Part shown: positions 1 to 64,000 of the stretch, one piece after another | Position numbering within the stretch: the stretch's first letter is position 1 | Layout: every line of letters starts with the position of its first letter | DNA from: Bacteroidetes bacterium UKL13-3 | GTDB taxonomy: Bacteria > Bacteroidota > Bacteroidia > UKL13-3 | DNA length: 64,000 bases | Direction of reading: 5' to 3' | NCBI GenBank assembly: GCA_001602415.1 | Contig: CP012155.1 | Location: 2,722,223-2,786,222, forward strand | Position numbers and translations under genes: made by a program | Notes under the pieces: model-generated | What the model was told of the DNA's origin: nothing | The model's database searches: none | What the model saw: only the letters and a program-made list of their open reading frames with translations

Positions 1-434
1 TCCCTGTGGGTATATCCCTCAACAGCATATAAGTTAAATACCATTCGGTATCCTTCGGGCATTTGCTGAACCAATGCCACAATTTCTTTAGCCGAAATCC
101 TACTCACAATATCATCTTCAAATGGAGCATCGTACCCAACTTGGTCCAAATCTTCCTGAAACTTACGACTGCGGTGCTTAAACCAATTGATGGCTGTAAA
201 AATCATGATTCTTCGAATCCACCCCTCAAAACTGCCTTCGTTTTTAAATTTAGCTATATTTTGAAATACTTTGATAAATCCTTCCTGCAACATATCCTCT
301 GCCTCGGCTCTATCCTTAGCATAGCGCATGCATACCCCTAACATTTTAGAGGCAAAATGAGCGTATAAACACTTTTGCGATAAGCGTTTACCATCGATAC
401 AGTCGCGGATAATATCTTTTTCTACATACACCAT
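1..434 (-). CDS. ECF-type sigma-70 family RNA polymerase sigma factor (partial)
   Basis: The frame opens at ATG 434 and runs off the left edge, giving 144 codons of an alternative sigma factor. A stop lies directly upstream of this ATG, which fixes the start. Region 2 (about residues 20-95) shows the pattern RAEAEDMLQEGFIKVFQNI followed by GSFEGWIRRI, typical of Bacteroidota ECF factors that direct RNA polymerase to dedicated promoters. Region 4 begins near residue 115 (AKEIVALVQQMPEGYRMVF) and is cut by the window edge. No anti-sigma factor is visible. The family call is firm; the regulon cannot be told. Confidence 0.88.
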   Translation of the reverse strand, partial: MVYVEKDIIRDCIDGKRLSQKCLYAHFASKMLGVCMRYAKDRAEAEDMLQEGFIKVFQNIAKFKNEGSFEGWIRRIMIFTAINWFKHRSRKFQEDLDQVGYDAPFEDDIVSRISAKEIVALVQQMPEGYRMVFNLYAVEGYTHR

Positions 435-574
435 GGGTTACATGCGCTTACGTATAAGTCAAATATGGTATTTGAACAGTTGTATGGCAGGCTAATTTTA
501 GGATAAAAGTACTTACTGACAGGCTTACCTGCAAATTTATCGCTCAAAAGTGAAAATCTGTCACACTTTTACCG

Positions 575-590
575 TTGGCATCAATTGTGT
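575..590 (+). promoter_or_regulatory. Possible -24/-12-like promoter upstream of groES
   Basis: TTGGCATCAATTGTGT lies about 50 bases before the groES ATG and loosely resembles a sigma-54 type element (TGGCA, short spacer, TTGC-like). No CIRCE inverted repeat (TTAGCACTC-N9-GAGTGCTAA) was seen between 435 and 638. The match is imperfect, so this is only a candidate; the rest of the 435-638 gap shows nothing else clear. Confidence 0.3.
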
Positions 591-638
591 AAATTGGGTT
601 TGTACCAAATTAACAACTTAAAACAAATCATTATATCT

Positions 639-914
639 ATGTCAGTTAGCTTAAAACCATTAGCAGACCGAGTTCTGGTAGAACCCGCTGCAGCAGAAGA
701 GAAAACAGCTTCAGGATTGTACATTCCTGATACAGCTAAAGAAAAACCACAAAGAGGAAAAGTGGTAGCCGCTGGTGAAGGCAAAAAAGATGAACCTATG
801 ACCGTTAAAGCAGGCGATACCGTTTTGTACGGTAAATACGCAGGTACTGAAATTACCGTAGATGGTAAAGATTACCTCATCATGCGCGAATCAGATATTT
901 TCGCAATTATCTAG
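639..914 (+). CDS. groES: Co-chaperonin GroES
   Basis: The 91-residue product has the GroES fold signature from start to end: [19 protein letters not shown] at the N-terminus, a mobile loop around residues 18-30, and [20 protein letters not shown] near the C-terminus. It caps the GroEL ring in the cytoplasm during ATP-dependent folding. The frame is open upstream to 585, but ATG 639 gives the normal family length and puts [11 protein letters not shown] at the start as in homologues. groEL follows 125 bases later in the same direction, the usual bicistronic arrangement. Confidence 0.96.
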
Positions 915-920
915 GAGGCT

Positions 921-2677
<1,757 letters not shown>

Positions 2678-2701
2678 GCCAATTTTGAATTGAGAATTAG
2701 G

Positions 2702-2719
2702 TCCCGATAGTTATCGGGA
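2702..2719. repeat. Palindrome TCCCGATA-GT-TATCGGGA
   Basis: A perfect 8-bp inverted repeat with a 2-base centre lies between groEL and its terminator. A near-identical copy, with GC in the centre and the same GAGAATT right flank, is at 21221-21238 after rsmH. The two copies share more than the palindrome, which points to a dispersed repeat element rather than chance. Confidence 0.7.
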
Positions 2720-2740
2720 GAGAATTTTTAAGGATAGAAA

Positions 2741-2775
2741 AACCCGAACTACTGAAAAGTGGTTCGGGTTTTTTG
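2741..2775 (+). terminator. Rho-independent terminator after groEL
   Basis: AACCCGAACTACT pairs with AGTGGTTCGGGTT (13 bp, one G-T wobble) around a GAAA tetraloop, followed by a run of T. It ends the groES-groEL unit and may also serve the convergent gene remnant at 2807. Confidence 0.88.
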
Positions 2776-2806
2776 TTTGATTTTATTTCTTTACTTCACC
2801 TTTTAC

Positions 2807-3976
2807 TTATTGTTTCACAACTTTAATTGTTTGAGTAGATCCATGTTCGAATTCAACTTTAAGAAAGTAGTGACCATTATTCATTTCGGACAAGTCAATT
2901 CTAGAGCTAACTAAGTTGGTGAAATCCTTTACTATTCGTCCGAATATATCTATAACCTTGACCCTAACAATTGTGCCTGTATTTCCATTTAGTGTTAGGT
3001 ACGAAACAAATGGATTGGGATAAACTTCCAAGTTATTGTTGCTAGAAATAAACTCACTGATAGATGTTGTATTGTTTAATTCTATGTTCAACAACAAATC
3101 TCCAATTACAGTTATTTTCTTACTAAATTTTGGGATACCATCCATGATAACATAGACTATGTAATCACCTTCCCCGATATTTGAGAGTTGGTAATTTTTT
3201 GTTTGCACAGCAGAAGTAGTATGCTGGTAAGTTTCGGTTTGATTGGCGTTAAACAGCAGTATGGATGCTTGTGCAGAATATTGAAGGCTATTGGCTATTG
3301 ATAATTTACCGCTAATAGAAAACATACCATTCAACTGATTACTGTTTGATAAGTCGAAGTCAAGGTTATTTATACTAAGGTTATTGAGAATAATAAGAGA
3401 GGCACTATCAAGGATTGGGGTATTGCCATAGTATTTGGAAATAGTATTTTGAGATATTGCTAGTAAGGTATCTAACAAAGGTTGCACCCATACAACGAAT
3501 GTGTCATTTACTAAATTGGTAAACTTGTAAGATCCGTTTTCATCTAGCGGAGTTGTTTTTAGAAATGTAAAACCTCCACCCCTCTTTTTTAACAAGAATG
3601 CATTACCTACAGTTATGGGTGTATTATTGGAAACTACTTTACCCGAAAGACTATAAGTGTTTGTAGCATTTATATTTAGGACTTGAGTGTTTGTATGAAT
3701 TGTATTCCAAAACCCTGAGTCACCGATTAGACTCACCCACTTTTGAAGATTTACAATCACTGGATGGTTACCACCTGCAGCAAACTCAAATACAGCAACC
3801 GGAGACGAAGGGTTTGTTCTAGATATAAAACTACCAGCTGCAGAAATATCCCAAAAGACACGGAATGAATCGTTTGGAAAGTTTGATGTATTCCTACTAC
3901 TGGTTAAAGTTGCTGTTAAATTATTTACAGATGCAGAAAAACTAACTGTTTGTGCACTTTCTCCAAAATTTCCATA
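2807..3976 (-). pseudogene. Remnant of a T9SS-secreted protein (5' end missing)
   Basis: The frame is open from 3976 down to the stop at 2807 (389 codons), with TGA at 3979-3977 just upstream. It has no ATG near its start and no signal peptide; the first possible start is a GTG at 3760 in the middle of a domain. The C-terminal ~75 residues are a Por/T9SS type A sorting domain (YPNPFVSYLTLNG, then VIDIFGRIV, and a GHYFLKVE strand), so the ancestor was exported and cell-surface attached. The middle resembles carboxypeptidase-regulatory-like beta-sandwich repeats (SLSGKVVSNNTPITVGNAF). Without a signal peptide it cannot be secreted, so it is best read as a 5'-truncated pseudogene. The bases at 3977-4120 hold no recognisable remainder. 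Confidence 0.7.
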
Positions 3977-4120
3977 TCATCTTTACAACTCACATAACGA
4001 AACAATTATACAACTAAAAAGAAATATGAGTAGTTTTAAAACCGGCCCTCATGGTTTAACGAGTGCTTGCATTGGCTTTTTTATGCGGAATGATTATCTT
4101 TATATTTCTAAACACTATTG

Positions 4121-4678
4121 ATGATGAAAACAGCTATCAAAACGCTCAGCCTTGCATCTTTTCTATTTTGTTTGTGTTCCTTTGATTTACCAAAAGGATG
4201 GCATGCAGCAGGCAGTAAACCCAATAGTTACGAAATGGGAATAGATAAAGGTAAAGGACGTGAAGGCAACAATTGCGCAATCATTCAGTCTAAAGACAAA
4301 AAAATAAAAGGCTTTGGTACGTTGATGCAAACTTCCAGCCCAGTAAAATATAGCGGCAAAAGGGTGAAAATGAGCGGATGGATTAAAACAGAAAACGTTA
4401 AAGGGTGGGTTGGTATGTGGTTTAGGGTGGATAAAGGAAATCGTTCCATTGCGTTCGATAATATGGGAACGCGCCCCATTAAAGGCACAACAGAATGGAA
4501 ACAATATGAAATTATTCTGGATGTTGCCGAAGAAGCCGACATGCTTGCCTATGGGGTTTTACTTGGTGGCACCGGAAAGGTTTGGTTTGATGATATTCAG
4601 TTCGATATCGTTGATGCAACTACAACCACCACAGATAAAATGAAACTGGAGCCGAGTAACCTAAAATTTGAAGAATAA
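4121..4678 (+). CDS. Small secreted protein with a carbohydrate-binding-like jelly-roll domain
   Basis: The 185-residue product starts with a signal peptide (MMKTAIKTLSLASFLFCLCS). One domain follows, in which WHAAGSKPNSYEMGIDKG leads to KRVKMSGWIKTENVKGWVGMW and later to GKVWFDDIQFDIVD. This ending, with a conserved WFDDI strand, is typical of CBM-like jelly-roll folds, also found fused to regulators in Bacteroidota. No catalytic residues are evident. ATG 4121 or 4124 is preferred over the in-frame TTG at 4118. It stands alone and faces a bidirectional terminator. The ligand is unknown. Confidence 0.7.
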   Translation: MMKTAIKTLSLASFLFCLCSFDLPKGWHAAGSKPNSYEMGIDKGKGREGNNCAIIQSKDKKIKGFGTLMQTSSPVKYSGKRVKMSGWIKTENVKGWVGMWFRVDKGNRSIAFDNMGTRPIKGTTEWKQYEIILDVAEEADMLAYGVLLGGTGKVWFDDIQFDIVDATTTTTDKMKLEPSNLKFEE

Positions 4679-4851
4679 TCCTATTTCACACAAAATATTT
4701 AATCAATTATTCTGTTTAAATCTCACTTATTCATTACGCAAAACCATTGAGTTGTAAGAATACGTTAGCGACTCTAATCTTGCAACCAGCATACGCTCAT
4801 CAGGCAATGGAGATGTGAAATACCAAAGAATACACACCTAGAATTAAGCAT

Positions 4852-4883
4852 AAAAAAACGAGGATGGAATGTCCTCGTTTTTT
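4852..4883. terminator. Bidirectional terminator between convergent genes
   Basis: AACGAGGA (4857-4864) pairs with TCCTCGTT (4872-4879), flanked by A-run on the left and T-run on the right, so it can stop transcription from both sides. It lies just after the desaturase stop on the minus strand. The rest of 4679-4851 shows nothing recognisable. Confidence 0.85.
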
Positions 4884-4902
4884 GTTTTATCAATTCAATA
4901 GT

Positions 4903-5979
4903 TTAAGCTGCTACACCCGCTGCCTTTAAATGCGATAGATGCGATTTAATAGCACTGAACACAGTAGGGAATTCTTTATATACAATACCAAACTCTGAGC
5001 ATGTTTGTTTCACAATTTTATTAATCTCAGGATAATGAACGTGTGAGATACGAGGAAATAAGTGATGTTCCACTTGGAAGTTTAATCCACCCAATAACCA
5101 ACTCATGCTTTTACTTTTAGTAGCAAAATTTACCGTTGTATTAATTTGGTGTTTAGCCCATTCGGTTTCAATTTTCATGTTATCGCTGGTAGGGGTAATA
5201 AACTCAGCTTCTTCAACAACATGAGCTAACTGAAACACGATCGAAATAACAACACCAGCAGTGAAAGCCATAACTAAATAACCTACAATGGTTGGAACAA
5301 TGCCTACAAAAAAGAATGGAACCAAAATGAAAAAAAACACGTATAACACTTTCGAAACCCAAAAATTAATATGCTCTGCCACGCTCATTTTGGTCATGTG
5401 GGTGTGTTCGGCTATTTTACCAGAGAAATATTTCTTAAAATCATTTGAGAATACCCAAAATAAATAGGTAATACCGTATAAAAATAAACTGTATACGTGT
5501 TGAAATCGATGAAACCAATATCTCGGTTGATTATTATGCACTCTTATAAACGGTTTAATATCGATATCATCATCCATTCCTTCAACATTGGTATAGGAGT
5601 GATGATTAATATTATGCTTCTGAGACCAAATATAAACGTTACCTCCAAGCACATTTAAGCTGAAGCCCATAAATTTATTCACCCATTTTCGCGAAGAATA
5701 ACTTCCATGCGCACCATCATGCATTACATTAAATCCAATTGCTGCAACAATAACTCCCATTATAATGCAAATAACTGTTGAGAAAAGGTTGGACTCGGGT
5801 GTATTAAACACTAACCAGAGATATGACAAAACGAGTGATGAAACCAAAATTGCCGTTTTGAAATATAACTTATAATTTCCAGTTTCTTTGATGCTTTTGT
5901 TTTCAAAATAAGCATTCACTCTCGTCTTAAGAGTATTGAAAAATTCGGGGTTGCTGTTGTTGAATTTAATTTTTGACAT
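4903..5979 (-). CDS. Membrane fatty acid desaturase (acyl-lipid or acyl-CoA type)
   Basis: The 358-residue integral membrane protein has the three di-iron histidine boxes of front-end/delta-5 or -6-like desaturases: HDGAH (about residue 88), HNINHH (about residue 124) and QVEHH (about residue 310). Hydrophobic stretches near residues 45-85 and 205-250 form the membrane segments. Such enzymes introduce double bonds into membrane acyl chains using O2. No cytochrome b5 domain is fused. Regioselectivity cannot be read from the sequence. It is monocistronic. Confidence 0.9.
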   Translation of the reverse strand: MSKIKFNNSNPEFFNTLKTRVNAYFENKSIKETGNYKLYFKTAILVSSLVLSYLWLVFNTPESNLFSTVICIIMGVIVAAIGFNVMHDGAHGSYSSRKWVNKFMGFSLNVLGGNVYIWSQKHNINHHSYTNVEGMDDDIDIKPFIRVHNNQPRYWFHRFQHVYSLFLYGITYLFWVFSNDFKKYFSGKIAEHTHMTKMSVAEHINFWVSKVLYVFFFILVPFFFVGIVPTIVGYLVMAFTAGVVISIVFQLAHVVEEAEFITPTSDNMKIETEWAKHQINTTVNFATKSKSMSWLLGGLNFQVEHHLFPRISHVHYPEINKIVKQTCSEFGIVYKEFPTVFSAIKSHLSHLKAAGVAA

Positions 5980-6135
5980 GTAACAATAAATATTCGTTAC
6001 ACAATAATACGCTTTAAAACATATTAGTCAACACACTGCAACCTCCGCTCGCATGATACATATCATTCAACAAAATGACAATACTCTTGTTATGAATGAA
6101 TTATACAGAAATCCTGCAACAAACGTTGCGATTGA

Positions 6136-6143
6136 TACTTTTG
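6136..6143 (+). promoter_or_regulatory. -7 element TACTTTTG upstream of fhs
   Basis: TACTTTTG matches the Bacteroidota -7 consensus TAnnTTTG exactly and lies 25 bases before the fhs ATG. No convincing -33 TTG is seen at the usual spacing. Confidence 0.4.
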
Positions 6144-6168
6144 TAAAAAAAAGTACATTCGCAATACT

Positions 6169-7842
6169 ATGGCATCAGATATTGAAATAGCACAAAAGGC
6201 TACCCTACAACCCATTCAGCATATTGCAACCAAATTGGGCATTGCAACGGATGATCTTATTCCTTACGGAAAATACAAAGCCAAACTTCCACTCACCTAT
6301 ATAGACGAGGAAAAGGTTAAAAACTGTAAACTCATTTTGGTTTCAGCCATAACACCAACTCCAGCCGGTGAGGGAAAAACAACCACATCTGTTGGACTCA
6401 ATGAAGGACTAAACAAGATCGGATTGAAATCAACCGTTGTGCTGAGAGAGCCTTCATTAGGACCCGTATTTGGTATGAAGGGTGGGGCAACCGGAGGAGG
6501 TTACGCACAAGTTGTTCCGATGGAAGATATTAACCTACATTTTACAGGTGATTTTGCTGCTGTTGAAAAAGCGCACAACTTACTCTCGGCCTTAATTGAA
6601 AATCAAATTCAAGCTAAAGATCCATTGGTGCATATTGATCCTACAAGTGTTGTATGGAAACGTGTGATGGACATGAACGACCGAGCATTGCGCAAAATTA
6701 TTGTTGCCCTTGGAGGCAAAAGCAATGGCTACCCACGCGAAACAGGATTTGACATAACAGTGGCTTCGGAAGTGATGGCTATTTTGTGCTTATCCAAAAA
6801 CCTAATGGACCTAAAAGAACGATTGGGGAATATTTACATTGGAAAAGCAATGGATGGAAAATCTGTTTTTGCCAAAGATATTAAAGCCAATGGAGCCATG
6901 GCTGCTTTGCTTAAAGATGCAATTCAACCCAATTTGGTGCAAACATTGGAAGGCAACCCTGCTATTATTCATGGCGGTCCGTTTGCCAATATTGCACAAG
7001 GAACCAATACCTTGATTGCAACTAAAACAGCGATGAGCCTGAGTGATTACGTTGTAACAGAAGCAGGTTTTGCCTTTGATTTAGGTGGAGAGAAGTTTTT
7101 AGATATCAAATGTAGAATGGGAGGAATCCAACCGCGCCTTGTGGTGTTGGTTGCTACTATTCGTGCGCTTAAATCACATGGTGGAGTGGCTAAAGATGAG
7201 TTGAAACACGAGAATGTGGAAGCCATGAAAAAAGGGTTTGATAACTTGGAAAAACACCTTGAGAATGTGGCCTCATTTGGATTGAAAGCGCTGGTTGCTA
7301 TCAATCGTTTTCCAACCGATTCGCAAGCAGAAATTGATGCATTATTGACTTTGTGTAAAGAAAAAAACATTGCTGTTTCCTTAAGCGAAGTATGGGCAAA
7401 AGGAGGAGAAGGAGCTATTGATTTAGCCACACAAGCAAAAGCCATGATTGATGCTTCGGAGATGAAACCGCTGCAACATGTATATGAATTGGATTGGCCC
7501 ATTAAACAGAAGATTGAGGCCATTTCGCAAAAAATATACGGAGCTGCAATGGTTGAGTTTCAACCCAAAGCCCTAAGTGACATAAAACGCATCGAAAAAC
7601 TTGGATACGGAAATTTAGCTGTATGTATGGCTAAAACACAATATTCGTTTTCAGATGATGCCAAGAAAATAAACCGCCCAACAGGATTCACGTTAACCAT
7701 AAGGGAAATAGAATTAGCTGCCGGAGCAGGCTTTATCATACCAATGGCTGGAGAAATTATGCGCATGCCTGGACTACCCAATAACCCTGCTGCCGAGAGC
7801 ATTGATGTAGATGAATTTGGGAATATTTCGGGTTTGTTTTAA
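6169..7842 (+). CDS. fhs: Formate--tetrahydrofolate ligase
   Basis: The 557-residue enzyme makes 10-formyl-THF from formate, THF and ATP in one-carbon metabolism. The P-loop TPAGEGKTTTSVGL is near residues 65-80, followed by REPSLGPVFGMKGGATGGGYAQV, which in the family carries the formyl phosphate and folate site. The C-terminal PMAGEIMRMPGLP is also characteristic. The length matches the family. It has its own -7 promoter element and faces the convergent ABC1 gene. Confidence 0.97.
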   Translation: MASDIEIAQKATLQPIQHIATKLGIATDDLIPYGKYKAKLPLTYIDEEKVKNCKLILVSAITPTPAGEGKTTTSVGLNEGLNKIGLKSTVVLREPSLGPVFGMKGGATGGGYAQVVPMEDINLHFTGDFAAVEKAHNLLSALIENQIQAKDPLVHIDPTSVVWKRVMDMNDRALRKIIVALGGKSNGYPRETGFDITVASEVMAILCLSKNLMDLKERLGNIYIGKAMDGKSVFAKDIKANGAMAALLKDAIQPNLVQTLEGNPAIIHGGPFANIAQGTNTLIATKTAMSLSDYVVTEAGFAFDLGGEKFLDIKCRMGGIQPRLVVLVATIRALKSHGGVAKDELKHENVEAMKKGFDNLEKHLENVASFGLKALVAINRFPTDSQAEIDALLTLCKEKNIAVSLSEVWAKGGEGAIDLATQAKAMIDASEMKPLQHVYELDWPIKQKIEAISQKIYGAAMVEFQPKALSDIKRIEKLGYGNLAVCMAKTQYSFSDDAKKINRPTGFTLTIREIELAAGAGFIIPMAGEIMRMPGLPNNPAAESIDVDEFGNISGLF

Positions 7843-7847
7843 TAGAA

Positions 7848-7879
7848 GATAGCCGTTTGTTTAGAACATATCGGCTATC
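7848..7879. terminator. Hairpin between convergent fhs and ABC1 genes
   Basis: GATAGCCG and CGGCTATC form an 8-bp stem around a 16-base loop. There is no strong T-run, so this is only a possible bidirectional terminator. Confidence 0.4.
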
Positions 7880-7903
7880 CTGATGATTAACAGTAGCAAT
7901 AGA

Positions 7904-9241
7904 TTAATTGTATGCAGCCAGATGGTATTGAACGAGTGGTTTAGCCCAGTCTCTCAATCCTGTATTCACCCTTGCTTGCAATACATTTAACATTGAATAC
8001 AATCCAAAATAAGTACGGTTAATATACAAAGCATGTTGTGAACCTCTTCCTTCTTTTGACTTTTTAAGTTCATCCATTTTACTCACCTCTTCACCTAATG
8101 CATAAATCTTATCAATGTATGTGTTATCGCCAAAATCAAACACTTCGTAATCAAATGGCGTACGCAAAAGATTTGTCATGCGCACAAATGCATCAGTAAT
8201 AATTTGCTGTGTTTGTTCCGAATCATCTTTACTTATGATTTGCTGCTGCAGCATGATGCGTTTAATCACTGAAATATCCTTCATGATTTCAGGCACTAGC
8301 AATGCGAAATAGTTGTAATAAAAATCTTCTGGAATTTCCTTCACACAACCAAAGTCAATTACGCCTAATGTTCCATCTTCACGCATTAAAAAATTTCCCG
8401 GATGAGGATCAGCATGAACGGCTTTGTGCACATGCACTTGGTAATCGTAAAAATCCCACATGGCTTGTCCAACACGATCACGTATTTCTTGTGACGGATT
8501 GGTTTTCAGAAATTCATCCAAATGAAAACCTTCAAGCCAATCCATTGCTAGCACACGTTTGGTGGTAAACTCTTGGTAATATTTCGTAAAAACAAGGTTC
8601 GGGATAGTGGCACACAAAGTGGAAATCTCCACTGAGCGTTTATATTCCAATTCATAATCTGTTTCCTCCAATAATTTTCCCTCTACCTCCTTTATGTATT
8701 TATCCAATTCCTTTTCGTTCATATCCAACAAGCGAAAAGCGATAGGCTTTACCATTTTTAAATCACTTTTTATACTCTCAGCAACTCCTGGATATTGAAT
8801 TTTGATAGCTAATTTTTTACCATTTAAAGTTGCTTCGTGCACCTGGCCAATACTTGCTGCGTTGGATGCTTTGAGGTTAAACGTATCAAACAAATCGTGG
8901 GGCGTTTTTCCAAAAGCCTTAACAAACGTTTGCACAATAAGCGGCCCCGATAAAGGCGGAGCACTATACTGAGCCATTTGGAATTTATTGGTATACTGAC
9001 GGGGAAGAACGTTCTTCTCCATGCTTAACATTTGAGCTACTTTTAGCGCACTTCCTTTTAGTTCACTCAGGGCATTGTATACATCGGTTGCGTTGTCTTC
9101 GTGCAATTGATCTTTACTCAATGATGGATCCACCATTTTTTTCGAGTAATGCTTGATATAGTTCCCACCAATTTGTGCGCCTGTTTTCACAAAACGCATG
9201 GCTCTCTCTACTTTACTACTGGGAATACTGTTTTGTTCCAT
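7904..9241 (-). CDS. ABC1/AarF/UbiB-family atypical kinase
   Basis: The 445-residue protein has the UbiB-family signatures: the KxGQ-like motif region (ELKGSALKVAQMLS, about residue 60), the nucleotide-binding lysine strand GKKLAIKIQYPG (about residue 145), the ADPHPGN loop (about 280) and DFG (about 296). Family members support isoprenoid quinone synthesis or lipid homeostasis as atypical kinases/ATPases. No C-terminal membrane helices like those of UbiB are obvious. A TetR-like regulator lies upstream on the same strand, 276 bases away, and probably controls it. Confidence 0.88.
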   Translation of the reverse strand: MEQNSIPSSKVERAMRFVKTGAQIGGNYIKHYSKKMVDPSLSKDQLHEDNATDVYNALSELKGSALKVAQMLSMEKNVLPRQYTNKFQMAQYSAPPLSGPLIVQTFVKAFGKTPHDLFDTFNLKASNAASIGQVHEATLNGKKLAIKIQYPGVAESIKSDLKMVKPIAFRLLDMNEKELDKYIKEVEGKLLEETDYELEYKRSVEISTLCATIPNLVFTKYYQEFTTKRVLAMDWLEGFHLDEFLKTNPSQEIRDRVGQAMWDFYDYQVHVHKAVHADPHPGNFLMREDGTLGVIDFGCVKEIPEDFYYNYFALLVPEIMKDISVIKRIMLQQQIISKDDSEQTQQIITDAFVRMTNLLRTPFDYEVFDFGDNTYIDKIYALGEEVSKMDELKKSKEGRGSQHALYINRTYFGLYSMLNVLQARVNTGLRDWAKPLVQYHLAAYN

Positions 9242-9369
9242 TTTGTGTTGTGTTAATCATTTTTTTCGAAAGCACACCTCATTTATTTTCGTTGGAAATA
9301 GATTGCAGTGGAATCGGATATTTGTCGAACGGGTATTTAAAATAATAACGCTATGCATGACTAATTTTT

Positions 9370-9505
9370 TCACGCAAAGCCGCGGAGGGGCTATTTAATG
9401 AGGCGCAGAGATTCAATTGCTAAGCAAACCATTTTTGCATATCTAACATCTTCTAATTGCACATCAACTAATCATCACATCTTCAAATCACCACATTTGC
9501 ATTTC
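9370..9505. repeat. Dispersed intergenic repeats, including a solo copy of the CACATTTGCA family
   Basis: Two repeat types lie between the ABC1 gene and the TetR gene. At 9370-9411 there is a CGCAAAGCCGCGGAG / GGCGCAGAG sequence. At about 9444-9505 there is a run of CACAT-type units (CATCTTCTAATTGCACATC, ATCACATC, CACCACATTTGCAT). The second matches in style the sequences that flank the four-helix-bundle gene at 25341 but carries no gene here. No coding potential is visible. Confidence 0.6.
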
Positions 9506-9517
9506 TGCAAGTTTATC

Positions 9518-10144
9518 TCACCTGTTTTGAAAAAGAAATTTCCCAAAATCCAAGGCCGCATCCAACGCACTTTTACCCATTAAGTCCATTGCTAAGTTTA
9601 CCGACTTTTCGATAGCGGCATCTGTTTTTTCAAATCCATTACTGGTATCCTCAATCCAAAATTTTAGTATGAACAGAAAGTTAATCCAAAGTCCATCTAC
9701 ATATTTCTCATCAATGTATTTACGTTCGGCTAATTCTTTGCTATCCAGTCCTTCATGAATAATGCTCTTCATTTTATCAATAAAAACCTCACGTAGTGTA
9801 TTGAGATAAGATGGCCATTTAGGTAATGCCTTAAAATCTCTATCTTTCAAAAACTTTACGAAACTACGGTTGGGTTTGAGGGTTTCAATAAATGTGTAGA
9901 ATACTGCTAATACCTTTTCCCTTGCAGAGTAACCGTTCCATGGTTCACTTGCAGCACATTGAATATAAGCTTCACTAAACCACTGCTCATAAATGGACAT
10001 TTCCAATGCCTCCAAACCCGAAAAATAGTTATAAAATGCTTGTTCCTCCATTCCTGCAGCTTTGGCAAACTGGTAAACACTTGTAGGCGTTTGATTATGC
10101 TCAAGTGTGTGTGTTATATATTGTTGAATAAGTGTTGCTTTCAT
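9518..10144 (-). CDS. TetR/AcrR-family transcriptional regulator
   Basis: The 208-residue protein has an N-terminal TetR helix-turn-helix (about residues 20-48: SVYQFAKAAGMEEQAFYNYF). A longer helical effector domain follows, as found in Bacteroidota TetR proteins next to ABC1 kinases. It probably represses or activates the downstream kinase gene at 7904. No palindromic operator stands out in 10145-10216. Confidence 0.85.
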   Translation of the reverse strand: MKATLIQQYITHTLEHNQTPTSVYQFAKAAGMEEQAFYNYFSGLEALEMSIYEQWFSEAYIQCAASEPWNGYSAREKVLAVFYTFIETLKPNRSFVKFLKDRDFKALPKWPSYLNTLREVFIDKMKSIIHEGLDSKELAERKYIDEKYVDGLWINFLFILKFWIEDTSNGFEKTDAAIEKSVNLAMDLMGKSALDAALDFGKFLFQNR

Positions 10145-10246
10145 ACTTACCTAAACATAACTGAGCAGACAATGTTTTGTGGAAATTAAATTAACCGAAT
10201 TTCGCCTTTCCCCCTTATGACATTATATTTGGCACACCGAAAACTC

Positions 10247-11404
10247 ATGTTACGCAAACACCTTTTTATATTTTTTCTCCTGTTTTTAGCCAGAACTGAT
10301 GTTGCCTTTTCTCAAACCTTTGAGATTGCTGATGGCGACACCATTAATTTTACCGCTGTAAATGGCTCAAAACAAGGTTTTTGGCGTTATTTCTGGCCCA
10401 ATGGTGATCTGAAATATGAAGTATTTTACGAGAACAACGAAAAAGAGGGATTGGAAATACGCTACTTTGATGCGCAAGATTGTATCGAATTTTCAAATAC
10501 ATACGTAAAAGGTGTGTCAGATGGTCCTGGCGTAACGTTCCATCCTAATTGCAGCACCAAATGCGAAGAAATGTACCGTGGAGGCAAAAAACAAGGCTAC
10601 GAACGATGTTACGACCAAAACGGATTTATTCAAACCGAAGCTAATTTTGATAAAGGAGAATTAGTAGGAACTTACTCCCATTTTAATAAAAAAGGATTTG
10701 TTACGTATGAGTCGCCAACCAAAGAAACTACTTTAAAGTTCGACAAATTTTTGAGCGGGGAATACAAAGTAAAAGACTCTACCATTTTCAATGTATTTAA
10801 ACGCAACGATAAATGGAAAAAAGTGCTGCTGGTTGTTGATATGACTGGAAGTATGTTTCCATACATTGGTCAGTTATTAGTATGGTATAAGATGAATTTT
10901 GAATCGGAGAAGATTAAGTACTACAGTCTTTTTAATGATGGTGATAATGTTGCCGATAACAAAAAAATTATTGGCAGCACTGGTGGTGTGCATACCTACG
11001 ATGCCAAAGATTTTAAGAAGTTTAAAAAAGATATTGAAGAAGTAAGAAAACTGGGTGAAGGTGGCGATGAACCCGAAAATGATATTGAAGCCATCATGCG
11101 TGCCATTAATGATAGAAGAGACTATGGCGATATTGTGTTGTTGGCAGACGACAGTGACATGCGCGACATTAAACTCTTAAAGCGTATTAAAAAACCAGTT
11201 CATATTATTTTGTGTGGTACCAAACGCGGCATTAACCAACAATACCTACAACTGGCTTATTACACTAAGGGGAGTATCCACACATCAAATAATAGTGTTT
11301 ACATGAAAACCTTAAAAAATGGTGATCATATTGAGCTGGATAATGATTTATTTGTTTTTCAGAATGGCGAATTTATTTGGCTTGATGCCAAGAACGCTGA
11401 CTAA
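10247..11404 (+). CDS. Exported protein with MORN/YwqK-like repeats and a von Willebrand A-like domain
   Basis: From ATG 10247 the 385-residue product begins with a signal peptide (LRKHLFIFFLLFLARTDVAF, then SQ). ATG 10217 is in frame but would place extra residues before it. Residues ~35-155 hold antitoxin YwqK/MORN-like repeats (GFWRYFWPNGDLKYEVFYE, GLEIRYFDA, GTYSHFNKKG). From about 190 a vWA-like domain carries a MIDAS-type DMTGS motif (VLLVVDMTGSMFPYIGQL) and a later DDSDMRD. It is probably a periplasmic or surface metal-dependent binding protein; the partner is unknown. It overlaps the convergent next gene by 4 bases. Confidence 0.75.
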   Translation: MLRKHLFIFFLLFLARTDVAFSQTFEIADGDTINFTAVNGSKQGFWRYFWPNGDLKYEVFYENNEKEGLEIRYFDAQDCIEFSNTYVKGVSDGPGVTFHPNCSTKCEEMYRGGKKQGYERCYDQNGFIQTEANFDKGELVGTYSHFNKKGFVTYESPTKETTLKFDKFLSGEYKVKDSTIFNVFKRNDKWKKVLLVVDMTGSMFPYIGQLLVWYKMNFESEKIKYYSLFNDGDNVADNKKIIGSTGGVHTYDAKDFKKFKKDIEEVRKLGEGGDEPENDIEAIMRAINDRRDYGDIVLLADDSDMRDIKLLKRIKKPVHIILCGTKRGINQQYLQLAYYTKGSIHTSNNSVYMKTLKNGDHIELDNDLFVFQNGEFIWLDAKNAD

Positions 11405-12420
11405 GAATTGGGTTTTCGATTAGTGAAATCGGATAATTTTTTGAGCACTTTACCAAAATTATATTCCTGCACATACACCACATCTTTCTCATCGTTGATG
11501 AAGCCGTAATACTTTTCTGTATCATACGGAAGCAACTTACCATCTTCCCCGTAAAGTGTTTTGGTATGATCGCCAACAGCTTTGTAATGCAATTGAAGTT
11601 TAATACTCTCTCCATCCTTTTTTACCAACGAAATAATGCAATAAGGTTTCATTTGATGAATTGAATCAGCAGATTTACCACTCAACTCCTCATCATATCC
11701 TTCAAAAAATAGATTGGTAAAACTGGCTACATAAAACCTTGCAAATTTCGGATCGGTTGGCACCACCAACTTGTTGGTTAGCGCTTTTACTTCAATAGCT
11801 GCTCCGTTGATTACCTCAAATGATTGATCAGGTTGTTGCGGGTACTCAACAGTAACTTTTGCAACCTCCTGCTCAGGAACATTGAATACTTCCTTGCTCT
11901 TCCATTTAATTTGTAAGGTGTAAAACCTTGGTGTTAAATAGCCAATAAAGCCATTGATATGCGTAACAAAAGGAGCCGAAGAGCCTTCGATAAGCATAAA
12001 TGTTCCTGATTGATCAGCCGAACCCGGACCAACATAAACAGTTTTTATATTTTTTTTACCTACATAAAACTCGGCTTTAATTCCCTCCGTTGCGAGGGTT
12101 GCAATCACAGTATTAAATTCCTTTTCTGAAATGGGATTGCGCACCGTAACATCGTGCATGGTTGCTAGTAATAAGTTCACTTTGGTTATATCTGCTTTGT
12201 AGGTATTATCTACCATCCAAATACCCTGCTCGTTTTTCTCAACTGTTACAGAGTGCCCACGCTTATCGGCTAGGAAAAATTTGGTTACAGATGCGGTATC
12301 TTTAATAGCAAAATCATTTAACTCTGGCTTTAATGTACTCCAAGGTTTGCGCACAAAAACAAAATACAACGATGCTGCAACAGCCACTAATACCAATAAT
12401 ATTTTAAGATTTTTATTCAT
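11401..12420 (-). CDS. DUF4340 domain-containing membrane-anchored protein
   Basis: From ATG 12420 (MNKNLKILLVLVAVAASLYF) the product has 339 residues, with one N-terminal membrane anchor and a long extracytoplasmic part (about 30-335) of the DUF4340 type. An in-frame extension to 12489 overlaps gldG and is not needed. The gap to gldG is 4 bases, so it is the last gene of the gldA-gldF-gldG operon. DUF4340 proteins often accompany GldG-like/ABC-type auxiliary transport genes, which suggests a partner role; the function itself is not established. Confidence 0.8.
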   Translation of the reverse strand: MNKNLKILLVLVAVAASLYFVFVRKPWSTLKPELNDFAIKDTASVTKFFLADKRGHSVTVEKNEQGIWMVDNTYKADITKVNLLLATMHDVTVRNPISEKEFNTVIATLATEGIKAEFYVGKKNIKTVYVGPGSADQSGTFMLIEGSSAPFVTHINGFIGYLTPRFYTLQIKWKSKEVFNVPEQEVAKVTVEYPQQPDQSFEVINGAAIEVKALTNKLVVPTDPKFARFYVASFTNLFFEGYDEELSGKSADSIHQMKPYCIISLVKKDGESIKLQLHYKAVGDHTKTLYGEDGKLLPYDTEKYYGFINDEKDVVYVQEYNFGKVLKKLSDFTNRKPNS

Positions 12421-12424
12421 GTTT

Positions 12425-14113
12425 TTAACAAGTGTATTTACGTTTACGAACAAATCCGTTGATGAAGCCAAACAACAATACCAATGCAACAGGCAATACC
12501 ATATTTACCAGCTGCCATTGTAGTTTTTCCTTTTTTACTTTCGCTTTATTGAGTAATCTTAGGGTAATTTCTTTTCCACGCACTTCAATTAAACCGGAGT
12601 CGTCACACAAATAATCAATACAATTCAGAATAAACCGTTTATTGCCAAACTGCTGATTGGTATACCGATTATAGCCAAGCGGAAAAACTTCACCTGTTGA
12701 TTTTTTGCGCTGGTTGCGAATCACCTCTCCATCCGAAATTACAATCATTTTATTGTGGTCGATTTTGCTTTTGTAGGGCAATGCAGGATCTGTTGATACT
12801 CCCATGCGATATTGGAAAATCGAATTGAATTCGCCTTCAAGCAAAACCGCTAACGGTGCTCCTCCTCTGGTAAACAATGTTGGATCAGGATTTACACGGG
12901 CCATATTCAAATCCACACGAGCAGGAGAAGGAACAGCACGCGAGTATGGAGATGAGCGCAATAAAACTGTTTTTTTGATTTTCTGACCCGCTGTTGTATC
13001 AATTGTGCTGGCAAACTGGAACCATACATGGTCAATATTTTTAACAATGGCATGATTATCCATTGGTGCAGCAACCGGGAAAAACAACCACGGTAATAGC
13101 TTTTGCTGAGGAGCACCATTTTTCACACTACTCAAAATCGGAATGGCTTCGCATTGAATATCCTGAACCAGATTTGCATTTACACGCACTCCATATCTAA
13201 AAAGTAAATCATCTAATTTTAAATCATAGCCGGCCGACATAAAATAAGATTCCTTGTTCAAGCTATCCATATCGGCAATTTGTGAATCGATTAGCCACAA
13301 AATTTTGCCACCATTCATAACATATTGATCTAGCTTAAATTTATCAAACTCCGAAAATGGCAGTGTTGGTTTGGCAATTACAACTCCAGCATATTCGTTT
13401 AATGTTTGCGGAGGAATAGCTGAAATTGGAATTCGTTTTACCTCATAGTATTGCTCTAATTCCGCTACTGCATCGGCAACATCCCATCTTTCCAACTCGC
13501 CATGATCTTCTAAAAAAGCAATTTTCTTACCACTCTTTTCGGTGGCTTTGCGCAGTACATTTGCAATTTCATACTCCAATAATTCAATAGAACTGTTAAT
13601 TACATCTTCCGGATTGGCTCCAAACTGCCCCTTCAACATGTTCATCGAAAACTCTCTGCCTTTGTAGTAGAATATGGCTCCAGGTACAATAATTTTTTGC
13701 GACATTTCATCATCCTTTTTTATTTGCACACTAGTTGGTTGCAAACCTTTGGATGAAAGTTCTTCAACGATTTCGTTTGTTTTTTTGTTGTTGGCATCAG
13801 CAAACGGATCAATAAATTCATACTGCAAATTTCCGTTAGAATATACCCTGAATTCGTCAAGCATTTCTTTGGTTGACTTACTCAATCGTTTAAATCCAGA
13901 AGGAAAATCACCTTCCAAATACACTTTCACAAATAAAACATCATCTACCTTGCTTGCTAAATTTTTGCTGGCCTCCGATAGCGAATATCTTTTCTCTTTG
14001 GTTAAATCAACCCGTAAAAAGATGCCCGAGAAAATGAGGTTAATAAGCACCAATAGCACCAGCACGAGCAGCAACTCCGTTATTGATTGTATTTTTAAAC
14101 TTCTTTTTTTCAT
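12425..14113 (-). CDS. gldG: Gliding motility-associated ABC transporter auxiliary protein GldG
   Basis: The product from ATG 14113 has 562 residues. It shows an N-terminal membrane segment (ITELLLVLVLLVLINLIFSG), a large extracytoplasmic ABC-transporter auxiliary domain (PF09822-like) and a C-terminal membrane segment (MVLPVALVLLFGFINGFV). In gliding Bacteroidota, GldG works with GldF and GldA. The start at 14113 leaves an 8-base gap to gldF; an in-frame start at 14128 would overlap it. The order gldA-gldF-gldG is contiguous here. Confidence 0.9.
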   Translation of the reverse strand: MKKRSLKIQSITELLLVLVLLVLINLIFSGIFLRVDLTKEKRYSLSEASKNLASKVDDVLFVKVYLEGDFPSGFKRLSKSTKEMLDEFRVYSNGNLQYEFIDPFADANNKKTNEIVEELSSKGLQPTSVQIKKDDEMSQKIIVPGAIFYYKGREFSMNMLKGQFGANPEDVINSSIELLEYEIANVLRKATEKSGKKIAFLEDHGELERWDVADAVAELEQYYEVKRIPISAIPPQTLNEYAGVVIAKPTLPFSEFDKFKLDQYVMNGGKILWLIDSQIADMDSLNKESYFMSAGYDLKLDDLLFRYGVRVNANLVQDIQCEAIPILSSVKNGAPQQKLLPWLFFPVAAPMDNHAIVKNIDHVWFQFASTIDTTAGQKIKKTVLLRSSPYSRAVPSPARVDLNMARVNPDPTLFTRGGAPLAVLLEGEFNSIFQYRMGVSTDPALPYKSKIDHNKMIVISDGEVIRNQRKKSTGEVFPLGYNRYTNQQFGNKRFILNCIDYLCDDSGLIEVRGKEITLRLLNKAKVKKEKLQWQLVNMVLPVALVLLFGFINGFVRKRKYTC

Positions 14114-14121
14114 ACTTCTGC

Positions 14122-14850
14122 TTACCACTTACGTGCGCTAAAAACGGTTTTAGTGCCCCATATAAAGGCGGTGATAAAACTTAAAAAATAGATTAAATCA
14201 CGAGAGTCTATTACGCCCCTGCTTATAGAAACATAATGTGCATTGATACCCAAAGCTGCCACCATACTATCATAACTTCCCAACAAATTAAAATTAGCGA
14301 GCAAATCAAAAATGCTGTAGAAACAATAACATAAAAACATAGATACGATAAACGAAACTATTTGGTTATCGGTGATAGCAGATGAAAAAATTCCGATTGC
14401 TACAAAGCAAGAGGCCAATAACAACAAACCTAAGTATGAACCCCAAGTGGCTCCAATATCCATATTTCCTTTGGTGGCTCCTAATTGATAAATGGTATAA
14501 AAGTAGATGAGCGTTGGTATAATAGAAAAGATAACCAATACAACACCTGCAACATATTTCCCCAAAATGATTTGCATATCACTTAACGGTTTCGTTGTTA
14601 TTATTTCGATTGTTCCACTTTTTTTTTCCTCGCTAAACGAACGCATAGTAATAGCTGAGATGAGAAAAATAAAAACCATTGGCGCCATGCTAAACAAGGT
14701 ATCCATATTGGCATAACCCATATCAAACACATTGTATTCGGGCAACACCCACATGAATAAACCAATGGCAACCAAAAACACAATCATCACCACATAGGCA
14801 ATGAGTGAACTTAAAAAACTTCGTATTTCTTTTTTGAGAATGCTATACAT
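14122..14850 (-). CDS. gldF: Gliding motility ABC transporter permease GldF
   Basis: The 242-residue protein has about six membrane segments and the pattern of ABC-2 type permeases: LKKEIRSFLSSLIAYVVMIV at the start, then SFSEEKKSGTIEIITTKPLS on the cytoplasmic side (about residues 70-95). It forms the membrane pore of the GldAFG complex with the ATPase gene just upstream (57-base gap) and gldG downstream. Confidence 0.92.
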   Translation of the reverse strand: MYSILKKEIRSFLSSLIAYVVMIVFLVAIGLFMWVLPEYNVFDMGYANMDTLFSMAPMVFIFLISAITMRSFSEEKKSGTIEIITTKPLSDMQIILGKYVAGVVLVIFSIIPTLIYFYTIYQLGATKGNMDIGATWGSYLGLLLLASCFVAIGIFSSAITDNQIVSFIVSMFLCYCFYSIFDLLANFNLLGSYDSMVAALGINAHYVSISRGVIDSRDLIYFLSFITAFIWGTKTVFSARKW

Positions 14851-14907
14851 ATTAGTAACGAGTAATCGGTTGATTAAGTTGATTGGTTAATGTCATTTTA
14901 CAGAGCC

Positions 14908-15816
14908 CTATTTTGAGTTGGCAGTCAATTTTTGGAACACATTTTCAAGAGAGTCTTCCTCCAAGTTCATTGAGAGAAGGATCCATCCGTTAGCAGAAGC
15001 CGCCATAGAAATTTGCTCTCGAACATCACTGTTTGCCTTAACTGTGTATTTGTTTCCTTTTTGTTTCACGAACAAAACTTCTTTGATAGCTTTTAGTCCG
15101 CTCTCGTTAATCGGATTTTTAAATTCCACTGTGATAACAACTTCCCCAACAAGTTTTTGTTGCAGCTTTTCAATGGCATCATTGGCTACAATTTTTCCTT
15201 TATTGATAATCACCACTCTGTTGCACATGGCTTCCACTTCCTGCATAATATGGGTTGAAAGCAATACCGTTTTATCTTTTCCTATTTCTTTAATTAAATC
15301 GCGCATCTCGCCAACTTGGTTAGGATCTAATCCGGAAGTAGGTTCATCTAAAATTAATACTTTAGGATTGTGCAGCATGGCCTGAGCCAATCCCACACGT
15401 TGCTTGTATCCTTTAGAAAGTTGTCCAATTTTCTTTTTGCGTTCAACTGTTAGTCCCACACGTTCGATCATTTCTTCTACACGTATATTTGCCAACTTAC
15501 CCAACCCTTGGACTTCTGCAGAAAACAACAGGTATTCTTTCACAAACATATCCGTGTATAGAGGATTAAGCTCGGGGAGGTAACCTATTTGTTGCCTAAC
15601 TTCAATGGGATTCTTAATAACATCAAAACCACATACGGTGGCCAATCCACTGGTTTGAGGAATATAACACGTAAGAATTTTCATGGTGGTAGATTTACCC
15701 GCACCATTTGGACCTAAAAAGCCGAGTACGTCACCGGGCTTTACTTCAAACGAAATTTCATTTAATGCCTTTTGGGCACCATATACTTTGGTAAGCTTCT
15801 CTACAACTATCGACAT
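14908..15816 (-). CDS. gldA: Gliding motility ABC transporter ATPase GldA
   Basis: The 302-residue ATP-binding subunit has Walker A GPNGAGKST (about residue 35), signature LSKGYKQRVGLAQAM (about 135), Walker B VLILDEPTSGLDPNQ (about 155) and the H-loop STHIMQEVEAM. A C-terminal ~80-residue extension matches GldA. It is the first gene of the gldA-gldF-gldG-DUF4340 operon and powers the GldFG complex at the inner membrane. A TACTTTTG element (15843-15836) lies just upstream. Confidence 0.93.
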   Translation of the reverse strand: MSIVVEKLTKVYGAQKALNEISFEVKPGDVLGFLGPNGAGKSTTMKILTCYIPQTSGLATVCGFDVIKNPIEVRQQIGYLPELNPLYTDMFVKEYLLFSAEVQGLGKLANIRVEEMIERVGLTVERKKKIGQLSKGYKQRVGLAQAMLHNPKVLILDEPTSGLDPNQVGEMRDLIKEIGKDKTVLLSTHIMQEVEAMCNRVVIINKGKIVANDAIEKLQQKLVGEVVITVEFKNPINESGLKAIKEVLFVKQKGNKYTVKANSDVREQISMAASANGWILLSMNLEEDSLENVFQKLTANSK

Positions 15817-15835
15817 CTTGTTTTAAGGTAGTCAG

Positions 15836-15843
15836 CAAAAGTA
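15836..15843 (-). promoter_or_regulatory. -7 element TACTTTTG upstream of gldA
   Basis: On the minus strand TACTTTTG matches TAnnTTTG exactly, 20 bases before the gldA ATG. No clear -33 element is seen. Confidence 0.4.
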
Positions 15844-15869
15844 AGCAAAAGGTTGATTGAATATAATGC

Positions 15870-15901
15870 AAAAAAGCCTCCGGTTCTCGGAGGCTTTTTT
15901 T
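15870..15901 (-). terminator. Terminator at the end of the TIG-repeat gene
   Basis: AAAAAAGCCTCCG and CGGAGGCTTTTTT form a perfect stem around GTTCT. On the minus strand it terminates the 15900 gene, whose stop codon overlaps the outer edge of the stem. Confidence 0.9.
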
Positions 15902-17423
15902 AATTAACTATAAACTTCTGGTGCAAAAACCCTTGCCTCGTTTCCACGTGTAGGAAGTACAATCCTTTCGGCAAACCTAAATTGGAAATATTAACTGTAC
16001 ATGTGCCTCCAGCATCATGAGCATATGCATCAGGCGTAATTTGGATAGTCTTTCCTGAAATATCAATAATCTGAATGGACTGAACGGAATATTCCGATTT
16101 GAAGAACAATTGTCCGTTCACAGGGTTAGGAAAAATACTTAATGGGGGATTGTTTCCAGATACCTCTCTCACTCCGGTACTTACTATGGAAAAAGAAGAT
16201 GGAAAATCCAATAAGCCGTCTATATCCGACATTACACCAACATTATACAATCCATTAGCCCACGTTGAAGGCAATGTAAAAGTCCCCGTAATCTTGGTAT
16301 CATTCACTATGGTGATAGTTGTAGCTTCTACGCCATCCGTTTGATCCGGAGTAAAAATTCCCATGACATTTGATCCTTGCGTGAAATGAGTATTTGTTCC
16401 TGTGATAGTTACCTCTAATGTTTGACCTTTATTTCCATATGGAGGATTTACAGCAACTAACGAAGGTGTACCTGTACCTGAAGACGTAATGGTAAATGCA
16501 GCCGGCAATGTTAATACCCCATCTACCGATGAAACTACATAGACATCGTGAAGCCCTAATGTTTGATTCATCGGAATCGTAAAATTGGCTGTGATAGACG
16601 TATTACTATTAGGGAAGGCAAAATTAGACGTGAGAGGCGAACCTGCATTAAACAAGGAAACAGTTAGATCCGATCCTTGTGTGAAATTTGTATTGGATCC
16701 TGTGATGGTAACATTAAGTGTTTGTCCTCTTTTAGCACTTGCAGGAGTTACTGCTGTAATTTTAGGAGTATTTTTGGAGGTTCCGGATACCGTAAACGCA
16801 TTTGGAAGAATCAAGGTCCCGTCATTGGATGTATTTACTACTAGGGAATATACTCCCGGAGTAGCGTTAGAGGGAATAGAGATGAGCGTTCGTAAAGTTG
16901 TATTGTTTTGGGCCAATGCTGTTGGCGTAACGATAGGATTTCCGCCAGCAAAACCAGTTAAAGCAACCATTGTGTTGCTCGATTGTGTGAACGTGGTATT
17001 AACCCCGGTGATGGTTACCAACAGCGATTGTCCTTGATTTGCAGAATTAGGAGAAATGGAAACCAACCCTGCCACAGGGGCTCCACCCGTAACCGAAAAG
17101 GCACTGGGTAATTGAATGGGTAAACCCAAACCGGCAATAGCTAGTAGTGTGTAAGATCCTGATGCTGCATTTGCAGGAATCACCACCCTTGCTGTAGCTG
17201 AAGTTGCAGTCAGAGCAACAACATTTGAAAGAGGTATAACGCTTGCCCCCAATGATAAGGCAAAGGAGGTTGAGCTAGTGAATGATGTGCGATTACCACT
17301 AATGGTAACGTTCACAGTTGTTCCCACTGCACCGGTGGACGGTGTCATCGAAACCAAGGTTTGACTCTGAGCGCTGAAGGCAATAGCCAACAACAGCATA
17401 AACGTTGTAAATATATGTTTCAT
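15900..17423 (-). CDS. T9SS-secreted protein with TIG/IPT-like repeats
   Basis: The 507-residue protein has a signal peptide (MKHIFTTFMLLLAIAFSAQS) and four tandem beta-sandwich repeats of about 105 residues. Each starts like PSTGAVGTTVNVTISG, PNSANQGQSLLVTITG, PASAKRGQTLNVTITG or PPYGNKGQTLEVTITG. A type A T9SS sorting domain ends it (IFPNPVNGQLFFKS, IQIIDISGKTI, GLYFLHVET). It is probably a cell-surface adhesin or scaffold exported by the type IX system; the ligand is unknown. The minus-strand TATATTTG element (17450-17443) gives it a promoter. Confidence 0.85.
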   Translation of the reverse strand: MKHIFTTFMLLLAIAFSAQSQTLVSMTPSTGAVGTTVNVTISGNRTSFTSSTSFALSLGASVIPLSNVVALTATSATARVVIPANAASGSYTLLAIAGLGLPIQLPSAFSVTGGAPVAGLVSISPNSANQGQSLLVTITGVNTTFTQSSNTMVALTGFAGGNPIVTPTALAQNNTTLRTLISIPSNATPGVYSLVVNTSNDGTLILPNAFTVSGTSKNTPKITAVTPASAKRGQTLNVTITGSNTNFTQGSDLTVSLFNAGSPLTSNFAFPNSNTSITANFTIPMNQTLGLHDVYVVSSVDGVLTLPAAFTITSSGTGTPSLVAVNPPYGNKGQTLEVTITGTNTHFTQGSNVMGIFTPDQTDGVEATTITIVNDTKITGTFTLPSTWANGLYNVGVMSDIDGLLDFPSSFSIVSTGVREVSGNNPPLSIFPNPVNGQLFFKSEYSVQSIQIIDISGKTIQITPDAYAHDAGGTCTVNISNLGLPKGLYFLHVETRQGFLHQKFIVN

Positions 17424-17442
17424 AATTAGTTAAGGGTTTACA

Positions 17443-17450
17443 CAAATATA
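17443..17450 (-). promoter_or_regulatory. -7 element TATATTTG for the TIG-repeat gene
   Basis: An exact TAnnTTTG match about 20 bases before the start codon on the minus strand. The -33 element is not obvious. Confidence 0.45.
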
Positions 17451-17469
17451 GGTTTATTCCTCACATTTT

Positions 17470-19479
17470 TCATTGAATTCGATGACGAATACTTTGCTTT
17501 TGAAGCCATACCAGAAGATTTGTTTGATGCTCTTCTGACTTTTGATATTCAAATAAAATACGTTTGTCATCAGACACGATTTGTTTCAGATACGTTGCAA
17601 AGGGAGTCGTTTTTTCTATTTTAATTATTTCTTCCAACTTTACTTTTATGATAGTTAGTGCAAACATTTTGAATCGTTCATTCTGTTCGTCATACCTAAA
17701 TTTTGTAATTATGTTATAAGCATCATCAAGCCTGCCAGCATTAAAATAGGCTCCACTCAGGTTAATAATACCATCCGAAAAAGTTGGCGATAAACGATGG
17801 GATTGCTCTAACAACTCAATCGCTTTAGTATGGTTTCCTTCCTTCTCAAAACAGGCTCCGTAATTATTCAGCACATGCACCTGATAAGGATGTAATTGAT
17901 AGGCTTCTTCAAAACGCTTCTTAGCCTCAACAAGATTGTCTTGCATAAAATATCCTACACCCACATACCACTGAAGAGGTATGGAATAATAGTCCATATT
18001 AAAATAAGGCGTTTGTGCTTTTGTGCCTTCAACCACCAGTCGCTGCCAATTACCCGCTGCATGTGCCTTATACATTTTTCGCAACTGTAACTCACTCTTC
18101 CAACGCTGAGCACAAACGAATATGGAATACATTGAGAGTATAACAGGTATGAGCCACATCCATCGATACATTTTTAGTCCTTTCCATTGTTGACCGGTAT
18201 CATGGGTGGCTGCCAAAAATCCAATTGTCATCATCAACACAACAGGATGTTCGATTCGTTCCCACGGAAAATCAACCGATGAAATAACCATAAATCCCAA
18301 CACTTGAACAAACAACATCACATACCCGATTTTTAGTGAAAGCGATTCTTCTTTCCGAAATAATTGATACGCATAAACCAATGAGAACATAAAAATGAGA
18401 CTATACATCAAAAATCCAATCACTCCCGTCTCGGCCCATACCCATAAAAAATCATTGTGCGGGCGTTGGAAATTGGTAAGCCCTTCGCTAATAGTGTAAT
18501 TAACCTCATAAAATTTTTGCATGCCATACTTAGGCATTTGAATTTGCCAATTGGCCGCACCTACTCCAGCTATTGGGTGTTCAGAAATCATTTGTAGCGT
18601 ATTGTTCCACAAATTTTTGCGTTCGATAAACGACTCGGTTCGGGTAAGCAAGGAGAGTTTATCTCGATATATATACAAGCATGAAAACAACAACAATATG
18701 GAGCCTGAAGCTATCAAAACACTTATGCGTTTTTGAAGCGATGAAAGGTGTTTAGCCAACCCGAAAATAAGTAAGAACAAAACAGCCAAACCACAAACAG
18801 ATATTGCTAATAAAACGGCTCGTGTTTGCAGTAAAACGAGTATTCCAATCAAAATAATTCCAAAACTGTACAAGCTTACTCTCCATGCTTTGTTAGTGGT
18901 AACAGCAACCTGAACACCAAACATAGGAAGACATAAAAACAAAAAGGAAGAAAGCAGATTTTTATGACCAAACGTAGCGTTCACCTTATACATGTTGTCT
19001 CCTTCCAACACATTAACTCCTTTACTGTGCAATAACATCATGTTGCCAACCGCCATGAGTGTGGTGATGATTCCGGTTATGGTAACCATCAGCGATAATC
19101 GTTCAAGTGTTACAATTTTGTGTTTCGTTAGAGCATACACAACCCATCCAACGAAAACGAATATGCCAATTTTAAGAATGATGTACGTTGCTTCAATTTG
19201 ATTGGTAGCCTGAAAATACGAAAACCCGTAGGCAAACCACAGCAGTATAAGGAACAAAGGAATAACCCCAACCCTAAAGGTGCTTTTCTGTTGAGTAAAG
19301 AATAATAAACATCCAAAAATCAATATGAGGAAACTGGCTGCAACCTGACGTGGAAGGATTGATGGATCCACCCCGACCGAGCTATAAACGAAAGGTAGTG
19401 TAACACAAAATATCCATAGAGGCATTATCTGCCATTTATGTATGGATGGTGAGGCTTTTTCTGTAATTGCCATAGGCAT
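17470..19479 (-). CDS. O-antigen ligase/polymerase-like membrane protein with C-terminal TPRs
   Basis: From ATG 19479 (or 19473) the protein has about 669 residues. The N-terminal ~430 residues contain about a dozen membrane segments and the Wzy_C/O-antigen-ligase signature, including GVGAANWQIQMPKYG followed by RPHNDFLWVWAETGVIGFL. TPR-like helices (AKKRFEEAYQLHPYQVHVLN, AIELLEQSHRLSPTF, GRLDDAYNI) form the C-terminal part. Such proteins polymerise or ligate surface glycans, or in Bacteroidota act in protein O-glycosylation. The frame extends to 19599, but that part is not hydrophobic and lies close to the mraZ promoter region. Confidence 0.8.
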   Translation of the reverse strand: MPMAITEKASPSIHKWQIMPLWIFCVTLPFVYSSVGVDPSILPRQVAASFLILIFGCLLFFTQQKSTFRVGVIPLFLILLWFAYGFSYFQATNQIEATYIILKIGIFVFVGWVVYALTKHKIVTLERLSLMVTITGIITTLMAVGNMMLLHSKGVNVLEGDNMYKVNATFGHKNLLSSFLFLCLPMFGVQVAVTTNKAWRVSLYSFGIILIGILVLLQTRAVLLAISVCGLAVLFLLIFGLAKHLSSLQKRISVLIASGSILLLFSCLYIYRDKLSLLTRTESFIERKNLWNNTLQMISEHPIAGVGAANWQIQMPKYGMQKFYEVNYTISEGLTNFQRPHNDFLWVWAETGVIGFLMYSLIFMFSLVYAYQLFRKEESLSLKIGYVMLFVQVLGFMVISSVDFPWERIEHPVVLMMTIGFLAATHDTGQQWKGLKMYRWMWLIPVILSMYSIFVCAQRWKSELQLRKMYKAHAAGNWQRLVVEGTKAQTPYFNMDYYSIPLQWYVGVGYFMQDNLVEAKKRFEEAYQLHPYQVHVLNNYGACFEKEGNHTKAIELLEQSHRLSPTFSDGIINLSGAYFNAGRLDDAYNIITKFRYDEQNERFKMFALTIIKVKLEEIIKIEKTTPFATYLKQIVSDDKRILFEYQKSEEHQTNLLVWLQKQSIRHRIQ

Positions 19480-19630
19480 CAAATCTAAGGAGATTTTCTT
19501 AATCCAGAATCCAAGCTTCCTCCACCCTGTTTGCCTATTTCTAAAATCAGTTAAAACACTTATAAAAACCGGAAACTGACTCAAAAAAAGTGCACCCAAA
19601 ACCTATAAGAAAAACACATTTTTTCCACAA

Positions 19631-19655
19631 AGTGGGGGAAAGTGGAGAAAAGTGG
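19631..19655 (+). promoter_or_regulatory. MraZ operator: three AGTGG repeats with 10-bp period
   Basis: AGTGG occurs at 19631, 19641 and 19651, i.e. TGGnn direct repeats on one helix face. MraZ is known to bind TGGGN repeats spaced by 5 bases upstream of its own operon, and the spacing here is the same. A -7-like TACTTTTA at 19667 lies just downstream, so bound MraZ would overlap the -33 region and repress the dcw operon. Confidence 0.85.
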
Positions 19656-19695
19656 TTTTTTGTTTTTACTTTTACGCCATCAATCGATAAAAAAA

Positions 19696-20151
19696 GTGTC
19701 GCAACTACACGGAGAATATGAATGTAAACTGGATTCCAAGGGTAGGTTAATCATACCTGCTGCCTTGAAAAAACAGCTGCCTAAAGCTGCTAAGGACTCC
19801 TTTTTTATTAACCGTGGATTTGAAAAATGCTGTGTGCTGTATCCATCTAACGAATGGGAAATCATCGCAACCGAAATCAACAAACTGAGTGATTACATCA
19901 AAAAGGAACGCGAATTCAAACGTTACTTTTTGCGCGGAGCCAGTCAGCTGGAAATGGATACAAACTCTCGTGTAAACCTTCCGAAGTCGTTGTTGGAATA
20001 TGCTGGTATTGGAAATGAGGTAATGCTGTTGGCCTACGGCAACAAAATAGAAGTATGGGGTAAAGCAGCTTACGAAAAAATGTTGAGTGAAGAACCTGAA
20101 GATTTTAGCGCTTTGGCCGAAGAGGTGATGTCGAAGAAGCCTAGCGAGTAG
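19696..20151 (+). CDS. mraZ: Transcriptional regulator / division protein MraZ
   Basis: From GTG 19696 the protein has 151 residues with two SpoVT-AbrB-like halves: GEYECKLDSKGRLIIPAALK at the N-terminus and QLEMDTNSRVNLPKSLLEYAG in the second half, each with the DxxGR-type motif. A start at 19642 would add residues absent from the family and would run through the operator, so GTG is preferred. It is the first gene of the dcw cluster and likely autorepresses through the AGTGG repeats. Confidence 0.93.
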   Translation: MSQLHGEYECKLDSKGRLIIPAALKKQLPKAAKDSFFINRGFEKCCVLYPSNEWEIIATEINKLSDYIKKEREFKRYFLRGASQLEMDTNSRVNLPKSLLEYAGIGNEVMLLAYGNKIEVWGKAAYEKMLSEEPEDFSALAEEVMSKKPSE

Positions 20152-20303
20152 CTGTTGGCAAGAAGTCGGTTGCTCATGGGGAGGACAAATTAATTCAACT
20201 AACGACCAAAGGTAAAACCAACAGCGTTGCATTGAGAAAGACGATAATAATTTAAAGCTAAAAATCCAGCTAACGGCCAAAAGCCAATGGCTAAAAGCAA
20301 AAA
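20152..20303 (+). repeat. mraZ-rsmH spacer with GCTAACGGCC-type repeat
   Basis: The 152-base spacer is non-coding. Its end (20270-20302) has the degenerate GCTAACGGCCAAAAGCC / CAATGGCTAAAAGC units also seen at 921, 21270, 27015 and 28460. Confidence 0.5.
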
Positions 20304-21212
20304 ATGAGTAAATACCACGTGCCTGTTATGTTACATGAATGCCTGGAAGGACTGAATATTCAGCCTGATGGGAAATATGTGGACGTAACATTTGGTGGTG
20401 GTGGCCATTCGAAGGAAATCTTAGCCAAGCTGAGTGCACAAGGACGATTGATTGCGTTTGATCAGGATACCGATGCTCAGCAAAATTTACCGGACGCAGA
20501 TGAACGGTTAGTTTTCATTGATCAGAATTTTGAGTTCATCAAAAACCATTTACAATACCAAGGTTTAGCTCCAGTTAATGGATTGCTAGCCGATTTAGGT
20601 GTTTCATCTTACCAATTTGATACAGACGAAAGAGGTTTCTCTTACCGTTTTGATGACGCAGTACTCGATATGCGTATGGATACATCCTACAGCATTGATG
20701 CGGCTTATGTAATTGCCCATTACACGGAGGAACAGCTTGCGGATATTTTTTATCAATATGGAGAACTCACCAACTCACGTAAGCTAGCAAAGGTGTTAGT
20801 TGAAAGAAGAGGACAACAAACCATAACCACAGTTGGTGACTTAAAAAAAGCTCTCGGCTCTTTCGCTCCCAAATTCAAAGATTATAAATTCTGGTCCCAA
20901 GTATTTCAAGCACTCCGCATTGAAGTAAACCGCGAATTAGAGGTACTTAAAAATATGTTATTGGGCACACTCGATATCATGGCACCCAGAGGTCGACTCG
21001 TGATTATGAGTTACCATTCGTTGGAAGATAGGCTCGTTAAAAACTTCATCAATACAGGAAATTTCAATGGTGATGTAGATAAAGATTTTTACGGCAATGT
21101 CAATCGTCCGTTCACACCCATTAGCAAAAAAGCAATTACAGCAAGCGAAGCGGAATTAGAACTCAATCCCAGATCGAGAAGTGCGAAACTGAGAATAGCA
21201 GAAAGAAATTGA
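20304..21212 (+). CDS. rsmH: 16S rRNA (cytosine1402-N4)-methyltransferase RsmH
   Basis: The 302-residue SAM-dependent methyltransferase (formerly MraW) starts YHVPVMLHECLEGL. It has the SAM-binding GGGGHSKEIL motif (about residue 32), LADLGVSSYQFD (about 95) and the C-terminal VIMSYHSLEDRLVKNF with NPRSRSAKLRIAE. It modifies C1402 in the ribosomal P site. It is the second gene of the dcw cluster, as in most bacteria. Confidence 0.97.
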   Translation: MSKYHVPVMLHECLEGLNIQPDGKYVDVTFGGGGHSKEILAKLSAQGRLIAFDQDTDAQQNLPDADERLVFIDQNFEFIKNHLQYQGLAPVNGLLADLGVSSYQFDTDERGFSYRFDDAVLDMRMDTSYSIDAAYVIAHYTEEQLADIFYQYGELTNSRKLAKVLVERRGQQTITTVGDLKKALGSFAPKFKDYKFWSQVFQALRIEVNRELEVLKNMLLGTLDIMAPRGRLVIMSYHSLEDRLVKNFINTGNFNGDVDKDFYGNVNRPFTPISKKAITASEAELELNPRSRSAKLRIAERN

Positions 21213-21220
21213 GATTTGAG

Positions 21221-21238
21221 TCCCGATAGCTATCGGGA
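21221..21238. repeat. Palindrome TCCCGATA-GC-TATCGGGA
   Basis: Second copy of the element at 2702-2719, with the same GAGAATT right flank. It lies in the rsmH-ftsL spacer, and a GCCAATAGCC-type repeat follows at about 21268-21304. Confidence 0.7.
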
Positions 21239-21306
21239 GAGAATTAAGAAGGAAAAATAAAAAATGAAGACGCTAACAGGCAAAGGCCAATAGCCAACAG
21301 CAAAAC

Positions 21307-21699
21307 ATGGCGAATAAAATAATCATAGAGAACAAACCTGAAGAATTGGTTGAGGAAGCTCCGAAGGAAACTTCGCGGTTAACCAATACCATGCAAAAGG
21401 TTGCCGACTTTGATTTTAACATTTCTCGTGACGGAATGTTGAAGCAAATTCCGTTTGCGTTATTTATTGTGCTATTGCTACTCATACATATTTGGAATGC
21501 ACATAACGTAGAAAAAGTGATTCGCAGAACGGATACGCTAAACCGTGAAATCAAAGAATTGCGCTCAGAGTATATCAGTATTTTGAGTGAGTTAATGAGT
21601 GAAAGTAAACAATCAGCCGTTGCTGCAAAACTGGATACACTTGGCATCAAAGAATTAACAACACCTCCATTTAAAATTACCCAAAACAGTGGCAACTAA
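21307..21699 (+). CDS. ftsL: FtsL-like cell division protein
   Basis: The 130-residue protein has a cytoplasmic N-terminus of about 48 residues, one membrane segment (PFALFIVLLLLIHIW) and a short extracytoplasmic heptad-like part (NVEKVIRRTDTLNREIKELR). That is the plan of FtsL, a bitopic partner of FtsQ/FtsB at the septum. Its position between rsmH and ftsI is the position of ftsL. The 3' end overlaps the ftsI GTG start by 11 bases. Confidence 0.85.
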   Translation: MANKIIIENKPEELVEEAPKETSRLTNTMQKVADFDFNISRDGMLKQIPFALFIVLLLLIHIWNAHNVEKVIRRTDTLNREIKELRSEYISILSELMSESKQSAVAAKLDTLGIKELTTPPFKITQNSGN

Positions 21700-23824
21700 T
21701 ATCCGAAAAGTCATTATGATCAGAACGTACATCGCATACGGAGGTATGTGTGTGTTCGCTTTGGCTATTGTGGCCTATTTGGTAAAAATACAATACGTTG
21801 AAAAAAAGCATTGGCTAGAAATGGCTGAAAGCATTGGTACAACTATCCAAACAGTGGAACCTGCGCGTGGAAATATTTTTGCAAGCGATTATAGTTTGTT
21901 GGCCACTTCTCTTCCCATTTATGATTTACGCATTGATGGTAAAGCTCCCGCTTTTAAGGATGATGAAATTTTTGAAAACAATATCGACTCACTCTCCTAC
22001 TACTTATCAAATTTATTTGCCGACAGAAGTAAGGCCGAGTATAAACGAATTTTAACAGGGGTTCGCAAACGTAAAGATCGATACTACTTATTAAAACGTA
22101 AAGTGAGCTATTTAGAGATGCGCAATGTAATTACCTTCCCTATTTTTCGCGCAGGCAAATACAAAGGTGGATTAAATGTAGAAGAACACAATCGCAGAGA
22201 AAAACCTTTTGACATACTTGCTGAACGTACTATTGGCTACAGCGTAAAAGGTATTGCACCGGTTGGTATAGAAGGAGCATTCGACAAGGAACTTTCAGGC
22301 CGGCCAGGCAAACGTGTAATGCAGCGAATTGCCGGAGGTACATGGATTCCGATTAATGACGAGGAACAAATTGAGGCGCAAAACGGAAAAGATATTGTTA
22401 CAACTATTGATGTGAATATTCAAGATGTTGCCGAACATGCGCTGTTAAATACCCTCGTAAAAAATGATGCACAATGGGGTACAGCTATTTTGATGGAAGT
22501 AAAAACCGGAGAGATAAAAGCCATTGCAAATTTAACCCGCATTTCGGAAGGTGTGTATACCGAACAATACAATTATGCTGTTGGCGAAAGTTTAGAACCA
22601 GGTTCGACCTTTAAACTCACATCTATGCTTGCGTTACTTGAAGATGGCAAAGCAAAAATGACCGATACCTACGATACAGAAGGCGGCCAAAAACGTTATA
22701 CATCAACAGCTGTAATGTACGACTCGGAACCTGGCGGACATGGTATCGTTAACTTTCAGCAAGCATTTGAGTATTCGTCAAATGTTGCCATTTCGAAAGC
22801 GGTATTTGAAGCGTACAAAAAAAATCCACGCCAGTTTTATGATCATCTCGTAAAACTCAAACTCAATCAACCTATCGGATTGCAAATAACCGGAGAAGGC
22901 AAACCCATGATTAAAAGTCCAGATGATAAAGGATGGTCGGGAACTACTTTACCTTGGAGCAGCATAGGATATGAAGTAAAAGTTACACCTCTGCAAGTTG
23001 CAACCTTATACAATGCCATTGCGAATAACGGCAAAATGATTAAACCCATTTTTGTAAAAGAAATTCAAAAAACAGGCCGCACCATCCGTGCTTTCAAAAC
23101 CGAAACAATGGTGGAACAAGTTTGTAAACCTAGCACACTGGCTAATCTTCGTACCATGATGGAAGGTGTAGTGCTGCATGGAACAGGCAGCAACCTTCGT
23201 AATCCAAATTATACCGTTGCCGGAAAAACAGGAACTGCATTAGTAGCTGACGGCCGAAAAGGTTACGCTCAAAAACTATATCGCTCCTCCTTTTGCGGAT
23301 ACTTCCCTGCACAAAATCCACAATATACTTGCATGGTGATGGTGAACGGACCATCCAAAGGAATATATTATGGATCGGCAGTAGCGGGACCAGTATTTAA
23401 AGAAATTGCCGATAAAGTTTATTCGAACAGCACACACTTGCATCCCGAATTGCGCTTTGCATTTAATAACGATAGCGCAATCTCTATTCCCAAAGCATAC
23501 ATTGGTTTTAAAGACGAAATTAAAACCGTTTACAGTACACTTGGGATTTCATCGCATCGCGAAAATGACACCGTTGAAGAAAACGGAAGCGAGTGGGTCG
23601 CAACTTCTATTCAAAAGAAAACAGTTTCATTGGTTCATAAAAAAATGATGAACAATAACCTCATTCCTGATGTAACCGGTATGGGCTTAAAAGATGCTTT
23701 ATACCTATTGGAAAATGCAGGTTTAAAAGTAACCATACAGGGAATGGGCAAAGTAAAAAAACAAAGCCTTAATCCAGGAGCAACAGTAGTGAAAGGCAAT
23801 ACCATCAATTTAATATTAGGATAG
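21689..23824 (+). CDS. ftsI: Septal penicillin-binding protein (FtsI/PBP3-like) with C-terminal PASTA domain
   Basis: The 711-residue peptidoglycan transpeptidase has one membrane anchor (YIAYGGMCVFALAIVAYLV), a dimerisation domain, and then the transpeptidase with STFK (about residue 310), SSN (about 368) and KTGT (about 515). A PASTA domain ends it (LIPDVTGMGLKDALYLLENA). It cross-links septal wall with FtsW. The first start is GTG 21689, overlapping ftsL; ATG 21716 is an alternative. Its stop overlaps the murE GTG by one base, so translation is probably coupled. Confidence 0.95.
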   Translation: MATNIRKVIMIRTYIAYGGMCVFALAIVAYLVKIQYVEKKHWLEMAESIGTTIQTVEPARGNIFASDYSLLATSLPIYDLRIDGKAPAFKDDEIFENNIDSLSYYLSNLFADRSKAEYKRILTGVRKRKDRYYLLKRKVSYLEMRNVITFPIFRAGKYKGGLNVEEHNRREKPFDILAERTIGYSVKGIAPVGIEGAFDKELSGRPGKRVMQRIAGGTWIPINDEEQIEAQNGKDIVTTIDVNIQDVAEHALLNTLVKNDAQWGTAILMEVKTGEIKAIANLTRISEGVYTEQYNYAVGESLEPGSTFKLTSMLALLEDGKAKMTDTYDTEGGQKRYTSTAVMYDSEPGGHGIVNFQQAFEYSSNVAISKAVFEAYKKNPRQFYDHLVKLKLNQPIGLQITGEGKPMIKSPDDKGWSGTTLPWSSIGYEVKVTPLQVATLYNAIANNGKMIKPIFVKEIQKTGRTIRAFKTETMVEQVCKPSTLANLRTMMEGVVLHGTGSNLRNPNYTVAGKTGTALVADGRKGYAQKLYRSSFCGYFPAQNPQYTCMVMVNGPSKGIYYGSAVAGPVFKEIADKVYSNSTHLHPELRFAFNNDSAISIPKAYIGFKDEIKTVYSTLGISSHRENDTVEENGSEWVATSIQKKTVSLVHKKMMNNNLIPDVTGMGLKDALYLLENAGLKVTIQGMGKVKKQSLNPGATVVKGNTINLILG

Positions 23825-25284
23825 TGAAAACGATAGCAGAACTCATACAACATTCCTCGGTAAAACAAGTAATTGGTGACACACAATTAACTGTTTTACA
23901 CCTTACATACGATTCGCGTAATGTGGGAGAAGGCTCGTTATTTTTTGCTGTAAAAGGGACTCAAGTTGATGGCCATACTTTTATTCAAAGTGTTATTGAA
24001 AAAGGCGCTGCAGCCATTGTTTGTGAAACATTGCCTGCTACACTAGATGAAACCGTAACGTATATTCAGGTTAACAATACAAGTGAAGCAATGGCCAATA
24101 TTGCTGCCGAGTTTTACAATCATCCTTCGCGTAAATTAAAACTAACAGCAGTAACCGGAACCAATGGAAAAACCACTGTAGCAACACTGCTCTTTAAATT
24201 GTTTCGCTCATTTGGATATAATGTTGGCTTACTGTCAACTGTACAAAACCAAATTAATGAAGAGATCATTCCTTCAACGCATACAACACCCGATAGCATT
24301 CGCATTAACGAGTTATTAGAGATGATGGTTGATAACGGTTGCGAATACTGCTTCATGGAGGCCAGCTCACATGCAATAGATCAAAATAGAATTGAAGGAT
24401 TGCATTTTGCAGGAACGATTTTCAACAACATCACACACGATCATTTAGATTATCACCTCACCTTTGATAATTACATTAAAGCCAAGAAGAAACTATTTGA
24501 TACGGTAAATGAAGATGCGTTTGCTCTTACCAACAAAGACGATAAAAACGGGATGGTGATGTTGCAAAATACCAAAGCCACCAAGTACACTTTCAGTTTA
24601 AACAGCATGGCCGATTTTAAAGCCAAGATTATTGAAAGTGATTTTAATGGAATGTTACTAAATATAGATGGAGACGAGGCATGGTTTCGTTTAGTTGGAA
24701 ATTTTAACGCTTATAATTTACTAGCTGTTTATGGCGCTGCTTTTTTATTAGGGAAAGAGAAACGCGAAATTATTACCCACCTAAGTAGCATCGAATCGGT
24801 GAAGGGTCGGTTTGAATATGTGCGTTCAGAAAATGGTGTGATTGCCGTTGTAGACTATGCACACACGCCCGATGCATTGGAGAATGTATTATCAACCATT
24901 AACCAGTTACGTACCAAAAACGAACAACTCATTACGATAGTTGGGTGTGGCGGAAACCGCGATGCAGCGAAACGCCCGGTTATGGCTGATGTAGCGACAG
25001 AACTAAGCACCAAAGTTATTTTCACTTCAGATAATCCGCGCAACGAAAATCCTGAAACTATTTTAGATGATATGCAAAAAGGCGTGAAGCCGTTGCATTA
25101 CAAAAAAACACTACGTATTGCCGATAGAAAAGAAGCTATCAAAACAGCTATCAGTATGGCCGCAAAAGGAGATATCATTTTAGTTGCCGGAAAAGGACAT
25201 GAAAATTACCAGGAAATTAAAGGGGTGAAACATCACTTTGACGATAAAGAAACCGTACTCGAACTTTTTAAACTAATGAACTAA
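23824..25284 (+). CDS. murE: UDP-MurNAc-tripeptide synthetase MurE
   Basis: The 486-residue Mur ligase starts at GTG 23824, overlapping the ftsI TAG. The ATP loop TGTNGKTTVATLLF is near residue 112. The substrate motif DNPR (TSDNPRNENP, about residue 402) is the one that marks meso-diaminopimelate-adding enzymes, so the wall is DAP type. It acts in the cytoplasm after MurD. Confidence 0.96.
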   Translation: MKTIAELIQHSSVKQVIGDTQLTVLHLTYDSRNVGEGSLFFAVKGTQVDGHTFIQSVIEKGAAAIVCETLPATLDETVTYIQVNNTSEAMANIAAEFYNHPSRKLKLTAVTGTNGKTTVATLLFKLFRSFGYNVGLLSTVQNQINEEIIPSTHTTPDSIRINELLEMMVDNGCEYCFMEASSHAIDQNRIEGLHFAGTIFNNITHDHLDYHLTFDNYIKAKKKLFDTVNEDAFALTNKDDKNGMVMLQNTKATKYTFSLNSMADFKAKIIESDFNGMLLNIDGDEAWFRLVGNFNAYNLLAVYGAAFLLGKEKREIITHLSSIESVKGRFEYVRSENGVIAVVDYAHTPDALENVLSTINQLRTKNEQLITIVGCGGNRDAAKRPVMADVATELSTKVIFTSDNPRNENPETILDDMQKGVKPLHYKKTLRIADRKEAIKTAISMAAKGDIILVAGKGHENYQEIKGVKHHFDDKETVLELFKLMN

Positions 25285-25285
25285 A

Positions 25286-25323
25286 AATGTGCAAATGTGA
25301 TTATGTGTAAATGTGTAGATACA
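25286..25323. repeat. Left flanking repeat of the four-helix-bundle insert
   Basis: A-T rich run with units ATGTGCAAATGTG and TTATGTGTAAATGTG between murE and the four-helix-bundle gene. The inverted counterpart is at 25707-25745. Confidence 0.65.
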
Positions 25324-25340
25324 TAACTAAACCCTAAAAG

Positions 25341-25706
25341 ATGAATACAATGACCAGAATGAAAAAATTAAATGACAATCTAATACTGAAACTCACATTC
25401 GAGTTTGCTGTAAAGGTTATTGCATATACCGAAGAACTAGAAAGATTGAGAAGGTTTAACATGGCGAATCAACTATTCAGATCAGGAACTTCAATTGGTG
25501 CAAATATTCATGAGGCACAAAGTGCTGAAAGCAGAAACGACTTCATTCATAAGATGAAAATAGCCGATAAAGAAGCCAATGAAACATGGTACTGGTTAAT
25601 GCTCTGCAATTCCATTGAAAGCTATCCAAACTGTGAAGAGTTATTAAACGACATAGAAGCTATTTTAAAAGTTCTCGGAAAAATAATCAGTACATCAAAA
25701 TCATAA
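25341..25706 (+). CDS. Four-helix-bundle protein (23S rRNA intervening-sequence protein family)
   Basis: The 121-residue protein matches the S23/IVP family: a K-L-T-FEFAVKVI first helix, ELERLRRFNMANQLFRSGTS, IGANIHEAQSAESRNDFIHK, and KEANETWYWLMLCNS. Members are encoded in 23S rRNA intervening sequences of some bacteria and are related to the Avd proteins of diversity-generating retroelements; their own function is unclear. Here the gene interrupts the dcw cluster between murE and mraY and is bordered by inverted AT-rich repeats (25286-25323 and 25707-25745). It looks like an inserted unit. ATG 25341 or 25359 could be the start. Confidence 0.88.
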   Translation: MNTMTRMKKLNDNLILKLTFEFAVKVIAYTEELERLRRFNMANQLFRSGTSIGANIHEAQSAESRNDFIHKMKIADKEANETWYWLMLCNSIESYPNCEELLNDIEAILKVLGKIISTSKS

Positions 25707-25745
25707 ATCATTTACACATAAGCACATATTCTAATCTGCACATAT
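25707..25745. repeat. Right flanking repeat of the four-helix-bundle insert
   Basis: CATTTACACATAAGCACAT and CTGCACATAT units, the imperfect inverted counterpart of 25286-25323 (the reverse complement reads ATATGTGCAG, then TTATGTGTAAATG). Confidence 0.65.
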
Positions 25746-27014
25746 ATGTTATACTACTTATTTGAATACTTAGACAAAACATTGGACATCCCTGGAGCAG
25801 GAGCGTTCCAGTACATATCAACACGTGCGGCATTGGCAATTATACTTTCGCTTACCATCTCAATGGTTTTTGGAAAGAGGTTAATTGAATGGTTGCGTAA
25901 TTTACAAGTTGCCGAAACGGTTCGTAACTTAGGATTGGAAGGAGAAAAACAAAAACAAGGAACGCCAACCATGGGAGGTTTAATCATCCTTGGAGCCATT
26001 TTAATTCCAACATTGTTGTTTGCTCGCTTAACCAATGTATACGTTATACTCATTGTAATATCAACAGTTTGGTTGGGAGTAGTTGGATTTATTGACGACT
26101 ATATAAAAGTATTTAAAAAGAACAAAGAAGGATTAGCCGGGCGCTTTAAAATATTAGGCCAGGTTGGTTTAGGGGTAATTGTGGCAACCACTCTGTTTTA
26201 TAACGAAAATGTAAAGACCCGTGAATTTTTTAAACCTGAAGAAGTAACAACCAAATTTATTGAAGCCAACAACTTACAACCACAATCAATAGACGGACAA
26301 ATATATTTGGTAAAAGAAGAACACTCCACCACAACCAATATTCCTTTCTTTAAATCAACAGAATTTGATTATGCTGATGTACTCAAATTTATGGGAGAGA
26401 ATTACCGCGACTATAATTATTGGATTTATCTATTGGTTGTAATTTTCATCATCACCGCTGTTTCAAATGGAGCTAACATAACAGATGGAATTGATGGATT
26501 AGCAGCGGGTACGTCCGCTATTATCGTTGTTACACTCGGTTTATTTGCATACGTATCAGGCAATATTATTTTCTCCAAATACTTAGGCATTATGTATATC
26601 CCGCACCTAGGTGAACTGGTAATTTTTGCAGGAGCTTTTGTGGGAGCGTGTGTGGGATTTTTATGGTACAACTCCTATCCTGCTCAGGTATTTATGGGCG
26701 ATACCGGAAGTCTTGCTTTGGGTGGAATTATTGCATCTTTCTCTTTGATGGTTCGCAAAGAATTATTGATCCCTATTTTATGCGGAATCTTTTTGGTCGA
26801 GAACTTATCGGTTATTCTGCAGGTATATTATTTCAAATACCAAAAACGCAAACACGGCATAGAGTACGCGCGCGAACATCGTCTTTTTAAAATGTCGCCA
26901 TTGCATCACCATTATCAAAAGAGTGGTTACCACGAATCCAAAATTGTAACACGCTTTTGGATTATCGGAATCATGTTAGCCATTATTACCATTTTAACAT
27001 TGAAAGTACGATAA
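25746..27014 (+). CDS. mraY: Phospho-MurNAc-pentapeptide transferase MraY
   Basis: The 422-residue membrane enzyme makes lipid I from UDP-MurNAc-pentapeptide and undecaprenyl phosphate. It has about ten membrane helices and the family motifs [10 protein letters not shown] (about residue 72), GFIDDYIKV (about 115), [15 protein letters not shown] (about 245) and [11 protein letters not shown] (about 318). A soluble insert near residues 155-220 is typical of Bacteroidota MraY. It follows the four-helix-bundle insert closely. Confidence 0.96.
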
Positions 27015-27119
27015 GCTGCTGTTGGCTTTTGGCCCTTAGCCTTTAGCCCAAAACAACGAAAGACTAACATAATTAACAAAGCAATACGATAAACAAACTC
27101 TCTGAATACAAAACACAAC
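27015..27119. repeat. mraY-murD spacer with GGCTTTTGGCCCTTAGCC repeat
   Basis: Non-coding spacer. 27016-27050 holds the GCTGTTGGC / TTTTGGCCCTTAGCC / TTTAGCCC repeat type, in the inverse orientation to the copies near 1000 and 20280. Confidence 0.5.
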
Positions 27120-28460
27120 ATGCAACAACGAATTGTCATATTAGGTAGCGGAGAAAGCGGAACCGGAGCAGCCATCTTAGCCAAGCAAAAAGGCTTTGAT
27201 GTGTTTGTAAGCGATGCTGGATCTATTCCTGATAAATATAAGCAGGAGTTGGATGCTATTACTGTACCGTATGAAGAAGGTGCGCATACTGAAGTTTTGA
27301 TATTGAATGCTCACGAGGTAATTAAAAGTCCGGGTATTCCAGATACTGCCCCATTAATTCAGAAACTGATTGCACAAAAAACTTCAATTATTTCTGAGAT
27401 TGAATTTGCCGCACGCTATACCAATGCTACTAAAATTTGTATCACAGGAACCAATGGCAAAACTACTACTACTTCACTAGTGCATCACCTCCTGCAAAAA
27501 GCAGGCTTAAATGTTGCCGTTGGAGGCAATATTGGTATCAGCTTTGCGCGTTTAGTTTCCGAGAAAGAATATGACTACTATGTATTGGAGTTAAGCAGTT
27601 TTCAACTCGATAACATGTATAATTTCAAAGCAGAAATTGGAGTTATATGCAATATCACACCCGATCACCTCGATCGATATAACTACGAATTACAAAATTA
27701 CATCAATGCTAAATTTCGCATTCTTCAAAATCAAACTTCAGATGATGTTTTCATCTATTGTGCGGATGATGAATTAACCATTGCTAATTTAACCAAACAA
27801 AACATTCCTGCGAAACAGCTTCCGTTTGCTTTCGGACATGAAATATCGCCTGGTGCATTCATCAAAAACGGGGAACTCTCCTCAACCATCGACAAATCAA
27901 ATCTCTTCACTATGTATACAAATGAACTAAGTTTAAAAGGGCGTCACAATGCCTACAATTCAATGGCAGCAGCCGTTATTGGACAAGTGCTTAACATCCG
28001 CAAAGAAACCATTCGCGAATGCTTAATGGATTTTCAAAATGTTGAACATCGATTGGAGAAGGTAGCTACCATTGGGGGAGTTGAATTCATCAACGACTCA
28101 AAAGCAACCAACGTAAACTCTACTTGGTATGCATTGGAAAGCATGGAAAAAGATACCATTTGGATTGCCGGTGGTGTTGACAAAGGAAATGAGTATGCTT
28201 TATTAAAAGAGATGGTGAAAGAAAAAGTGCGCATCATTGTGTGCATGGGTTTAGACAATCGTAAAATACATGAAGCATTTGCTGCTGATGTTGACATGAT
28301 TGTAAATACCAGCTCGGCAAAAGAAGCAGTTCATGTAGCGCATAAATTAGCGAAACCGGGTGAAGTTGTATTGCTCTCTCCTGCTTGTGCTTCTTTCGAC
28401 TTGTTTAAAAACTACGAAGACAGAGGTCGTCAGTTTAAAAACGCAGTGAAAGAACTTTAG
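27120..28460 (+). CDS. murD: UDP-MurNAc-L-alanine--D-glutamate ligase MurD
   Basis: The 446-residue Mur ligase has an N-terminal Rossmann-type UDP domain (RIVILGSGESGTGAAILA), the ATP loop TGTNGKTTTTSLVHH (about residue 114) and the C-terminal LLSPACASFDLFKNYEDRG characteristic of MurD. It adds D-glutamate in the cytoplasm. Its place between mraY and ftsW is standard. Confidence 0.96.
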   Translation: MQQRIVILGSGESGTGAAILAKQKGFDVFVSDAGSIPDKYKQELDAITVPYEEGAHTEVLILNAHEVIKSPGIPDTAPLIQKLIAQKTSIISEIEFAARYTNATKICITGTNGKTTTTSLVHHLLQKAGLNVAVGGNIGISFARLVSEKEYDYYVLELSSFQLDNMYNFKAEIGVICNITPDHLDRYNYELQNYINAKFRILQNQTSDDVFIYCADDELTIANLTKQNIPAKQLPFAFGHEISPGAFIKNGELSSTIDKSNLFTMYTNELSLKGRHNAYNSMAAAVIGQVLNIRKETIRECLMDFQNVEHRLEKVATIGGVEFINDSKATNVNSTWYALESMEKDTIWIAGGVDKGNEYALLKEMVKEKVRIIVCMGLDNRKIHEAFAADVDMIVNTSSAKEAVHVAHKLAKPGEVVLLSPACASFDLFKNYEDRGRQFKNAVKEL

Positions 28461-28516
28461 AATTAGCTTATGGCCGTTAGCCTTCAGCTATTGGCTTTAA
28501 CATTATATAGACTAGC
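28461..28516. repeat. murD-ftsW spacer with GGCCGTTAGCC-type repeat
   Basis: Short spacer containing TTATGGCCGTTAGCC and TTCAGCTATTGGC, one more member of the degenerate GCCAAYAGCC family. Confidence 0.45.
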
Positions 28517-29761
28517 ATGTCGAACTCAACTGAAATACAAGCAGCACAAACGCTGTGGAACAAAATAAAACCACGCGGTGACCAATTCATGTGGGGAATA
28601 ATCTTCATTCTTTCCATATGGGGTTTGCTTGCTATTTACAGTTCAACCGGTGCACTTGCTTACAAGAAAAATGGAGGCATGGTAGAAATCTACTTAATTC
28701 AGCAGGCAGGGTTGTTGTGCGTAGGGTTTTTCATCATGTTCTTTGTGCATTCTATACACTATAAACACTTTGTAAGTTTATCCAAACTCCTTTTATATAT
28801 TACATACCCGTTACTCATTTATACATTATTCTTCGGACTGGAAATAAACGGAGCCAGAAGATGGGTTAACTTTTTCGGGCTCACTTTTCAATCATCAGAC
28901 ATAGCAAAGTTGGCACTTATCATGTTTGTTACGCGTGAGTTGGCAAGAAAACAAGAAGAGATTAAAGATTTGAAAAAATCATTCTTGCCTATACTAACAC
29001 ATATCACGTTGATTTGTGTGCTTATTGCACCCGAAAATTTATCAACTGCCTTGGTGCTATTCTCAACTTGCATGGTCATTATGTTTATTGGTCGTGTGAG
29101 TTTAAAACATTTATTTGGTGTTGCAGGTGCAGGAATCCTCGCAGGGTTATTGTTGTTTGGAATCTTGTTTGCCGTTCCCGAGAAAGCACTCAAAGGTACA
29201 GGGCGTTTACTCACATGGAAAAATCGTGTAGAGAGTTTTGGTAAAAAAGAAACCGACCCTGATAAAACCTTTCAGAATGATCATGCCAAAATAGCCATTG
29301 CCAGTGGTGGCATTATGGGTAAATTTCCTGGTAATAGTACTGAACGAAACTTTTTACCAGAAGCTTATTCCGATTTTATATACGCCATCATTGCCGAAGA
29401 ATATGGAATGATAGGGGCGGTAATCATGCTGTTTTTATACATGTTCTTTTTATACAGAGCCATGCGGATGGTACTCAAAAGTCCGAAAGCATTTGGTGCA
29501 CTTATAGCTGTTGGACTAAGTTTTTCTTTGGTATTACAAGCACTCATTAATATGGCTGTTGCCGTTAATATTTTCCCCGTAACCGGTTTAACATTACCGC
29601 TTGTGAGCAAAGGTGGAACATCTATCTTACTTACCTCTGTTGCCTTTGGTGTAATAATGAGTGTGAGTCGTTACATCGAACAAGATGAACCCAATTTAGA
29701 AGAAACAACCAAGGAAGCTATTCCATCAACCGATAATACCCTTATAGAAAATGGCGCGTAA
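28517..29761 (+). CDS. ftsW: SEDS peptidoglycan glycosyltransferase FtsW
   Basis: The 414-residue polytopic protein has ten or so membrane helices and SEDS motifs: LLAIYSSTGALAYK at the first helix, NGARRWVNFFGLTFQSSDIAK (about residue 113) and PVTGLTLPLVSKGGTSIL near the end. It polymerises septal glycan with FtsI. It overlaps murG by 11 bases, suggesting coupled translation. Confidence 0.95.
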   Translation: MSNSTEIQAAQTLWNKIKPRGDQFMWGIIFILSIWGLLAIYSSTGALAYKKNGGMVEIYLIQQAGLLCVGFFIMFFVHSIHYKHFVSLSKLLLYITYPLLIYTLFFGLEINGARRWVNFFGLTFQSSDIAKLALIMFVTRELARKQEEIKDLKKSFLPILTHITLICVLIAPENLSTALVLFSTCMVIMFIGRVSLKHLFGVAGAGILAGLLLFGILFAVPEKALKGTGRLLTWKNRVESFGKKETDPDKTFQNDHAKIAIASGGIMGKFPGNSTERNFLPEAYSDFIYAIIAEEYGMIGAVIMLFLYMFFLYRAMRMVLKSPKAFGALIAVGLSFSLVLQALINMAVAVNIFPVTGLTLPLVSKGGTSILLTSVAFGVIMSVSRYIEQDEPNLEETTKEAIPSTDNTLIENGA

Positions 29762-30842
29762 ATCATTAAACGTAATTATTAGTGGAGGCGGTACAGGCGG
29801 GCATATTTATCCAGCCGTAGCTGTTGCTCAGGAATTACAAAAGCGAATGCCTGATGTTAACATTCTGTTTGTAGGTGCTAGCGATAGAATGGAAATGGAA
29901 AAAGTTCCGAAAGCAGGTTACAAAATTGTAGGTCTTTGGATTAGTGGCTTGCAACGCAGCTTAAGCTTGAAAAATCTCCTGTTTCCAGTAAAAGTAATTA
30001 GCGCTGTATGGAAATCGTTGAGCATACTTAAAGAATTTAAACCCGATGTAGCTATTGGCTTTGGTGGTTACGCCAGCGGTGCAATGATGTGGGCTGCTAC
30101 TATGAAAAAAATACCATCGGTCATTCACGAACAAAATTCATACGCAGGTATTACCAACAAAATTTTAAAAAATAGAGTCGATACAATTTGTGTTGCATAC
30201 GATAGAATGAACCGCTTTTTCCCTGAGCGTAAAATCGTAAAAGTAGGAAACCCTATTCGTAAAGATTTGATGAATGTAAATGGTAAACGTGATGAAGCTA
30301 TTACCTTTTTTGAGTTGAATCCTTCCAAAAAAACTGTTCTAATTATTGGTGGTAGTTTGGGCGCACGCACCATCAATCAAACAATTAACGAAGGTATACA
30401 GAGACTGGATGAAGCAGGCTTGCAAATTATTTGGCAAACCGGAAAAAATTATACACAAGCCGAAACAAAAAAATCAACTACAATCAAACCATACACGTTT
30501 ATTTATGAGATGGATTTAGCTTATGCAGCAGCCGATATCGTGATTTCGAGAGCTGGTGCTTTATCCATTGCAGAGCTGGCACAAGTACAAAAGCCGGTCA
30601 TATTGGTTCCGTCACCCAACGTTGCCGAAGACCATCAAACCAAAAATGCGATGGCCTTGGTAACCAATGAAGCTGCAATTTTAGTTAAAGATAGCGAAGC
30701 CAAAGAAGTATTGATAGACGAAGTAATAAAGTTGGCGCAAAGTGAAATGAAACAAGCACAACTCAAAAACAATATTGCCACGTTTGCCATGCCGAATGCT
30801 GCTAAGTTAATTGTAGATGAAGTGCTGAGAGTGATGGAATAA
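29751..30842 (+). CDS. murG: UDP-GlcNAc:lipid I GlcNAc transferase MurG
   Basis: The 363-residue GT-B enzyme makes lipid II at the inner face of the membrane. It has the N-terminal glycine loop ISGGGTGGHIYPAVAVAQEL and the second glycine loop IIGGSLGARTINQTI (about residue 195). The donor site follows with SRAGALSIAELAQVQKPVI and PSPNVAEDHQTKNA. It overlaps the ftsW end. Confidence 0.96.
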   Translation: MARKSLNVIISGGGTGGHIYPAVAVAQELQKRMPDVNILFVGASDRMEMEKVPKAGYKIVGLWISGLQRSLSLKNLLFPVKVISAVWKSLSILKEFKPDVAIGFGGYASGAMMWAATMKKIPSVIHEQNSYAGITNKILKNRVDTICVAYDRMNRFFPERKIVKVGNPIRKDLMNVNGKRDEAITFFELNPSKKTVLIIGGSLGARTINQTINEGIQRLDEAGLQIIWQTGKNYTQAETKKSTTIKPYTFIYEMDLAYAAADIVISRAGALSIAELAQVQKPVILVPSPNVAEDHQTKNAMALVTNEAAILVKDSEAKEVLIDEVIKLAQSEMKQAQLKNNIATFAMPNAAKLIVDEVLRVME

Positions 30843-31165
30843 TAAATGTTCAGAGAATAGATCATAGTTGATAGATAACAGAAGTAAAAGGAATGTGATG
30901 CTGAGTTTATTGAAGCTAGGATGAGTAGATTATAGTTAGTGGATTATAGTTGATAGATAATAGAAGTGAAAGGGTTTATCGAGGCTAAGCCAAGCAGATC
31001 ATAGTTAATAGTTGATAGATAATAGAAGTAAATGCAATGTCATGCTGAGTTCATCGAAGCAGACCTCCGGTTAATTCAAATAGAAAAAAACAAAGCAGGC
31101 TGCCTGAGCTCCACTCAGTGGAATGGTCGAAGGCAACTGCGAGTTAAAAGTTAATAAAGTTAACA
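30843..31165. repeat. murG-murC spacer made of diverged tandem repeats
   Basis: This 323-base spacer has no gene. Three diverged copies of a ~65-75-base unit follow one another, each with GATAGATAAYAGAAGTRAA and then a GCTGAGTTYATYGAAGC-like part (the YAGAAGTRAA portion near 30883, 30961 and 31021). The end (31100-31140) has CTCAGTGGAATGGTCGAAGG. The repeat is not seen as a whole elsewhere in the window, though GATAATAGTTGATAG recurs at 34801. Confidence 0.6.
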
Positions 31166-32545
31166 ATGAATTTTAAAGATATACAACAAGCGTATTTTTT
31201 AGGGATTGGCGGTATCGGCATGAGTGCCATTGCACGCTATTTCCATTCGATAGGGATTGTAGTAAACGGTTACGACAAAACGGAAACTCCTTTAACGAAA
31301 GAACTTGTTGCCGAAGGTATTCACATTCATTATAAAGATTTAGGATCTCGGATTGGTGATTTAGGATTGACGAAAGAATCATGTTTAGTTGTACTGACCC
31401 CTGCTATTCCTAAAGATCATCAAGAGTGGAAATGGTTGGTCGATAAAAACTTTACCATCCTCAAACGCTCACAAGTATTAGGAATCATTACCGATGTATA
31501 TCAAACGATTGGTGTTGCAGGAACGCATGGAAAAACAACTACATCAACACTTATTGCGCACATTCTAAAACAAAGCAACGTTGATTGTGCTGCATTTCTT
31601 GGAGGGATCTCCAGCAACTATCAAACAAATCTCTTACTAAACCAATCAACCAATCAACCAATCAACCAATACATGGTAGTTGAGGCTGATGAGTTCGACC
31701 GATCATTTTTAACGTTGCATCCTTCGATTGCAATTATTACGTCTACCGATGCGGATCACTTAGATATTTACGGTGAACACAACGAGTTAAAAAAATCATT
31801 TTTAGCGTATGCTTCGCAATGCAAAGAGAATGGTTCTTTAATTCTTAAAAAGGGATTAGATATTACAGCCGATGTAACACGGGATTTCATAACATATTCG
31901 GTAACAGAAAAGGCAGATGCCTACGCAAGTAATATTCAAATTAAAGGTGATGAATATTCGTTTGATCTCCTGTTTAAAGAACAGCATATTAACAACTTGG
32001 TGCTGGGCATTCCAGGTTTACACAATGTAGAGAATGCTGTTGCTGCTTCGGTAGCCTGTTTACTAGCTGGTGTTACAGCAGATGAACTCAAAGCTGGACT
32101 GGCTTCATTTAAGGGTGTTAAAAGGCGTTTTGAATACATCATTAAACGCAACGATTTCGTTTACATCGATGATTACGCACATCATCCTGAAGAGTTGAGA
32201 GCCATCATATCATCTGTAAAAAATATGTATCCAAATAAAAAAATTGTTGCTGCATTTCAGCCACATCTTTTTAGTAGAACAAGAGATTTTGTAGATGGAT
32301 TTGCCGAGAGTCTATCGTTACTTGACAATGTTGTATTATTGGATATTTATCCGGCACGCGAGTTACCAATGGAAGGTGTTACGTCCAACATAATTTTTGA
32401 CAAAATGACATCGACAAACAAAATACTGTGCAGCAAAACGGAGGCTGTTGAACTTATTAAACAACAAAAACCCGAAGTATTGCTAACACTCGGTGCTGGT
32501 GATATTGACCAACTGGTGGGCGTTTTGAAGGAAGCTTATAAGTAG
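31166..32545 (+). CDS. murC: UDP-MurNAc--L-alanine ligase MurC
   Basis: The 459-residue Mur ligase has the UDP-binding FLGIGGIGMSAIARYFHS start, the ATP loop GVAGTHGKTTTSTLIAH (about residue 116), VEADEFDRSF (about 172) and the C-terminal AFQPHLFSRTRDF. It adds the first L-alanine. A small insertion of about ten residues (LNQSTNQPINQ, about 159-169) precedes VEADEFD and is encoded by an 8-bp tandem repeat. The reading frame stays intact across it. Confidence 0.96.
   Translation: MNFKDIQQAYFLGIGGIGMSAIARYFHSIGIVVNGYDKTETPLTKELVAEGIHIHYKDLGSRIGDLGLTKESCLVVLTPAIPKDHQEWKWLVDKNFTILKRSQVLGIITDVYQTIGVAGTHGKTTTSTLIAHILKQSNVDCAAFLGGISSNYQTNLLLNQSTNQPINQYMVVEADEFDRSFLTLHPSIAIITSTDADHLDIYGEHNELKKSFLAYASQCKENGSLILKKGLDITADVTRDFITYSVTEKADAYASNIQIKGDEYSFDLLFKEQHINNLVLGIPGLHNVENAVAASVACLLAGVTADELKAGLASFKGVKRRFEYIIKRNDFVYIDDYAHHPEELRAIISSVKNMYPNKKIVAAFQPHLFSRTRDFVDGFAESLSLLDNVVLLDIYPARELPMEGVTSNIIFDKMTSTNKILCSKTEAVELIKQQKPEVLLTLGAGDIDQLVGVLKEAYK
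31640..31670 (+). repeat. 8-bp tandem repeat (AACCAATC) inside murC
   Basis: AACCAATC is repeated 3.9 times inside the coding sequence. Because the unit is not a multiple of three, gain or loss of one unit would shift the frame of an essential gene. Confidence 0.85.
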
Positions 32546-32675
32546 GCAATTAGGTAAATGAAAGAAAAAGAAAGTAGGCAGTACATAAAAAAGAAAAAGG
32601 AATAACAGTTCCCGATACTAATCTAAGCAAAACCTGCACAGTATAATTGAACTGGCATAAAACAACTAACAAACA

Positions 32676-33473
32676 ATGGCAATCGACAAACAAAAACTTG
32701 TGAAACAACTAACCAAAATTGGTATCATAACCTTGTGGGTATTGTTGGTTTCCGGTGTGATTGTTTCGTTGGCTTTTGTGAACAAACAAGAGGATGCGGT
32801 TACTTGCAAAAAAGTTACCATTTCTATCTTACCGAAAAACGAATTATTGTTTATTGATAGAGATATGGTGTTGGCTACGATCCACCCTTCGGGTAGTGAA
32901 AAATCCATTATTAACAAGAAAATAATGGAACTGAACATTCCTCTCATTGAAACAAAACTTAACCACAACGACTTCATAAAAACCTCGCAAGTGTTCACAG
33001 ATATGAACGGTGAACTCCAAATTAACATTGTACAACGAAAACCCATATTACATATACTCAAGGCCGATGGAAGCAGTTATTACCTTGATGAAGAAGGACG
33101 TAAGATGCCAATTTCACAAGCCTTTACAGCACATGTACCCATTGCTAGCGGTAACGTGTTTGAAGAGTACAAAGCACGTGATACAATGCATACTTTAGTT
33201 GGAGCGGAACTACACAAGATAGCAACATATGTTGATAAAGATGCTTTCTGGAAAGCCCAGATTGAACAGATATTTGTTACAGCAGAAAGTGAATTCGTAC
33301 TTATTCCAAAAGTTGGTGAACATACCATCGTGTTTGGAACAGGCGATGACATTGAGATAAAGTTTGAAAAATTGATGCTGTTTTATAAAGAAGGATTGAG
33401 CAGAGTTGGTTGGGATAAATACAGCACCATCAATTTGAAATATAAGAATCAAATAGTTTGTACGAAAAAATAA
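32676..33473 (+). CDS. ftsQ: FtsQ/DivIB-like cell division protein
   Basis: The 265-residue protein has a short cytoplasmic N-terminus, one membrane segment (IGIITLWVLLVSGVIVSLAF) and an extracytoplasmic part. Its first section resembles a POTRA domain (ELLFIDRDMVLATI), followed by QINIVQRKPILHILKADGSSYYLDEEG, as in FtsQ of Bacteroidota. Position between murC and ftsA supports the call. The spacer before it (32546-32675) shows nothing recognisable. Confidence 0.88.
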   Translation: MAIDKQKLVKQLTKIGIITLWVLLVSGVIVSLAFVNKQEDAVTCKKVTISILPKNELLFIDRDMVLATIHPSGSEKSIINKKIMELNIPLIETKLNHNDFIKTSQVFTDMNGELQINIVQRKPILHILKADGSSYYLDEEGRKMPISQAFTAHVPIASGNVFEEYKARDTMHTLVGAELHKIATYVDKDAFWKAQIEQIFVTAESEFVLIPKVGEHTIVFGTGDDIEIKFEKLMLFYKEGLSRVGWDKYSTINLKYKNQIVCTKK

Positions 33474-33483
33474 ATGTACTGAT

Positions 33484-34788
33484 ATGAGTGATATCAAAAA
33501 AGTTATAGTAGGGCTTGATATTGGAACCACTAAAGTGTGTGCCATTGTTGGTGCCAAAAACGAACATGGAAAAGTTGAAATCCTGGGCATGGGAAAAGCT
33601 GATTCGTTGGGCGTTATACGTGGCGAAGTTCGTAATATCGATAAAACGGTAAAGTCAATTCGTGAGGCCGTTGAAAAAGCCAAACAAAGTATGGCTCAAG
33701 GTAAAATCCGCATCGAAATAAACTCTGTACACGTTGGTATTGCGGGGCAACATATCAAAAGTTTGCAACACCGTAATTCAATTGCTCGTCCGCAAAACGA
33801 AGAAGAAATTACCAAAAATGATGTTGACCGTTTAATTTCTGATACTTATAATCTAGCATTGCCTCCAGGCGATAAAATCATTCATGTTATTCCACAAGAA
33901 TACTCGGTTGATGATTTTACCGATGTTACCGATCCGGTTGGAATTGCAGGTGTGCGCCTATCTGGAAACTTCCACATCATAACTGGTCACATTGATGCCA
34001 TCAAAAATATTTACAAGAGTGTAAACCGTGCCGGATTGGAAGTTGCTGATTTAATTTTGGAACCTCTCTCCTCTTCGGATGCAGTGTTAACTCCTGAAGA
34101 AATGGAAGCCGGTGTGTGTTTAGTTGATGTAGGCGGTGGAACAACAGACGTTGCTATCTTTAAAAACGGGATGATACGTCACACGGCAGTTATTCCTTTT
34201 GGTGGAAATATTATTACCGATGACATTGTTGATGGTTGCCAAGTATTGCGCAACCAAGCTGAATTGCTAAAGTTAAAATTCGGTTCGGCTTTAGCAGATG
34301 AAAACAAAGAGAATGAAATCGTATGCATTCCGGGATTCCATGGTCGCCCTCCAAAAGAAGTTTCAATTAAAAACTTAGCCATGGTTATTCAAGCGCGCGT
34401 GGAAGAGATTTTTGAATCTGTTTTATACGAAATAAAAAGTTCGGGGTTGGAGCGTAAATTGAATGCAGGCATCGTTATAACCGGTGGTGGTTCTCAATTA
34501 AAACACCTCGACAAATTAGTTGAGTTTGTTACCGGAATCGACACGCGCATTGGTTACCCCAATGAGCATATTTCAAAAACCATCGTTGAAGAAATTAAAA
34601 GTCCGATGTATGCAACTGGCGTAGGACTGGTAATTAAAGGATTGAATGGTGAAGAGGAAGTAACCGTTGAAACAACACAAGAAGAAGAAACATCACAAGT
34701 AGCAACCAATAAAAAAGGGGGCTTTCTCTCTACCTGGTTAGAAAAAGGGAAAGCTTGGCTAAATGAAGATGATATAAAAGATTTTTAA
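33484..34788 (+). CDS. ftsA: Cell division protein FtsA
   Basis: The 434-residue actin-like ATPase has VGLDIGTTKVCAIVGAK (phosphate 1) at the start, LVDVGGGTTDVAIFKNG (about residue 218) and VITGGGSQLKHLD (about 330). A C-terminal amphipathic helix (FLSTWLEKGKAWL) should bind the membrane and tether FtsZ. It lies 10 bases after ftsQ. Confidence 0.96.
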   Translation: MSDIKKVIVGLDIGTTKVCAIVGAKNEHGKVEILGMGKADSLGVIRGEVRNIDKTVKSIREAVEKAKQSMAQGKIRIEINSVHVGIAGQHIKSLQHRNSIARPQNEEEITKNDVDRLISDTYNLALPPGDKIIHVIPQEYSVDDFTDVTDPVGIAGVRLSGNFHIITGHIDAIKNIYKSVNRAGLEVADLILEPLSSSDAVLTPEEMEAGVCLVDVGGGTTDVAIFKNGMIRHTAVIPFGGNIITDDIVDGCQVLRNQAELLKLKFGSALADENKENEIVCIPGFHGRPPKEVSIKNLAMVIQARVEEIFESVLYEIKSSGLERKLNAGIVITGGGSQLKHLDKLVEFVTGIDTRIGYPNEHISKTIVEEIKSPMYATGVGLVIKGLNGEEEVTVETTQEEETSQVATNKKGGFLSTWLEKGKAWLNEDDIKDF

Positions 34789-34793
34789 ATACA

Positions 34794-34860
34794 GTTCATA
34801 GATAATAGTTGATAGTTCATGGTAAAAAATACTGTGAGCTATGACATGTGAACCATGAAC
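34794..34860. repeat. ftsA-ftsZ spacer hairpin
   Basis: GTTCATGGT (34815-34823) and ACCATGAAC (34852-34860) are perfect inverted repeats 28 bases apart, preceded by GATAATAGTTGATAG like the murG-murC spacer. The role is unknown. Confidence 0.5.
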
Positions 34861-34874
34861 TAAATACTCAAATT

Positions 34875-36509
34875 ATGGAAACAAGATTAAAATTCGACTT
34901 ACCTAAAGACAAATCAAGTATTATTAAAGTGCTTGGTGTAGGAGGTGGCGGGGGAAACGCTGTTAATCACATGTACTCACAAGGAATTAAAGGGGTAGAT
35001 TTTGTGATTTGCAATACCGATTTACAGGTATTGGAGGCCAGTGCTATTCCCAATAAAATTCAGTTAGGCACAGGACTAACGGCAGGACTTGGAGCAGGTT
35101 CGAATCCCGAAGTTGGAAAAAAAGCTGCTATGGAAGCTATTGAAGATGTGATTGAAGTATTGGGAGTGAATACCAAAATGCTTTTTATTACAGCAGGAAT
35201 GGGTGGCGGAACCGGAACAGGAGCTGCGCCAATTATTGCCAAAACAGCAAAGGAGTTGGATATTCTTACGGTAGGTATTGTAACTACACCTTTTTCATTT
35301 GAAGGAAAAAAACGTAAGAACCACGCTGACGAAGGAATTGAGCAACTAAAGAAAAGTGTTGACTGTTTACTAATTATCAGTAACGATAAAATAAAGGAGA
35401 TGTATGGTAATTTACCGTTGCGCCAGGCTTTCAGTCACGCCAACGATATTTTAACCACGGCAGCAAAAGGTATTGCCGAGTTGATTACCGATACAGGTTA
35501 TATCAACGTGGATTTTGAAGATGTAAAAACCGTGATGCGCAATAGCGGTGTTGCCCTAATGGGATCGGCAAGTGCTGATGGTGAAAACAGAGCCATTGAT
35601 GCCGTGAAAGCTGCGTTAGCTTCGCCATTGCTAAATGATAACCAAATTGTAGGTGCGAAGAATATCTTGCTTAATATTTCTTCCGGAACACAAGAAGTAT
35701 TAATGGATGAAGTTGAATTAATTTCATCATACATTCAAGATGAAGCAGGCTTAACAGCAGACGTTATTTTTGGAACTTCATTTGATGAAACATTGGGCGA
35801 TAAAATTGCTGTTACATTAATTGCAACAGGTTTTGAAACGCGCGAAAATATCATCGTACAATCACATACTGAGCCTCGCACCAAACACGTATTGTATGAG
35901 CAACCTCGCAAACCAGATATGGTGATTTCACACTTATTGGATGAACCAAAACCTGAAGTGACACCAATACCTGCTCCCGAGCCAGTAGCAGAAATTACAC
36001 CGGAGCCAATTGAAGAGATTGCCCCAGAGCCAATTATTCCGCAAGAGGAAGAAATTCATTTTGAACTTAAAATTGAAGAAGAAGAAACCTTTGATATTGA
36101 GCCTCAAATTACATTTGAAACGGAAGATGACGAAATAAAAAGTCGTGTACAAGATGCAATTGCACGCGATGAAGAGATTGCCTCCATTACTTCCGAAATA
36201 CATTTTGAATTACCTGTTGAAGAGGAAATAGATGAAATGCCAACGATGAATATGGAAGAGCAAGAGTTGCGCATCGAACAACATATTCAACGTATTAAGG
36301 AATTGAAAAACCTAAATGTAACCATTAATTCACCGGGCGGTATTCGCGACTTGGAGAAGGAACCTGCATACAAACGTAGAAACAAAAAATTGAATGATGT
36401 TCCGCATTCATCCGAAAGTCAAGTATCACGGTTAACGTTGTTTGAAGATACAACGAATAAGGCTGGCATTCGTACGAATAATTCATTCCTGCACGATAAT
36501 GTAGATTAA
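34875..36509 (+). CDS. ftsZ: Cell division protein FtsZ
   Basis: From ATG 34875 the tubulin-like GTPase has 544 residues. The upstream in-frame ATG 34848 overlaps the spacer hairpin and is less likely. Glycine loops GVGGGGGNAVNHM (about residue 21) and AGMGGGTGTGAAP (about 110) bind GTP. After residue ~325 comes a long acidic linker rich in E and P (EPIEEIAPEPIIPQEEE) and a short conserved tail NSFLHDNVD, the long-tailed form usual in Bacteroidota. It is the last dcw gene and is followed by a terminator. Confidence 0.97.
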   Translation: METRLKFDLPKDKSSIIKVLGVGGGGGNAVNHMYSQGIKGVDFVICNTDLQVLEASAIPNKIQLGTGLTAGLGAGSNPEVGKKAAMEAIEDVIEVLGVNTKMLFITAGMGGGTGTGAAPIIAKTAKELDILTVGIVTTPFSFEGKKRKNHADEGIEQLKKSVDCLLIISNDKIKEMYGNLPLRQAFSHANDILTTAAKGIAELITDTGYINVDFEDVKTVMRNSGVALMGSASADGENRAIDAVKAALASPLLNDNQIVGAKNILLNISSGTQEVLMDEVELISSYIQDEAGLTADVIFGTSFDETLGDKIAVTLIATGFETRENIIVQSHTEPRTKHVLYEQPRKPDMVISHLLDEPKPEVTPIPAPEPVAEITPEPIEEIAPEPIIPQEEEIHFELKIEEEETFDIEPQITFETEDDEIKSRVQDAIARDEEIASITSEIHFELPVEEEIDEMPTMNMEEQELRIEQHIQRIKELKNLNVTINSPGGIRDLEKEPAYKRRNKKLNDVPHSSESQVSRLTLFEDTTNKAGIRTNNSFLHDNVD

Positions 36510-36531
36510 TCTCTAATTGTTATTTATAACC

Positions 36532-36569
36532 AAAAGGAGGAGCTCTTAAACTGGGCCCCTCCTTTTTTT
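36532..36569 (+). terminator. Terminator at the end of the dcw cluster
   Basis: AAAAGGAGG pairs with CCTCCTTTT and GCTC with GGGC across one mismatch, around a TTAAACT loop, followed by a T-run. Confidence 0.85.
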
Positions 36570-36727
36570 ATATCTTTATGTAAGATGAAGAGGGAAATTG
36601 ATACAGGCCTAATGATACATATTTTAACTGCAATCGGGTAATGTATCGATAACCCACAATACAGTATTGTAATTAATTACTTGAATTGGTTACGATTTCA
36701 AACAACAAATAAATGCGCTACTAGTTA

Positions 36728-37804
36728 TTATTGTTTAACTATTTTTTTGTGAAAGCGCTGATTGTTACAATCTAAAACAAGGGAATAAAAGCCAATTGGC
36801 AACAATTGTAAATCGATGGTTGTTTGGTTAATTGAATGCAAAACTAACTGGCCCGAAGCGTTATACAACCTCAAATCATTGTTACTAGCGTTTGGCGGTA
36901 GCTCCAAAAAGTTAGATAACGGGTTCGGAATAAAAAAATCACTTACTATTTCATGAATGCTCGTTTGCGAATTTTGATAAACACGCACATAGTCTATTTC
37001 CATTGTTGCTTGTGTAAAATTACTTGGAACATTTCCTGCAACGCCACCCATTGCAATATTCATTAACAAGTATTGATCGTTGGTAAAAGGCCAGTTTGAC
37101 ATATTTTTTGTTGATGGGTTATAGGTGTAAAAAGCTACACCATCCAGCAAAAAAGTGATTTGATTTGGCGACCAATTCATAGAATAAACATGAAAGTCGC
37201 TACCTAGGTTATTGGCTATTGTTCCTGCATGGTTAATTGTGTTTCCATATGATGATGGCGTGTGAATGGCACTTTGTATAAACCCAGCTGGTTTGGAGGG
37301 AGTAATGCCATGTTCCATGATATCAATTTCTCCGCATGCTGGCCATGGAGTGGTGCCAGAAGTAGCTTCAAAATACCCTCCCGGCTCCGTAATATTTTTT
37401 CCCAACATCCATAATGCCGGCCATGTGCCTTGTTGTGTAGGCACTTTTGCTCTAATGTCAACCCGGCCATTGGTAAAAGCAAATTTTGAATTTAGCCGAG
37501 CAGATGTATAGCTTTTGGTTATACCTTGATTGGTGTAACTTTCCTTGATTGCAGTTATTTTTAATACACCATTTTCTACTGCAGCATTTTTTAATTCATT
37601 CGTATAGTGTTGCAACTCGCCATTAAACCAACTACCGCCTTCTGGAATTTTAGTTTGATGATGCCATTTGTTTGGATCAATAGCTCCGGTATATTCAAAT
37701 TCATCCGACCACACAAGCCGGCTGTAAATTACATCTACTTGAGCGTTGCAGAATTTAACAATGAAAAAGAAAATAACTGAAAGAATATAGGTAGATATTT
37801 GCAT
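36728..37804 (-). CDS. Secreted glycoside hydrolase family 16 (laminarinase-like) with T9SS sorting domain
   Basis: The 358-residue protein has a signal peptide (MQISTYILSVIFFFIVKFCN). The GH16 domain (about residues 28-275) carries the catalytic motif EIDIMEHG (about residue 157), so it cleaves beta-1,3/1,4-glucans with retention. The N-terminal RLVWSDEFEYTGAIDPNKWH and the late TMEIDYVRVYQN are family features. A short C-terminal Por/T9SS sorting domain (FIPNPLSNFLELPP, LRLYNASGQLVL) directs it to the surface. It is monocistronic, between the dcw cluster and the cassette array. Confidence 0.92.
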   Translation of the reverse strand: MQISTYILSVIFFFIVKFCNAQVDVIYSRLVWSDEFEYTGAIDPNKWHHQTKIPEGGSWFNGELQHYTNELKNAAVENGVLKITAIKESYTNQGITKSYTSARLNSKFAFTNGRVDIRAKVPTQQGTWPALWMLGKNITEPGGYFEATSGTTPWPACGEIDIMEHGITPSKPAGFIQSAIHTPSSYGNTINHAGTIANNLGSDFHVYSMNWSPNQITFLLDGVAFYTYNPSTKNMSNWPFTNDQYLLMNIAMGGVAGNVPSNFTQATMEIDYVRVYQNSQTSIHEIVSDFFIPNPLSNFLELPPNASNNDLRLYNASGQLVLHSINQTTIDLQLLPIGFYSLVLDCNNQRFHKKIVKQ

Positions 37805-38051
37805 GTTGTAGTAAAGTAAAAATAATAAAAGTATCTACAAATACAATGCAATGGGAATACACCCAATAAATAGTTAAGTCTGCCCGCGCTTTGCCTATCG
37901 GTTAAAAATGAACACAAAAAAATGGAATGGGTAACTTAGAAATAGTAAATATGTATATGAAAATAAGAGCCTTTGCTACTTTATTCTTAAACCCACATCT
38001 CACTAAATACCTAAACTTTCAATCGATAACTCCATAGGCCTGCGTGCTTGC

Positions 38052-38981
38052 GTGCAACAAATAGCTAACCGCGATTGGTGTGGTATAAACAGTATTGCAC
38101 AATACTACACCCCGAAAAGCAGTGATGACTATCCGAAACACGCAACGGATAAAATAGAATCGTTTGTGCGGTGGATGCGCTCGAAACGGTACAGCGAAAA
38201 CACGATTAAAACATATTGTGATGCGCTTAAAACATTTTTAAAATATTACACTGCGAAAGATATTGAAGATATTACCAATAAGGATGTAATTGATTACAAT
38301 AACGACTACATCCGCAAACACAATTATTCTGCCTCGTTTCAAAACCAAACGGTAAATGCCATTAAGCTTTTTTTTAAAACGGTACTCAACTCCAAGATGG
38401 AAACAGAAACCATTCACAGACCAAAATCGGGAAAACAGCTACCTAATGTTTTGAGCAAAGAAGAAGTAAAGAAAATACTGGAAGCCTGCGCCAATTTAAA
38501 ACATAGAGCAATGCTTACACTTATCTATTCATGTGGACTTAGGCGAAGCGAATTGCTAAATTTAACCTTTGAACATGTTGACGCCAACCGTAAACTACTC
38601 ATCATAAAAAGCGCTAAAGGAAATAAAGATCGTATCACTCCGCTATCCGAAAAAGTGTTGGCACTGTTACGCGACTATTATAAAGCCTACAAACCCCAAA
38701 AGTACCTATTTGAAGGTATGTATGGAGGGCAATATGATGAACGAAGTTTAGCGAGCGTACTTAAACGAGCTGTAACAATGGCTAATATAAAAAAACCGGT
38801 TACACTTAACTGGTTGAGGCACAGCTATGCTACACACTTATTGGAAGCCGGAACTGATTTGAGGTATATTCAAGAATTGTTGGGTCATAGCCACTCAAAA
38901 ACGACTGAAATATATACGCATGTGTCTACCAAAAGTATTAAAAATATTAAAAGTCCATTTGATGATTTGGATAACTATTAA
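38052..38981 (+). CDS. Tyrosine recombinase at the head of the cassette array
   Basis: The 309-residue Xer-like recombinase has an N-terminal SAM-like core-binding domain (about residues 35-115) and a catalytic domain with GLRRSELLNL (Arg I), KGNKDR (Lys), LRHSYATHLLE (Arg II), LLGHSHSKTTEIYTH (His III, Tyr). At the HxxR box the first His is replaced by Asn (NWLRHS, codon AAC). It lacks the ~20-residue insertion specific to integron integrases. The start is uncertain: GTG 38052 is used, but the frame is open to 38007 without an ATG, so the N-terminus may be trimmed. It reads in the same direction as the cassettes and its stop is about 95 bases before the first cassette boundary. It is the best local candidate for the cassette recombinase. 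Confidence 0.82.
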   Translation: MQQIANRDWCGINSIAQYYTPKSSDDYPKHATDKIESFVRWMRSKRYSENTIKTYCDALKTFLKYYTAKDIEDITNKDVIDYNNDYIRKHNYSASFQNQTVNAIKLFFKTVLNSKMETETIHRPKSGKQLPNVLSKEEVKKILEACANLKHRAMLTLIYSCGLRRSELLNLTFEHVDANRKLLIIKSAKGNKDRITPLSEKVLALLRDYYKAYKPQKYLFEGMYGGQYDERSLASVLKRAVTMANIKKPVTLNWLRHSYATHLLEAGTDLRYIQELLGHSHSKTTEIYTHVSTKSIKNIKSPFDDLDNY

Positions 38982-39007
38982 ACCCCACATACATTTGAGC
39001 AAACAAA

Positions 39008-39065
39008 GAGCACTTTTGCATCCTTTAACTCCTAATACGGTAGTTAAAGGATGCAAATATTGCTC
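39008..39065. other. 58-base hairpin before the first cassette (possible attI region or terminator)
   Basis: TTTGCATCCTTTAACT (39015-39030) pairs perfectly with 39042-39057 around an 11-base loop. An outer GAGCA/TGCTC stem (39008-39012 and 39061-39065) extends it. There is no T-run, so it is not a plain terminator. It ends 10 bases before GTTATAAGTA (39076), the start of cassette 1, exactly where an attI site would be expected. Confidence 0.55.
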
Positions 39066-39106
39066 CTATAAGCTAGTTATAAGTAATGCTAAAACGACCC
39101 ATTAAA

Positions 39107-39904
39107 ATGAAAATTTACACGCTATTAGTTATTTATCTTGTAGTTCATGTAGACTTATTTGCGCAAGACTTTGAGAATGAAATTAGAAATCTCAAAACTA
39201 ATGAGGAAATACAAAATTATTGGCTCAGATTAAAAGAATTAGACCAAAATCATAGAGGCTTAGAAGCCATAGATACTAATGACAACAATAATTACAAGAA
39301 AGCTATTCTTACAATCAAACATCATGGATTTCCAGCACAATCGAAAATTCCATTTGTTATTGCTGTTCATCAGCAATCGACATTCGTAAATGAATATTAT
39401 TTCCCAATATTTTATTCAGCATATCAAACCGGAGTAGCTGACTCTAATTGGTTCTACCATTACTTGCGCGGACTTTACAGAAAACGCTTTGACCGTGACT
39501 TAATTCGTGGCAGACAAATTGAACACGCAGACGTTGATTCAATTCTTGTATATCTTACTCCTTTTCTCAATAAGACTTGTGACTACAGTATCAATCGATT
39601 TGATTCATTATTCAACTTATATAATTTTGAGATTAGCAAGATCACGACCCAAGACACCATTAGCGCATGGAGAAATGAGGACAACGATTGGATTTATTTA
39701 TATAAGTGCGCTGATAGGACTTATTTTCAAAAAGTTTGGCGTGACAAATCAAACGGCTGGCCACAAGAAGTTAAACTTTTTAACGGTAAAAATCGTTATG
39801 ACTTCGCATTCAAAACTCATGTAGACTATGTGATTATTGAGAATAAAAAACTATACTTCATTCAAGAATTTAAGCCGACAGAAATTTACTCAGCGACACC
39901 ATAA
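39107..39904 (+). CDS. Cassette 1: secreted protein of unknown function
   Basis: From ATG 39107 the 265-residue product begins with a signal peptide (MKIYTLLVIYLVVHVDLFAQ); the in-frame ATG 39086 is at the cassette edge and less likely. No known domain was recognised. The mature part is mixed alpha/beta with conserved-looking aromatic stretches (NEYYFPIFYSAYQTGVADSN, WRNEDNDWIYLY). The cassette runs 39076-40043: its first 16 bases are complementary to the 16 bases ending at 39922 (one mismatch). It is the first cassette after the recombinase. Confidence 0.7.
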   Translation: MKIYTLLVIYLVVHVDLFAQDFENEIRNLKTNEEIQNYWLRLKELDQNHRGLEAIDTNDNNNYKKAILTIKHHGFPAQSKIPFVIAVHQQSTFVNEYYFPIFYSAYQTGVADSNWFYHYLRGLYRKRFDRDLIRGRQIEHADVDSILVYLTPFLNKTCDYSINRFDSLFNLYNFEISKITTQDTISAWRNEDNDWIYLYKCADRTYFQKVWRDKSNGWPQEVKLFNGKNRYDFAFKTHVDYVIIENKKLYFIQEFKPTEIYSATP

Positions 39905-39915
39905 AATAGCACTAC

Positions 39916-40050
39916 TTATAACAGCGGTCGTGGCGGCAATTGGCGCTAGTGTTCAGTGTTTGGGTATTTCGTTTCCGTAAATTATTTATCTTAGCTCGAC
40001 AATTAAACGTTTCGCAAGCGCCAACTGCGCCAGGCCGCAGAACGTTAGCG
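39916..40050 (+). other. attC-like recombination site A
   Basis: A 135-bp imperfect inverted repeat. The R'' end is TTATAAC. The left arm continues AGCGGTCGTGGCGGC, then AATTGGCGCT. The right arm is AGCGCCAACTGCGCCAGGC, then CGCAGAACGTTAGCG with R' GTTAGCG at 40044. The arm pair TTGGCGCT/AGCGCCAA differs from other sites (TTGCCG/CGGCAA) on both sides at once, so the stem is preserved. The ~65-base loop has TTATCTTAG, shared by all sites except for an A/G change (TTATCTTGG in C and F). Confidence 0.85.
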
Positions 40051-40105
40051 GTAATGGTATCAAACAGTCAGAAACATAGTTCTAACCAAAACTAAAGACA
40101 GACAT

Positions 40106-40804
40106 ATGATAGAAAAAGTATCAATGACAATTGTATATGCACCTTTCTTACTATTTGTAACAGGTTTATTTTTTTATATAATAAACATTGTAAAGCTTTA
40201 TCGACAGGACAAATTATTTGAGTTGAAACTATCTAAAGAGAAATTTTTCGACTTTGCAATTCTAGTTTTGAGATGGTATTTATCCTATTATATGTTTGAC
40301 TACGGTTGGGGTAAAATGACAGGTGACCAGTTTGGACATAGAAGTGTTGAGATATTGAATACCCCGTTGAAAGATGTCGATAAATTTCATTTAGCTTGGT
40401 ATCTATTCAGCCTAGACAAGACATTTGACATAGTTATTGGTCTTATGCAAATTATCGGAGCAGTTTTAATCGTGGTTAACAGGACAGTTTTGGTTGGTGC
40501 GCTATTGTTATTACCTATATTGGGACAAATATTTTTAGTTGACCTTGCATTCACCTCAAATATGTTCGGAGCTGCTTTGCCAATCAGACTAGTTTGCATG
40601 ATACTTTCAGACCTTCTCATTCTATTTTACCACAAGGACAGAATGATTTTAATTTGGAACAATCTGACAAAAGGGACAACTACAAAATTCAAATACAAGT
40701 GGTGGGTTTTTATTCTACTTCCCCTATTGGGTTTGCTTACCGACTTTGGATTTGCAACCTTAACCTATCCATTCAAACTATTAATTAACCTATTGACAAA
40801 ATAA
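40106..40804 (+). CDS. Cassette 2: DoxX-like integral membrane protein
   Basis: The 232-residue protein has about six hydrophobic segments. The part LRWYLSYYMFDYGWGKMTGDQFG (residues ~55-77) and the following helices resemble DoxX/DoxD-like membrane proteins, whose roles are poorly defined (redox or thiosulfate-related in a few cases). The similarity is partial, so the family call is tentative. The cassette spans 40044-40957 and its ends are complementary over 13 of 14 bases (GTTAGCGGTA, then TGG). Confidence 0.65.
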   Translation: MIEKVSMTIVYAPFLLFVTGLFFYIINIVKLYRQDKLFELKLSKEKFFDFAILVLRWYLSYYMFDYGWGKMTGDQFGHRSVEILNTPLKDVDKFHLAWYLFSLDKTFDIVIGLMQIIGAVLIVVNRTVLVGALLLLPILGQIFLVDLAFTSNMFGAALPIRLVCMILSDLLILFYHKDRMILIWNNLTKGTTTKFKYKWWVFILLPLLGLLTDFGFATLTYPFKLLINLLTK

Positions 40805-40831
40805 AATGGAGACAGACGACAAAACCACTAC

Positions 40832-40964
40832 CGCTAACAGCACCCAAAAGCTATTGCCGTTAGTTTGTTGTATTTGGGCTTTTCGTTCCCGCAATTTTAT
40901 TATCTTAGCTTGACAATTAAACGCTTCGCAATCGGCAACAGCTCTTGGCTGCGGAACGTTAGCT
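40832..40964 (+). other. attC-like recombination site B
   Basis: A 133-bp inverted repeat. Left arm CGCTAACAGCACCCAAAAGC, then TATTGCCG; right arm CGGCAACAGCTCTTGGCTGC, then GGAACGTTAGCT. The inner pair CCAAAAGC/GCTCTTGG replaces the CTTGCGC/GCGCAAG of sites C-F on both arms. The loop carries TTATCTTAGCTTGAC. Confidence 0.85.
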
Positions 40965-40981
40965 GCAAGCATAAAAAGCCT

Positions 40982-42379
40982 ATGACATATAAACACACAG
41001 AAATAGACATAATAAGTGAAAGTCCCTTTCAAAATTGCAAACTTGGAAGACAGAATTACGCGAATATTCTTACGTCAATTGTAGAGAGTTTTCCCGAAGG
41101 GTTTGTTTTAGCAATAAATAATAAATGGGGAACAGGAAAAACCACATTTGTTAAAATGTGGGAACAGACATTAAAAAATTCAGGATATAAAACTATTTAT
41201 TTTAATGCTTGGGAAAACGACTTTGAGGACAATCCTTTAACAGCATTTGTTGCCGAACTACAAGTAATAGACAAGAAAGGAGATGACAAGTTTAACACAG
41301 TTGTAAAAAATGCAGCACTCATTGCAAAAAACGTTGCCCCTGGATTACTAAAAGCTATTGTCAATAAATATATTGATTCAGAGACGTTGACTGAAGCAAT
41401 TTCAAATACCTCAAAAAGTGTTCTAGAAATATTTGAGGAAGATGTTAAGGAATACTCTAAGAGAAAAGAATCTATTTCTAAATTCAAAAAAAGTCTATCG
41501 GAATTTGTTGCAAATGAATCAAATGAAAAGCAACTGATATTCATAATTGATGAGCTCGACAGATGTCGACCAAATTACGCAGTGTTGCTGCTAGAACAAA
41601 TTAAGCACTTCTTTTCTGTTCCAAATATTGTTTTCATTTTGTCTATAGATAAAGAACAATTAGGAAATGCAATTCGAGGAGTATATGGTTCTGAGAAAAT
41701 TGATGCTAATGAATACCTAAGACGATTTATTGATATTGAATATTCAATTCCAGAACCAGAAAAGGGGAAATTCTTTGACTATTTGTACAACTATTTTGAG
41801 TTTGACAACTTCTTTAGAGCACCTCAAAGAAATAGTTATCATGGACTCCAATACGACATGGATGACTTTAAGGAGACAAGCAAAGCTCTAATTAGTAGCC
41901 TCACCCTACGACAGCAAGAGAAGGTCCTATCTCATACAAGAATGGCTTTAAGAGCATTTGATTATAACAGTTATTTGCTTCCTCCAATTTTTATATTTCT
42001 ATCTTACATTAAGTCAATTCGTCCAGACTTTTATACCACTTTATCCGACAAATCAGCAACAATAAAAGATGTTCAAGATGAATTTTATAAGATAGTGAAA
42101 CCCTTTATAACTGAAGACACTAAAGTTATATTCTCAAAAATTGAAGCTTATCTTTTAAGGTTCTATGAAAACGACAAAAGTCAATTTAGAAATAGTTCCG
42201 AACTGTTTGAAAAAAGCCAAACGAGCAACGAGCATTTGCTAAAAATTGAATCGAAAATTGACAGTAATATGCTATTAAGAATTTTAACCAATGACAGATT
42301 CAATTTTGACTATAGAGACTTAAAATTGTCATACTTCTTGAACAGACTTAATCTTACAGACACGATTAAGACCAGCTAA
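40982..42379 (+). CDS. Cassette 3: KAP-family P-loop NTPase
   Basis: From ATG 40982 the protein has 465 residues; the frame is open further upstream but that part runs through attC site B. The KAP signature is clear: Walker A NNKWGTGKTTFVKMWEQTL (about residue 47), YFNAWENDFEDNPLTAF, and Walker B LIFIIDELDRCRP (about 183) followed by FSVPNIVFILSIDKEQL. No membrane segments are seen, so it is likely a cytoplasmic KAP ATPase. Some KAP NTPases take part in phage defence, so a defence role is possible but not shown. The cassette spans 40958-42517. Confidence 0.9.
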   Translation: MTYKHTEIDIISESPFQNCKLGRQNYANILTSIVESFPEGFVLAINNKWGTGKTTFVKMWEQTLKNSGYKTIYFNAWENDFEDNPLTAFVAELQVIDKKGDDKFNTVVKNAALIAKNVAPGLLKAIVNKYIDSETLTEAISNTSKSVLEIFEEDVKEYSKRKESISKFKKSLSEFVANESNEKQLIFIIDELDRCRPNYAVLLLEQIKHFFSVPNIVFILSIDKEQLGNAIRGVYGSEKIDANEYLRRFIDIEYSIPEPEKGKFFDYLYNYFEFDNFFRAPQRNSYHGLQYDMDDFKETSKALISSLTLRQQEKVLSHTRMALRAFDYNSYLLPPIFIFLSYIKSIRPDFYTTLSDKSATIKDVQDEFYKIVKPFITEDTKVIFSKIEAYLLRFYENDKSQFRNSSELFEKSQTSNEHLLKIESKIDSNMLLRILTNDRFNFDYRDLKLSYFLNRLNLTDTIKTS

Positions 42380-42391
42380 GAAAATGCCAGC

Positions 42392-42524
42392 AGCTAACAG
42401 CAATCTTGCGCAATTGCCGTTATCATCGTTAAATTCAGTATTTCGTTTCGCTTTTGTTTTTTATCTTGGTAGACAGATTTTCGTTCCGTACTCGGCAACA
42501 GCGCAAGGCCGCGGAACGTTAGGG
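42392..42524 (+). other. attC-like recombination site C
   Basis: A 133-bp inverted repeat. Left arm AGCTAACAGCAATCTTGCGC, then AATTGCCG; right arm CGGCAACAGCGCAAGGCCGC, then GGAACGTTAGGG. The loop has TTTCGTTTCGC and TTATCTTGG. R' starts at 42518. Confidence 0.85.
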
Positions 42525-42534
42525 GTAAGTTAAA

Positions 42535-43083
42535 ATGACAAACAAGACCAAGCTAATTCTTACACTTTTTATATTGACTGTGCTATCTTACTTTCCTTTG
42601 ACAGAAATGCTTGGAATAGAAATCAGATGGTACACTCTCGCTATGGTGACTAACGCGCTTTTCTTTGTTTTCCTTTTCTCATTCCTAGTGACAGTTTATT
42701 ACCAGACAATTAAGAATTTTAATGGCACTTGGCATTTATTAATTTTATTTTCTCTTCCATTCTTATTTCTATATATCTGCATGGTTGGACTAGTTGCAAG
42801 ACCAGTTTATTGGCAAGACAATCGAACATTTAAGAACCGTAGTGGTGACCATGAATTCTTAATTTACCAGACATTTGGCTTTGGATTTATTGGAGGCGAC
42901 ATTAAAGGTCGGTTCATTGTAACAAGACATAAAGACAACAAAGTGTTTAGACCAATCCACATTAAATCAGACTCTTCAATTCCGAAAGAAATAAGTGATC
43001 GTTGTTTATTTGCTATTGACTCCATTCCCAAAAGTATTCTACTAGACAATGACACTTATGACCTTATTCACTCACAAGACTAA
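42535..43083 (+). CDS. Cassette 4: small membrane protein of unknown function
   Basis: The 182-residue protein has three hydrophobic segments in its first ~95 residues (LILTLFILTVLSYFPL, YTLAMVTNALFFVFLFSFLV, LLILFSLPFLFLYICMVGL). A soluble C-terminal half of about 85 residues follows (GDHEFLIYQTFGFGFIGGDI). No family was recognised. The ATG lies 17 bases into the cassette (42518-43215), whose ends match over 14 of 15 bases. Confidence 0.65.
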   Translation: MTNKTKLILTLFILTVLSYFPLTEMLGIEIRWYTLAMVTNALFFVFLFSFLVTVYYQTIKNFNGTWHLLILFSLPFLFLYICMVGLVARPVYWQDNRTFKNRSGDHEFLIYQTFGFGFIGGDIKGRFIVTRHKDNKVFRPIHIKSDSSIPKEISDRCLFAIDSIPKSILLDNDTYDLIHSQD

Positions 43084-43088
43084 CCTAC

Positions 43089-43222
43089 CCCTAACAGCGG
43101 CCTTGCACCATTGCCGGTATATCGCTAAATTTCAGCATTTCATTTCGCATTTATTTTTATCTTAGCTTGACAATTAAACGTTACGCAATCGGCAACTAAC
43201 GCAAGGCTGCGGAACGTTAGCG
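43089..43222 (+). other. attC-like recombination site D
   Basis: A 134-bp inverted repeat. Left arm CCCTAACAGCGGCCTTGC, then ACCATTGCCG; right arm CGGCAACTAACGCAAGGC, then TGCGGAACGTTAGCG. The right arm has TAAC where other sites have AGC. The loop carries TTATTTTTATCTTAGC. Confidence 0.85.
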
Positions 43223-43231
43223 CCAATATTA

Positions 43232-43978
43232 ATGAGGACACTATTAACAATTTTAGCACTGACATTTTTGACTTGGACTGCAAAAGGACAATTTCAATTT
43301 GAGAAATATACTGCCATAAAATATAAGTCCTTCAATGACTGGAAAACCTACGACAAGACAGAAAAGGAAAAGAAAGTTCATAGCACTTTAACAATACCAA
43401 ATTTCTTTGACAATGGCGACACTCTTACTATTCAGTTAACCTCGTTCACAGACCATTGGGAAGACAACTCAATTATTAGAGTATTCCGTAACAAGACTGA
43501 AACCCAAAAGATATTTGAAAACATGGCATTTGAGCCTACAAGCTTGGACACCTTAAGAATTGCTGACATAAACGGTGACGGGCTTCAAGACATCAAAATT
43601 ATTTCAGCATATATGGGTAATGGGACAGCTGCTTTAAATATTAGAGTTATTTATTTCTTTCAGCTGCCTGACAATAGTTTCAAAAAAATATCCTTTGCGG
43701 ACAAAATGAGCGAAAATCGACAAGAGAGAGACTTTGATGGTGATGGAAATTTTGAAATTATAACTATGAACCTAATTGGACATGAAGACCACAGTTATTG
43801 GTTATTCAACATTTTCAATTATAGGAATGGTGGACTAGTAAATGTAAATTCCAAAGACAATTATCCAATTATGATTCAATTTCTGTATCGTTACAATTAT
43901 GAAGTAACTAACAAAATCAGCAGAGATAAAATGAAAACTTTTGCGCTGACATTACCGGACGACTATGACGCGAAATAG
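43232..43978 (+). CDS. Cassette 5: secreted protein with EF-hand/FG-GAP-like calcium motifs
   Basis: The 248-residue protein has a signal peptide (RTLLTILALTFLTWTAKGQ) and two DxDGDG-type loops, ADINGDGLQDIKI (about residue 112) and RDFDGDGNFEII (about 168). These are typical of calcium-binding beta-propeller or VCBS/FG-GAP-like repeats. It may be a periplasmic or surface protein; the function is unknown. The cassette spans from 43216 to the IS-interrupted site E. Confidence 0.7.
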   Translation: MRTLLTILALTFLTWTAKGQFQFEKYTAIKYKSFNDWKTYDKTEKEKKVHSTLTIPNFFDNGDTLTIQLTSFTDHWEDNSIIRVFRNKTETQKIFENMAFEPTSLDTLRIADINGDGLQDIKIISAYMGNGTAALNIRVIYFFQLPDNSFKKISFADKMSENRQERDFDGDGNFEIITMNLIGHEDHSYWLFNIFNYRNGGLVNVNSKDNYPIMIQFLYRYNYEVTNKISRDKMKTFALTLPDDYDAK

Positions 43979-43987
43979 AAATACTGG

Positions 43988-44115
43988 CGGTAACAGCGGT
44001 CTTGCGCCATTGCCGTTAACTTACTAAAATTCAGCATTTCGTTTCGCATTTATTTTTATCTTAGCAGGACAAATTAACTTTCCGTACTCGGCAACAGCGC
44101 AAGGCCGCGGAACGT
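43988..44115 (+). other. attC-like recombination site E, split by an IS110-family element
   Basis: Left arm CGGTAACAGCGGTCTTGCGC, then CATTGCCG; right arm CGGCAACAGCGCAAGGCCGC, then GGAACGT. The sequence then jumps into the IS at 44116 and the R' box resumes as TAGCGG at 45365. Rejoined, the site is 134 bp like the others and starts the cupin cassette. Confidence 0.85.
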
Positions 44116-44149
44116 CCAAGATCAAAAACAAGTTTTTTCTTAATATATT

Positions 44150-45148
44150 TTAGGCAGCATATTGGCTTAGTTCAACATATGGTGTGCCGCGATTGATAGT
44201 TGCAAAAACCCTTGATACAAGTTTGTTTCTGATTATATTTAGTACTACCATTTTAGGTTTCCCTTCTTCTACTCGCTTTTCATAGTATTGCTTTAGTTCC
44301 TTATCGTGTTGTATGGCACTGATGGCCGACATGGATAATAGGCTCTTCATTTTTCGGTCACTTATGGGATGAATTTTCATGCGCCCGTTAATACTCGTGC
44401 CTGACTGATGTGGGAATGGCACTAAACCACAATAACAAGAAAACTGGCGCCAACTTGCAAAGCGTGTGTAGTTGTGCGTATGCACTAACATTTGCACTGC
44501 TAAAACCAATCCAACTCCCTTTACACTTCGACTTAGTTTATAATGTTTATGCATCTGATTATCCGTTTTGATTAAACTCACCATTGCATTCTCTAACTTT
44601 TTCATTTGTTGTTCCAGGTGGCAAATGGTTTCTGCTATCATCGCCTCTGATACATCTTCTGTTTGTTTATTTACTGTTAGCACCTGCATTCCCTTTTCAA
44701 GGCATTTCAAAGCACGTAATTGCTTTGCTATTTGCTCCCTTAGGCTCATCATCCGTTGCAACTCAATAAGTTTCTCTGGCGGTGGCACACTGGCTACCAA
44801 CTCCTCACGATGAAGCCATGCATAACGCGCAATTTCTTTCGCATCTGCTTTGTCTGTTTTACCTCGTTTCAGCCCAATGGATCGTTTAATTTCCATTGGA
44901 TTTACACAACAATAGCGAACCTGATGCTGATGCAAATAATAACTTAAATGCAAGCAATACCAGCCTGTATGTTCAAAGCATATTACTGATTGTGTAATTA
45001 AAACCTTTTGTGATTTTATCCATTGTAAAATCTTTTTGTAACCACTTTCGTCATTGATAAATTGCTTGTGTAGTTGCTTGTGATGTAGGTGTACATCTAA
45101 TGTTTTTTTTGATACATCAATACCGATGGTTTCTTCAACATTTTCCAT
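44150..45148 (-). CDS. IS110-family transposase (DEDD recombinase)
   Basis: The 332-residue transposase has the RuvC-like DEDD domain: GIDVSKKTLDVHL (D, about residue 9), ICFEHTGWY (E, about 57), and GKTDKADAKEIARYA (D and D, about 95-100). A coiled-coil section leads to the Tnp_20 domain with FPHQSGTSINGRMKIHP, which holds the catalytic Ser. In IS110 elements the enzyme acts with a bridge RNA that base-pairs to target and donor. It is intact. Confidence 0.94.
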   Translation of the reverse strand: MENVEETIGIDVSKKTLDVHLHHKQLHKQFINDESGYKKILQWIKSQKVLITQSVICFEHTGWYCLHLSYYLHQHQVRYCCVNPMEIKRSIGLKRGKTDKADAKEIARYAWLHREELVASVPPPEKLIELQRMMSLREQIAKQLRALKCLEKGMQVLTVNKQTEDVSEAMIAETICHLEQQMKKLENAMVSLIKTDNQMHKHYKLSRSVKGVGLVLAVQMLVHTHNYTRFASWRQFSCYCGLVPFPHQSGTSINGRMKIHPISDRKMKSLLSMSAISAIQHDKELKQYYEKRVEEGKPKMVVLNIIRNKLVSRVFATINRGTPYVELSQYAA

Positions 45149-45164
45149 AATTTCGTATTTAAGG

Positions 45165-45340
45165 ATAAAACAAAAAAACTTGCTGTGCTATAGCCTTTAA
45201 CGGGCCCTAACGCCCAATATTCCAATTAGTACTTGCAAGTCCGAATGGGGAAACGGGACTTATGCAGCTTAAAGGAATTTATTCCTACAAAACGTTTGAG
45301 TTCACCCGTTTCTCTTTCGGTTAAGTTAATGTTTTTTTCT
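45165..45340 (-). ncRNA. Candidate bridge RNA of the IS110 element
   Basis: The region upstream of the transposase folds into several hairpins on the minus strand. GAAACGGG/CCCGTTTC (45250-45257 and 45305-45312) encloses a ~47-base loop, and smaller hairpins such as ACTTGCAAGT and GGGCGTTAGGGCCC follow. The first loop contains AACGTT (45291-45296) and the second region contains CGTTAG (45207-45212). Both resemble the interrupted AACGTTAGCGG target. Ends are approximate and the fold was not computed. Confidence 0.45.
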
Positions 45341-45423
45341 TGATGCAAACTAAAGGCCAAACGTTAGCGGTAATTATAAAGACGACACAAAGACACGAAC
45401 ATTTAATTTAAAAATAAATAAAC

Positions 45424-45981
45424 ATGCCAACAAAAGGACAAATTTTAACCAATCCAGACTCTGGAGACATTTATGAGTTTTTAGAAACAGCTAAAGACAC
45501 CAATGGACAAAGAGTTACCATGAAAATGACTCTTAAATCAAAAGGTAAACTGGTGCCTAATCATTTCCATGCATTACAAGACGAACATTTTGAAGTTGTT
45601 TCAGGTAATTTGACAATATTGCTTGACGGCAAGAATCAAGTTTTGGCGCAAGGAGAAAAAATGACGCTACCGAAAAACAAACCACACAATCATTACAATG
45701 CTAGCAATGAAACTGTTATTTTAATTCAATCTGTTACACCTGCCTTAGACTTTGACTATCTATTAGAAAATATTATAGGACTTACCATTGACGGAAAAAT
45801 GCCGAATGGAAAAGCAGGATTAATTCAGGAATTGGTAACGTTAAAATACTTGGACAGCAAAAGTTACCTTGCCGATATTCCGCAAGGACTGCAGAAATTG
45901 CTAATGAATGTCGTAGGGCCTATTGGACGTATATTTGGGTATAGAGCAATTTACAAGAAATATTCGGACATAGAAAAATAA
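45424..45981 (+). CDS. Cassette 6: cupin-domain protein
   Basis: The 185-residue protein has a cupin barrel in its first ~110 residues: motif 1 LVPNHFHALQDEHFEVVSGN (metal-binding His and Glu) and motif 2 LPKNKPHNHYNASNE. The C-terminal part is helical and uncharacterised (LQKLLMNVVGPIGRIFGY). The substrate is unknown. The cassette starts at GTTAGCGGTA (45363, at the right IS junction) and ends at 45992; the two ends are complementary over 14 of 15 bases, which shows that the IS entered between this cassette and its predecessor. Confidence 0.85.
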   Translation: MPTKGQILTNPDSGDIYEFLETAKDTNGQRVTMKMTLKSKGKLVPNHFHALQDEHFEVVSGNLTILLDGKNQVLAQGEKMTLPKNKPHNHYNASNETVILIQSVTPALDFDYLLENIIGLTIDGKMPNGKAGLIQELVTLKYLDSKSYLADIPQGLQKLLMNVVGPIGRIFGYRAIYKKYSDIEK

Positions 45982-45992
45982 CTACCGCTAAC

Positions 45993-46201
45993 AAATAGCG
46001 CTTAAAACGAAGTGTACCCACTTCGTTTTAAGCGTGTGTTGACTGAAGCGTGACGGGTTTTTTTGCGAGTTATGTGTTTTGAATGTTTGGGATTATTTTT
46101 GGCTGCTTGGTGGGTGTATTTTTAGTTGGTGCAGCTTTACTTTTTTAGCGCTTTAATGCGCTTTTTTTGTGCTTTTTGTTTTGCAGGCTGGTAACTTTTG
46201 T
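45993..46201. mobile_element. IS91-like element, ori-end remnant (copy 1)
   Basis: 209 bases nearly identical to the first part of the complete copy at 49653. It starts directly after the R'' box of cassette 6 (CGCTAAC) and is cut off after GTAACTTTTGT. It holds the end hairpin CGCTTAAAACGAAGTG/CACTTCGTTTTAAGCG (16-bp perfect stem, TACC loop) and a second AGCGC/GCGCT hairpin. The rest of the element and of the attC site is lost. 46202-46393 shows no gene or known motif. Confidence 0.85.
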
Positions 46202-46393
46202 AGGCATCCCCAAAAATAGTACGATTTAAAAGTAGAAAATAATTCTAACTTTAAATTGTAAGGGCGACCGTTTAACCATCAACATTTGTGCTCACAATGC
46301 ACGACAAAAGCCAACCCTCTCAAAATTAAAAGAGCTGTTTTATCATCACACATGCCGACCCAAAAACAGCACATTTAATTTTACCCAACCGCA

Positions 46394-46771
46394 CTACAAA
46401 CATTCCGGACAAAGACCAGAAAGGGTAAAGTTCATTTCGCTGACTTTATAATTCTTAGGCAACTTAAATGTCGGTTCAACATCGTCAATACAAGTAACAG
46501 CTTTACATTTTTGACAACTGAAATGAATATGGTGGTGGTGGTGCTTTTCTGAACAAGAATGACAACTGGCATATTTAACCACGCCATCTACATTAATAAT
46601 TTTGTGAATTACACCTTCGTCTAGCAATCTTTCTAATACACGATAAATCGTAACCCTATCGCACAATCCTAACAAAGACTTTTGAATTTCAGAATGCGAC
46701 AACGCTATTGGAGAACCAGTTATCAATTCTTGAATTTCAGTTTTTGCGGCAGTATTTCTTACTAACTTCAT
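46394..46771 (-). CDS. zur: Fur-family regulator, probably zinc-responsive Zur
   Basis: The 125-residue protein has the Fur winged helix (ALSHSEIQKSLLGLCDRVTIYRVLERLLDEG), a His cluster (EKHHHHHIHFSCQKCKAV) and two CxxC pairs (CQKC, CPEC) for the structural zinc. It is divergent from a zinc-type lipoprotein/metallochaperone pair, and two Fur-type palindromes lie between them. That context points to Zur rather than Fur. Its 3' end is near the truncated IS91 copy, so it may lie close to a deletion edge. Confidence 0.8.
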   Translation of the reverse strand: MKLVRNTAAKTEIQELITGSPIALSHSEIQKSLLGLCDRVTIYRVLERLLDEGVIHKIINVDGVVKYASCHSCSEKHHHHHIHFSCQKCKAVTCIDDVEPTFKLPKNYKVSEMNFTLSGLCPECL

Positions 46772-46797
46772 TATTTTTTTAAGTTTTAACGCAATAA

Positions 46798-46843
46798 TGT
46801 TGCGTTTTTAAATGTAATAATTATATTTGCAGCATTGTTGCAT
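46798..46843. promoter_or_regulatory. Divergent Zur-type operators over a TAnnTTTG promoter
   Basis: AACGCAA-N5-TTGCGTT (46798-46816) and a second palindrome, TGCAGCATTGTTGCA (about 46828-46842), lie upstream of both genes. In the plus direction TTG (46800-46802) and TATATTTG (46822-46829) are spaced 19 bases and match the Bacteroidota -33/-7 elements. Binding at either palindrome would block the promoter, fitting zinc repression. Confidence 0.75.
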
Positions 46844-46978
46844 TAAGCTAATTATTCTTTAATGATATATTATAAAAAACAAAAAAGACTTTAACTAATA
46901 GAATGCGTTGGTCAATCTCACGCTTAAAAGTAAATCAGTATTGCATTCAATATTAAAACTTTAATCAAATAAAAAAAA

Positions 46979-48172
46979 ATGAAAAAATTATTTTACTTTA
47001 TGGTTATTGCTGTTTCAATTACAGCTTGTAAAAAGGATGATGAACAAACAGAGCCTCAAGCTTTATTAAAAGAATATAGGTTTCTTAGGATGATAGTTTC
47101 TGATGAGCAAACGAATCAAATCACTTACCTTAACTTATATGACGATACCAAAATTAACTTTGAGACAAAATTTCCTAAATCGGCTGTTTACACCTCTGGA
47201 TCAGGAAGATTTGCCGCCATTGCACATACAAATAATAATTTAGCAGAAACGTTTGACTCAGGCTTAGAATTTCACGGTAACCATGTAGATACGAAAGGTA
47301 CTCCAAAATTTGGATTGATGGTAAGTGAATCTCTTAAGCCCACCCATTTTAAAGCAAAAAATAATGAACTTTTATTCTTTAATGATGGGGATGCATCACT
47401 TTCGTATGGTTCAGAATCAAGCATTCACACACAAGCTAAAATGACAACTATTAATACTGGGTTAATTGCTCATCATGGAGCTATGGCACATTTTTCGAAT
47501 GGAACTTATGCAGTTACATCAAAAGATAATTCAGTTAAGGGGCCACTTCCTGAAAGAGTAATTATAATTGATAAAACAGGCAAAGAATTACATAAATCAA
47601 CAATTGCAACCACTGGTATTCATGGTAGTGCCACCGATGGGGAAAATGCTCTTTTTGGATCTGCTAGTGGGATTTTAGTTATTTCGTCTGCTGGAGCCCA
47701 ACGATTAATTCCTTATCCAAATGATTTTGGTACCGCTTGGTTTGGCACTATATTAGAAACTTCTATAGGCAATAAATTCATCGGTTATACTGCTGCTAAA
47801 GGAGCTTATTTGATCGATATTTCTGCAAATACTATATCCCCATTGATGGTGAATACCGATATCATGCAGATTAAAACCAGTTACGATTTATCAAAACTTG
47901 GTGTTTTATTACATTCAGGTTTAATGAAAATTATTGATTTAAGAACAAATAAAACTGATTTTGAACAAAACATTACAGAGGCAACAGATAAATCATCAAC
48001 TCAAAAACCACAAATGGTGATGAGCAATAGGTATATCTATATAGCTTTACCTAAATCGGGTGAAATTCAAAAAACACGAATTGCTCAGCCTAGTACAGCT
48101 ACTAAAATAAAAGTAAGTGCAAATCCCTATCGCATAGCAATTATAGGACACGAATCTGACGAATCTCATTAA
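46979..48172 (+). CDS. Lipoprotein with AztD-like beta-propeller (zinc-related)
   Basis: The 397-residue protein has a lipobox (FMVIAVSITACKK) and then a repeated-blade sequence with His-rich sites: LEFHGNHVDTKGTPKF, LIAHHGAMAHFSNGTYAVTS, TTGIHGSATDGENALFGSAS. This resembles the AztD periplasmic zinc chaperone family, though the match was judged by eye. It follows the Zur-type operators by about 135 bases and precedes a COG0523 metallochaperone, so it is probably a zinc-starvation protein. Confidence 0.6.
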   Translation: MKKLFYFMVIAVSITACKKDDEQTEPQALLKEYRFLRMIVSDEQTNQITYLNLYDDTKINFETKFPKSAVYTSGSGRFAAIAHTNNNLAETFDSGLEFHGNHVDTKGTPKFGLMVSESLKPTHFKAKNNELLFFNDGDASLSYGSESSIHTQAKMTTINTGLIAHHGAMAHFSNGTYAVTSKDNSVKGPLPERVIIIDKTGKELHKSTIATTGIHGSATDGENALFGSASGILVISSAGAQRLIPYPNDFGTAWFGTILETSIGNKFIGYTAAKGAYLIDISANTISPLMVNTDIMQIKTSYDLSKLGVLLHSGLMKIIDLRTNKTDFEQNITEATDKSSTQKPQMVMSNRYIYIALPKSGEIQKTRIAQPSTATKIKVSANPYRIAIIGHESDESH

Positions 48173-48283
48173 GTTGTTTTGCTAATAATTAATCTGTGTT
48201 GTTCAGATAATACTCAATATTAAAGTTTTTTTTAACTGTAATTTTTCATTAAACCCTATTTCACTGCTTAAACATTTTATGTT

Positions 48284-49498
48284 ATGCAAAATTACTTAAT
48301 AAAAAAATTACCAGTAACAGTATTAAGCGGTTTCTTGGGAGCAGGAAAAACAACTTTGCTCAACCACATTTTGCATAACAAAGACGGCTTAAAAGTAGCC
48401 GTAATTGTAAACGATATGAGTGAAGTAAATGTAGATGCAAGACTTGTGAATGAGCAAAATGTGCTATCACGAACCGAAGAAAAATTAGTGGAAATGAGCA
48501 ACGGTTGTATCTGTTGCACTCTTCGGGAAGACTTGATGATAGAAGTGGAGAAATTGGCTAATGAAGGACGATTTGATTACTTGCTTATTGAAAGCACAGG
48601 CATTAGCGAACCAGTTCCTGTAGCCCAAACATTTAGTTTTGTGGACGAAGAAAAAGGAATTGACCTTTCAAAATTTAGCTATATTGACACAATGGTTACA
48701 GTGGTGGACTGCTTCAATTTCTTCAACGACTTTGGAACAAACGAGTTATTGGTTGACCGCAAATTAACCGATATGGAAGGCGATTACAGAACCATTGTAA
48801 ATTTGCTGACCGACCAAATAGAATTTGCCAATGTGATTATCCTAAACAAGACTGATTTGGTAGATGCTAAAACGGTTGGACTTTTAAAAGCATCTATTCA
48901 AAAGCTCAACCCAAGTGCAAAAATTATCAGTTCCAATTTTAGTAAAGTAGAACCAAAAGAAATTTTAAACACCAAACTGTTTGACTTTGAAGAGGCGCAA
49001 TCTTCGGCAGGTTGGCAAAAGGAATTAGAAGGTGGCACACATACACCCGAAACAGAAGAATACGGAATTTCATCTTTCGTATTTAGAAGCCAAAAACCTT
49101 TTCACCCAGAACGATTTTGGAAATACATCAATGAAGAATATCCGAGCAGTATAATCAGAGCCAAAGGTCTTTTTTGGCTGGCATCACGCCCCAATGACGC
49201 AATTAATTTTAGTCAAGCAGGCGGTTCTTCAAGACTTGAAAAAGCAGGCGTTTGGTGGGCAAGTATGACTTTTAATGAGCGATTAAAATACCAATCGTTT
49301 GCCGACAACCGAGAATATATTGAAAGTAAATGGAGTAAGCAATGGGGTGATAGAATGAACGAGTTGGTATTTATTGGACAAGACATTGAAAAAGAAAAAA
49401 TGATAGCAGACCTTGAAAAATGTTTGTTGCAGGACAGCGAACAAATACAATTTGAAAGTAAAAAGGCATTTGCCGACCCCTTCCCGAAAGACATTTAA
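48284..49498 (+). CDS. COG0523 GTPase metallochaperone (ZigA-like)
   Basis: The 404-residue G3E GTPase has Walker [17 protein letters not shown] (about residue 15), the metal motif GCICC (about 75, CxCC) and NKTD (about 196). A CobW-C-like C-terminal domain follows (about 255-370). Family members deliver zinc to client proteins under zinc limitation. It lies with the Zur-like regulator and the AztD-like lipoprotein, which makes zinc the likely metal. A hairpin terminator follows. Confidence 0.9.
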
Positions 49499-49503
49499 CT
49501 TGA

Positions 49504-49533
49504 AAATGTGCCACCGCTTTTGGTGGCACATTT
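49504..49533 (+). terminator. Terminator after the COG0523 gene
   Basis: AAATGTGCCACC and GGTGGCACATTT form a perfect 12-bp stem around GCTTTT. The T-rich tail is short. Confidence 0.75.
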
Positions 49534-49918
49534 GCTTTTCCCAACAGCACAAAGCCAAACAAAAAAATCAAAAGAGCCACCAAGCCAACGCACCACAAAC
49601 ACTGCAAACAATTGACAACAGAGCAACGACAGACAAAACGCCAGCACCTAACAAATAGCGCTTAAACGAAGTGTACCCACTTCGATTTAAGCGTGTGTTG
49701 ACTGAAGCGTGACGGGTTTTTTTGCGAGTTATGTGTTTTGAATGTTTGGGATTATTTTTGGCTGCTTGGTGGGTGTATTTTTAGTTGGTGCAGCTTTACT
49801 TTTTTAGCGCTTTAATGCGCTTTTTTTGTGCTTTTTGTTTTGCAGGCTGGTAACTTTTGTGTGTTGTTTTAGGTTTTGGGCAATGCGCGGCCTAGTTGCC
49901 TGTTTTAGGCAATTAAGG

Positions 49919-51091
49919 TTATGCAATATTTAACGCTTGCTGGCGGGCTTGGTGTAGCAATGCCAATGGTGGTGCATTGGCTTCAAAACTCATTAAGCGT
50001 ATCATTACTCCGGTTTTACAGCATGGGCATTTTTCTATGTCTATTCCATGCTTTTGCAACAGCATTTGTTGCCACGTTATTAATGCTTGTTGTCGTTTGG
50101 GTATTATACCCATTTGCATTTGTTGGGTGCGCAACTTGGGTTTGTTACGGCTGGCCAATATGCCGTAATGCCGTATTTTTCTGCCCCCTGCTGGTAGTAT
50201 ATGCATACTAAACCTGCGCAAAAACTCTACCCCGCTTAACTCCATTACTTTTTGCTGCCCTCCACTGCGGTAATCTTTGTAAGTAAACTTTACCGTTTGG
50301 TTATTTACATCTAACAAGCGATGATTGCTTATGGCTATTTTATGGCTGTAGCGTCCTAAGTATTCTATTACTTGCTTTGGGCCGGCAAAGGGTTGTTTGG
50401 CATACACTACCCAACTTTTTTGATACAAAATTTCGCGCAAGGTTTTGTTTAGCTCTTGCTTTTGCGAGGTGAGCAGTTGCCTAAATCCTTCCATAAATTT
50501 TGCCCGATAAACTTTGCTTAATGCTTTTACCGGAAACAAAAAATCGCGTTTGTATTTACTCGGTTTCCAAAAACCTGCACGGCTTACTCCTCCTGATGGT
50601 ACTATCATGTGTACGTGCGGGTGTAAACTTAAGTTTTGCCCCCAAGTGTGTAACACACTTATCATACCTACTTGTGCGCCTAAGTGTTTTTCGTCTGCTG
50701 CAAATGTTTTTATGGTATCGCTGCTGGCTTTAAACAATAGGTTATACAGCGCTATTGGGTATTGCAGGCAATACTTGTTTAGCTCTTGCGGTAAGGTAAA
50801 TACTACATGAAAATAATGGGTGTTTAACAGGTCTGATTCGCGTTTTTCTATCCACCTTTCTTTTTGGGTGGTTTGGCACTTGGGGCAATGACGATTACCG
50901 CAACTATTATAACTTATGCGTAAATGTCCGCAGGTGTTACACCCATCTACATGTCCGCCCAAGGCTTGTGTACGGCATTGCAATATGGCTTGCAGTACTT
51001 TGGCTATGTGTGCATGTGGCCGGTGTTGTTTATAATAGTTTGCTTGGTGGTGTTGTATTACTTGTGCCAGTTCGTAATTAGGCTTTACCAT
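49919..51091 (-). CDS. IS91-family HUH transposase
   Basis: The ~390-residue transposase has an N-terminal zinc finger (CNTCGHLRISYNSCGNRHC, then CPKC), the HUH motif HPHVHMIVPSGG (about residue 160) and the Tyr motif YLGRYSHKIAISNHR (about 265), which nicks single strands at the ori end. C-terminal CPCC follows. Start ATG 51091 is preferred over 51109. It overlaps the preceding recombinase gene by 14 bases, so they are likely co-translated. Confidence 0.92.
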   Translation of the reverse strand: MVKPNYELAQVIQHHQANYYKQHRPHAHIAKVLQAILQCRTQALGGHVDGCNTCGHLRISYNSCGNRHCPKCQTTQKERWIEKRESDLLNTHYFHVVFTLPQELNKYCLQYPIALYNLLFKASSDTIKTFAADEKHLGAQVGMISVLHTWGQNLSLHPHVHMIVPSGGVSRAGFWKPSKYKRDFLFPVKALSKVYRAKFMEGFRQLLTSQKQELNKTLREILYQKSWVVYAKQPFAGPKQVIEYLGRYSHKIAISNHRLLDVNNQTVKFTYKDYRSGGQQKVMELSGVEFLRRFSMHILPAGGRKIRHYGILASRNKPKLRTQQMQMGIIPKRQQALITWQQMLLQKHGIDIEKCPCCKTGVMIRLMSFEANAPPLALLHQARQQALNIA

Positions 51092-51887
51092 GGCTGTAAA
51101 GCGTATCAAACGGACTGTGCACTGCCTTGGCTTTTATTTGCGCTATGTGTAAATATATCATAGTGGTGCGCAAATCTGCATGTCCTAGTGCTTGTTGTAT
51201 GCTGTGCAAATCAACCCCATCTTCTAAAAGGTGTGTGGCAAAGCTGTGGCGTAGTGTATGCATCGAGGCCGACTTTTTTATATCGGTGCGTTTTAAGGCT
51301 TCGTTTATTACGTATTGTATGCTACGTTCGCCCATGGGTTGGCCGGGTGTTAATCCTTCAAACAAATAAACTTGTGGGTTTACTTCGGCCAAATACATGC
51401 CTAACCTATCGGCCAATAATTTTGATAAAACTACATACCGATCTTTTTTGCCTTTACCTTGTCTAATGTGTATGCATTTGCGGTTTACATCTACATCACT
51501 TATTTTTATTAGCCTAAGCTCGTTCATGCGTAAACCTGCTGCATAAGCAAACGCTAACAAGTAACGATGTTTAAATGATGGTGGTGCTTTAAACAATTGT
51601 TTGCACTCTTGCTTTGATAATACTACTGGTAAGGTTTGGTTTTTTTTGATACTGGGTAGTTTAATGGCTGCATCTTCCATACCAAATATTCTGAACCAAA
51701 AACGTAATGCAAAAACTGCATGCTTAAAGTAGCTGATGGATTTTCCTTCTACCTCGGTGCTTCTGTAAAAATAAGCGTTTAACTCATCAATACTTATGTG
51801 ATGAGGCAACCTATTAAAGTGCAAGGCTACGTAAGCCAACGAGCGACCATAGTTGGTTAACAATCCTTTGCTTAATTGTTTTACCAT
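51078..51887 (-). CDS. Tyrosine recombinase carried by the IS91-like element
   Basis: The 269-residue Xer-like protein has GLRMNELRLI (Arg I), KGKKDRYVV (Lys), HTLRHSFATHLLEDG (HxxR intact), LGHADLRTTMIYLH (His and Tyr). It differs in sequence from the array-head recombinase, which has Asn instead of His. In-frame codons continue upstream (TTFLEQV-like) to a stop at 51971; an ATG-led frame there is out of phase by one base next to an A7 run, so a few N-terminal residues may be lost. It is cargo of the element and may help resolve or target it. Confidence 0.85.
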   Translation of the reverse strand: MVKQLSKGLLTNYGRSLAYVALHFNRLPHHISIDELNAYFYRSTEVEGKSISYFKHAVFALRFWFRIFGMEDAAIKLPSIKKNQTLPVVLSKQECKQLFKAPPSFKHRYLLAFAYAAGLRMNELRLIKISDVDVNRKCIHIRQGKGKKDRYVVLSKLLADRLGMYLAEVNPQVYLFEGLTPGQPMGERSIQYVINEALKRTDIKKSASMHTLRHSFATHLLEDGVDLHSIQQALGHADLRTTMIYLHIAQIKAKAVHSPFDTLYSHGKA

Positions 51888-52059
51888 TACCTGCTCTAAA
51901 AAATAATCGTAAGCTTGGCTAACGCCTATTACCGATAACTTTGCTTGATGTACAATTGTTGATGTTGTGTTTTTTTAATGTCATAACTTTATTGTTTTGA
52001 TTTTATTTCTTACAAAGTTTATCCTATTTTGCAATGAAATGCTACCGCAGGTTTAGTTC

Positions 52060-52185
52060 AACAGCGGTCTTGCGCCATTGCCGTTAAACTGCTAAATTCA
52101 AGCCTTTATTACGCATTATTTTTTATCTTGGTTGACAGTTTCTTCTCCGCAAACGGCAACAGCGCAAGGCGTGGGAACGTTATAC
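52060..52185 (+). other. attC-like recombination site F (body), split by IS91 copy 2
   Basis: Left part AACAGCGGTCTTGCGCCATT, then GCCG; right arm CGGCAACAGCGCAAGGC, then GTGGGAACGTTATAC. Its R'' box (ACCTAAC, 49646-49652) is on the far side of the IS91 element. Rejoined it is about 130 bp. R' GTTATAC at 52179 starts the Crp cassette. The loop has TTATCTTGG. Confidence 0.82.
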
Positions 52186-52229
52186 GCAATGGTAGCAGAC
52201 CCCACAAACTAAAAGACATCAAGACCCAA

Positions 52230-52799
52230 ATGGACATTTTATTCAAAACCTTTATAGACCATTTTTCTGCTAATCAAAAATTAAGCGAAAAAACAATAGC
52301 AGAAATATGTAATCATTTGTCAGTTTTAAATTTGGACAAAAAGCACGTACTTATTAAAGAAAACCAACGACACGACTTTGCTTATTTTGTAGTTAAAGGT
52401 GCTGTGAGAAGTTACTATCTGAAAGACGGTGTAGAAGTGAACACTTGGTTTGCTTTGGAGAATGATATGGTTGGTTCATTGCATAACTTTAAGGACCATC
52501 CTTCGAGAGAAACTATTGAATTAATTGAAAATAGTACGCTGATTTCAATCAATCTAAAACGGGTAAAGCCTTTAATGTTTTCAAATATTCAAATTGCTAA
52601 TTTTATCAATGCAATAATAGAAGACTACGCTCTATTTTTAGAAGACAAAATTTACTTTTCCCAAATGATGAGTTCAATAAATAAGTATCTAATATTGCTT
52701 GACAAAGAACCACAACTTTTCCAACGTATCCCGCTTACTTACATTGCTTCCTTTCTTGGAATTTCAAGAGAAACACTTAGCCGTTTGAGAGCAAAATGA
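52230..52799 (+). CDS. Crp/Fnr-family transcriptional regulator (cassette 8, first gene)
   Basis: From ATG 52230 the protein has 189 residues; the frame is open upstream but only into the attC site. The cNMP-binding-like barrel (about residues 25-115: HVLIKENQRHDFAYFVVKGA, SYYLKDGVE) is followed by a C-terminal HTH (IPLTYIASFLGISRETLSRLR). No clear cAMP-binding residues are seen, so the effector is unknown. It lies just before an acyltransferase gene in the same cassette and probably regulates it. Confidence 0.88.
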   Translation: MDILFKTFIDHFSANQKLSEKTIAEICNHLSVLNLDKKHVLIKENQRHDFAYFVVKGAVRSYYLKDGVEVNTWFALENDMVGSLHNFKDHPSRETIELIENSTLISINLKRVKPLMFSNIQIANFINAIIEDYALFLEDKIYFSQMMSSINKYLILLDKEPQLFQRIPLTYIASFLGISRETLSRLRAK

Positions 52800-52800
52800 T

Positions 52801-52820
52801 TTTGTGACATTTGTCAAATG
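52801..52820. promoter_or_regulatory. Crp/Fnr-type palindrome upstream of the acyltransferase
   Basis: TGACA-TT-TGTCA (52805-52816) within TTTGTGACATTTGTCAAA is a perfect palindrome between the regulator stop and the acyltransferase start, a likely operator for the neighbouring regulator. Confidence 0.6.
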
Positions 52821-52857
52821 AATTCATTTTTAAGCATTGCAATTTTGCAGTCTAAAA

Positions 52858-53967
52858 ATGATAATAAAGATGAATGTAACAACTCAAAACAATAGACTTT
52901 TGTCCATAGACCTTGCAAGAGGTTTGGCAGTATTTTTTATGATTGCTGTACATACACTTGAGGTATTTGCAAGTGAAGAAGTAAAAAACTCGGTATTCGG
53001 ACAAATTATAGAGTTTTTCGGAGGTCCGCCAGCCGCACCAGTTTTTATGACTTTGATGGGATTTTCATTTATGTATTCAAGGAAATCAGAATTGAAACCA
53101 AGATTATTACGTGGCTTTAAAATATTTTTGTCAGGCTACATTCTAAATATCCTAAGAGGTGTCATTCCATTCACTCTTTCTACTCAATTAGAAATGGATA
53201 TTGCAAAAACATTCCCTTTAGAAAAATTAAATGAATACACTATTTTAACCATAGTTGACATTTTGCAATTTGCTGGAATTGCATTAATAATTATGGCACT
53301 TATTCAAGAGTTTAAAATCAACAAGTATATAATACTATTTACTGCATTTTTGATTAGTATGCTTTCACCATTTCTTTGGGGCTTAAACCTAAACATACCA
53401 GTAATAGACCAAATTTCAGAACTGTTTTGGGGAGACCAACCAATTGAATTTAGTTTTATCGCAAATAAAATTGCATTCCCAGTATTTCCTTGGTTATCTT
53501 TTCCGCTACTGGGTATGTTTCTTGGCGACACAATGAAAAACTCAAAAGACCAAAGTACGACTTTTAAATATTTGGGAATAATTGGCATTTTAGTTCTGGT
53601 TATTGGAGTTGCCATTTCATATTCAAACGTAGATTACCATTTCAACGACTACTATCATAGCCGACAAGGTGGAATGTTATTTATGTGCGGCTTTGTAGTC
53701 TTTTGGCTTTACATTAACAAATTAATTCTAGACAAAGTACCTCAGAACAAGTTTTTTGACTTACTTTTTAGGTGGAGCAATGGAGTAACAAACATTTACT
53801 TTGCTCAATGGATAATTATTATTTGGAGCATTGCTTTTTTCGGTATTAACCAAAGCTCATACGTCACCATTATTTTATTAATTTTGACATTCACGTTTAT
53901 ATCACACTTTATAAACGAATTCATAATATTCAGACAAAATAAGAACAAAATAAAACAGACAGAATGA
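52858..53967 (+). CDS. DUF1624/heparan-acetyltransferase-like membrane protein (cassette 8, second gene)
   Basis: The ~369-residue protein (ATG 52858; ATG 52870 also possible) has about ten hydrophobic segments. Its start RLLSIDLARGLAVFFMIAVH (SIDxARG) and PAAPVFMTLMGFSFMYSR are typical of HGSNAT/DUF1624-like and related membrane acyltransferases. It probably acetylates a surface or wall glycan, but the substrate is unknown. It follows the Crp-like gene and its palindrome in the same cassette, which ends at R'' TTATAAC (54005). Confidence 0.75.
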   Translation: MIIKMNVTTQNNRLLSIDLARGLAVFFMIAVHTLEVFASEEVKNSVFGQIIEFFGGPPAAPVFMTLMGFSFMYSRKSELKPRLLRGFKIFLSGYILNILRGVIPFTLSTQLEMDIAKTFPLEKLNEYTILTIVDILQFAGIALIIMALIQEFKINKYIILFTAFLISMLSPFLWGLNLNIPVIDQISELFWGDQPIEFSFIANKIAFPVFPWLSFPLLGMFLGDTMKNSKDQSTTFKYLGIIGILVLVIGVAISYSNVDYHFNDYYHSRQGGMLFMCGFVVFWLYINKLILDKVPQNKFFDLLFRWSNGVTNIYFAQWIIIIWSIAFFGINQSSYVTIILLILTFTFISHFINEFIIFRQNKNKIKQTE

Positions 53968-54005
53968 GAATATACGAGGTGACAGGAAAAACCACTGCTT
54001 ATAAC

Positions 54006-55004
54006 AAATAGCGCTTAAACGAAGTGTACCCACTTCGATTTAAGCGTGTATTGACTGAAGCGTGACGGGGTTTTTCGCGAGTTATGTGTTTTGAATGTTT
54101 AGAATTATTTTTGGCTGCTTGGTGGGTGTATTTTTAGTTGGTGCAGCTTTACTTTTTTAGCGCTTTAATGCGCTTTTTTTGTGCTTTTTGTTTTGCAGGC
54201 TGGTAACTTTTGTGTGTTGTTTTAGGTTTTGGGCAATGCGCGGCCTAGTTGCCTGTTTTAGGCAATTAAGGTTATGCAATATTTAACGCTTGCTGGCGGG
54301 CTTGGTGTAGCAATGCCAATGGTGGTGCATTGGCTTCAAAACTCATTAAGCGTATCATTACTCCGGTTTTACAGCATGGGCATTTTTCTATGTCTATTCC
54401 ATGCTTTTGCAACAGCATTTGTTGCCACGTTATTAATGCTTGTTGTCGTTTGGGTATTATACCCATTTGCATTTGTTGGGTGCGCAACTTGGGTTTGTTA
54501 CGGCTGGCCAATATGCCGTAATGCCGTATTTTTCTGAACCCTGCTGGTAGTATATGCATACTAAACCTGCGCAAAAACTCTACCCCGCTTAACTCCATTA
54601 CTTTTTGCTGCCCTCCACTGCGGTAATCTTTGTAAGTAAACTTTACCGTTTGGTTATTTACATCTAACAAGCGATGATTGCTTATGGCTATTTTATGGCT
54701 GTAACGTCCTAAGTATTCTATTACTTGCTTTGGGCCGGCAAAGGGTTGTTTGGCATACACTACCCAACTTTTTTGATACAAAATTTCGCGCAAGGTTTTG
54801 TTTAGCTCTTGCTTTTGCGAGGTGAGCAGTTGCCTAAATCCTTCCATAAATTTTGCCCGATAAACTTTGCTTAATGCTTTTACCGGAAACAAAAAATCGC
54901 GTTTGTATTTACTCGGTTTCCAAAAGCCTGCACGGCTTACTCCTCCTGATGGTACTATCATGTGTACGTGCGGGTGTAAACTTAAGTTTTGCCCCCAAGC
55001 GTGT
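54006..55004 (-). mobile_element. IS91-like element, truncated (copy 3)
   Basis: Almost identical to copy 2 from the ori end inwards, starting directly after the TTATAAC R'' box, but cut at 55004. The recombinase gene and the transposase N-terminus are lost, as is the rest of the attC site. Sequence from 55005 (TCGTCCTGAAAAAAG) is unrelated and marks a deletion edge of the array. Confidence 0.88.
54272..55003 (-). pseudogene. IS91-family transposase, C-terminal fragment
   Basis: Carries the C-terminal ~240 residues of the copy 2 transposase from just before the HUH motif (GQNLSLHPHVHM) with very few changes, for example GFRKIRHYG instead of GGRKIRHYG. The zinc finger is missing, so it should be inactive. 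The near identity means a recent duplication or insertion. Confidence 0.9.
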
Positions 55005-55082
55005 CTCGTCCTGAAAAAAGTTTACACTTATTACTAAAAAGATCCTAAAGTACAAACTTGCCTTGTAGCGAATATGTCCTCA

Positions 55083-57206
55083 TTATCGTTTAATATGTAG
55101 CACATAAAACAGAAAGTTGTATTCAAACGCTACTTCCTTTAATGAAGCAAACCTACCCGATGCGCCTCCGTGTCCGGCTTCCATATTGGTTTTAAACAGC
55201 AACACATTATCGTCCGTTTTCATCGTGCGCAGTTTAGCAACCCATTTGGCAGGCTCCCAATATTGCACTTGTGAATCGTGCAAACCAGAAGTAACCAACA
55301 TATTGGGATAGGCTTGTTTTTTTACTTGATCGTAAGGTGAATAGGAAAGCATATAGTCGTAATATTTTTTCTCGTTGGGGTTACCCCATTCATCATACTC
55401 GTAGGTAGTTAATGGAATACTGCTATCCATCATTGTGGTAATTACATCCACAAAAGGTACATCGGCAACAATCACTTTGTATAAATCAGGACGCATATTG
55501 CTGATAGCTCCCATTAACAAACCACCCGCACTTCCACCAGATGCCACAAGCTTTTCAGACGATGTGAATTTTTCGTTAATCAGAAACTCCGAGCAAGCGA
55601 TAAAATCGGTGAACGTATTTTTCTTCTTTAATAATTTCCCGTCCTCGTACCATTGTCGTCCCATTTCTTGTCCGCCCCGCACGTGGCAAATGGCAAACAC
55701 AAATCCCCTATTGAGCAAACTCAACCGTGCTGTACTAAAATAAGCATCCATGCTGGAACCATAACTTCCATAAGCATACTGATACAATGGTGCTGAACCG
55801 TCTTTGGGTGTTCCTTTTCGGTACACTAAGGAGATCGGAATTTTTACACCATCGGCTGCAGTAGCATATACACGTTCGCTTACATAGTTTTCTCTTTTAA
55901 AGCCACCATCCATCACTTCCTGTTCTTTCATCAAGATTTTTTTCCGTGACGACATATCATAATCATACGTACTCATAGGAGTGGTTAATGACGTGTAGCG
56001 GTAACGAATCACATCCGAATCGTACTCGGGATTATACGAAGTGTAAGCGGTGTAAGTAGGCTCGCCAAAGTTGAGGTAATGCTCTTGGTTGGTATTACGG
56101 TTGATGAACCGAATATGCAGCAAACCTTCTTTACGCTCTTCTACTACCAAAAAGTTTTTAAATACATCCACACCTTCTAACAACACATCCTTTCGGTGCG
56201 CTATCACTTCTATCCAATTGTTTTTATTTGTATTAAATGGAGTGGTAGTTTGCATCAACCTAAAGTTTTGTGCTTTCCAATTTGTAACTACAAAAAAGTT
56301 TTCTCCATCGTGTGTTAGTGAGTATTCATGCTCTTCCCCGCGCGGTAAAAACGGAACAAATTTCCCATCAGGTTTATCTGCATCCAACAACAATACTTCG
56401 CTACTCAAGGTGCTATTGGAAATAATTTCGATGTACTTTTTTGATTTTGTTTTACCAATGGATACCGAAAACTCTTCATCCTTTTCTTGATACACCAATA
56501 CATCCTCACTTTGCGGAGTACCAATAACATGGCGGTAAACCTTGCGTTCTTGTAGTGTCTCCGTATCTTTATTTACATAAAAAACAGTTTTGTTATCGCT
56601 GGCCCAAACGGCTTCACCGGTTGTGTTTTGAAGAACTTCATCATACTCTTTTCCCGTTGTTAAATCTCGAAAATGGAGAAGATACAACCGCCTGCTAACG
56701 GTATCTTCACTATAAGCCAACATCCTGTTATCATTGCTAATTTCCAGCGAACCCAAATCGTAATATGAATGTACTTTTGCACGTTCGTTTTCATCCATCA
56801 ATAACTCTTCAGCAGCATCCAAGCTTCCTTTTTTTCGGAAATTGATAGCGTAATCTTTTCCTTGTTCATACTTATTGTAATAGTAGTATCCACCATCTTT
56901 GTATGGCACAGATTCATCATTTTCTTTCACACGCGCTTTTAATTCGTTAAACAACGCATCCTCATCCGATTTGGTATCTTTTAATACCTCATCACAATAG
57001 GCATTTTCGGCATTTAGGTAGGCTATTACTTCCGGATTTTCTCTTTCCTTCAGCCAAAAATAATTATCGGTTCGGGTGTTACCATGCTCGGTAAAGGTAT
57101 GGGGTTTGGTAGCCGCCAAAGGTGGTTTAGTATTTTTCATTTGTTGTTGACACGATATTAAGGTTGCGCATGCAAGGATTATAAATAGTGGTGCTTGCCT
57201 TTTCAT
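55083..57206 (-). CDS. Prolyl oligopeptidase family serine protease (S9A, PtrB-like) lipoprotein
   Basis: The 707-residue protein has a lipobox (FIILACATLISCQQ), an N-terminal beta-propeller (about residues 90-415) and a C-terminal alpha/beta hydrolase domain. The triad is visible: Ser in ASGGSAGGLLMGA (about 555), Asp in GLHDSQVQYW (about 640) and His in EAGHGGASGRF (about 677). It cleaves short peptides, probably in the periplasm. The propeller motif YFWLKERENPEVIAYLNAEN is typical of oligopeptidase B-like enzymes. It is outside the cassette array. Confidence 0.94.
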   Translation of the reverse strand: MKRQAPLFIILACATLISCQQQMKNTKPPLAATKPHTFTEHGNTRTDNYFWLKERENPEVIAYLNAENAYCDEVLKDTKSDEDALFNELKARVKENDESVPYKDGGYYYYNKYEQGKDYAINFRKKGSLDAAEELLMDENERAKVHSYYDLGSLEISNDNRMLAYSEDTVSRRLYLLHFRDLTTGKEYDEVLQNTTGEAVWASDNKTVFYVNKDTETLQERKVYRHVIGTPQSEDVLVYQEKDEEFSVSIGKTKSKKYIEIISNSTLSSEVLLLDADKPDGKFVPFLPRGEEHEYSLTHDGENFFVVTNWKAQNFRLMQTTTPFNTNKNNWIEVIAHRKDVLLEGVDVFKNFLVVEERKEGLLHIRFINRNTNQEHYLNFGEPTYTAYTSYNPEYDSDVIRYRYTSLTTPMSTYDYDMSSRKKILMKEQEVMDGGFKRENYVSERVYATAADGVKIPISLVYRKGTPKDGSAPLYQYAYGSYGSSMDAYFSTARLSLLNRGFVFAICHVRGGQEMGRQWYEDGKLLKKKNTFTDFIACSEFLINEKFTSSEKLVASGGSAGGLLMGAISNMRPDLYKVIVADVPFVDVITTMMDSSIPLTTYEYDEWGNPNEKKYYDYMLSYSPYDQVKKQAYPNMLVTSGLHDSQVQYWEPAKWVAKLRTMKTDDNVLLFKTNMEAGHGGASGRFASLKEVAFEYNFLFYVLHIKR

Positions 57207-57310
57207 AGCGGAGTAGTTTAAAACAAAGATGCGCGAAACGTGGGAATTATTATTGAGAAAATTATCGGGTTCGGTTCATCTGCCGCTATAGACTCGGCCT
57301 GATATAGATG

Positions 57311-57823
57311 CTACTTACGCTTCCAGATAGGAACATTGCTGCAGGCTTCTCCATACATGATACTTTTTACATAAGGAGACAGCTTGTGGGTGATTTCTAC
57401 GTATGCACTCACGGGAACGGGAACATCGCTACAACCTTTTACAATAATGCGCATATCCTTTAGTACTTCATAATCTATTTTGGAGAGTGCATCCTGGTAT
57501 AAAACTGTTTCGAGGGTGGCTAAATCACCAAATACATAGCGGTTAGCGAAAGGTTCGATGTTAACCGAAAGTAACATATACGCCCAAGTTGGAATGATCG
57601 CATCCGTTGAACATGTGAAGGCTACGTTTTTGCCTTTGTATTGCTCCCAATCGTGGTTTTTTACAAACTCGCGAAAGTCTTTTTCCTTCAAAATCATCTC
57701 ACGAAACAACCAATCTTTAATATCTAGCAACACACGTTCGCTCTTGTGGAAATATTCTTCCAGGTTAAGCGTGATAAGTCCGCTGTTTGCTACTTTGTTT
57801 TCGATAGGTGTTATTTCTTCCAT
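57311..57823 (-). CDS. DUF2480-family protein
   Basis: The 170-residue protein resembles the DUF2480 family of Bacteroidota: NKVANSGLITLNLEEYF at the start, then VAFTCSTDAIIPTWAYMLL, and VKGCSDVPVPVSAYVEI near the C-terminus. It has no signal or membrane segment, and its function is unknown. Confidence 0.85.
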   Translation of the reverse strand: MEEITPIENKVANSGLITLNLEEYFHKSERVLLDIKDWLFREMILKEKDFREFVKNHDWEQYKGKNVAFTCSTDAIIPTWAYMLLSVNIEPFANRYVFGDLATLETVLYQDALSKIDYEVLKDMRIIVKGCSDVPVPVSAYVEITHKLSPYVKSIMYGEACSNVPIWKRK

Positions 57824-57845
57824 ATTGATACTCTTTTTTCTCTCC

Positions 57846-57960
57846 CGCAGATTAATTTTTCCCGCAGATTACGCAGATTTTCGCGGATAGTGTCTCCGGT
57901 GGATTTGCGCGGATTACTTTTTCTCCCGCAGATTGCACTGATTTGCGCAGATAGTAATTA
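57846..57960. repeat. CGCAGATT repeat cluster, left of the GxxExxY gene
   Basis: Several copies of CCCGCAGATTA and ACGCAGATTTTCGCGGAT units lie just downstream of the GxxExxY gene; matching units are at 58366-58400 on the other side. Repeats of this kind occur widely in Bacteroidota spacers. Confidence 0.7.
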
Positions 57961-57966
57961 CGCAAA

Positions 57967-58344
57967 TTATAATCCAATCACCTTTCGGAAAATGCTATTC
58001 GCAATGCTGTCTGTGTTGAAGTTAACAAGTATGCCTAACTTTTTGTTGTACAATTTTAAATAGGTCAACAACTGTTTATGATGAACATTGGCCAAGGCCT
58101 CAACGGATTTTACTTCAATCACAACCAAATCTTCAACTAAAATATCAAGTCTGAATCCTAGCTCTAGTTTAACACCATCATACAAAACAGGTACTGGCAC
58201 TTCCGTTCACACTTCTAAATTTTCTTTTTTCAGTTCATGTACCAGTGCTGCCACATAAACAGATTCCAAAAGTCCTGTACCTAGTTCATTGTTTACTTTG
58301 AAAATAGCTCCGCGTATCTTATACGAAAGTTCATTTTCTGTCAT
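57967..58344 (-). pseudogene. GxxExxY-family gene interrupted by an in-frame TGA
   Basis: From ATG 58344 to the stop at 57967 is 125 codons in one frame with a single TGA at 58209-58207. The N-terminal part reads KIRGAIFKVNNELGTGLLES with the GxxExxY motif GTGLLESVY, and the C-terminal part reads VPVPVLYDGVKLELGFRLD, VVIEVKSVEAL. The length equals an intact member. The family resembles nuclease-like folds but its role is unclear. TGA serves as a normal stop elsewhere here (for example at 52797-52799), so this is a nonsense mutation, not recoding. Confidence 0.85.
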
Positions 58345-58365
58345 TGGGTTTACTATTATAGGGCT

Positions 58366-58400
58366 ATATAATCTGCGTTTATCTGCGTAATCTGCGGGAA
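58366..58400. repeat. CGCAGATT repeat, right of the GxxExxY gene
   Basis: ATCTGCGTTTATCTGCG and TAATCTGCGGG, the inverted partner of the cluster at 57846-57960. Confidence 0.65.
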
Positions 58401-58404
58401 ACCC

Positions 58405-59874
58405 TTACACAAGAAGATTCTTCCAATTAATCTCTGCTGCCAGGATTTCTCTGATTTGAGAGATGGAAATACGCTCTTGTTTCATGGTATCGCGATAGCG
58501 GATGGTAACCGTTTTGTTTTCTAACGATTCATGGTCGACTGTGATGCAGAATGGGGTTCCCAAAGCATCTTGTCTGCGGTACCGTTTACCGATAGCATCT
58601 TTTTCTTCGTAAAAACAGTTGTAATCCAGTTTCAGGTCACCCATGATTTCGCGGGCAACTTCCGGCAATCCATCTTTTTTGGTTAGCGGGAAAATAGCCA
58701 CTTTATACGGAGCCAATACCGGTGGTAAAGCTAATACCACACGTGTATCTTTTTTATCATCCTCGCCAACTTCCTCTTCTTTGTAGCTGGCACACAAGGT
58801 TGCTAAAAACAATCTATCCAATCCTATGGATGTTTCAATTACGTATGGAATATAATTACCATAAGGCTTTCCGTTCTCATCCAGTTCTGCATCGAAGTAC
58901 TGCATTTTTTTGCCCGATAATTCCTGGTGGTTGCGTAAATCGAAATCGGTACGTGAGTGTATACCTTCCATTTCTTTAAAACCAAATGGGAAGTTAAATT
59001 CAATATCAACAGCGGCATCGGCATAATGAGCCAGTTTTACGTGGTCGTGGAAACGATAGTTATCATCACCCAACCCTAGTTTTTTATGCCATTTCAAACG
59101 TGCTTCTTTCCAGTATTCGTACCATTGTTTTTGGGTGCCGGGACGAATGAAAAATTGCATCTCCATTTGTTCGAACTCTCGCATGCGCATGATAAACTGA
59201 CGTGCAATAATTTCGTTACGGAATGCTTTACCTGTTTGAGCAATACCAAAAGGAATTTTCATTCTTCCGGTTTTTTGTACGTTCAAGAAATTGACGAAAA
59301 TACCCTGAGCTGTTTCTGGACGAAGGTATATTTTATCGGCATCTTCGGCCATGGCCCCCATCTCGGTGCTAAACATCAAGTTAAACTGACGAACATCTGT
59401 CCAGTTGCGTGTTCCGCTTATAGGACAAGCAATTTCATGTTGTTCAATTAACATTTTAAGTTGTACTAAATCATTATCCAATAATGCTTGGTCGAGAGCT
59501 GCTTGCAACTCTTCAGCCTTATTAGTTTTACCGTCTTTTTCGTAGCGGGTAATTTTATCTTCCAACAATTGATCAGCGCGATAACGTTTTTTCGAATCTT
59601 TGTTATCAATCATCGGATCGCTAAATCCATCAATATGCCCACTGGCCTTCCAGGTTTTAGGATGCATAAAAATGGCGGCATCAATGCCCACAATGTTTTC
59701 GTGCATTTGCACCATTGCTTTCCACCAATACTGGCGTAGGTTATTTTTTAACTCGGCACCGTTTTGCCCGTAATCATATACGGCACCCAGTCCGTCATAA
59801 ATTTCACTCGAAGGAAATACAAAGCCATACTCTTTGGCGTGGCTCACTACTTTCTTAAATATTTCTTCACTCAT
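58405..59874 (-). CDS. glyS: Glycyl-tRNA synthetase (alpha2 type)
   Basis: The 489-residue class II synthetase has the GlyQS plan: IFKKVVSHAKEYGFVFPSSE at the start, motif 2 IGIAQTGKAFRNEIIARQFI-like segment (about residue 215) and motif 3 VIETSIGLDRLFLATLCA (about 350). The C-terminal anticodon domain follows (VAIFPLTKKDGLPEVA). It charges tRNA-Gly. The start is ATG 59874. Confidence 0.96.
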   Translation of the reverse strand: MSEEIFKKVVSHAKEYGFVFPSSEIYDGLGAVYDYGQNGAELKNNLRQYWWKAMVQMHENIVGIDAAIFMHPKTWKASGHIDGFSDPMIDNKDSKKRYRADQLLEDKITRYEKDGKTNKAEELQAALDQALLDNDLVQLKMLIEQHEIACPISGTRNWTDVRQFNLMFSTEMGAMAEDADKIYLRPETAQGIFVNFLNVQKTGRMKIPFGIAQTGKAFRNEIIARQFIMRMREFEQMEMQFFIRPGTQKQWYEYWKEARLKWHKKLGLGDDNYRFHDHVKLAHYADAAVDIEFNFPFGFKEMEGIHSRTDFDLRNHQELSGKKMQYFDAELDENGKPYGNYIPYVIETSIGLDRLFLATLCASYKEEEVGEDDKKDTRVVLALPPVLAPYKVAIFPLTKKDGLPEVAREIMGDLKLDYNCFYEEKDAIGKRYRRQDALGTPFCITVDHESLENKTVTIRYRDTMKQERISISQIREILAAEINWKNLLV

Positions 59875-59966
59875 ACGTGGCGCGAAAATAAGGGTATCCT
59901 TGTTAGAAAGAAAATAATAATTGTATGGGTGTAAATGCTTGATTTTGGTGCTATTTTGTATTTAAC

Positions 59967-61277
59967 TTGCAGCTGTTGATACACATCTACTCACAACATA
60001 TTTCTGCCCCTCGACTGCTGTATATTTTGCAGGAACTTTTTGCCCGAAGATTGGGTATAGACTATCAACTCACCGATAATTTCGAAAACTTTAAATCGGT
60101 TGCGGGACCCAAAATTAATTACAGTTATGTTGAATGCGATGGGGTGTTGCAGGTTTTACCCCACGATATTATATCCGAAGAACGCATAACCAACCATCAC
60201 TTTTCTGTAAAACACCACCACGAATGGGACACCATAATGTTTGAACAGCCAGGCACTATCCCATTTGATATTTTTGCAGCTTCATTTTATTTGTTAAGTA
60301 GATATGAAGAATACTTGCCCCACAAAGTTGATGACCACGGACGATTTACCTCCAACCAAAGTATTGCTGTAGAATACGGTTTTATTGAAACACCATTGGT
60401 GGATAAATGGGCGCTACAACTTAAAGGTGTTTTGGAGAAACTATTCGGAAAGATACCATGTGTAACTCCAACCTATCGTTTTATTTCTACGTTTGATATT
60501 GATACTGCATACCTATACAGAGGCTTGCCAAAAGATCGTCAGGTTAAAAAATTAATCAAGTCACTTACCTTTTTAAATGTTCAAACACTCGCCCAACAAT
60601 ACAATGTAAATAAAGGAAAAATGCAAGATCCTTACGATACATTTGCATACATAGAACAGGTAACACACAATTGCGAAGTATTATTTTTTGTGTTGAGTGG
60701 TGGTAAAAATGAGTATGACGAACTCATTCCGATGGAAACGACAGAAATGCAACATCTTTTAACGTCTTTAAGTAAAAAGTATGCCATCGGATTGCATCCA
60801 TCCTATGAATCGTTTGATAAAAAAGAAATTACGTTAGCGGAAAAAAATGCTTTAGCAAAAACAATTCAAAAGGATGTAATCTTTAGTCGCCAACATTTTT
60901 TACGCTTTCAACTGCCATTAACAATGAACTTGTTGTTGCAAAGTGGCATAAATGAAGATTACAGCATGGCCTATAGTGATATTGCAGGATTTAGGGCATC
61001 TACAGCACATCCCTTTCAGTTTTTTGATTTAGAGAGCAACAAAACAACAGCACTCACAATTTATCCAACATTGTTAATGGATGTTACGTTGCGCTACAAT
61101 ATGAACCTAACCACACATGCAGCTATAAGTAAAGCAGAACAATTGATACAAGAAGTAAAGCAAGTTAATGGAGTGTGCATTAGTTTGTGGCACAACAGCA
61201 ATTTGAGTGAAACAAACAATTGGCTGCATTGGAAAGAAGTATTTGAAAAAATACATACATTAGCATCCAATAGATGA
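59967..61277 (+). CDS. Polysaccharide-deacetylase-like protein
   Basis: The 436-residue protein has an N-terminal uncharacterised domain (about 1-165, with DIFAASFYLLSRYEEYLPH) and a NodB-like region with FISTFDIDTAYLY (Asp pair, about 180) and IGLHPSYESFDK (about 270). This is the layout of polysaccharide deacetylases found in Bacteroidota glycan loci. The start is TTG 59967, since no ATG is well placed; the exact N-terminus is uncertain. It overlaps the next gene by 4 bases (ATGA), so they are likely coupled. Confidence 0.75.
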   Translation: MQLLIHIYSQHISAPRLLYILQELFARRLGIDYQLTDNFENFKSVAGPKINYSYVECDGVLQVLPHDIISEERITNHHFSVKHHHEWDTIMFEQPGTIPFDIFAASFYLLSRYEEYLPHKVDDHGRFTSNQSIAVEYGFIETPLVDKWALQLKGVLEKLFGKIPCVTPTYRFISTFDIDTAYLYRGLPKDRQVKKLIKSLTFLNVQTLAQQYNVNKGKMQDPYDTFAYIEQVTHNCEVLFFVLSGGKNEYDELIPMETTEMQHLLTSLSKKYAIGLHPSYESFDKKEITLAEKNALAKTIQKDVIFSRQHFLRFQLPLTMNLLLQSGINEDYSMAYSDIAGFRASTAHPFQFFDLESNKTTALTIYPTLLMDVTLRYNMNLTTHAAISKAEQLIQEVKQVNGVCISLWHNSNLSETNNWLHWKEVFEKIHTLASNR

Positions 61278-62182
61278 TAGTTTACCATAAGCACTCAACG
61301 ATTGATAAAACAAAGTGGGACCTTTGTATTGAACAAGCACAAAACAGTTTGATATACGGATACTCTTGGTATTTGGATATACTCGCTCCGGGTTGGGAAG
61401 CCCTTGTATTGGGTGATTACAAAGCCGTGATGCCCTTAACATGCAACAAAAAGGGGTTATTTTCCTACCTCTATCAGCCTTTTTTTACGCAACAATTGGG
61501 TTTATTTTACACGCACCATTATGATAAAGGTAGGCTCATTGAGTTTTTAACAGCTATACCCTCTCATTTTCGCTTTATTGATATTAACCTAAATGAAGGA
61601 AATGAATTGATGCATACAGATTACGTATTGCACAAACGAAAAAACTTAGTGCTAGACTTAAACCATACATACACCAAATTGCACAAGGAGTTTGATAATC
61701 ATTGCAAGCGCAATCTTAAAAAGGCAAAAAAGAGCACGCAAACAGTTGAAGCAATTGATGCAGAAATGGCCGTTGCTTTTTACCAAAAACACAAAGGAAA
61801 CAATACGGCTAATGTGTTGCCCAAACATTATAATAACTTTAAAGCTGTTTTAGCCGTTGCGTTACAAAAAAACATGTTGTATTGCCGCGGTGTGTTTAAT
61901 GAGCATAATGAATTAATTGCTTGCGGAATATTCCTTATTCACAACGGACGTATTATATACATGATGGGAGGAGCCTCAGGAAAAGGAAGAGACGCTCGTT
62001 CGATGTATGCGTTATTCGACCACCTCATTACGCAGTTTTGCAACCACCCAATATTGTTAGATTTTGAAGGGTCGGAGATACCTGGAATTGCCCGTTTTTA
62101 CAAAGGTTTCGGAGCTGAAAAACGGCCCTACTTCAAACTCAAGTTAAACCGTTTACCTTGGTTTATGCGTTGGTTGAAATAG
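61274..62182 (+). CDS. FemAB/GNAT-like acyltransferase
   Basis: The 302-residue protein resembles the peptidoglycan-bridge/FemAB-type or BioF2-like acetyltransferases: SLIYGYSWYLDILAPGWEAL at the start, DNHCKRNLKKAKK in the middle and LIACGIFLIHNGRIIYMMGG (about 215). It probably acylates a glycan or peptide together with the coupled deacetylase-like protein. The substrate is unknown. Confidence 0.75.
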   Translation: MIVYHKHSTIDKTKWDLCIEQAQNSLIYGYSWYLDILAPGWEALVLGDYKAVMPLTCNKKGLFSYLYQPFFTQQLGLFYTHHYDKGRLIEFLTAIPSHFRFIDINLNEGNELMHTDYVLHKRKNLVLDLNHTYTKLHKEFDNHCKRNLKKAKKSTQTVEAIDAEMAVAFYQKHKGNNTANVLPKHYNNFKAVLAVALQKNMLYCRGVFNEHNELIACGIFLIHNGRIIYMMGGASGKGRDARSMYALFDHLITQFCNHPILLDFEGSEIPGIARFYKGFGAEKRPYFKLKLNRLPWFMRWLK

Positions 62183-62189
62183 TTTCAAG

Positions 62190-62235
62190 CCGCAGATTAC
62201 GCAAATTTAAATGATTGAATTTGCGTAATCTGTGG
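62190..62235. terminator. Large hairpin of the CGCAGATT repeat type
   Basis: CCGCAGATTACGCAAATT (62190-62207) pairs with AATTTGCGTAATCTGTGG (62218-62235), one wobble, 10-base loop. It uses the same unit as the repeats at 57846 and 58366 and follows the acyltransferase. It may terminate transcription but has no T-run. Confidence 0.6.
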
Positions 62236-62313
62236 CATAACTCTTTATTAAGAAATAGTTGTTCCGATTCTCGGAATTAGACTTTAATATTGATTACTCT
62301 TAAATAGACTTCC

Positions 62314-63186
62314 ATGAAAATTGCCGCTATAGATATTGGTTCCAATGCTGTTCGATTACAAATTGCCCGTGTAAACAATGAGGTTGGAGAAGAACCTTTC
62401 AAAAAAGTTGAGTTCGTACGCATTCCTATTCGCTTAGGAGATGATGCATTTAACGAAGGAAAGATAGGTAAAGATAAGCGCGAAATTTTTTACAAAGCCA
62501 TGCAATCGTTTGCGCTGCTGATGGATGTTTATGAGGTGGAAGCCTATATGGCATGTGCTACATCCGCTATGCGTGAAGCGAAAAATGGAGCTAAAATCGC
62601 AGAGAAAGTATTAGAGAAATCGGGAATCAAAATTGATATCATCAATGGTAAGCGTGAATCCGAACTAATTTTAAAATCTATTCAACAACATTTACAACCC
62701 GGTAAAAGTTATCTTACGATTGATGTAGGAGGTGGTAGTACAGAAATGACTGTAATTAAAAATCGCAGGGCTTACGACTCTGTTTCGTTTGATGTTGGAA
62801 CCATTCGTTTGCGTGATAATACGGTTAAGAAAAAAGCATGGGATGAAATTGAACAATATGTAAAAGGGCATGTGAAAGATTTTACCGATGCCGAAGCCAT
62901 TGCTACCAGTGGAACAATCAATAAAATAGCGATGATTATTAACCCCGCTGTTGATCCGCATATTACTACCGCACAATTAGAAACTTTTTATGCTGATGTA
63001 AAAAAAATGAGCATGAAAGAACGCATTGAAAAATACAAACTCAATCCCGACCGTGCCGATGTAATTGCCCCGAGTGCAAGCATTTACCTGAAAATTTTAG
63101 GATGGGGAAATATTGATAAAATGCATGCTCCAAGTGCCGGACTAAAAGATGGTATTTTGTATGAATTGCTGGAGAAGATAAAATAA
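62314..63186 (+). CDS. Ppx/GppA-family phosphatase
   Basis: The 290-residue protein has the ASKHA fold of exopolyphosphatase/guanosine pentaphosphatase: MKIAAIDIGSNAVRLQIARV at the start, MACATSAMREAKNG (about residue 90), LTIDVGGGSTEMTVIKN (about 135). It is the short form without the C-terminal HD domain. It probably degrades polyphosphate or pppGpp. Confidence 0.9.
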   Translation: MKIAAIDIGSNAVRLQIARVNNEVGEEPFKKVEFVRIPIRLGDDAFNEGKIGKDKREIFYKAMQSFALLMDVYEVEAYMACATSAMREAKNGAKIAEKVLEKSGIKIDIINGKRESELILKSIQQHLQPGKSYLTIDVGGGSTEMTVIKNRRAYDSVSFDVGTIRLRDNTVKKKAWDEIEQYVKGHVKDFTDAEAIATSGTINKIAMIINPAVDPHITTAQLETFYADVKKMSMKERIEKYKLNPDRADVIAPSASIYLKILGWGNIDKMHAPSAGLKDGILYELLEKIK

Positions 63187-63195
63187 TCTTGTCTA

Positions 63196-63471
63196 ATGAC
63201 TGAACCTACTATCATTTTTGCGATAAGCATGGGGTTGCTTTTCTTTTCCCGTCTACCATTAGGTGTATGGTTTTATAACCACGAGTAGAAGACAGATAAA
63301 GGACTTTTTGATTATTCTAGAGCGGAACAAACAGTGCTTTTGTTCAATTGGTATACCGCTGCAAAAAAAGAAAATAAAACCCTCGCGTCTGTTCTAAATT
63401 TTATACTCATTATTATAGTTTTCGTATTTCTGTCTACGATTATGTATGTGGAATGGAAAAAATCTCTATGA
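63196..63471 (+). pseudogene. Small two-helix membrane protein gene with in-frame TAG
   Basis: ATG 63196 leads 30 codons (TEPTIIFAISMGLLFFSRLP) to TAG at 63286-63288. The same frame continues with sensible sequence (KGLFDYSRAEQTVLLFNWYT, LNFILIIIVFVFLSTIMYVE) to TGA 63469-63471, 91 residues in total. Two hydrophobic segments are separated by a polar loop. The single stop suggests recent decay. The family was not recognised. Confidence 0.6.
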
Positions 63472-63487
63472 ATACTTTACACATAAC

Positions 63488-63946
63488 TTAGAGCACCTCA
63501 TCCACTCTGATTCCAAACAACGCATAGATAGCGTATATCAGGAGCGTCCATCCGAGGAAGGAAAAAAACATATAGCGTTTAATTCTCCACTTGTTTTCTT
63601 CCAAAGCAGCTGCCAGCATTACACCAATAGGTACAGATAAAAGTAAAGGTGTAAGAAAGGCAATGCCGTATAATTCATACTTCACCACAATCTTCACAAT
63701 CCATCTTTTGGTATTGTTAATTTTAATGCCCTCTTTTTTCTTTGGCGGGAAAAACCTACGATAGATTTTTAAAATCAGTTCCCACAAATACAGATAGATA
63801 AAGACACCTAACATTCCGCCACCAACAGTGCAGATGAGCGTTTCCACGAAATTGAGTCCGGCCGTGAGTGCAGCAACCACACCAAAAATATATTTAACCG
63901 CACTGGTTAATACAACAGCAATATACTTAGCAATAAGTTCCTTCAT
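63488..63946 (-). CDS. Hypothetical integral membrane protein
   Basis: The 152-residue protein has about four hydrophobic segments: YIAVVLTSAVKYIFGVVAAL, GGGMLGVFIYLYLWELIL, LYGIAFLTPLLLSVPIGVML and MFFSFLGWTLLIYAIYALFG. A basic loop (FFPPKKKEG) lies in the middle. This layout resembles small multidrug-export-like/COG2426 proteins, but the resemblance is weak. It ends 17 bases from the decayed membrane gene and points the other way. Confidence 0.6.
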   Translation of the reverse strand: MKELIAKYIAVVLTSAVKYIFGVVAALTAGLNFVETLICTVGGGMLGVFIYLYLWELILKIYRRFFPPKKKEGIKINNTKRWIVKIVVKYELYGIAFLTPLLLSVPIGVMLAAALEENKWRIKRYMFFSFLGWTLLIYAIYALFGIRVDEVL

Positions 63947-64000
63947 GGGTTGGTAAAGGTAGCGAAGAATTATTGGAGCAGCGTATTATATTTTTGTATA

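What the first reader, a model, noticed from the sequence alone, without database searches (positions are those of the whole stretch)
39076..54005. Integron-like cassette array in a Bacteroidota chromosome
Between a tyrosine recombinase gene and a deletion edge lie at least eight gene units, nearly all pointing the same way, each followed by a ~130-135-bp imperfect inverted repeat ending in GTTA (sites A-F). Six genes start only 16-62 bases after the unit boundary, as in integron cassettes. Cargo differs in every unit while the sites are related. Integrons are known mainly from Proteobacteria and a few other phyla; this one has non-canonical boxes (only GTTA is constant of GTTRRRY) and larger site loops. 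It may be a distinct cassette system.
Basis: partly seen in the sequence, partly recalled or inferred. Interest (0 to 1): 0.95.

Follow-up and report, generated by a model that had tools for sequence, protein, structure and literature searches.

The report
Integrons without the standard integron integrase
This bacterial chromosome carries rows of gene cassettes laid out like an integron, but beside a recombinase that lacks the protein segment thought essential in integron integrases; that recombinase likely captures and shuffles the cassettes, and matching cassette sites occur in many sampled genomes of the same phylum.

Summary
Six recombinase copies (three full, three partial) in this genome run into a near-identical attI-like stretch (one copy more divergent) ending at GTTA; a different cassette follows in each. 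Each cassette's first bases complement its own last bases: 18 units, 147 of 198 matches, shuffled mean 84, none of 20,000 shuffles reached it; 21 units in other organisms, 173 of 231 versus 79. Sites form a covarying hairpin. One 968-bp cassette sits, 100% identical, in two arrays, the flanks diverging at GTTA. 32 of 45 sites lie within 50 kb downstream of a recombinase copy on its strand, none on the other. The recombinase lacks the IntI-specific insertion. In 296 sampled genomes of the phylum 137 have sites; 32 of 33 with a close recombinase have them, against 104 of 262 others. Against: in the order, 22 of 23 genomes without a recombinase match also have sites. Activity is inferred. Verdict: an integron-type cassette system likely run by an I2-less recombinase, a new variant of a known kind.

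The parts
38052..38981 (+). tyrosine recombinase gene (XerA-like, no IntI insertion); this copy has Asn where the HxxR histidine of its relatives stands, so it may be weak or inactive; exact start codon uncertain
39015..39079 (+). attI-like site: 16-bp perfect stem (39015-39030 with 39042-39057), then TATAAGCTA|GTTA
39076..40043 (+). cassette U1 (predicted secreted protein, 272 aa); 100% identical copy at about 110.86-111.83 kb of the genome between other neighbours
39920..40047 (+). hairpin site A
40044..40957 (+). cassette U2 (predicted membrane protein, DoxX match just below the cut-off)
40836..40961 (+). hairpin site B
40958..42517 (+). cassette U3 (KAP-type NTPase, gene about 40982-42379, matches candidate phage-defence family PDC-S20, 550 bits)
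42396..42521 (+). hairpin site C
42518..43215 (+). cassette U4 (predicted membrane protein)
43093..43219 (+). hairpin site D
43216..44114 (+). cassette U5 (predicted secreted protein), its site cut by IS110
43992..44114 (+). hairpin site E
44115..45362 (-). IS110-family element at the 3' end of site E; boundaries approximate
45363..45992 (+). cassette U6 (cupin), site cut by IS91-like element; second copy at about 1,654,459-1,655,088 with a different left neighbour
45993..46250 (.). remnant end of the IS91-like element; right limit approximate
46250..49652 (.). stretch with Fur-family regulator, lipoprotein and CobW-type GTPase; only a cassette right end (CACCTAAC to 49652) is recognised
49653..52059 (-). 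IS91-like element: IS91 transposase (49919-51109) plus its own tyrosine recombinase (51078-51887)
52060..52182 (+). hairpin site F (left arm displaced by the IS91-like element)
52179..54005 (+). cassette U8 (cyclic-nucleotide-binding regulator, acyltransferase-type membrane protein), site cut by IS91-like element
54006..55010 (-). truncated IS91-like element, right edge of the array; right limit approximate

Best explanation
This is an integron-type gene-cassette platform: a tyrosine recombinase gene, an attI-like site and a row of cassettes each closed by a hairpin site, in which the recombinase likely inserts and excises circular cassettes at GTT although it lacks the insertion that defines integron integrases. 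Shown from sequence: the attI-like junction with six different first cassettes; cassette-specific complementary ends; covarying hairpins; one identical cassette in two contexts; same-strand clustering behind the recombinase; co-occurrence across the phylum sample; absence of the IntI insertion. Inferred: a circular cassette closes its own attC, which folds (probably the bottom strand; long stem with about 4-5 unpaired bases on one side beside the GTTA arms); the recombinase joins it to attI by one strand exchange between G and TT, since the two partners share little more than GTTA; cassettes nearest attI may be read through from upstream. In this genome the 118-kb and 1.65-Mb copies, which keep the HxxR histidine, are the likelier active enzymes; the window's copy carries Asn there.
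For: Junction: five of six copies end ...TATAAGCTA|GTTA, the 1.65-Mb copy ...TATAACTTA|GTTA, and six different cassettes follow. Own-end complementarity: 7 window units; 18 genome units 147/198 vs mean 83.9, best of 20,000 shuffles 115; 21 units in 10 loci of other organisms 173/231 vs 79.2, best shuffle 119. At one arm position the two ends disagree in 18 of 18 own units. Covariation score 0.507 vs shuffled 0.161 and at most 0.094 when slid; 16 of 22 pairs change on both sides (alignment fitted to the structure, so it leans that way; the count of further pair types was reached by 24 of 500 shuffles). U1, 968 bp, 100% identical in two arrays with flanks diverging at GTTA on both sides (the BLAST query was cut at the unit limits, the divergence is read). 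32 of 45 sites (E<=1e-5) within 50 kb downstream on the strand of a recombinase copy, 0 on the other strand, 2.1 expected if sites were independent, which array members are not. Order: 63 of 64 genomes have sites, 41 of 64 a recombinase match at E<=1e-40, one each in all but three. Model-free arm search behind the recombinase: score 8-9 of 9 in 17 of 30 loci whose recombinase has the short spacing, 1 of 17 others, 3 of 282 mismatched controls. Draft contigs (L074-L102) end within 210 bp downstream of the recombinase in 10 of 29, upstream in 1 of 29; four end at AGTT or AGTTA. Phylum: 32 of 33 genomes with a close recombinase have sites vs 104 of 262. 1 of 62 genomes of the order has an IntI over the curated cut-off, not this one.
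Against: No recombination, circular cassette or expression was observed. 22 of the 23 genomes of the order without a recombinase match at E<=1e-40 still have sites, and 15 of 45 high-quality ones lack such a match; in the phylum sample 104 of 262 genomes without a close recombinase have sites. This could mean decayed arrays, a more distant recombinase or another enzyme. 13 of 45 own sites lie away from any attI copy. Five of 18 own units score only 2-7 of 11, and six of 21 elsewhere 4-6. 13 of 30 family loci showed no matching own end in the model-free search. The window's own recombinase has an altered HxxR histidine. Contig breaks at attI may come from repeated platform copies rather than a mixed population. 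The standard attC model could not be run.
Confidence: 0.82

Rival explanations
1. The arrays are ordinary integron leftovers (CALIN-like): a true IntI made them and was lost, and the XerA-like recombinase is a bystander.
For: One genome of the order has an IntI over cut-off (G005); 22 of 23 genomes of the order without a recombinase match, and 104 of 262 sampled in the phylum without a close one, have sites.
Against: All six recombinase copies in this genome end in the attI-like stretch with a different cassette at GTTA; close recombinase and sites co-occur in 32 of 33 genomes; 61 of 62 genomes of the order have no IntI over cut-off.
Confidence: 0.09
2. Cassettes move as double-stranded DNA, Xer/dif fashion; the inverted repeats are double-stranded recombinase sites and the hairpin is incidental. 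(A different mechanism for the same system, so its odds overlap with the best explanation.)
For: The enzyme scores above the XerA-type model (227.4 vs cut-off 220) and lacks the I2 part that the literature ties to single-strand substrates (PMC7790495, abstract and passages).
Against: attI and attC share little more than GTTA, too short an overlap for two strand exchanges (general knowledge of tyrosine recombinases, not a call); most pairs of the stem covary (16 of 22); arms are cassette-specific and complementary within a unit.
Confidence: 0.2
3. The units are moved by the IS91-like element or its own tyrosine recombinase.
For: All 24 distinct contexts of its exact end that were read follow AAC, nearly all of cassette-type arms; its recombinase is 42% identical to the cassette recombinase over 216 residues.
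Against: Window units U1-U4 with intact sites carry no such element, and units in other genera obey the same rule beside the cassette recombinase. It looks like a parasite of the sites.
Confidence: 0.04

Closest known systems
Integrons (intI-attI-attC), including sedentary chromosomal ones with long sites such as Vibrio cholerae (the comparison with Vibrio is recalled)
   Same: recombinase gene next to attI, row of cassettes, hairpin sites with GTT crossover point and arms made of the cassette's own two ends, gene starts close to the boundary, sites also found away from any platform
   Different: recombinase lacks the IntI insertion (I2); arms read GTT[A/G]NNN, then a conserved mismatch, then more cassette-specific pairs, not GTTRRRY; unpaired spacer lies almost wholly on one side; recombinase points along the array (in class 1 integrons it points away: recalled); several near-identical platforms in one genome
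IntI-bearing integrons already reported in the Bacteroidetes/Chlorobi group and Bacteroidota
   Same: same phylum-level group (passages in PMC9024848, PMC9668308, PMC2426708)
   Different: PMC2426708 kept only integrases with the IntI additional domain; PMC9024848 names Salinibacter ruber M1 as the complete integron within Bacteroidetes and notes that only In0 elements had been found there before
XerA/XerC/XerD recombinases
   Different: sits beside cassette arrays; splits from the XerC/D-type rows in the tree with 100/100 support, on the side of the IntI rows
'Integron-like' subgroup of simple tyrosine recombinases (PMC8138268, passages read)
   Different: it calls the insertion essential for integron function and, in the passages seen, describes no cassette arrays for members without it; whether this family falls in that subgroup was not tested
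IS1111/IS110 elements that target attC (PMC11187229, passages; Tetu and Holmes 2008 and Post and Hall 2009 seen there as references only)
   Same: an IS110-family element sits at the 3' end of five sites here
   Different: other host sites; here an IS91-like element aims at the other arm
CTX phage / IMEX hairpin integration by XerCD (PMC4792948, PMC7790495, passages)
   Same: a hairpin used by I2-less Xer enzymes
   Different: no array, no own recombinase, mimics a double-stranded dif site

Membership tests
Integron | recombinase gene with adjacent attI where cassettes enter | tested here: met
   six loci with a near-identical attI-like end and different cassettes after GTTA; matching own ends behind the recombinase in 17 of 30 family loci elsewhere. 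Entry itself is inferred
Integron | array of cassettes, each ORF plus one attC, same orientation | tested here: met
   window U1-U5; genome-wide the longest nearby ORF is on the array strand at 24 of 35 sites and on the other at 11, of which 7 have an IS91-cut arm
Integron | attC folds through imperfect inverted repeats; R arms come from the two ends of one cassette | tested here: met
Integron | R box GTTRRRY | tested here: not met
   GTT constant, fourth base A or G, next bases variable
Integron | match to the standard attC covariance model (IntegronFinder/HattCI) | not testable with these tools
   model not on hand; the Rfam scan gave only one chance-level match
Integron | integrase carries the IntI additional domain (I2) | tested here: not met
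   2a3v residues 201-242 face one residue here; TIGR02249 aligns in two pieces, about 1-180 and 237-315, in the family matches listed; R-to-H spacing 90-92 in family rows where it could be read, 133 in L164, L167, L175
Integron | observed integrase-driven cassette excision and insertion | not testable with these tools
   no reads or bench data
IntI protein family (TIGR02249) | score over curated cut-off 265 | tested here: not met
   208.7 bits for the window copy; none over cut-off in this genome; IntI rows L167 and L175 score 411 and 436 in the same scan
NF040815 XerA-type / 'integron integrase' model | score over curated cut-off 220 | tested here: met
   227.4 bits for the window copy; eight relatives score 197-245, five of them over 220

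The most novel reading that the evidence does not exclude
A second great class of integrons exists: folded single-stranded cassettes are captured at attI by a Xer-like recombinase that never had, or lost, the I2 domain; it is a main route of gene gain across Bacteroidota, reaches Bacillota and Spirochaetota, has its own IS91- and IS110-type parasites, and was overlooked because surveys select integrases by the IntI domain.
Probability: 0.6. Interest if true: 0.93.

Novelty: new variant of a known kind. Interest (0 to 1): 0.88.

Why it matters
The IntI extra domain is described as necessary for activity (title of Messier and Roy 2001, seen as a reference) and as the step by which integrases turned to single-strand DNA (PMC7790495 abstract). 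A natural integron-type system without it would make that claim directly testable and may show an earlier or parallel solution. It also points to a large, mostly unrecorded cassette pool: IntegronFinder 2.0 names Salinibacter ruber M1 as the complete integron within Bacteroidetes (passage), whereas 137 of 296 sampled genomes of this phylum carry matching sites.

Tried and rejected
Rfam: one chance-level match only. The two other GAACGTTA hits in the window (10533, 17306) show no site-like inverted repeat by eye and were not tested further. True IntI in this genome: none over cut-off (its 14 control genomes hold none either, so L167 and L175 serve as the positive control). attI motif counts: TATAA stands at 33-39 of 46 loci per position, but the script picked GTT by having such a motif near, so this is a description, not a test; at least five picks look wrong (L089, L102, L117, L137, L145), one of 47 loci (L138) gave none, and the script stopped with an error in its last printout. 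Stems there: mean longest perfect stem 7.2 vs 5.6 shuffled, 14 of 46 at 8 or more vs 4.3%: real in part of the loci only. Model-free arm search: given 52 of the 80 loci; one dropped for under 700 bp downstream, four had no GTT candidate, 47 counted; the one hit outside the family (L144) is taken as chance. One search looked at eight of those hits; a closing site could be folded in five (L139, L138, L121, L117, L129), without shuffle controls. Tree: 23 of 51 inner branches open, bootstrap not settled, only three IntI rows, one long IS91 row; it shows a split from XerC/D-type rows, not the order of branching with IntI. Selection in counts: one search took consecutive same-strand sites 100-4500 bp apart with GTT arms, left out IS91-cut ends and added three of six attI-first units; one search started from 25 of the 28 R2 matches (dropped: two minus-strand, one cut by a contig end) and ten loci gave units (L117, L120, L123 gave none; L104 no attI unit). 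One search scored 150 of 908 candidates, 11 per genome, so site counts are lower bounds. The 32/33 and 104/262 tally was made by hand from the lists: close = 53% identity or more, partial copies included, own genome left out. PADLOC, Pfam and NCBIfam gave little for several cargo genes. Print searches in the open library listed no paper on integrons driven by an IntI-less recombinase in Bacteroidota, judged by titles, abstract starts and the passages I opened; subscription papers and preprints are not held. On checking the calls I lowered the main confidence from 0.85 to 0.82 and raised the leftover-integron rival to 0.09, because of the genomes with sites but no recombinase match.
Full report
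What is there. The window lies in a one-contig chromosome of 3.24 Mb. At 38052-38981 is a tyrosine recombinase gene; about 95 bases after its stop stands GTTATAAG (39076), and from there run cassettes U1-U5 with hairpin sites A-E, then IS110, U6, an IS91-like remnant, a Fur/CobW stretch, a full IS91-like element, site F, U8 and a truncated IS91-like copy. Recombinase and cassettes point the same way.

The unit rule. In each unit the bases after GTT are the reverse complement of the bases before AAC at the unit's own end: seven window units give 67 of 77 matches against a permutation mean of 39.1. As found in the array, the two arms of one site match in only 4-5 of 9 positions. This is the mark of units that exist as circles, where the two ends meet and close one hairpin. 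The rule holds for 18 units across this genome (147 of 198, mean 83.9, best of 20,000 shuffles 115) and for 21 units from ten loci of other organisms, among them Algoriphagus ornithinivorans DSM 15282 and Zunongwangia mangrovi DSM 24499 (173 of 231, mean 79.2, best shuffle 119). Five of the 18 and six of the 21 match poorly (7 or less, and 6 or less, of 11). At the eleventh base of the arm the two ends disagree in all 18 own units, with further cassette-specific pairs beyond it.

The hairpin. Circularised sites of U1-U5 are predicted to fold into a long stem on either strand, with GTTA arms, about four to five unpaired bases almost wholly on one side, a second stem and a large loop. On 44 distinct sites 89.1% of cells pair; the covariation score is 0.507 against 0.161 shuffled and at most 0.094 slid; 16 of 22 pairs change on both sides (shuffled 13.2, reached by 3 of 500); further pair types 37 against 33.0, reached by 24 of 500 (alignment fitted to the model, so it leans towards it). 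The GTTA arms themselves hardly vary.

attI. Three full recombinase copies (98-100% identical) and three partial ones lie in this genome. All six continue into a stem and then GTTA: five read TATAAGCTA|GTTA, the 1.65-Mb copy TATAACTTA|GTTA, and a different cassette follows in each, two of them sharing the bases TATAAGTAA before they part. In relatives the bases differ but TATAA a few bases before GTTA or GTTG recurs. Several draft contigs stop there: 10 of 29 end within 210 bp downstream, 1 of 29 upstream; L075, L079 and L081 end at AGTTA, L098 at AGTT.

Movement. U1 with its site, 968 bp, is 100% identical in a second array, between a different sequence on the left and a different cassette on the right, the flanks parting at GTTA on both sides. 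U6 likewise has two different left neighbours, parting within a few bases of its GTTA, while its right side shares the IS91-like element and beyond. In the one congener compared, ftsZ and the peptidase gene lie on different contigs, and the stretches fetched beside them hold no blastn counterpart of the interval 36446-55089.

Distribution. Sites: 63 of 64 genomes of the order, 137 of 296 sampled across the phylum. Recombinase at E<=1e-40: 41 of 64 of the order, so 22 genomes there have sites without such a match; these may hold decayed arrays or a more distant enzyme. In the phylum sample close recombinase and sites go together in 32 of 33, against 104 of 262. A model-free search finds a matching own end behind the recombinase in 17 of 30 family loci, 1 of 17 others and 3 of 282 mismatched controls. 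Among the 17 are a Paenibacillus genome not labelled as a bin and a Spirochaetota bin, whose circularised sites are predicted to fold (-35.6 and -29.6 kcal/mol, no shuffle control); a bin may hold foreign contigs.

Cargo and parasites. U3 matches candidate defence family PDC-S20 (550 bits). Of 26 exact IS91-like ends in the genome, 24 distinct contexts were read: all 24 follow AAC, at least one (L193) without the look of a cassette arm, and in 5 of 24 a matching own start was found in the roughly 1.5 kb held upstream. The IS110 element lies at the 3' end of a site in all five copies seen, though only stretches chosen for their sites were searched.

Reading. The anatomy, the arms and the moved cassette make an integron-type system the best account. 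Because the defining IntI domain was tested and is absent, I do not call the enzyme an IntI; I call the system integron-type, likely run by an I2-less recombinase. One earlier survey kept only integrases with that domain (PMC2426708, methods passage), and PMC8138268 notes that the insertion is not fully conserved in its integron-like subgroup while calling it essential (passage). NCBI's own model name for this recombinase type already reads 'site-specific tyrosine recombinase/integron integrase'. Integrons with IntI in the Bacteroidetes group are on record. Chemistry, strand choice and present activity remain inferred.

Noticed in passing
window 45992/45993, 49652/49653, 54005/54006 and 23 further exact matches in the genome: An IS91-like element with its own tyrosine recombinase ends directly after AAC in all 24 distinct contexts read, nearly all of them cassette-type arms: it seems to target this system's sites.
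   Followed up: partly
window 44115-45362; L056, L057, L062, L066: An IS110-family element sits at the 3' end of a site in five of five copies seen, among stretches chosen for their sites.
   Followed up: partly
L042 (genome 1380628-1381287): Chimeric recombinase: first part like the IS91-associated recombinase, last part like the cassette recombinase, still followed by attI and a cassette.
   Followed up: no
window about 38072 onward; same in L039, L040: The three full recombinase copies share sequence only from about AGC[T/C]AAC|CGCGATTGG on; the platform itself seems to have moved and to start after AAC.
   Followed up: no
genome 2596238 and 2597301: Two identical sites with identical left arms in tandem, probably a duplicated cassette.
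   Followed up: no
L183 (G005:C58): The only IntI over the TIGR02249 cut-off among 62 genomes of the order; its match appears split over two frames.
   Followed up: no
L133, L135, L136, L138, L139: Family members on contigs labelled Bacillota, Spirochaetota and Undinarchaeales; some may be foreign contigs in bins, L139 (Paenibacillus sp. NFR01) is not labelled as a bin.
   Followed up: partly
order genomes: 22 genomes carry sites without a recombinase match at E<=1e-40; what moves or moved their cassettes is open.
   Followed up: no
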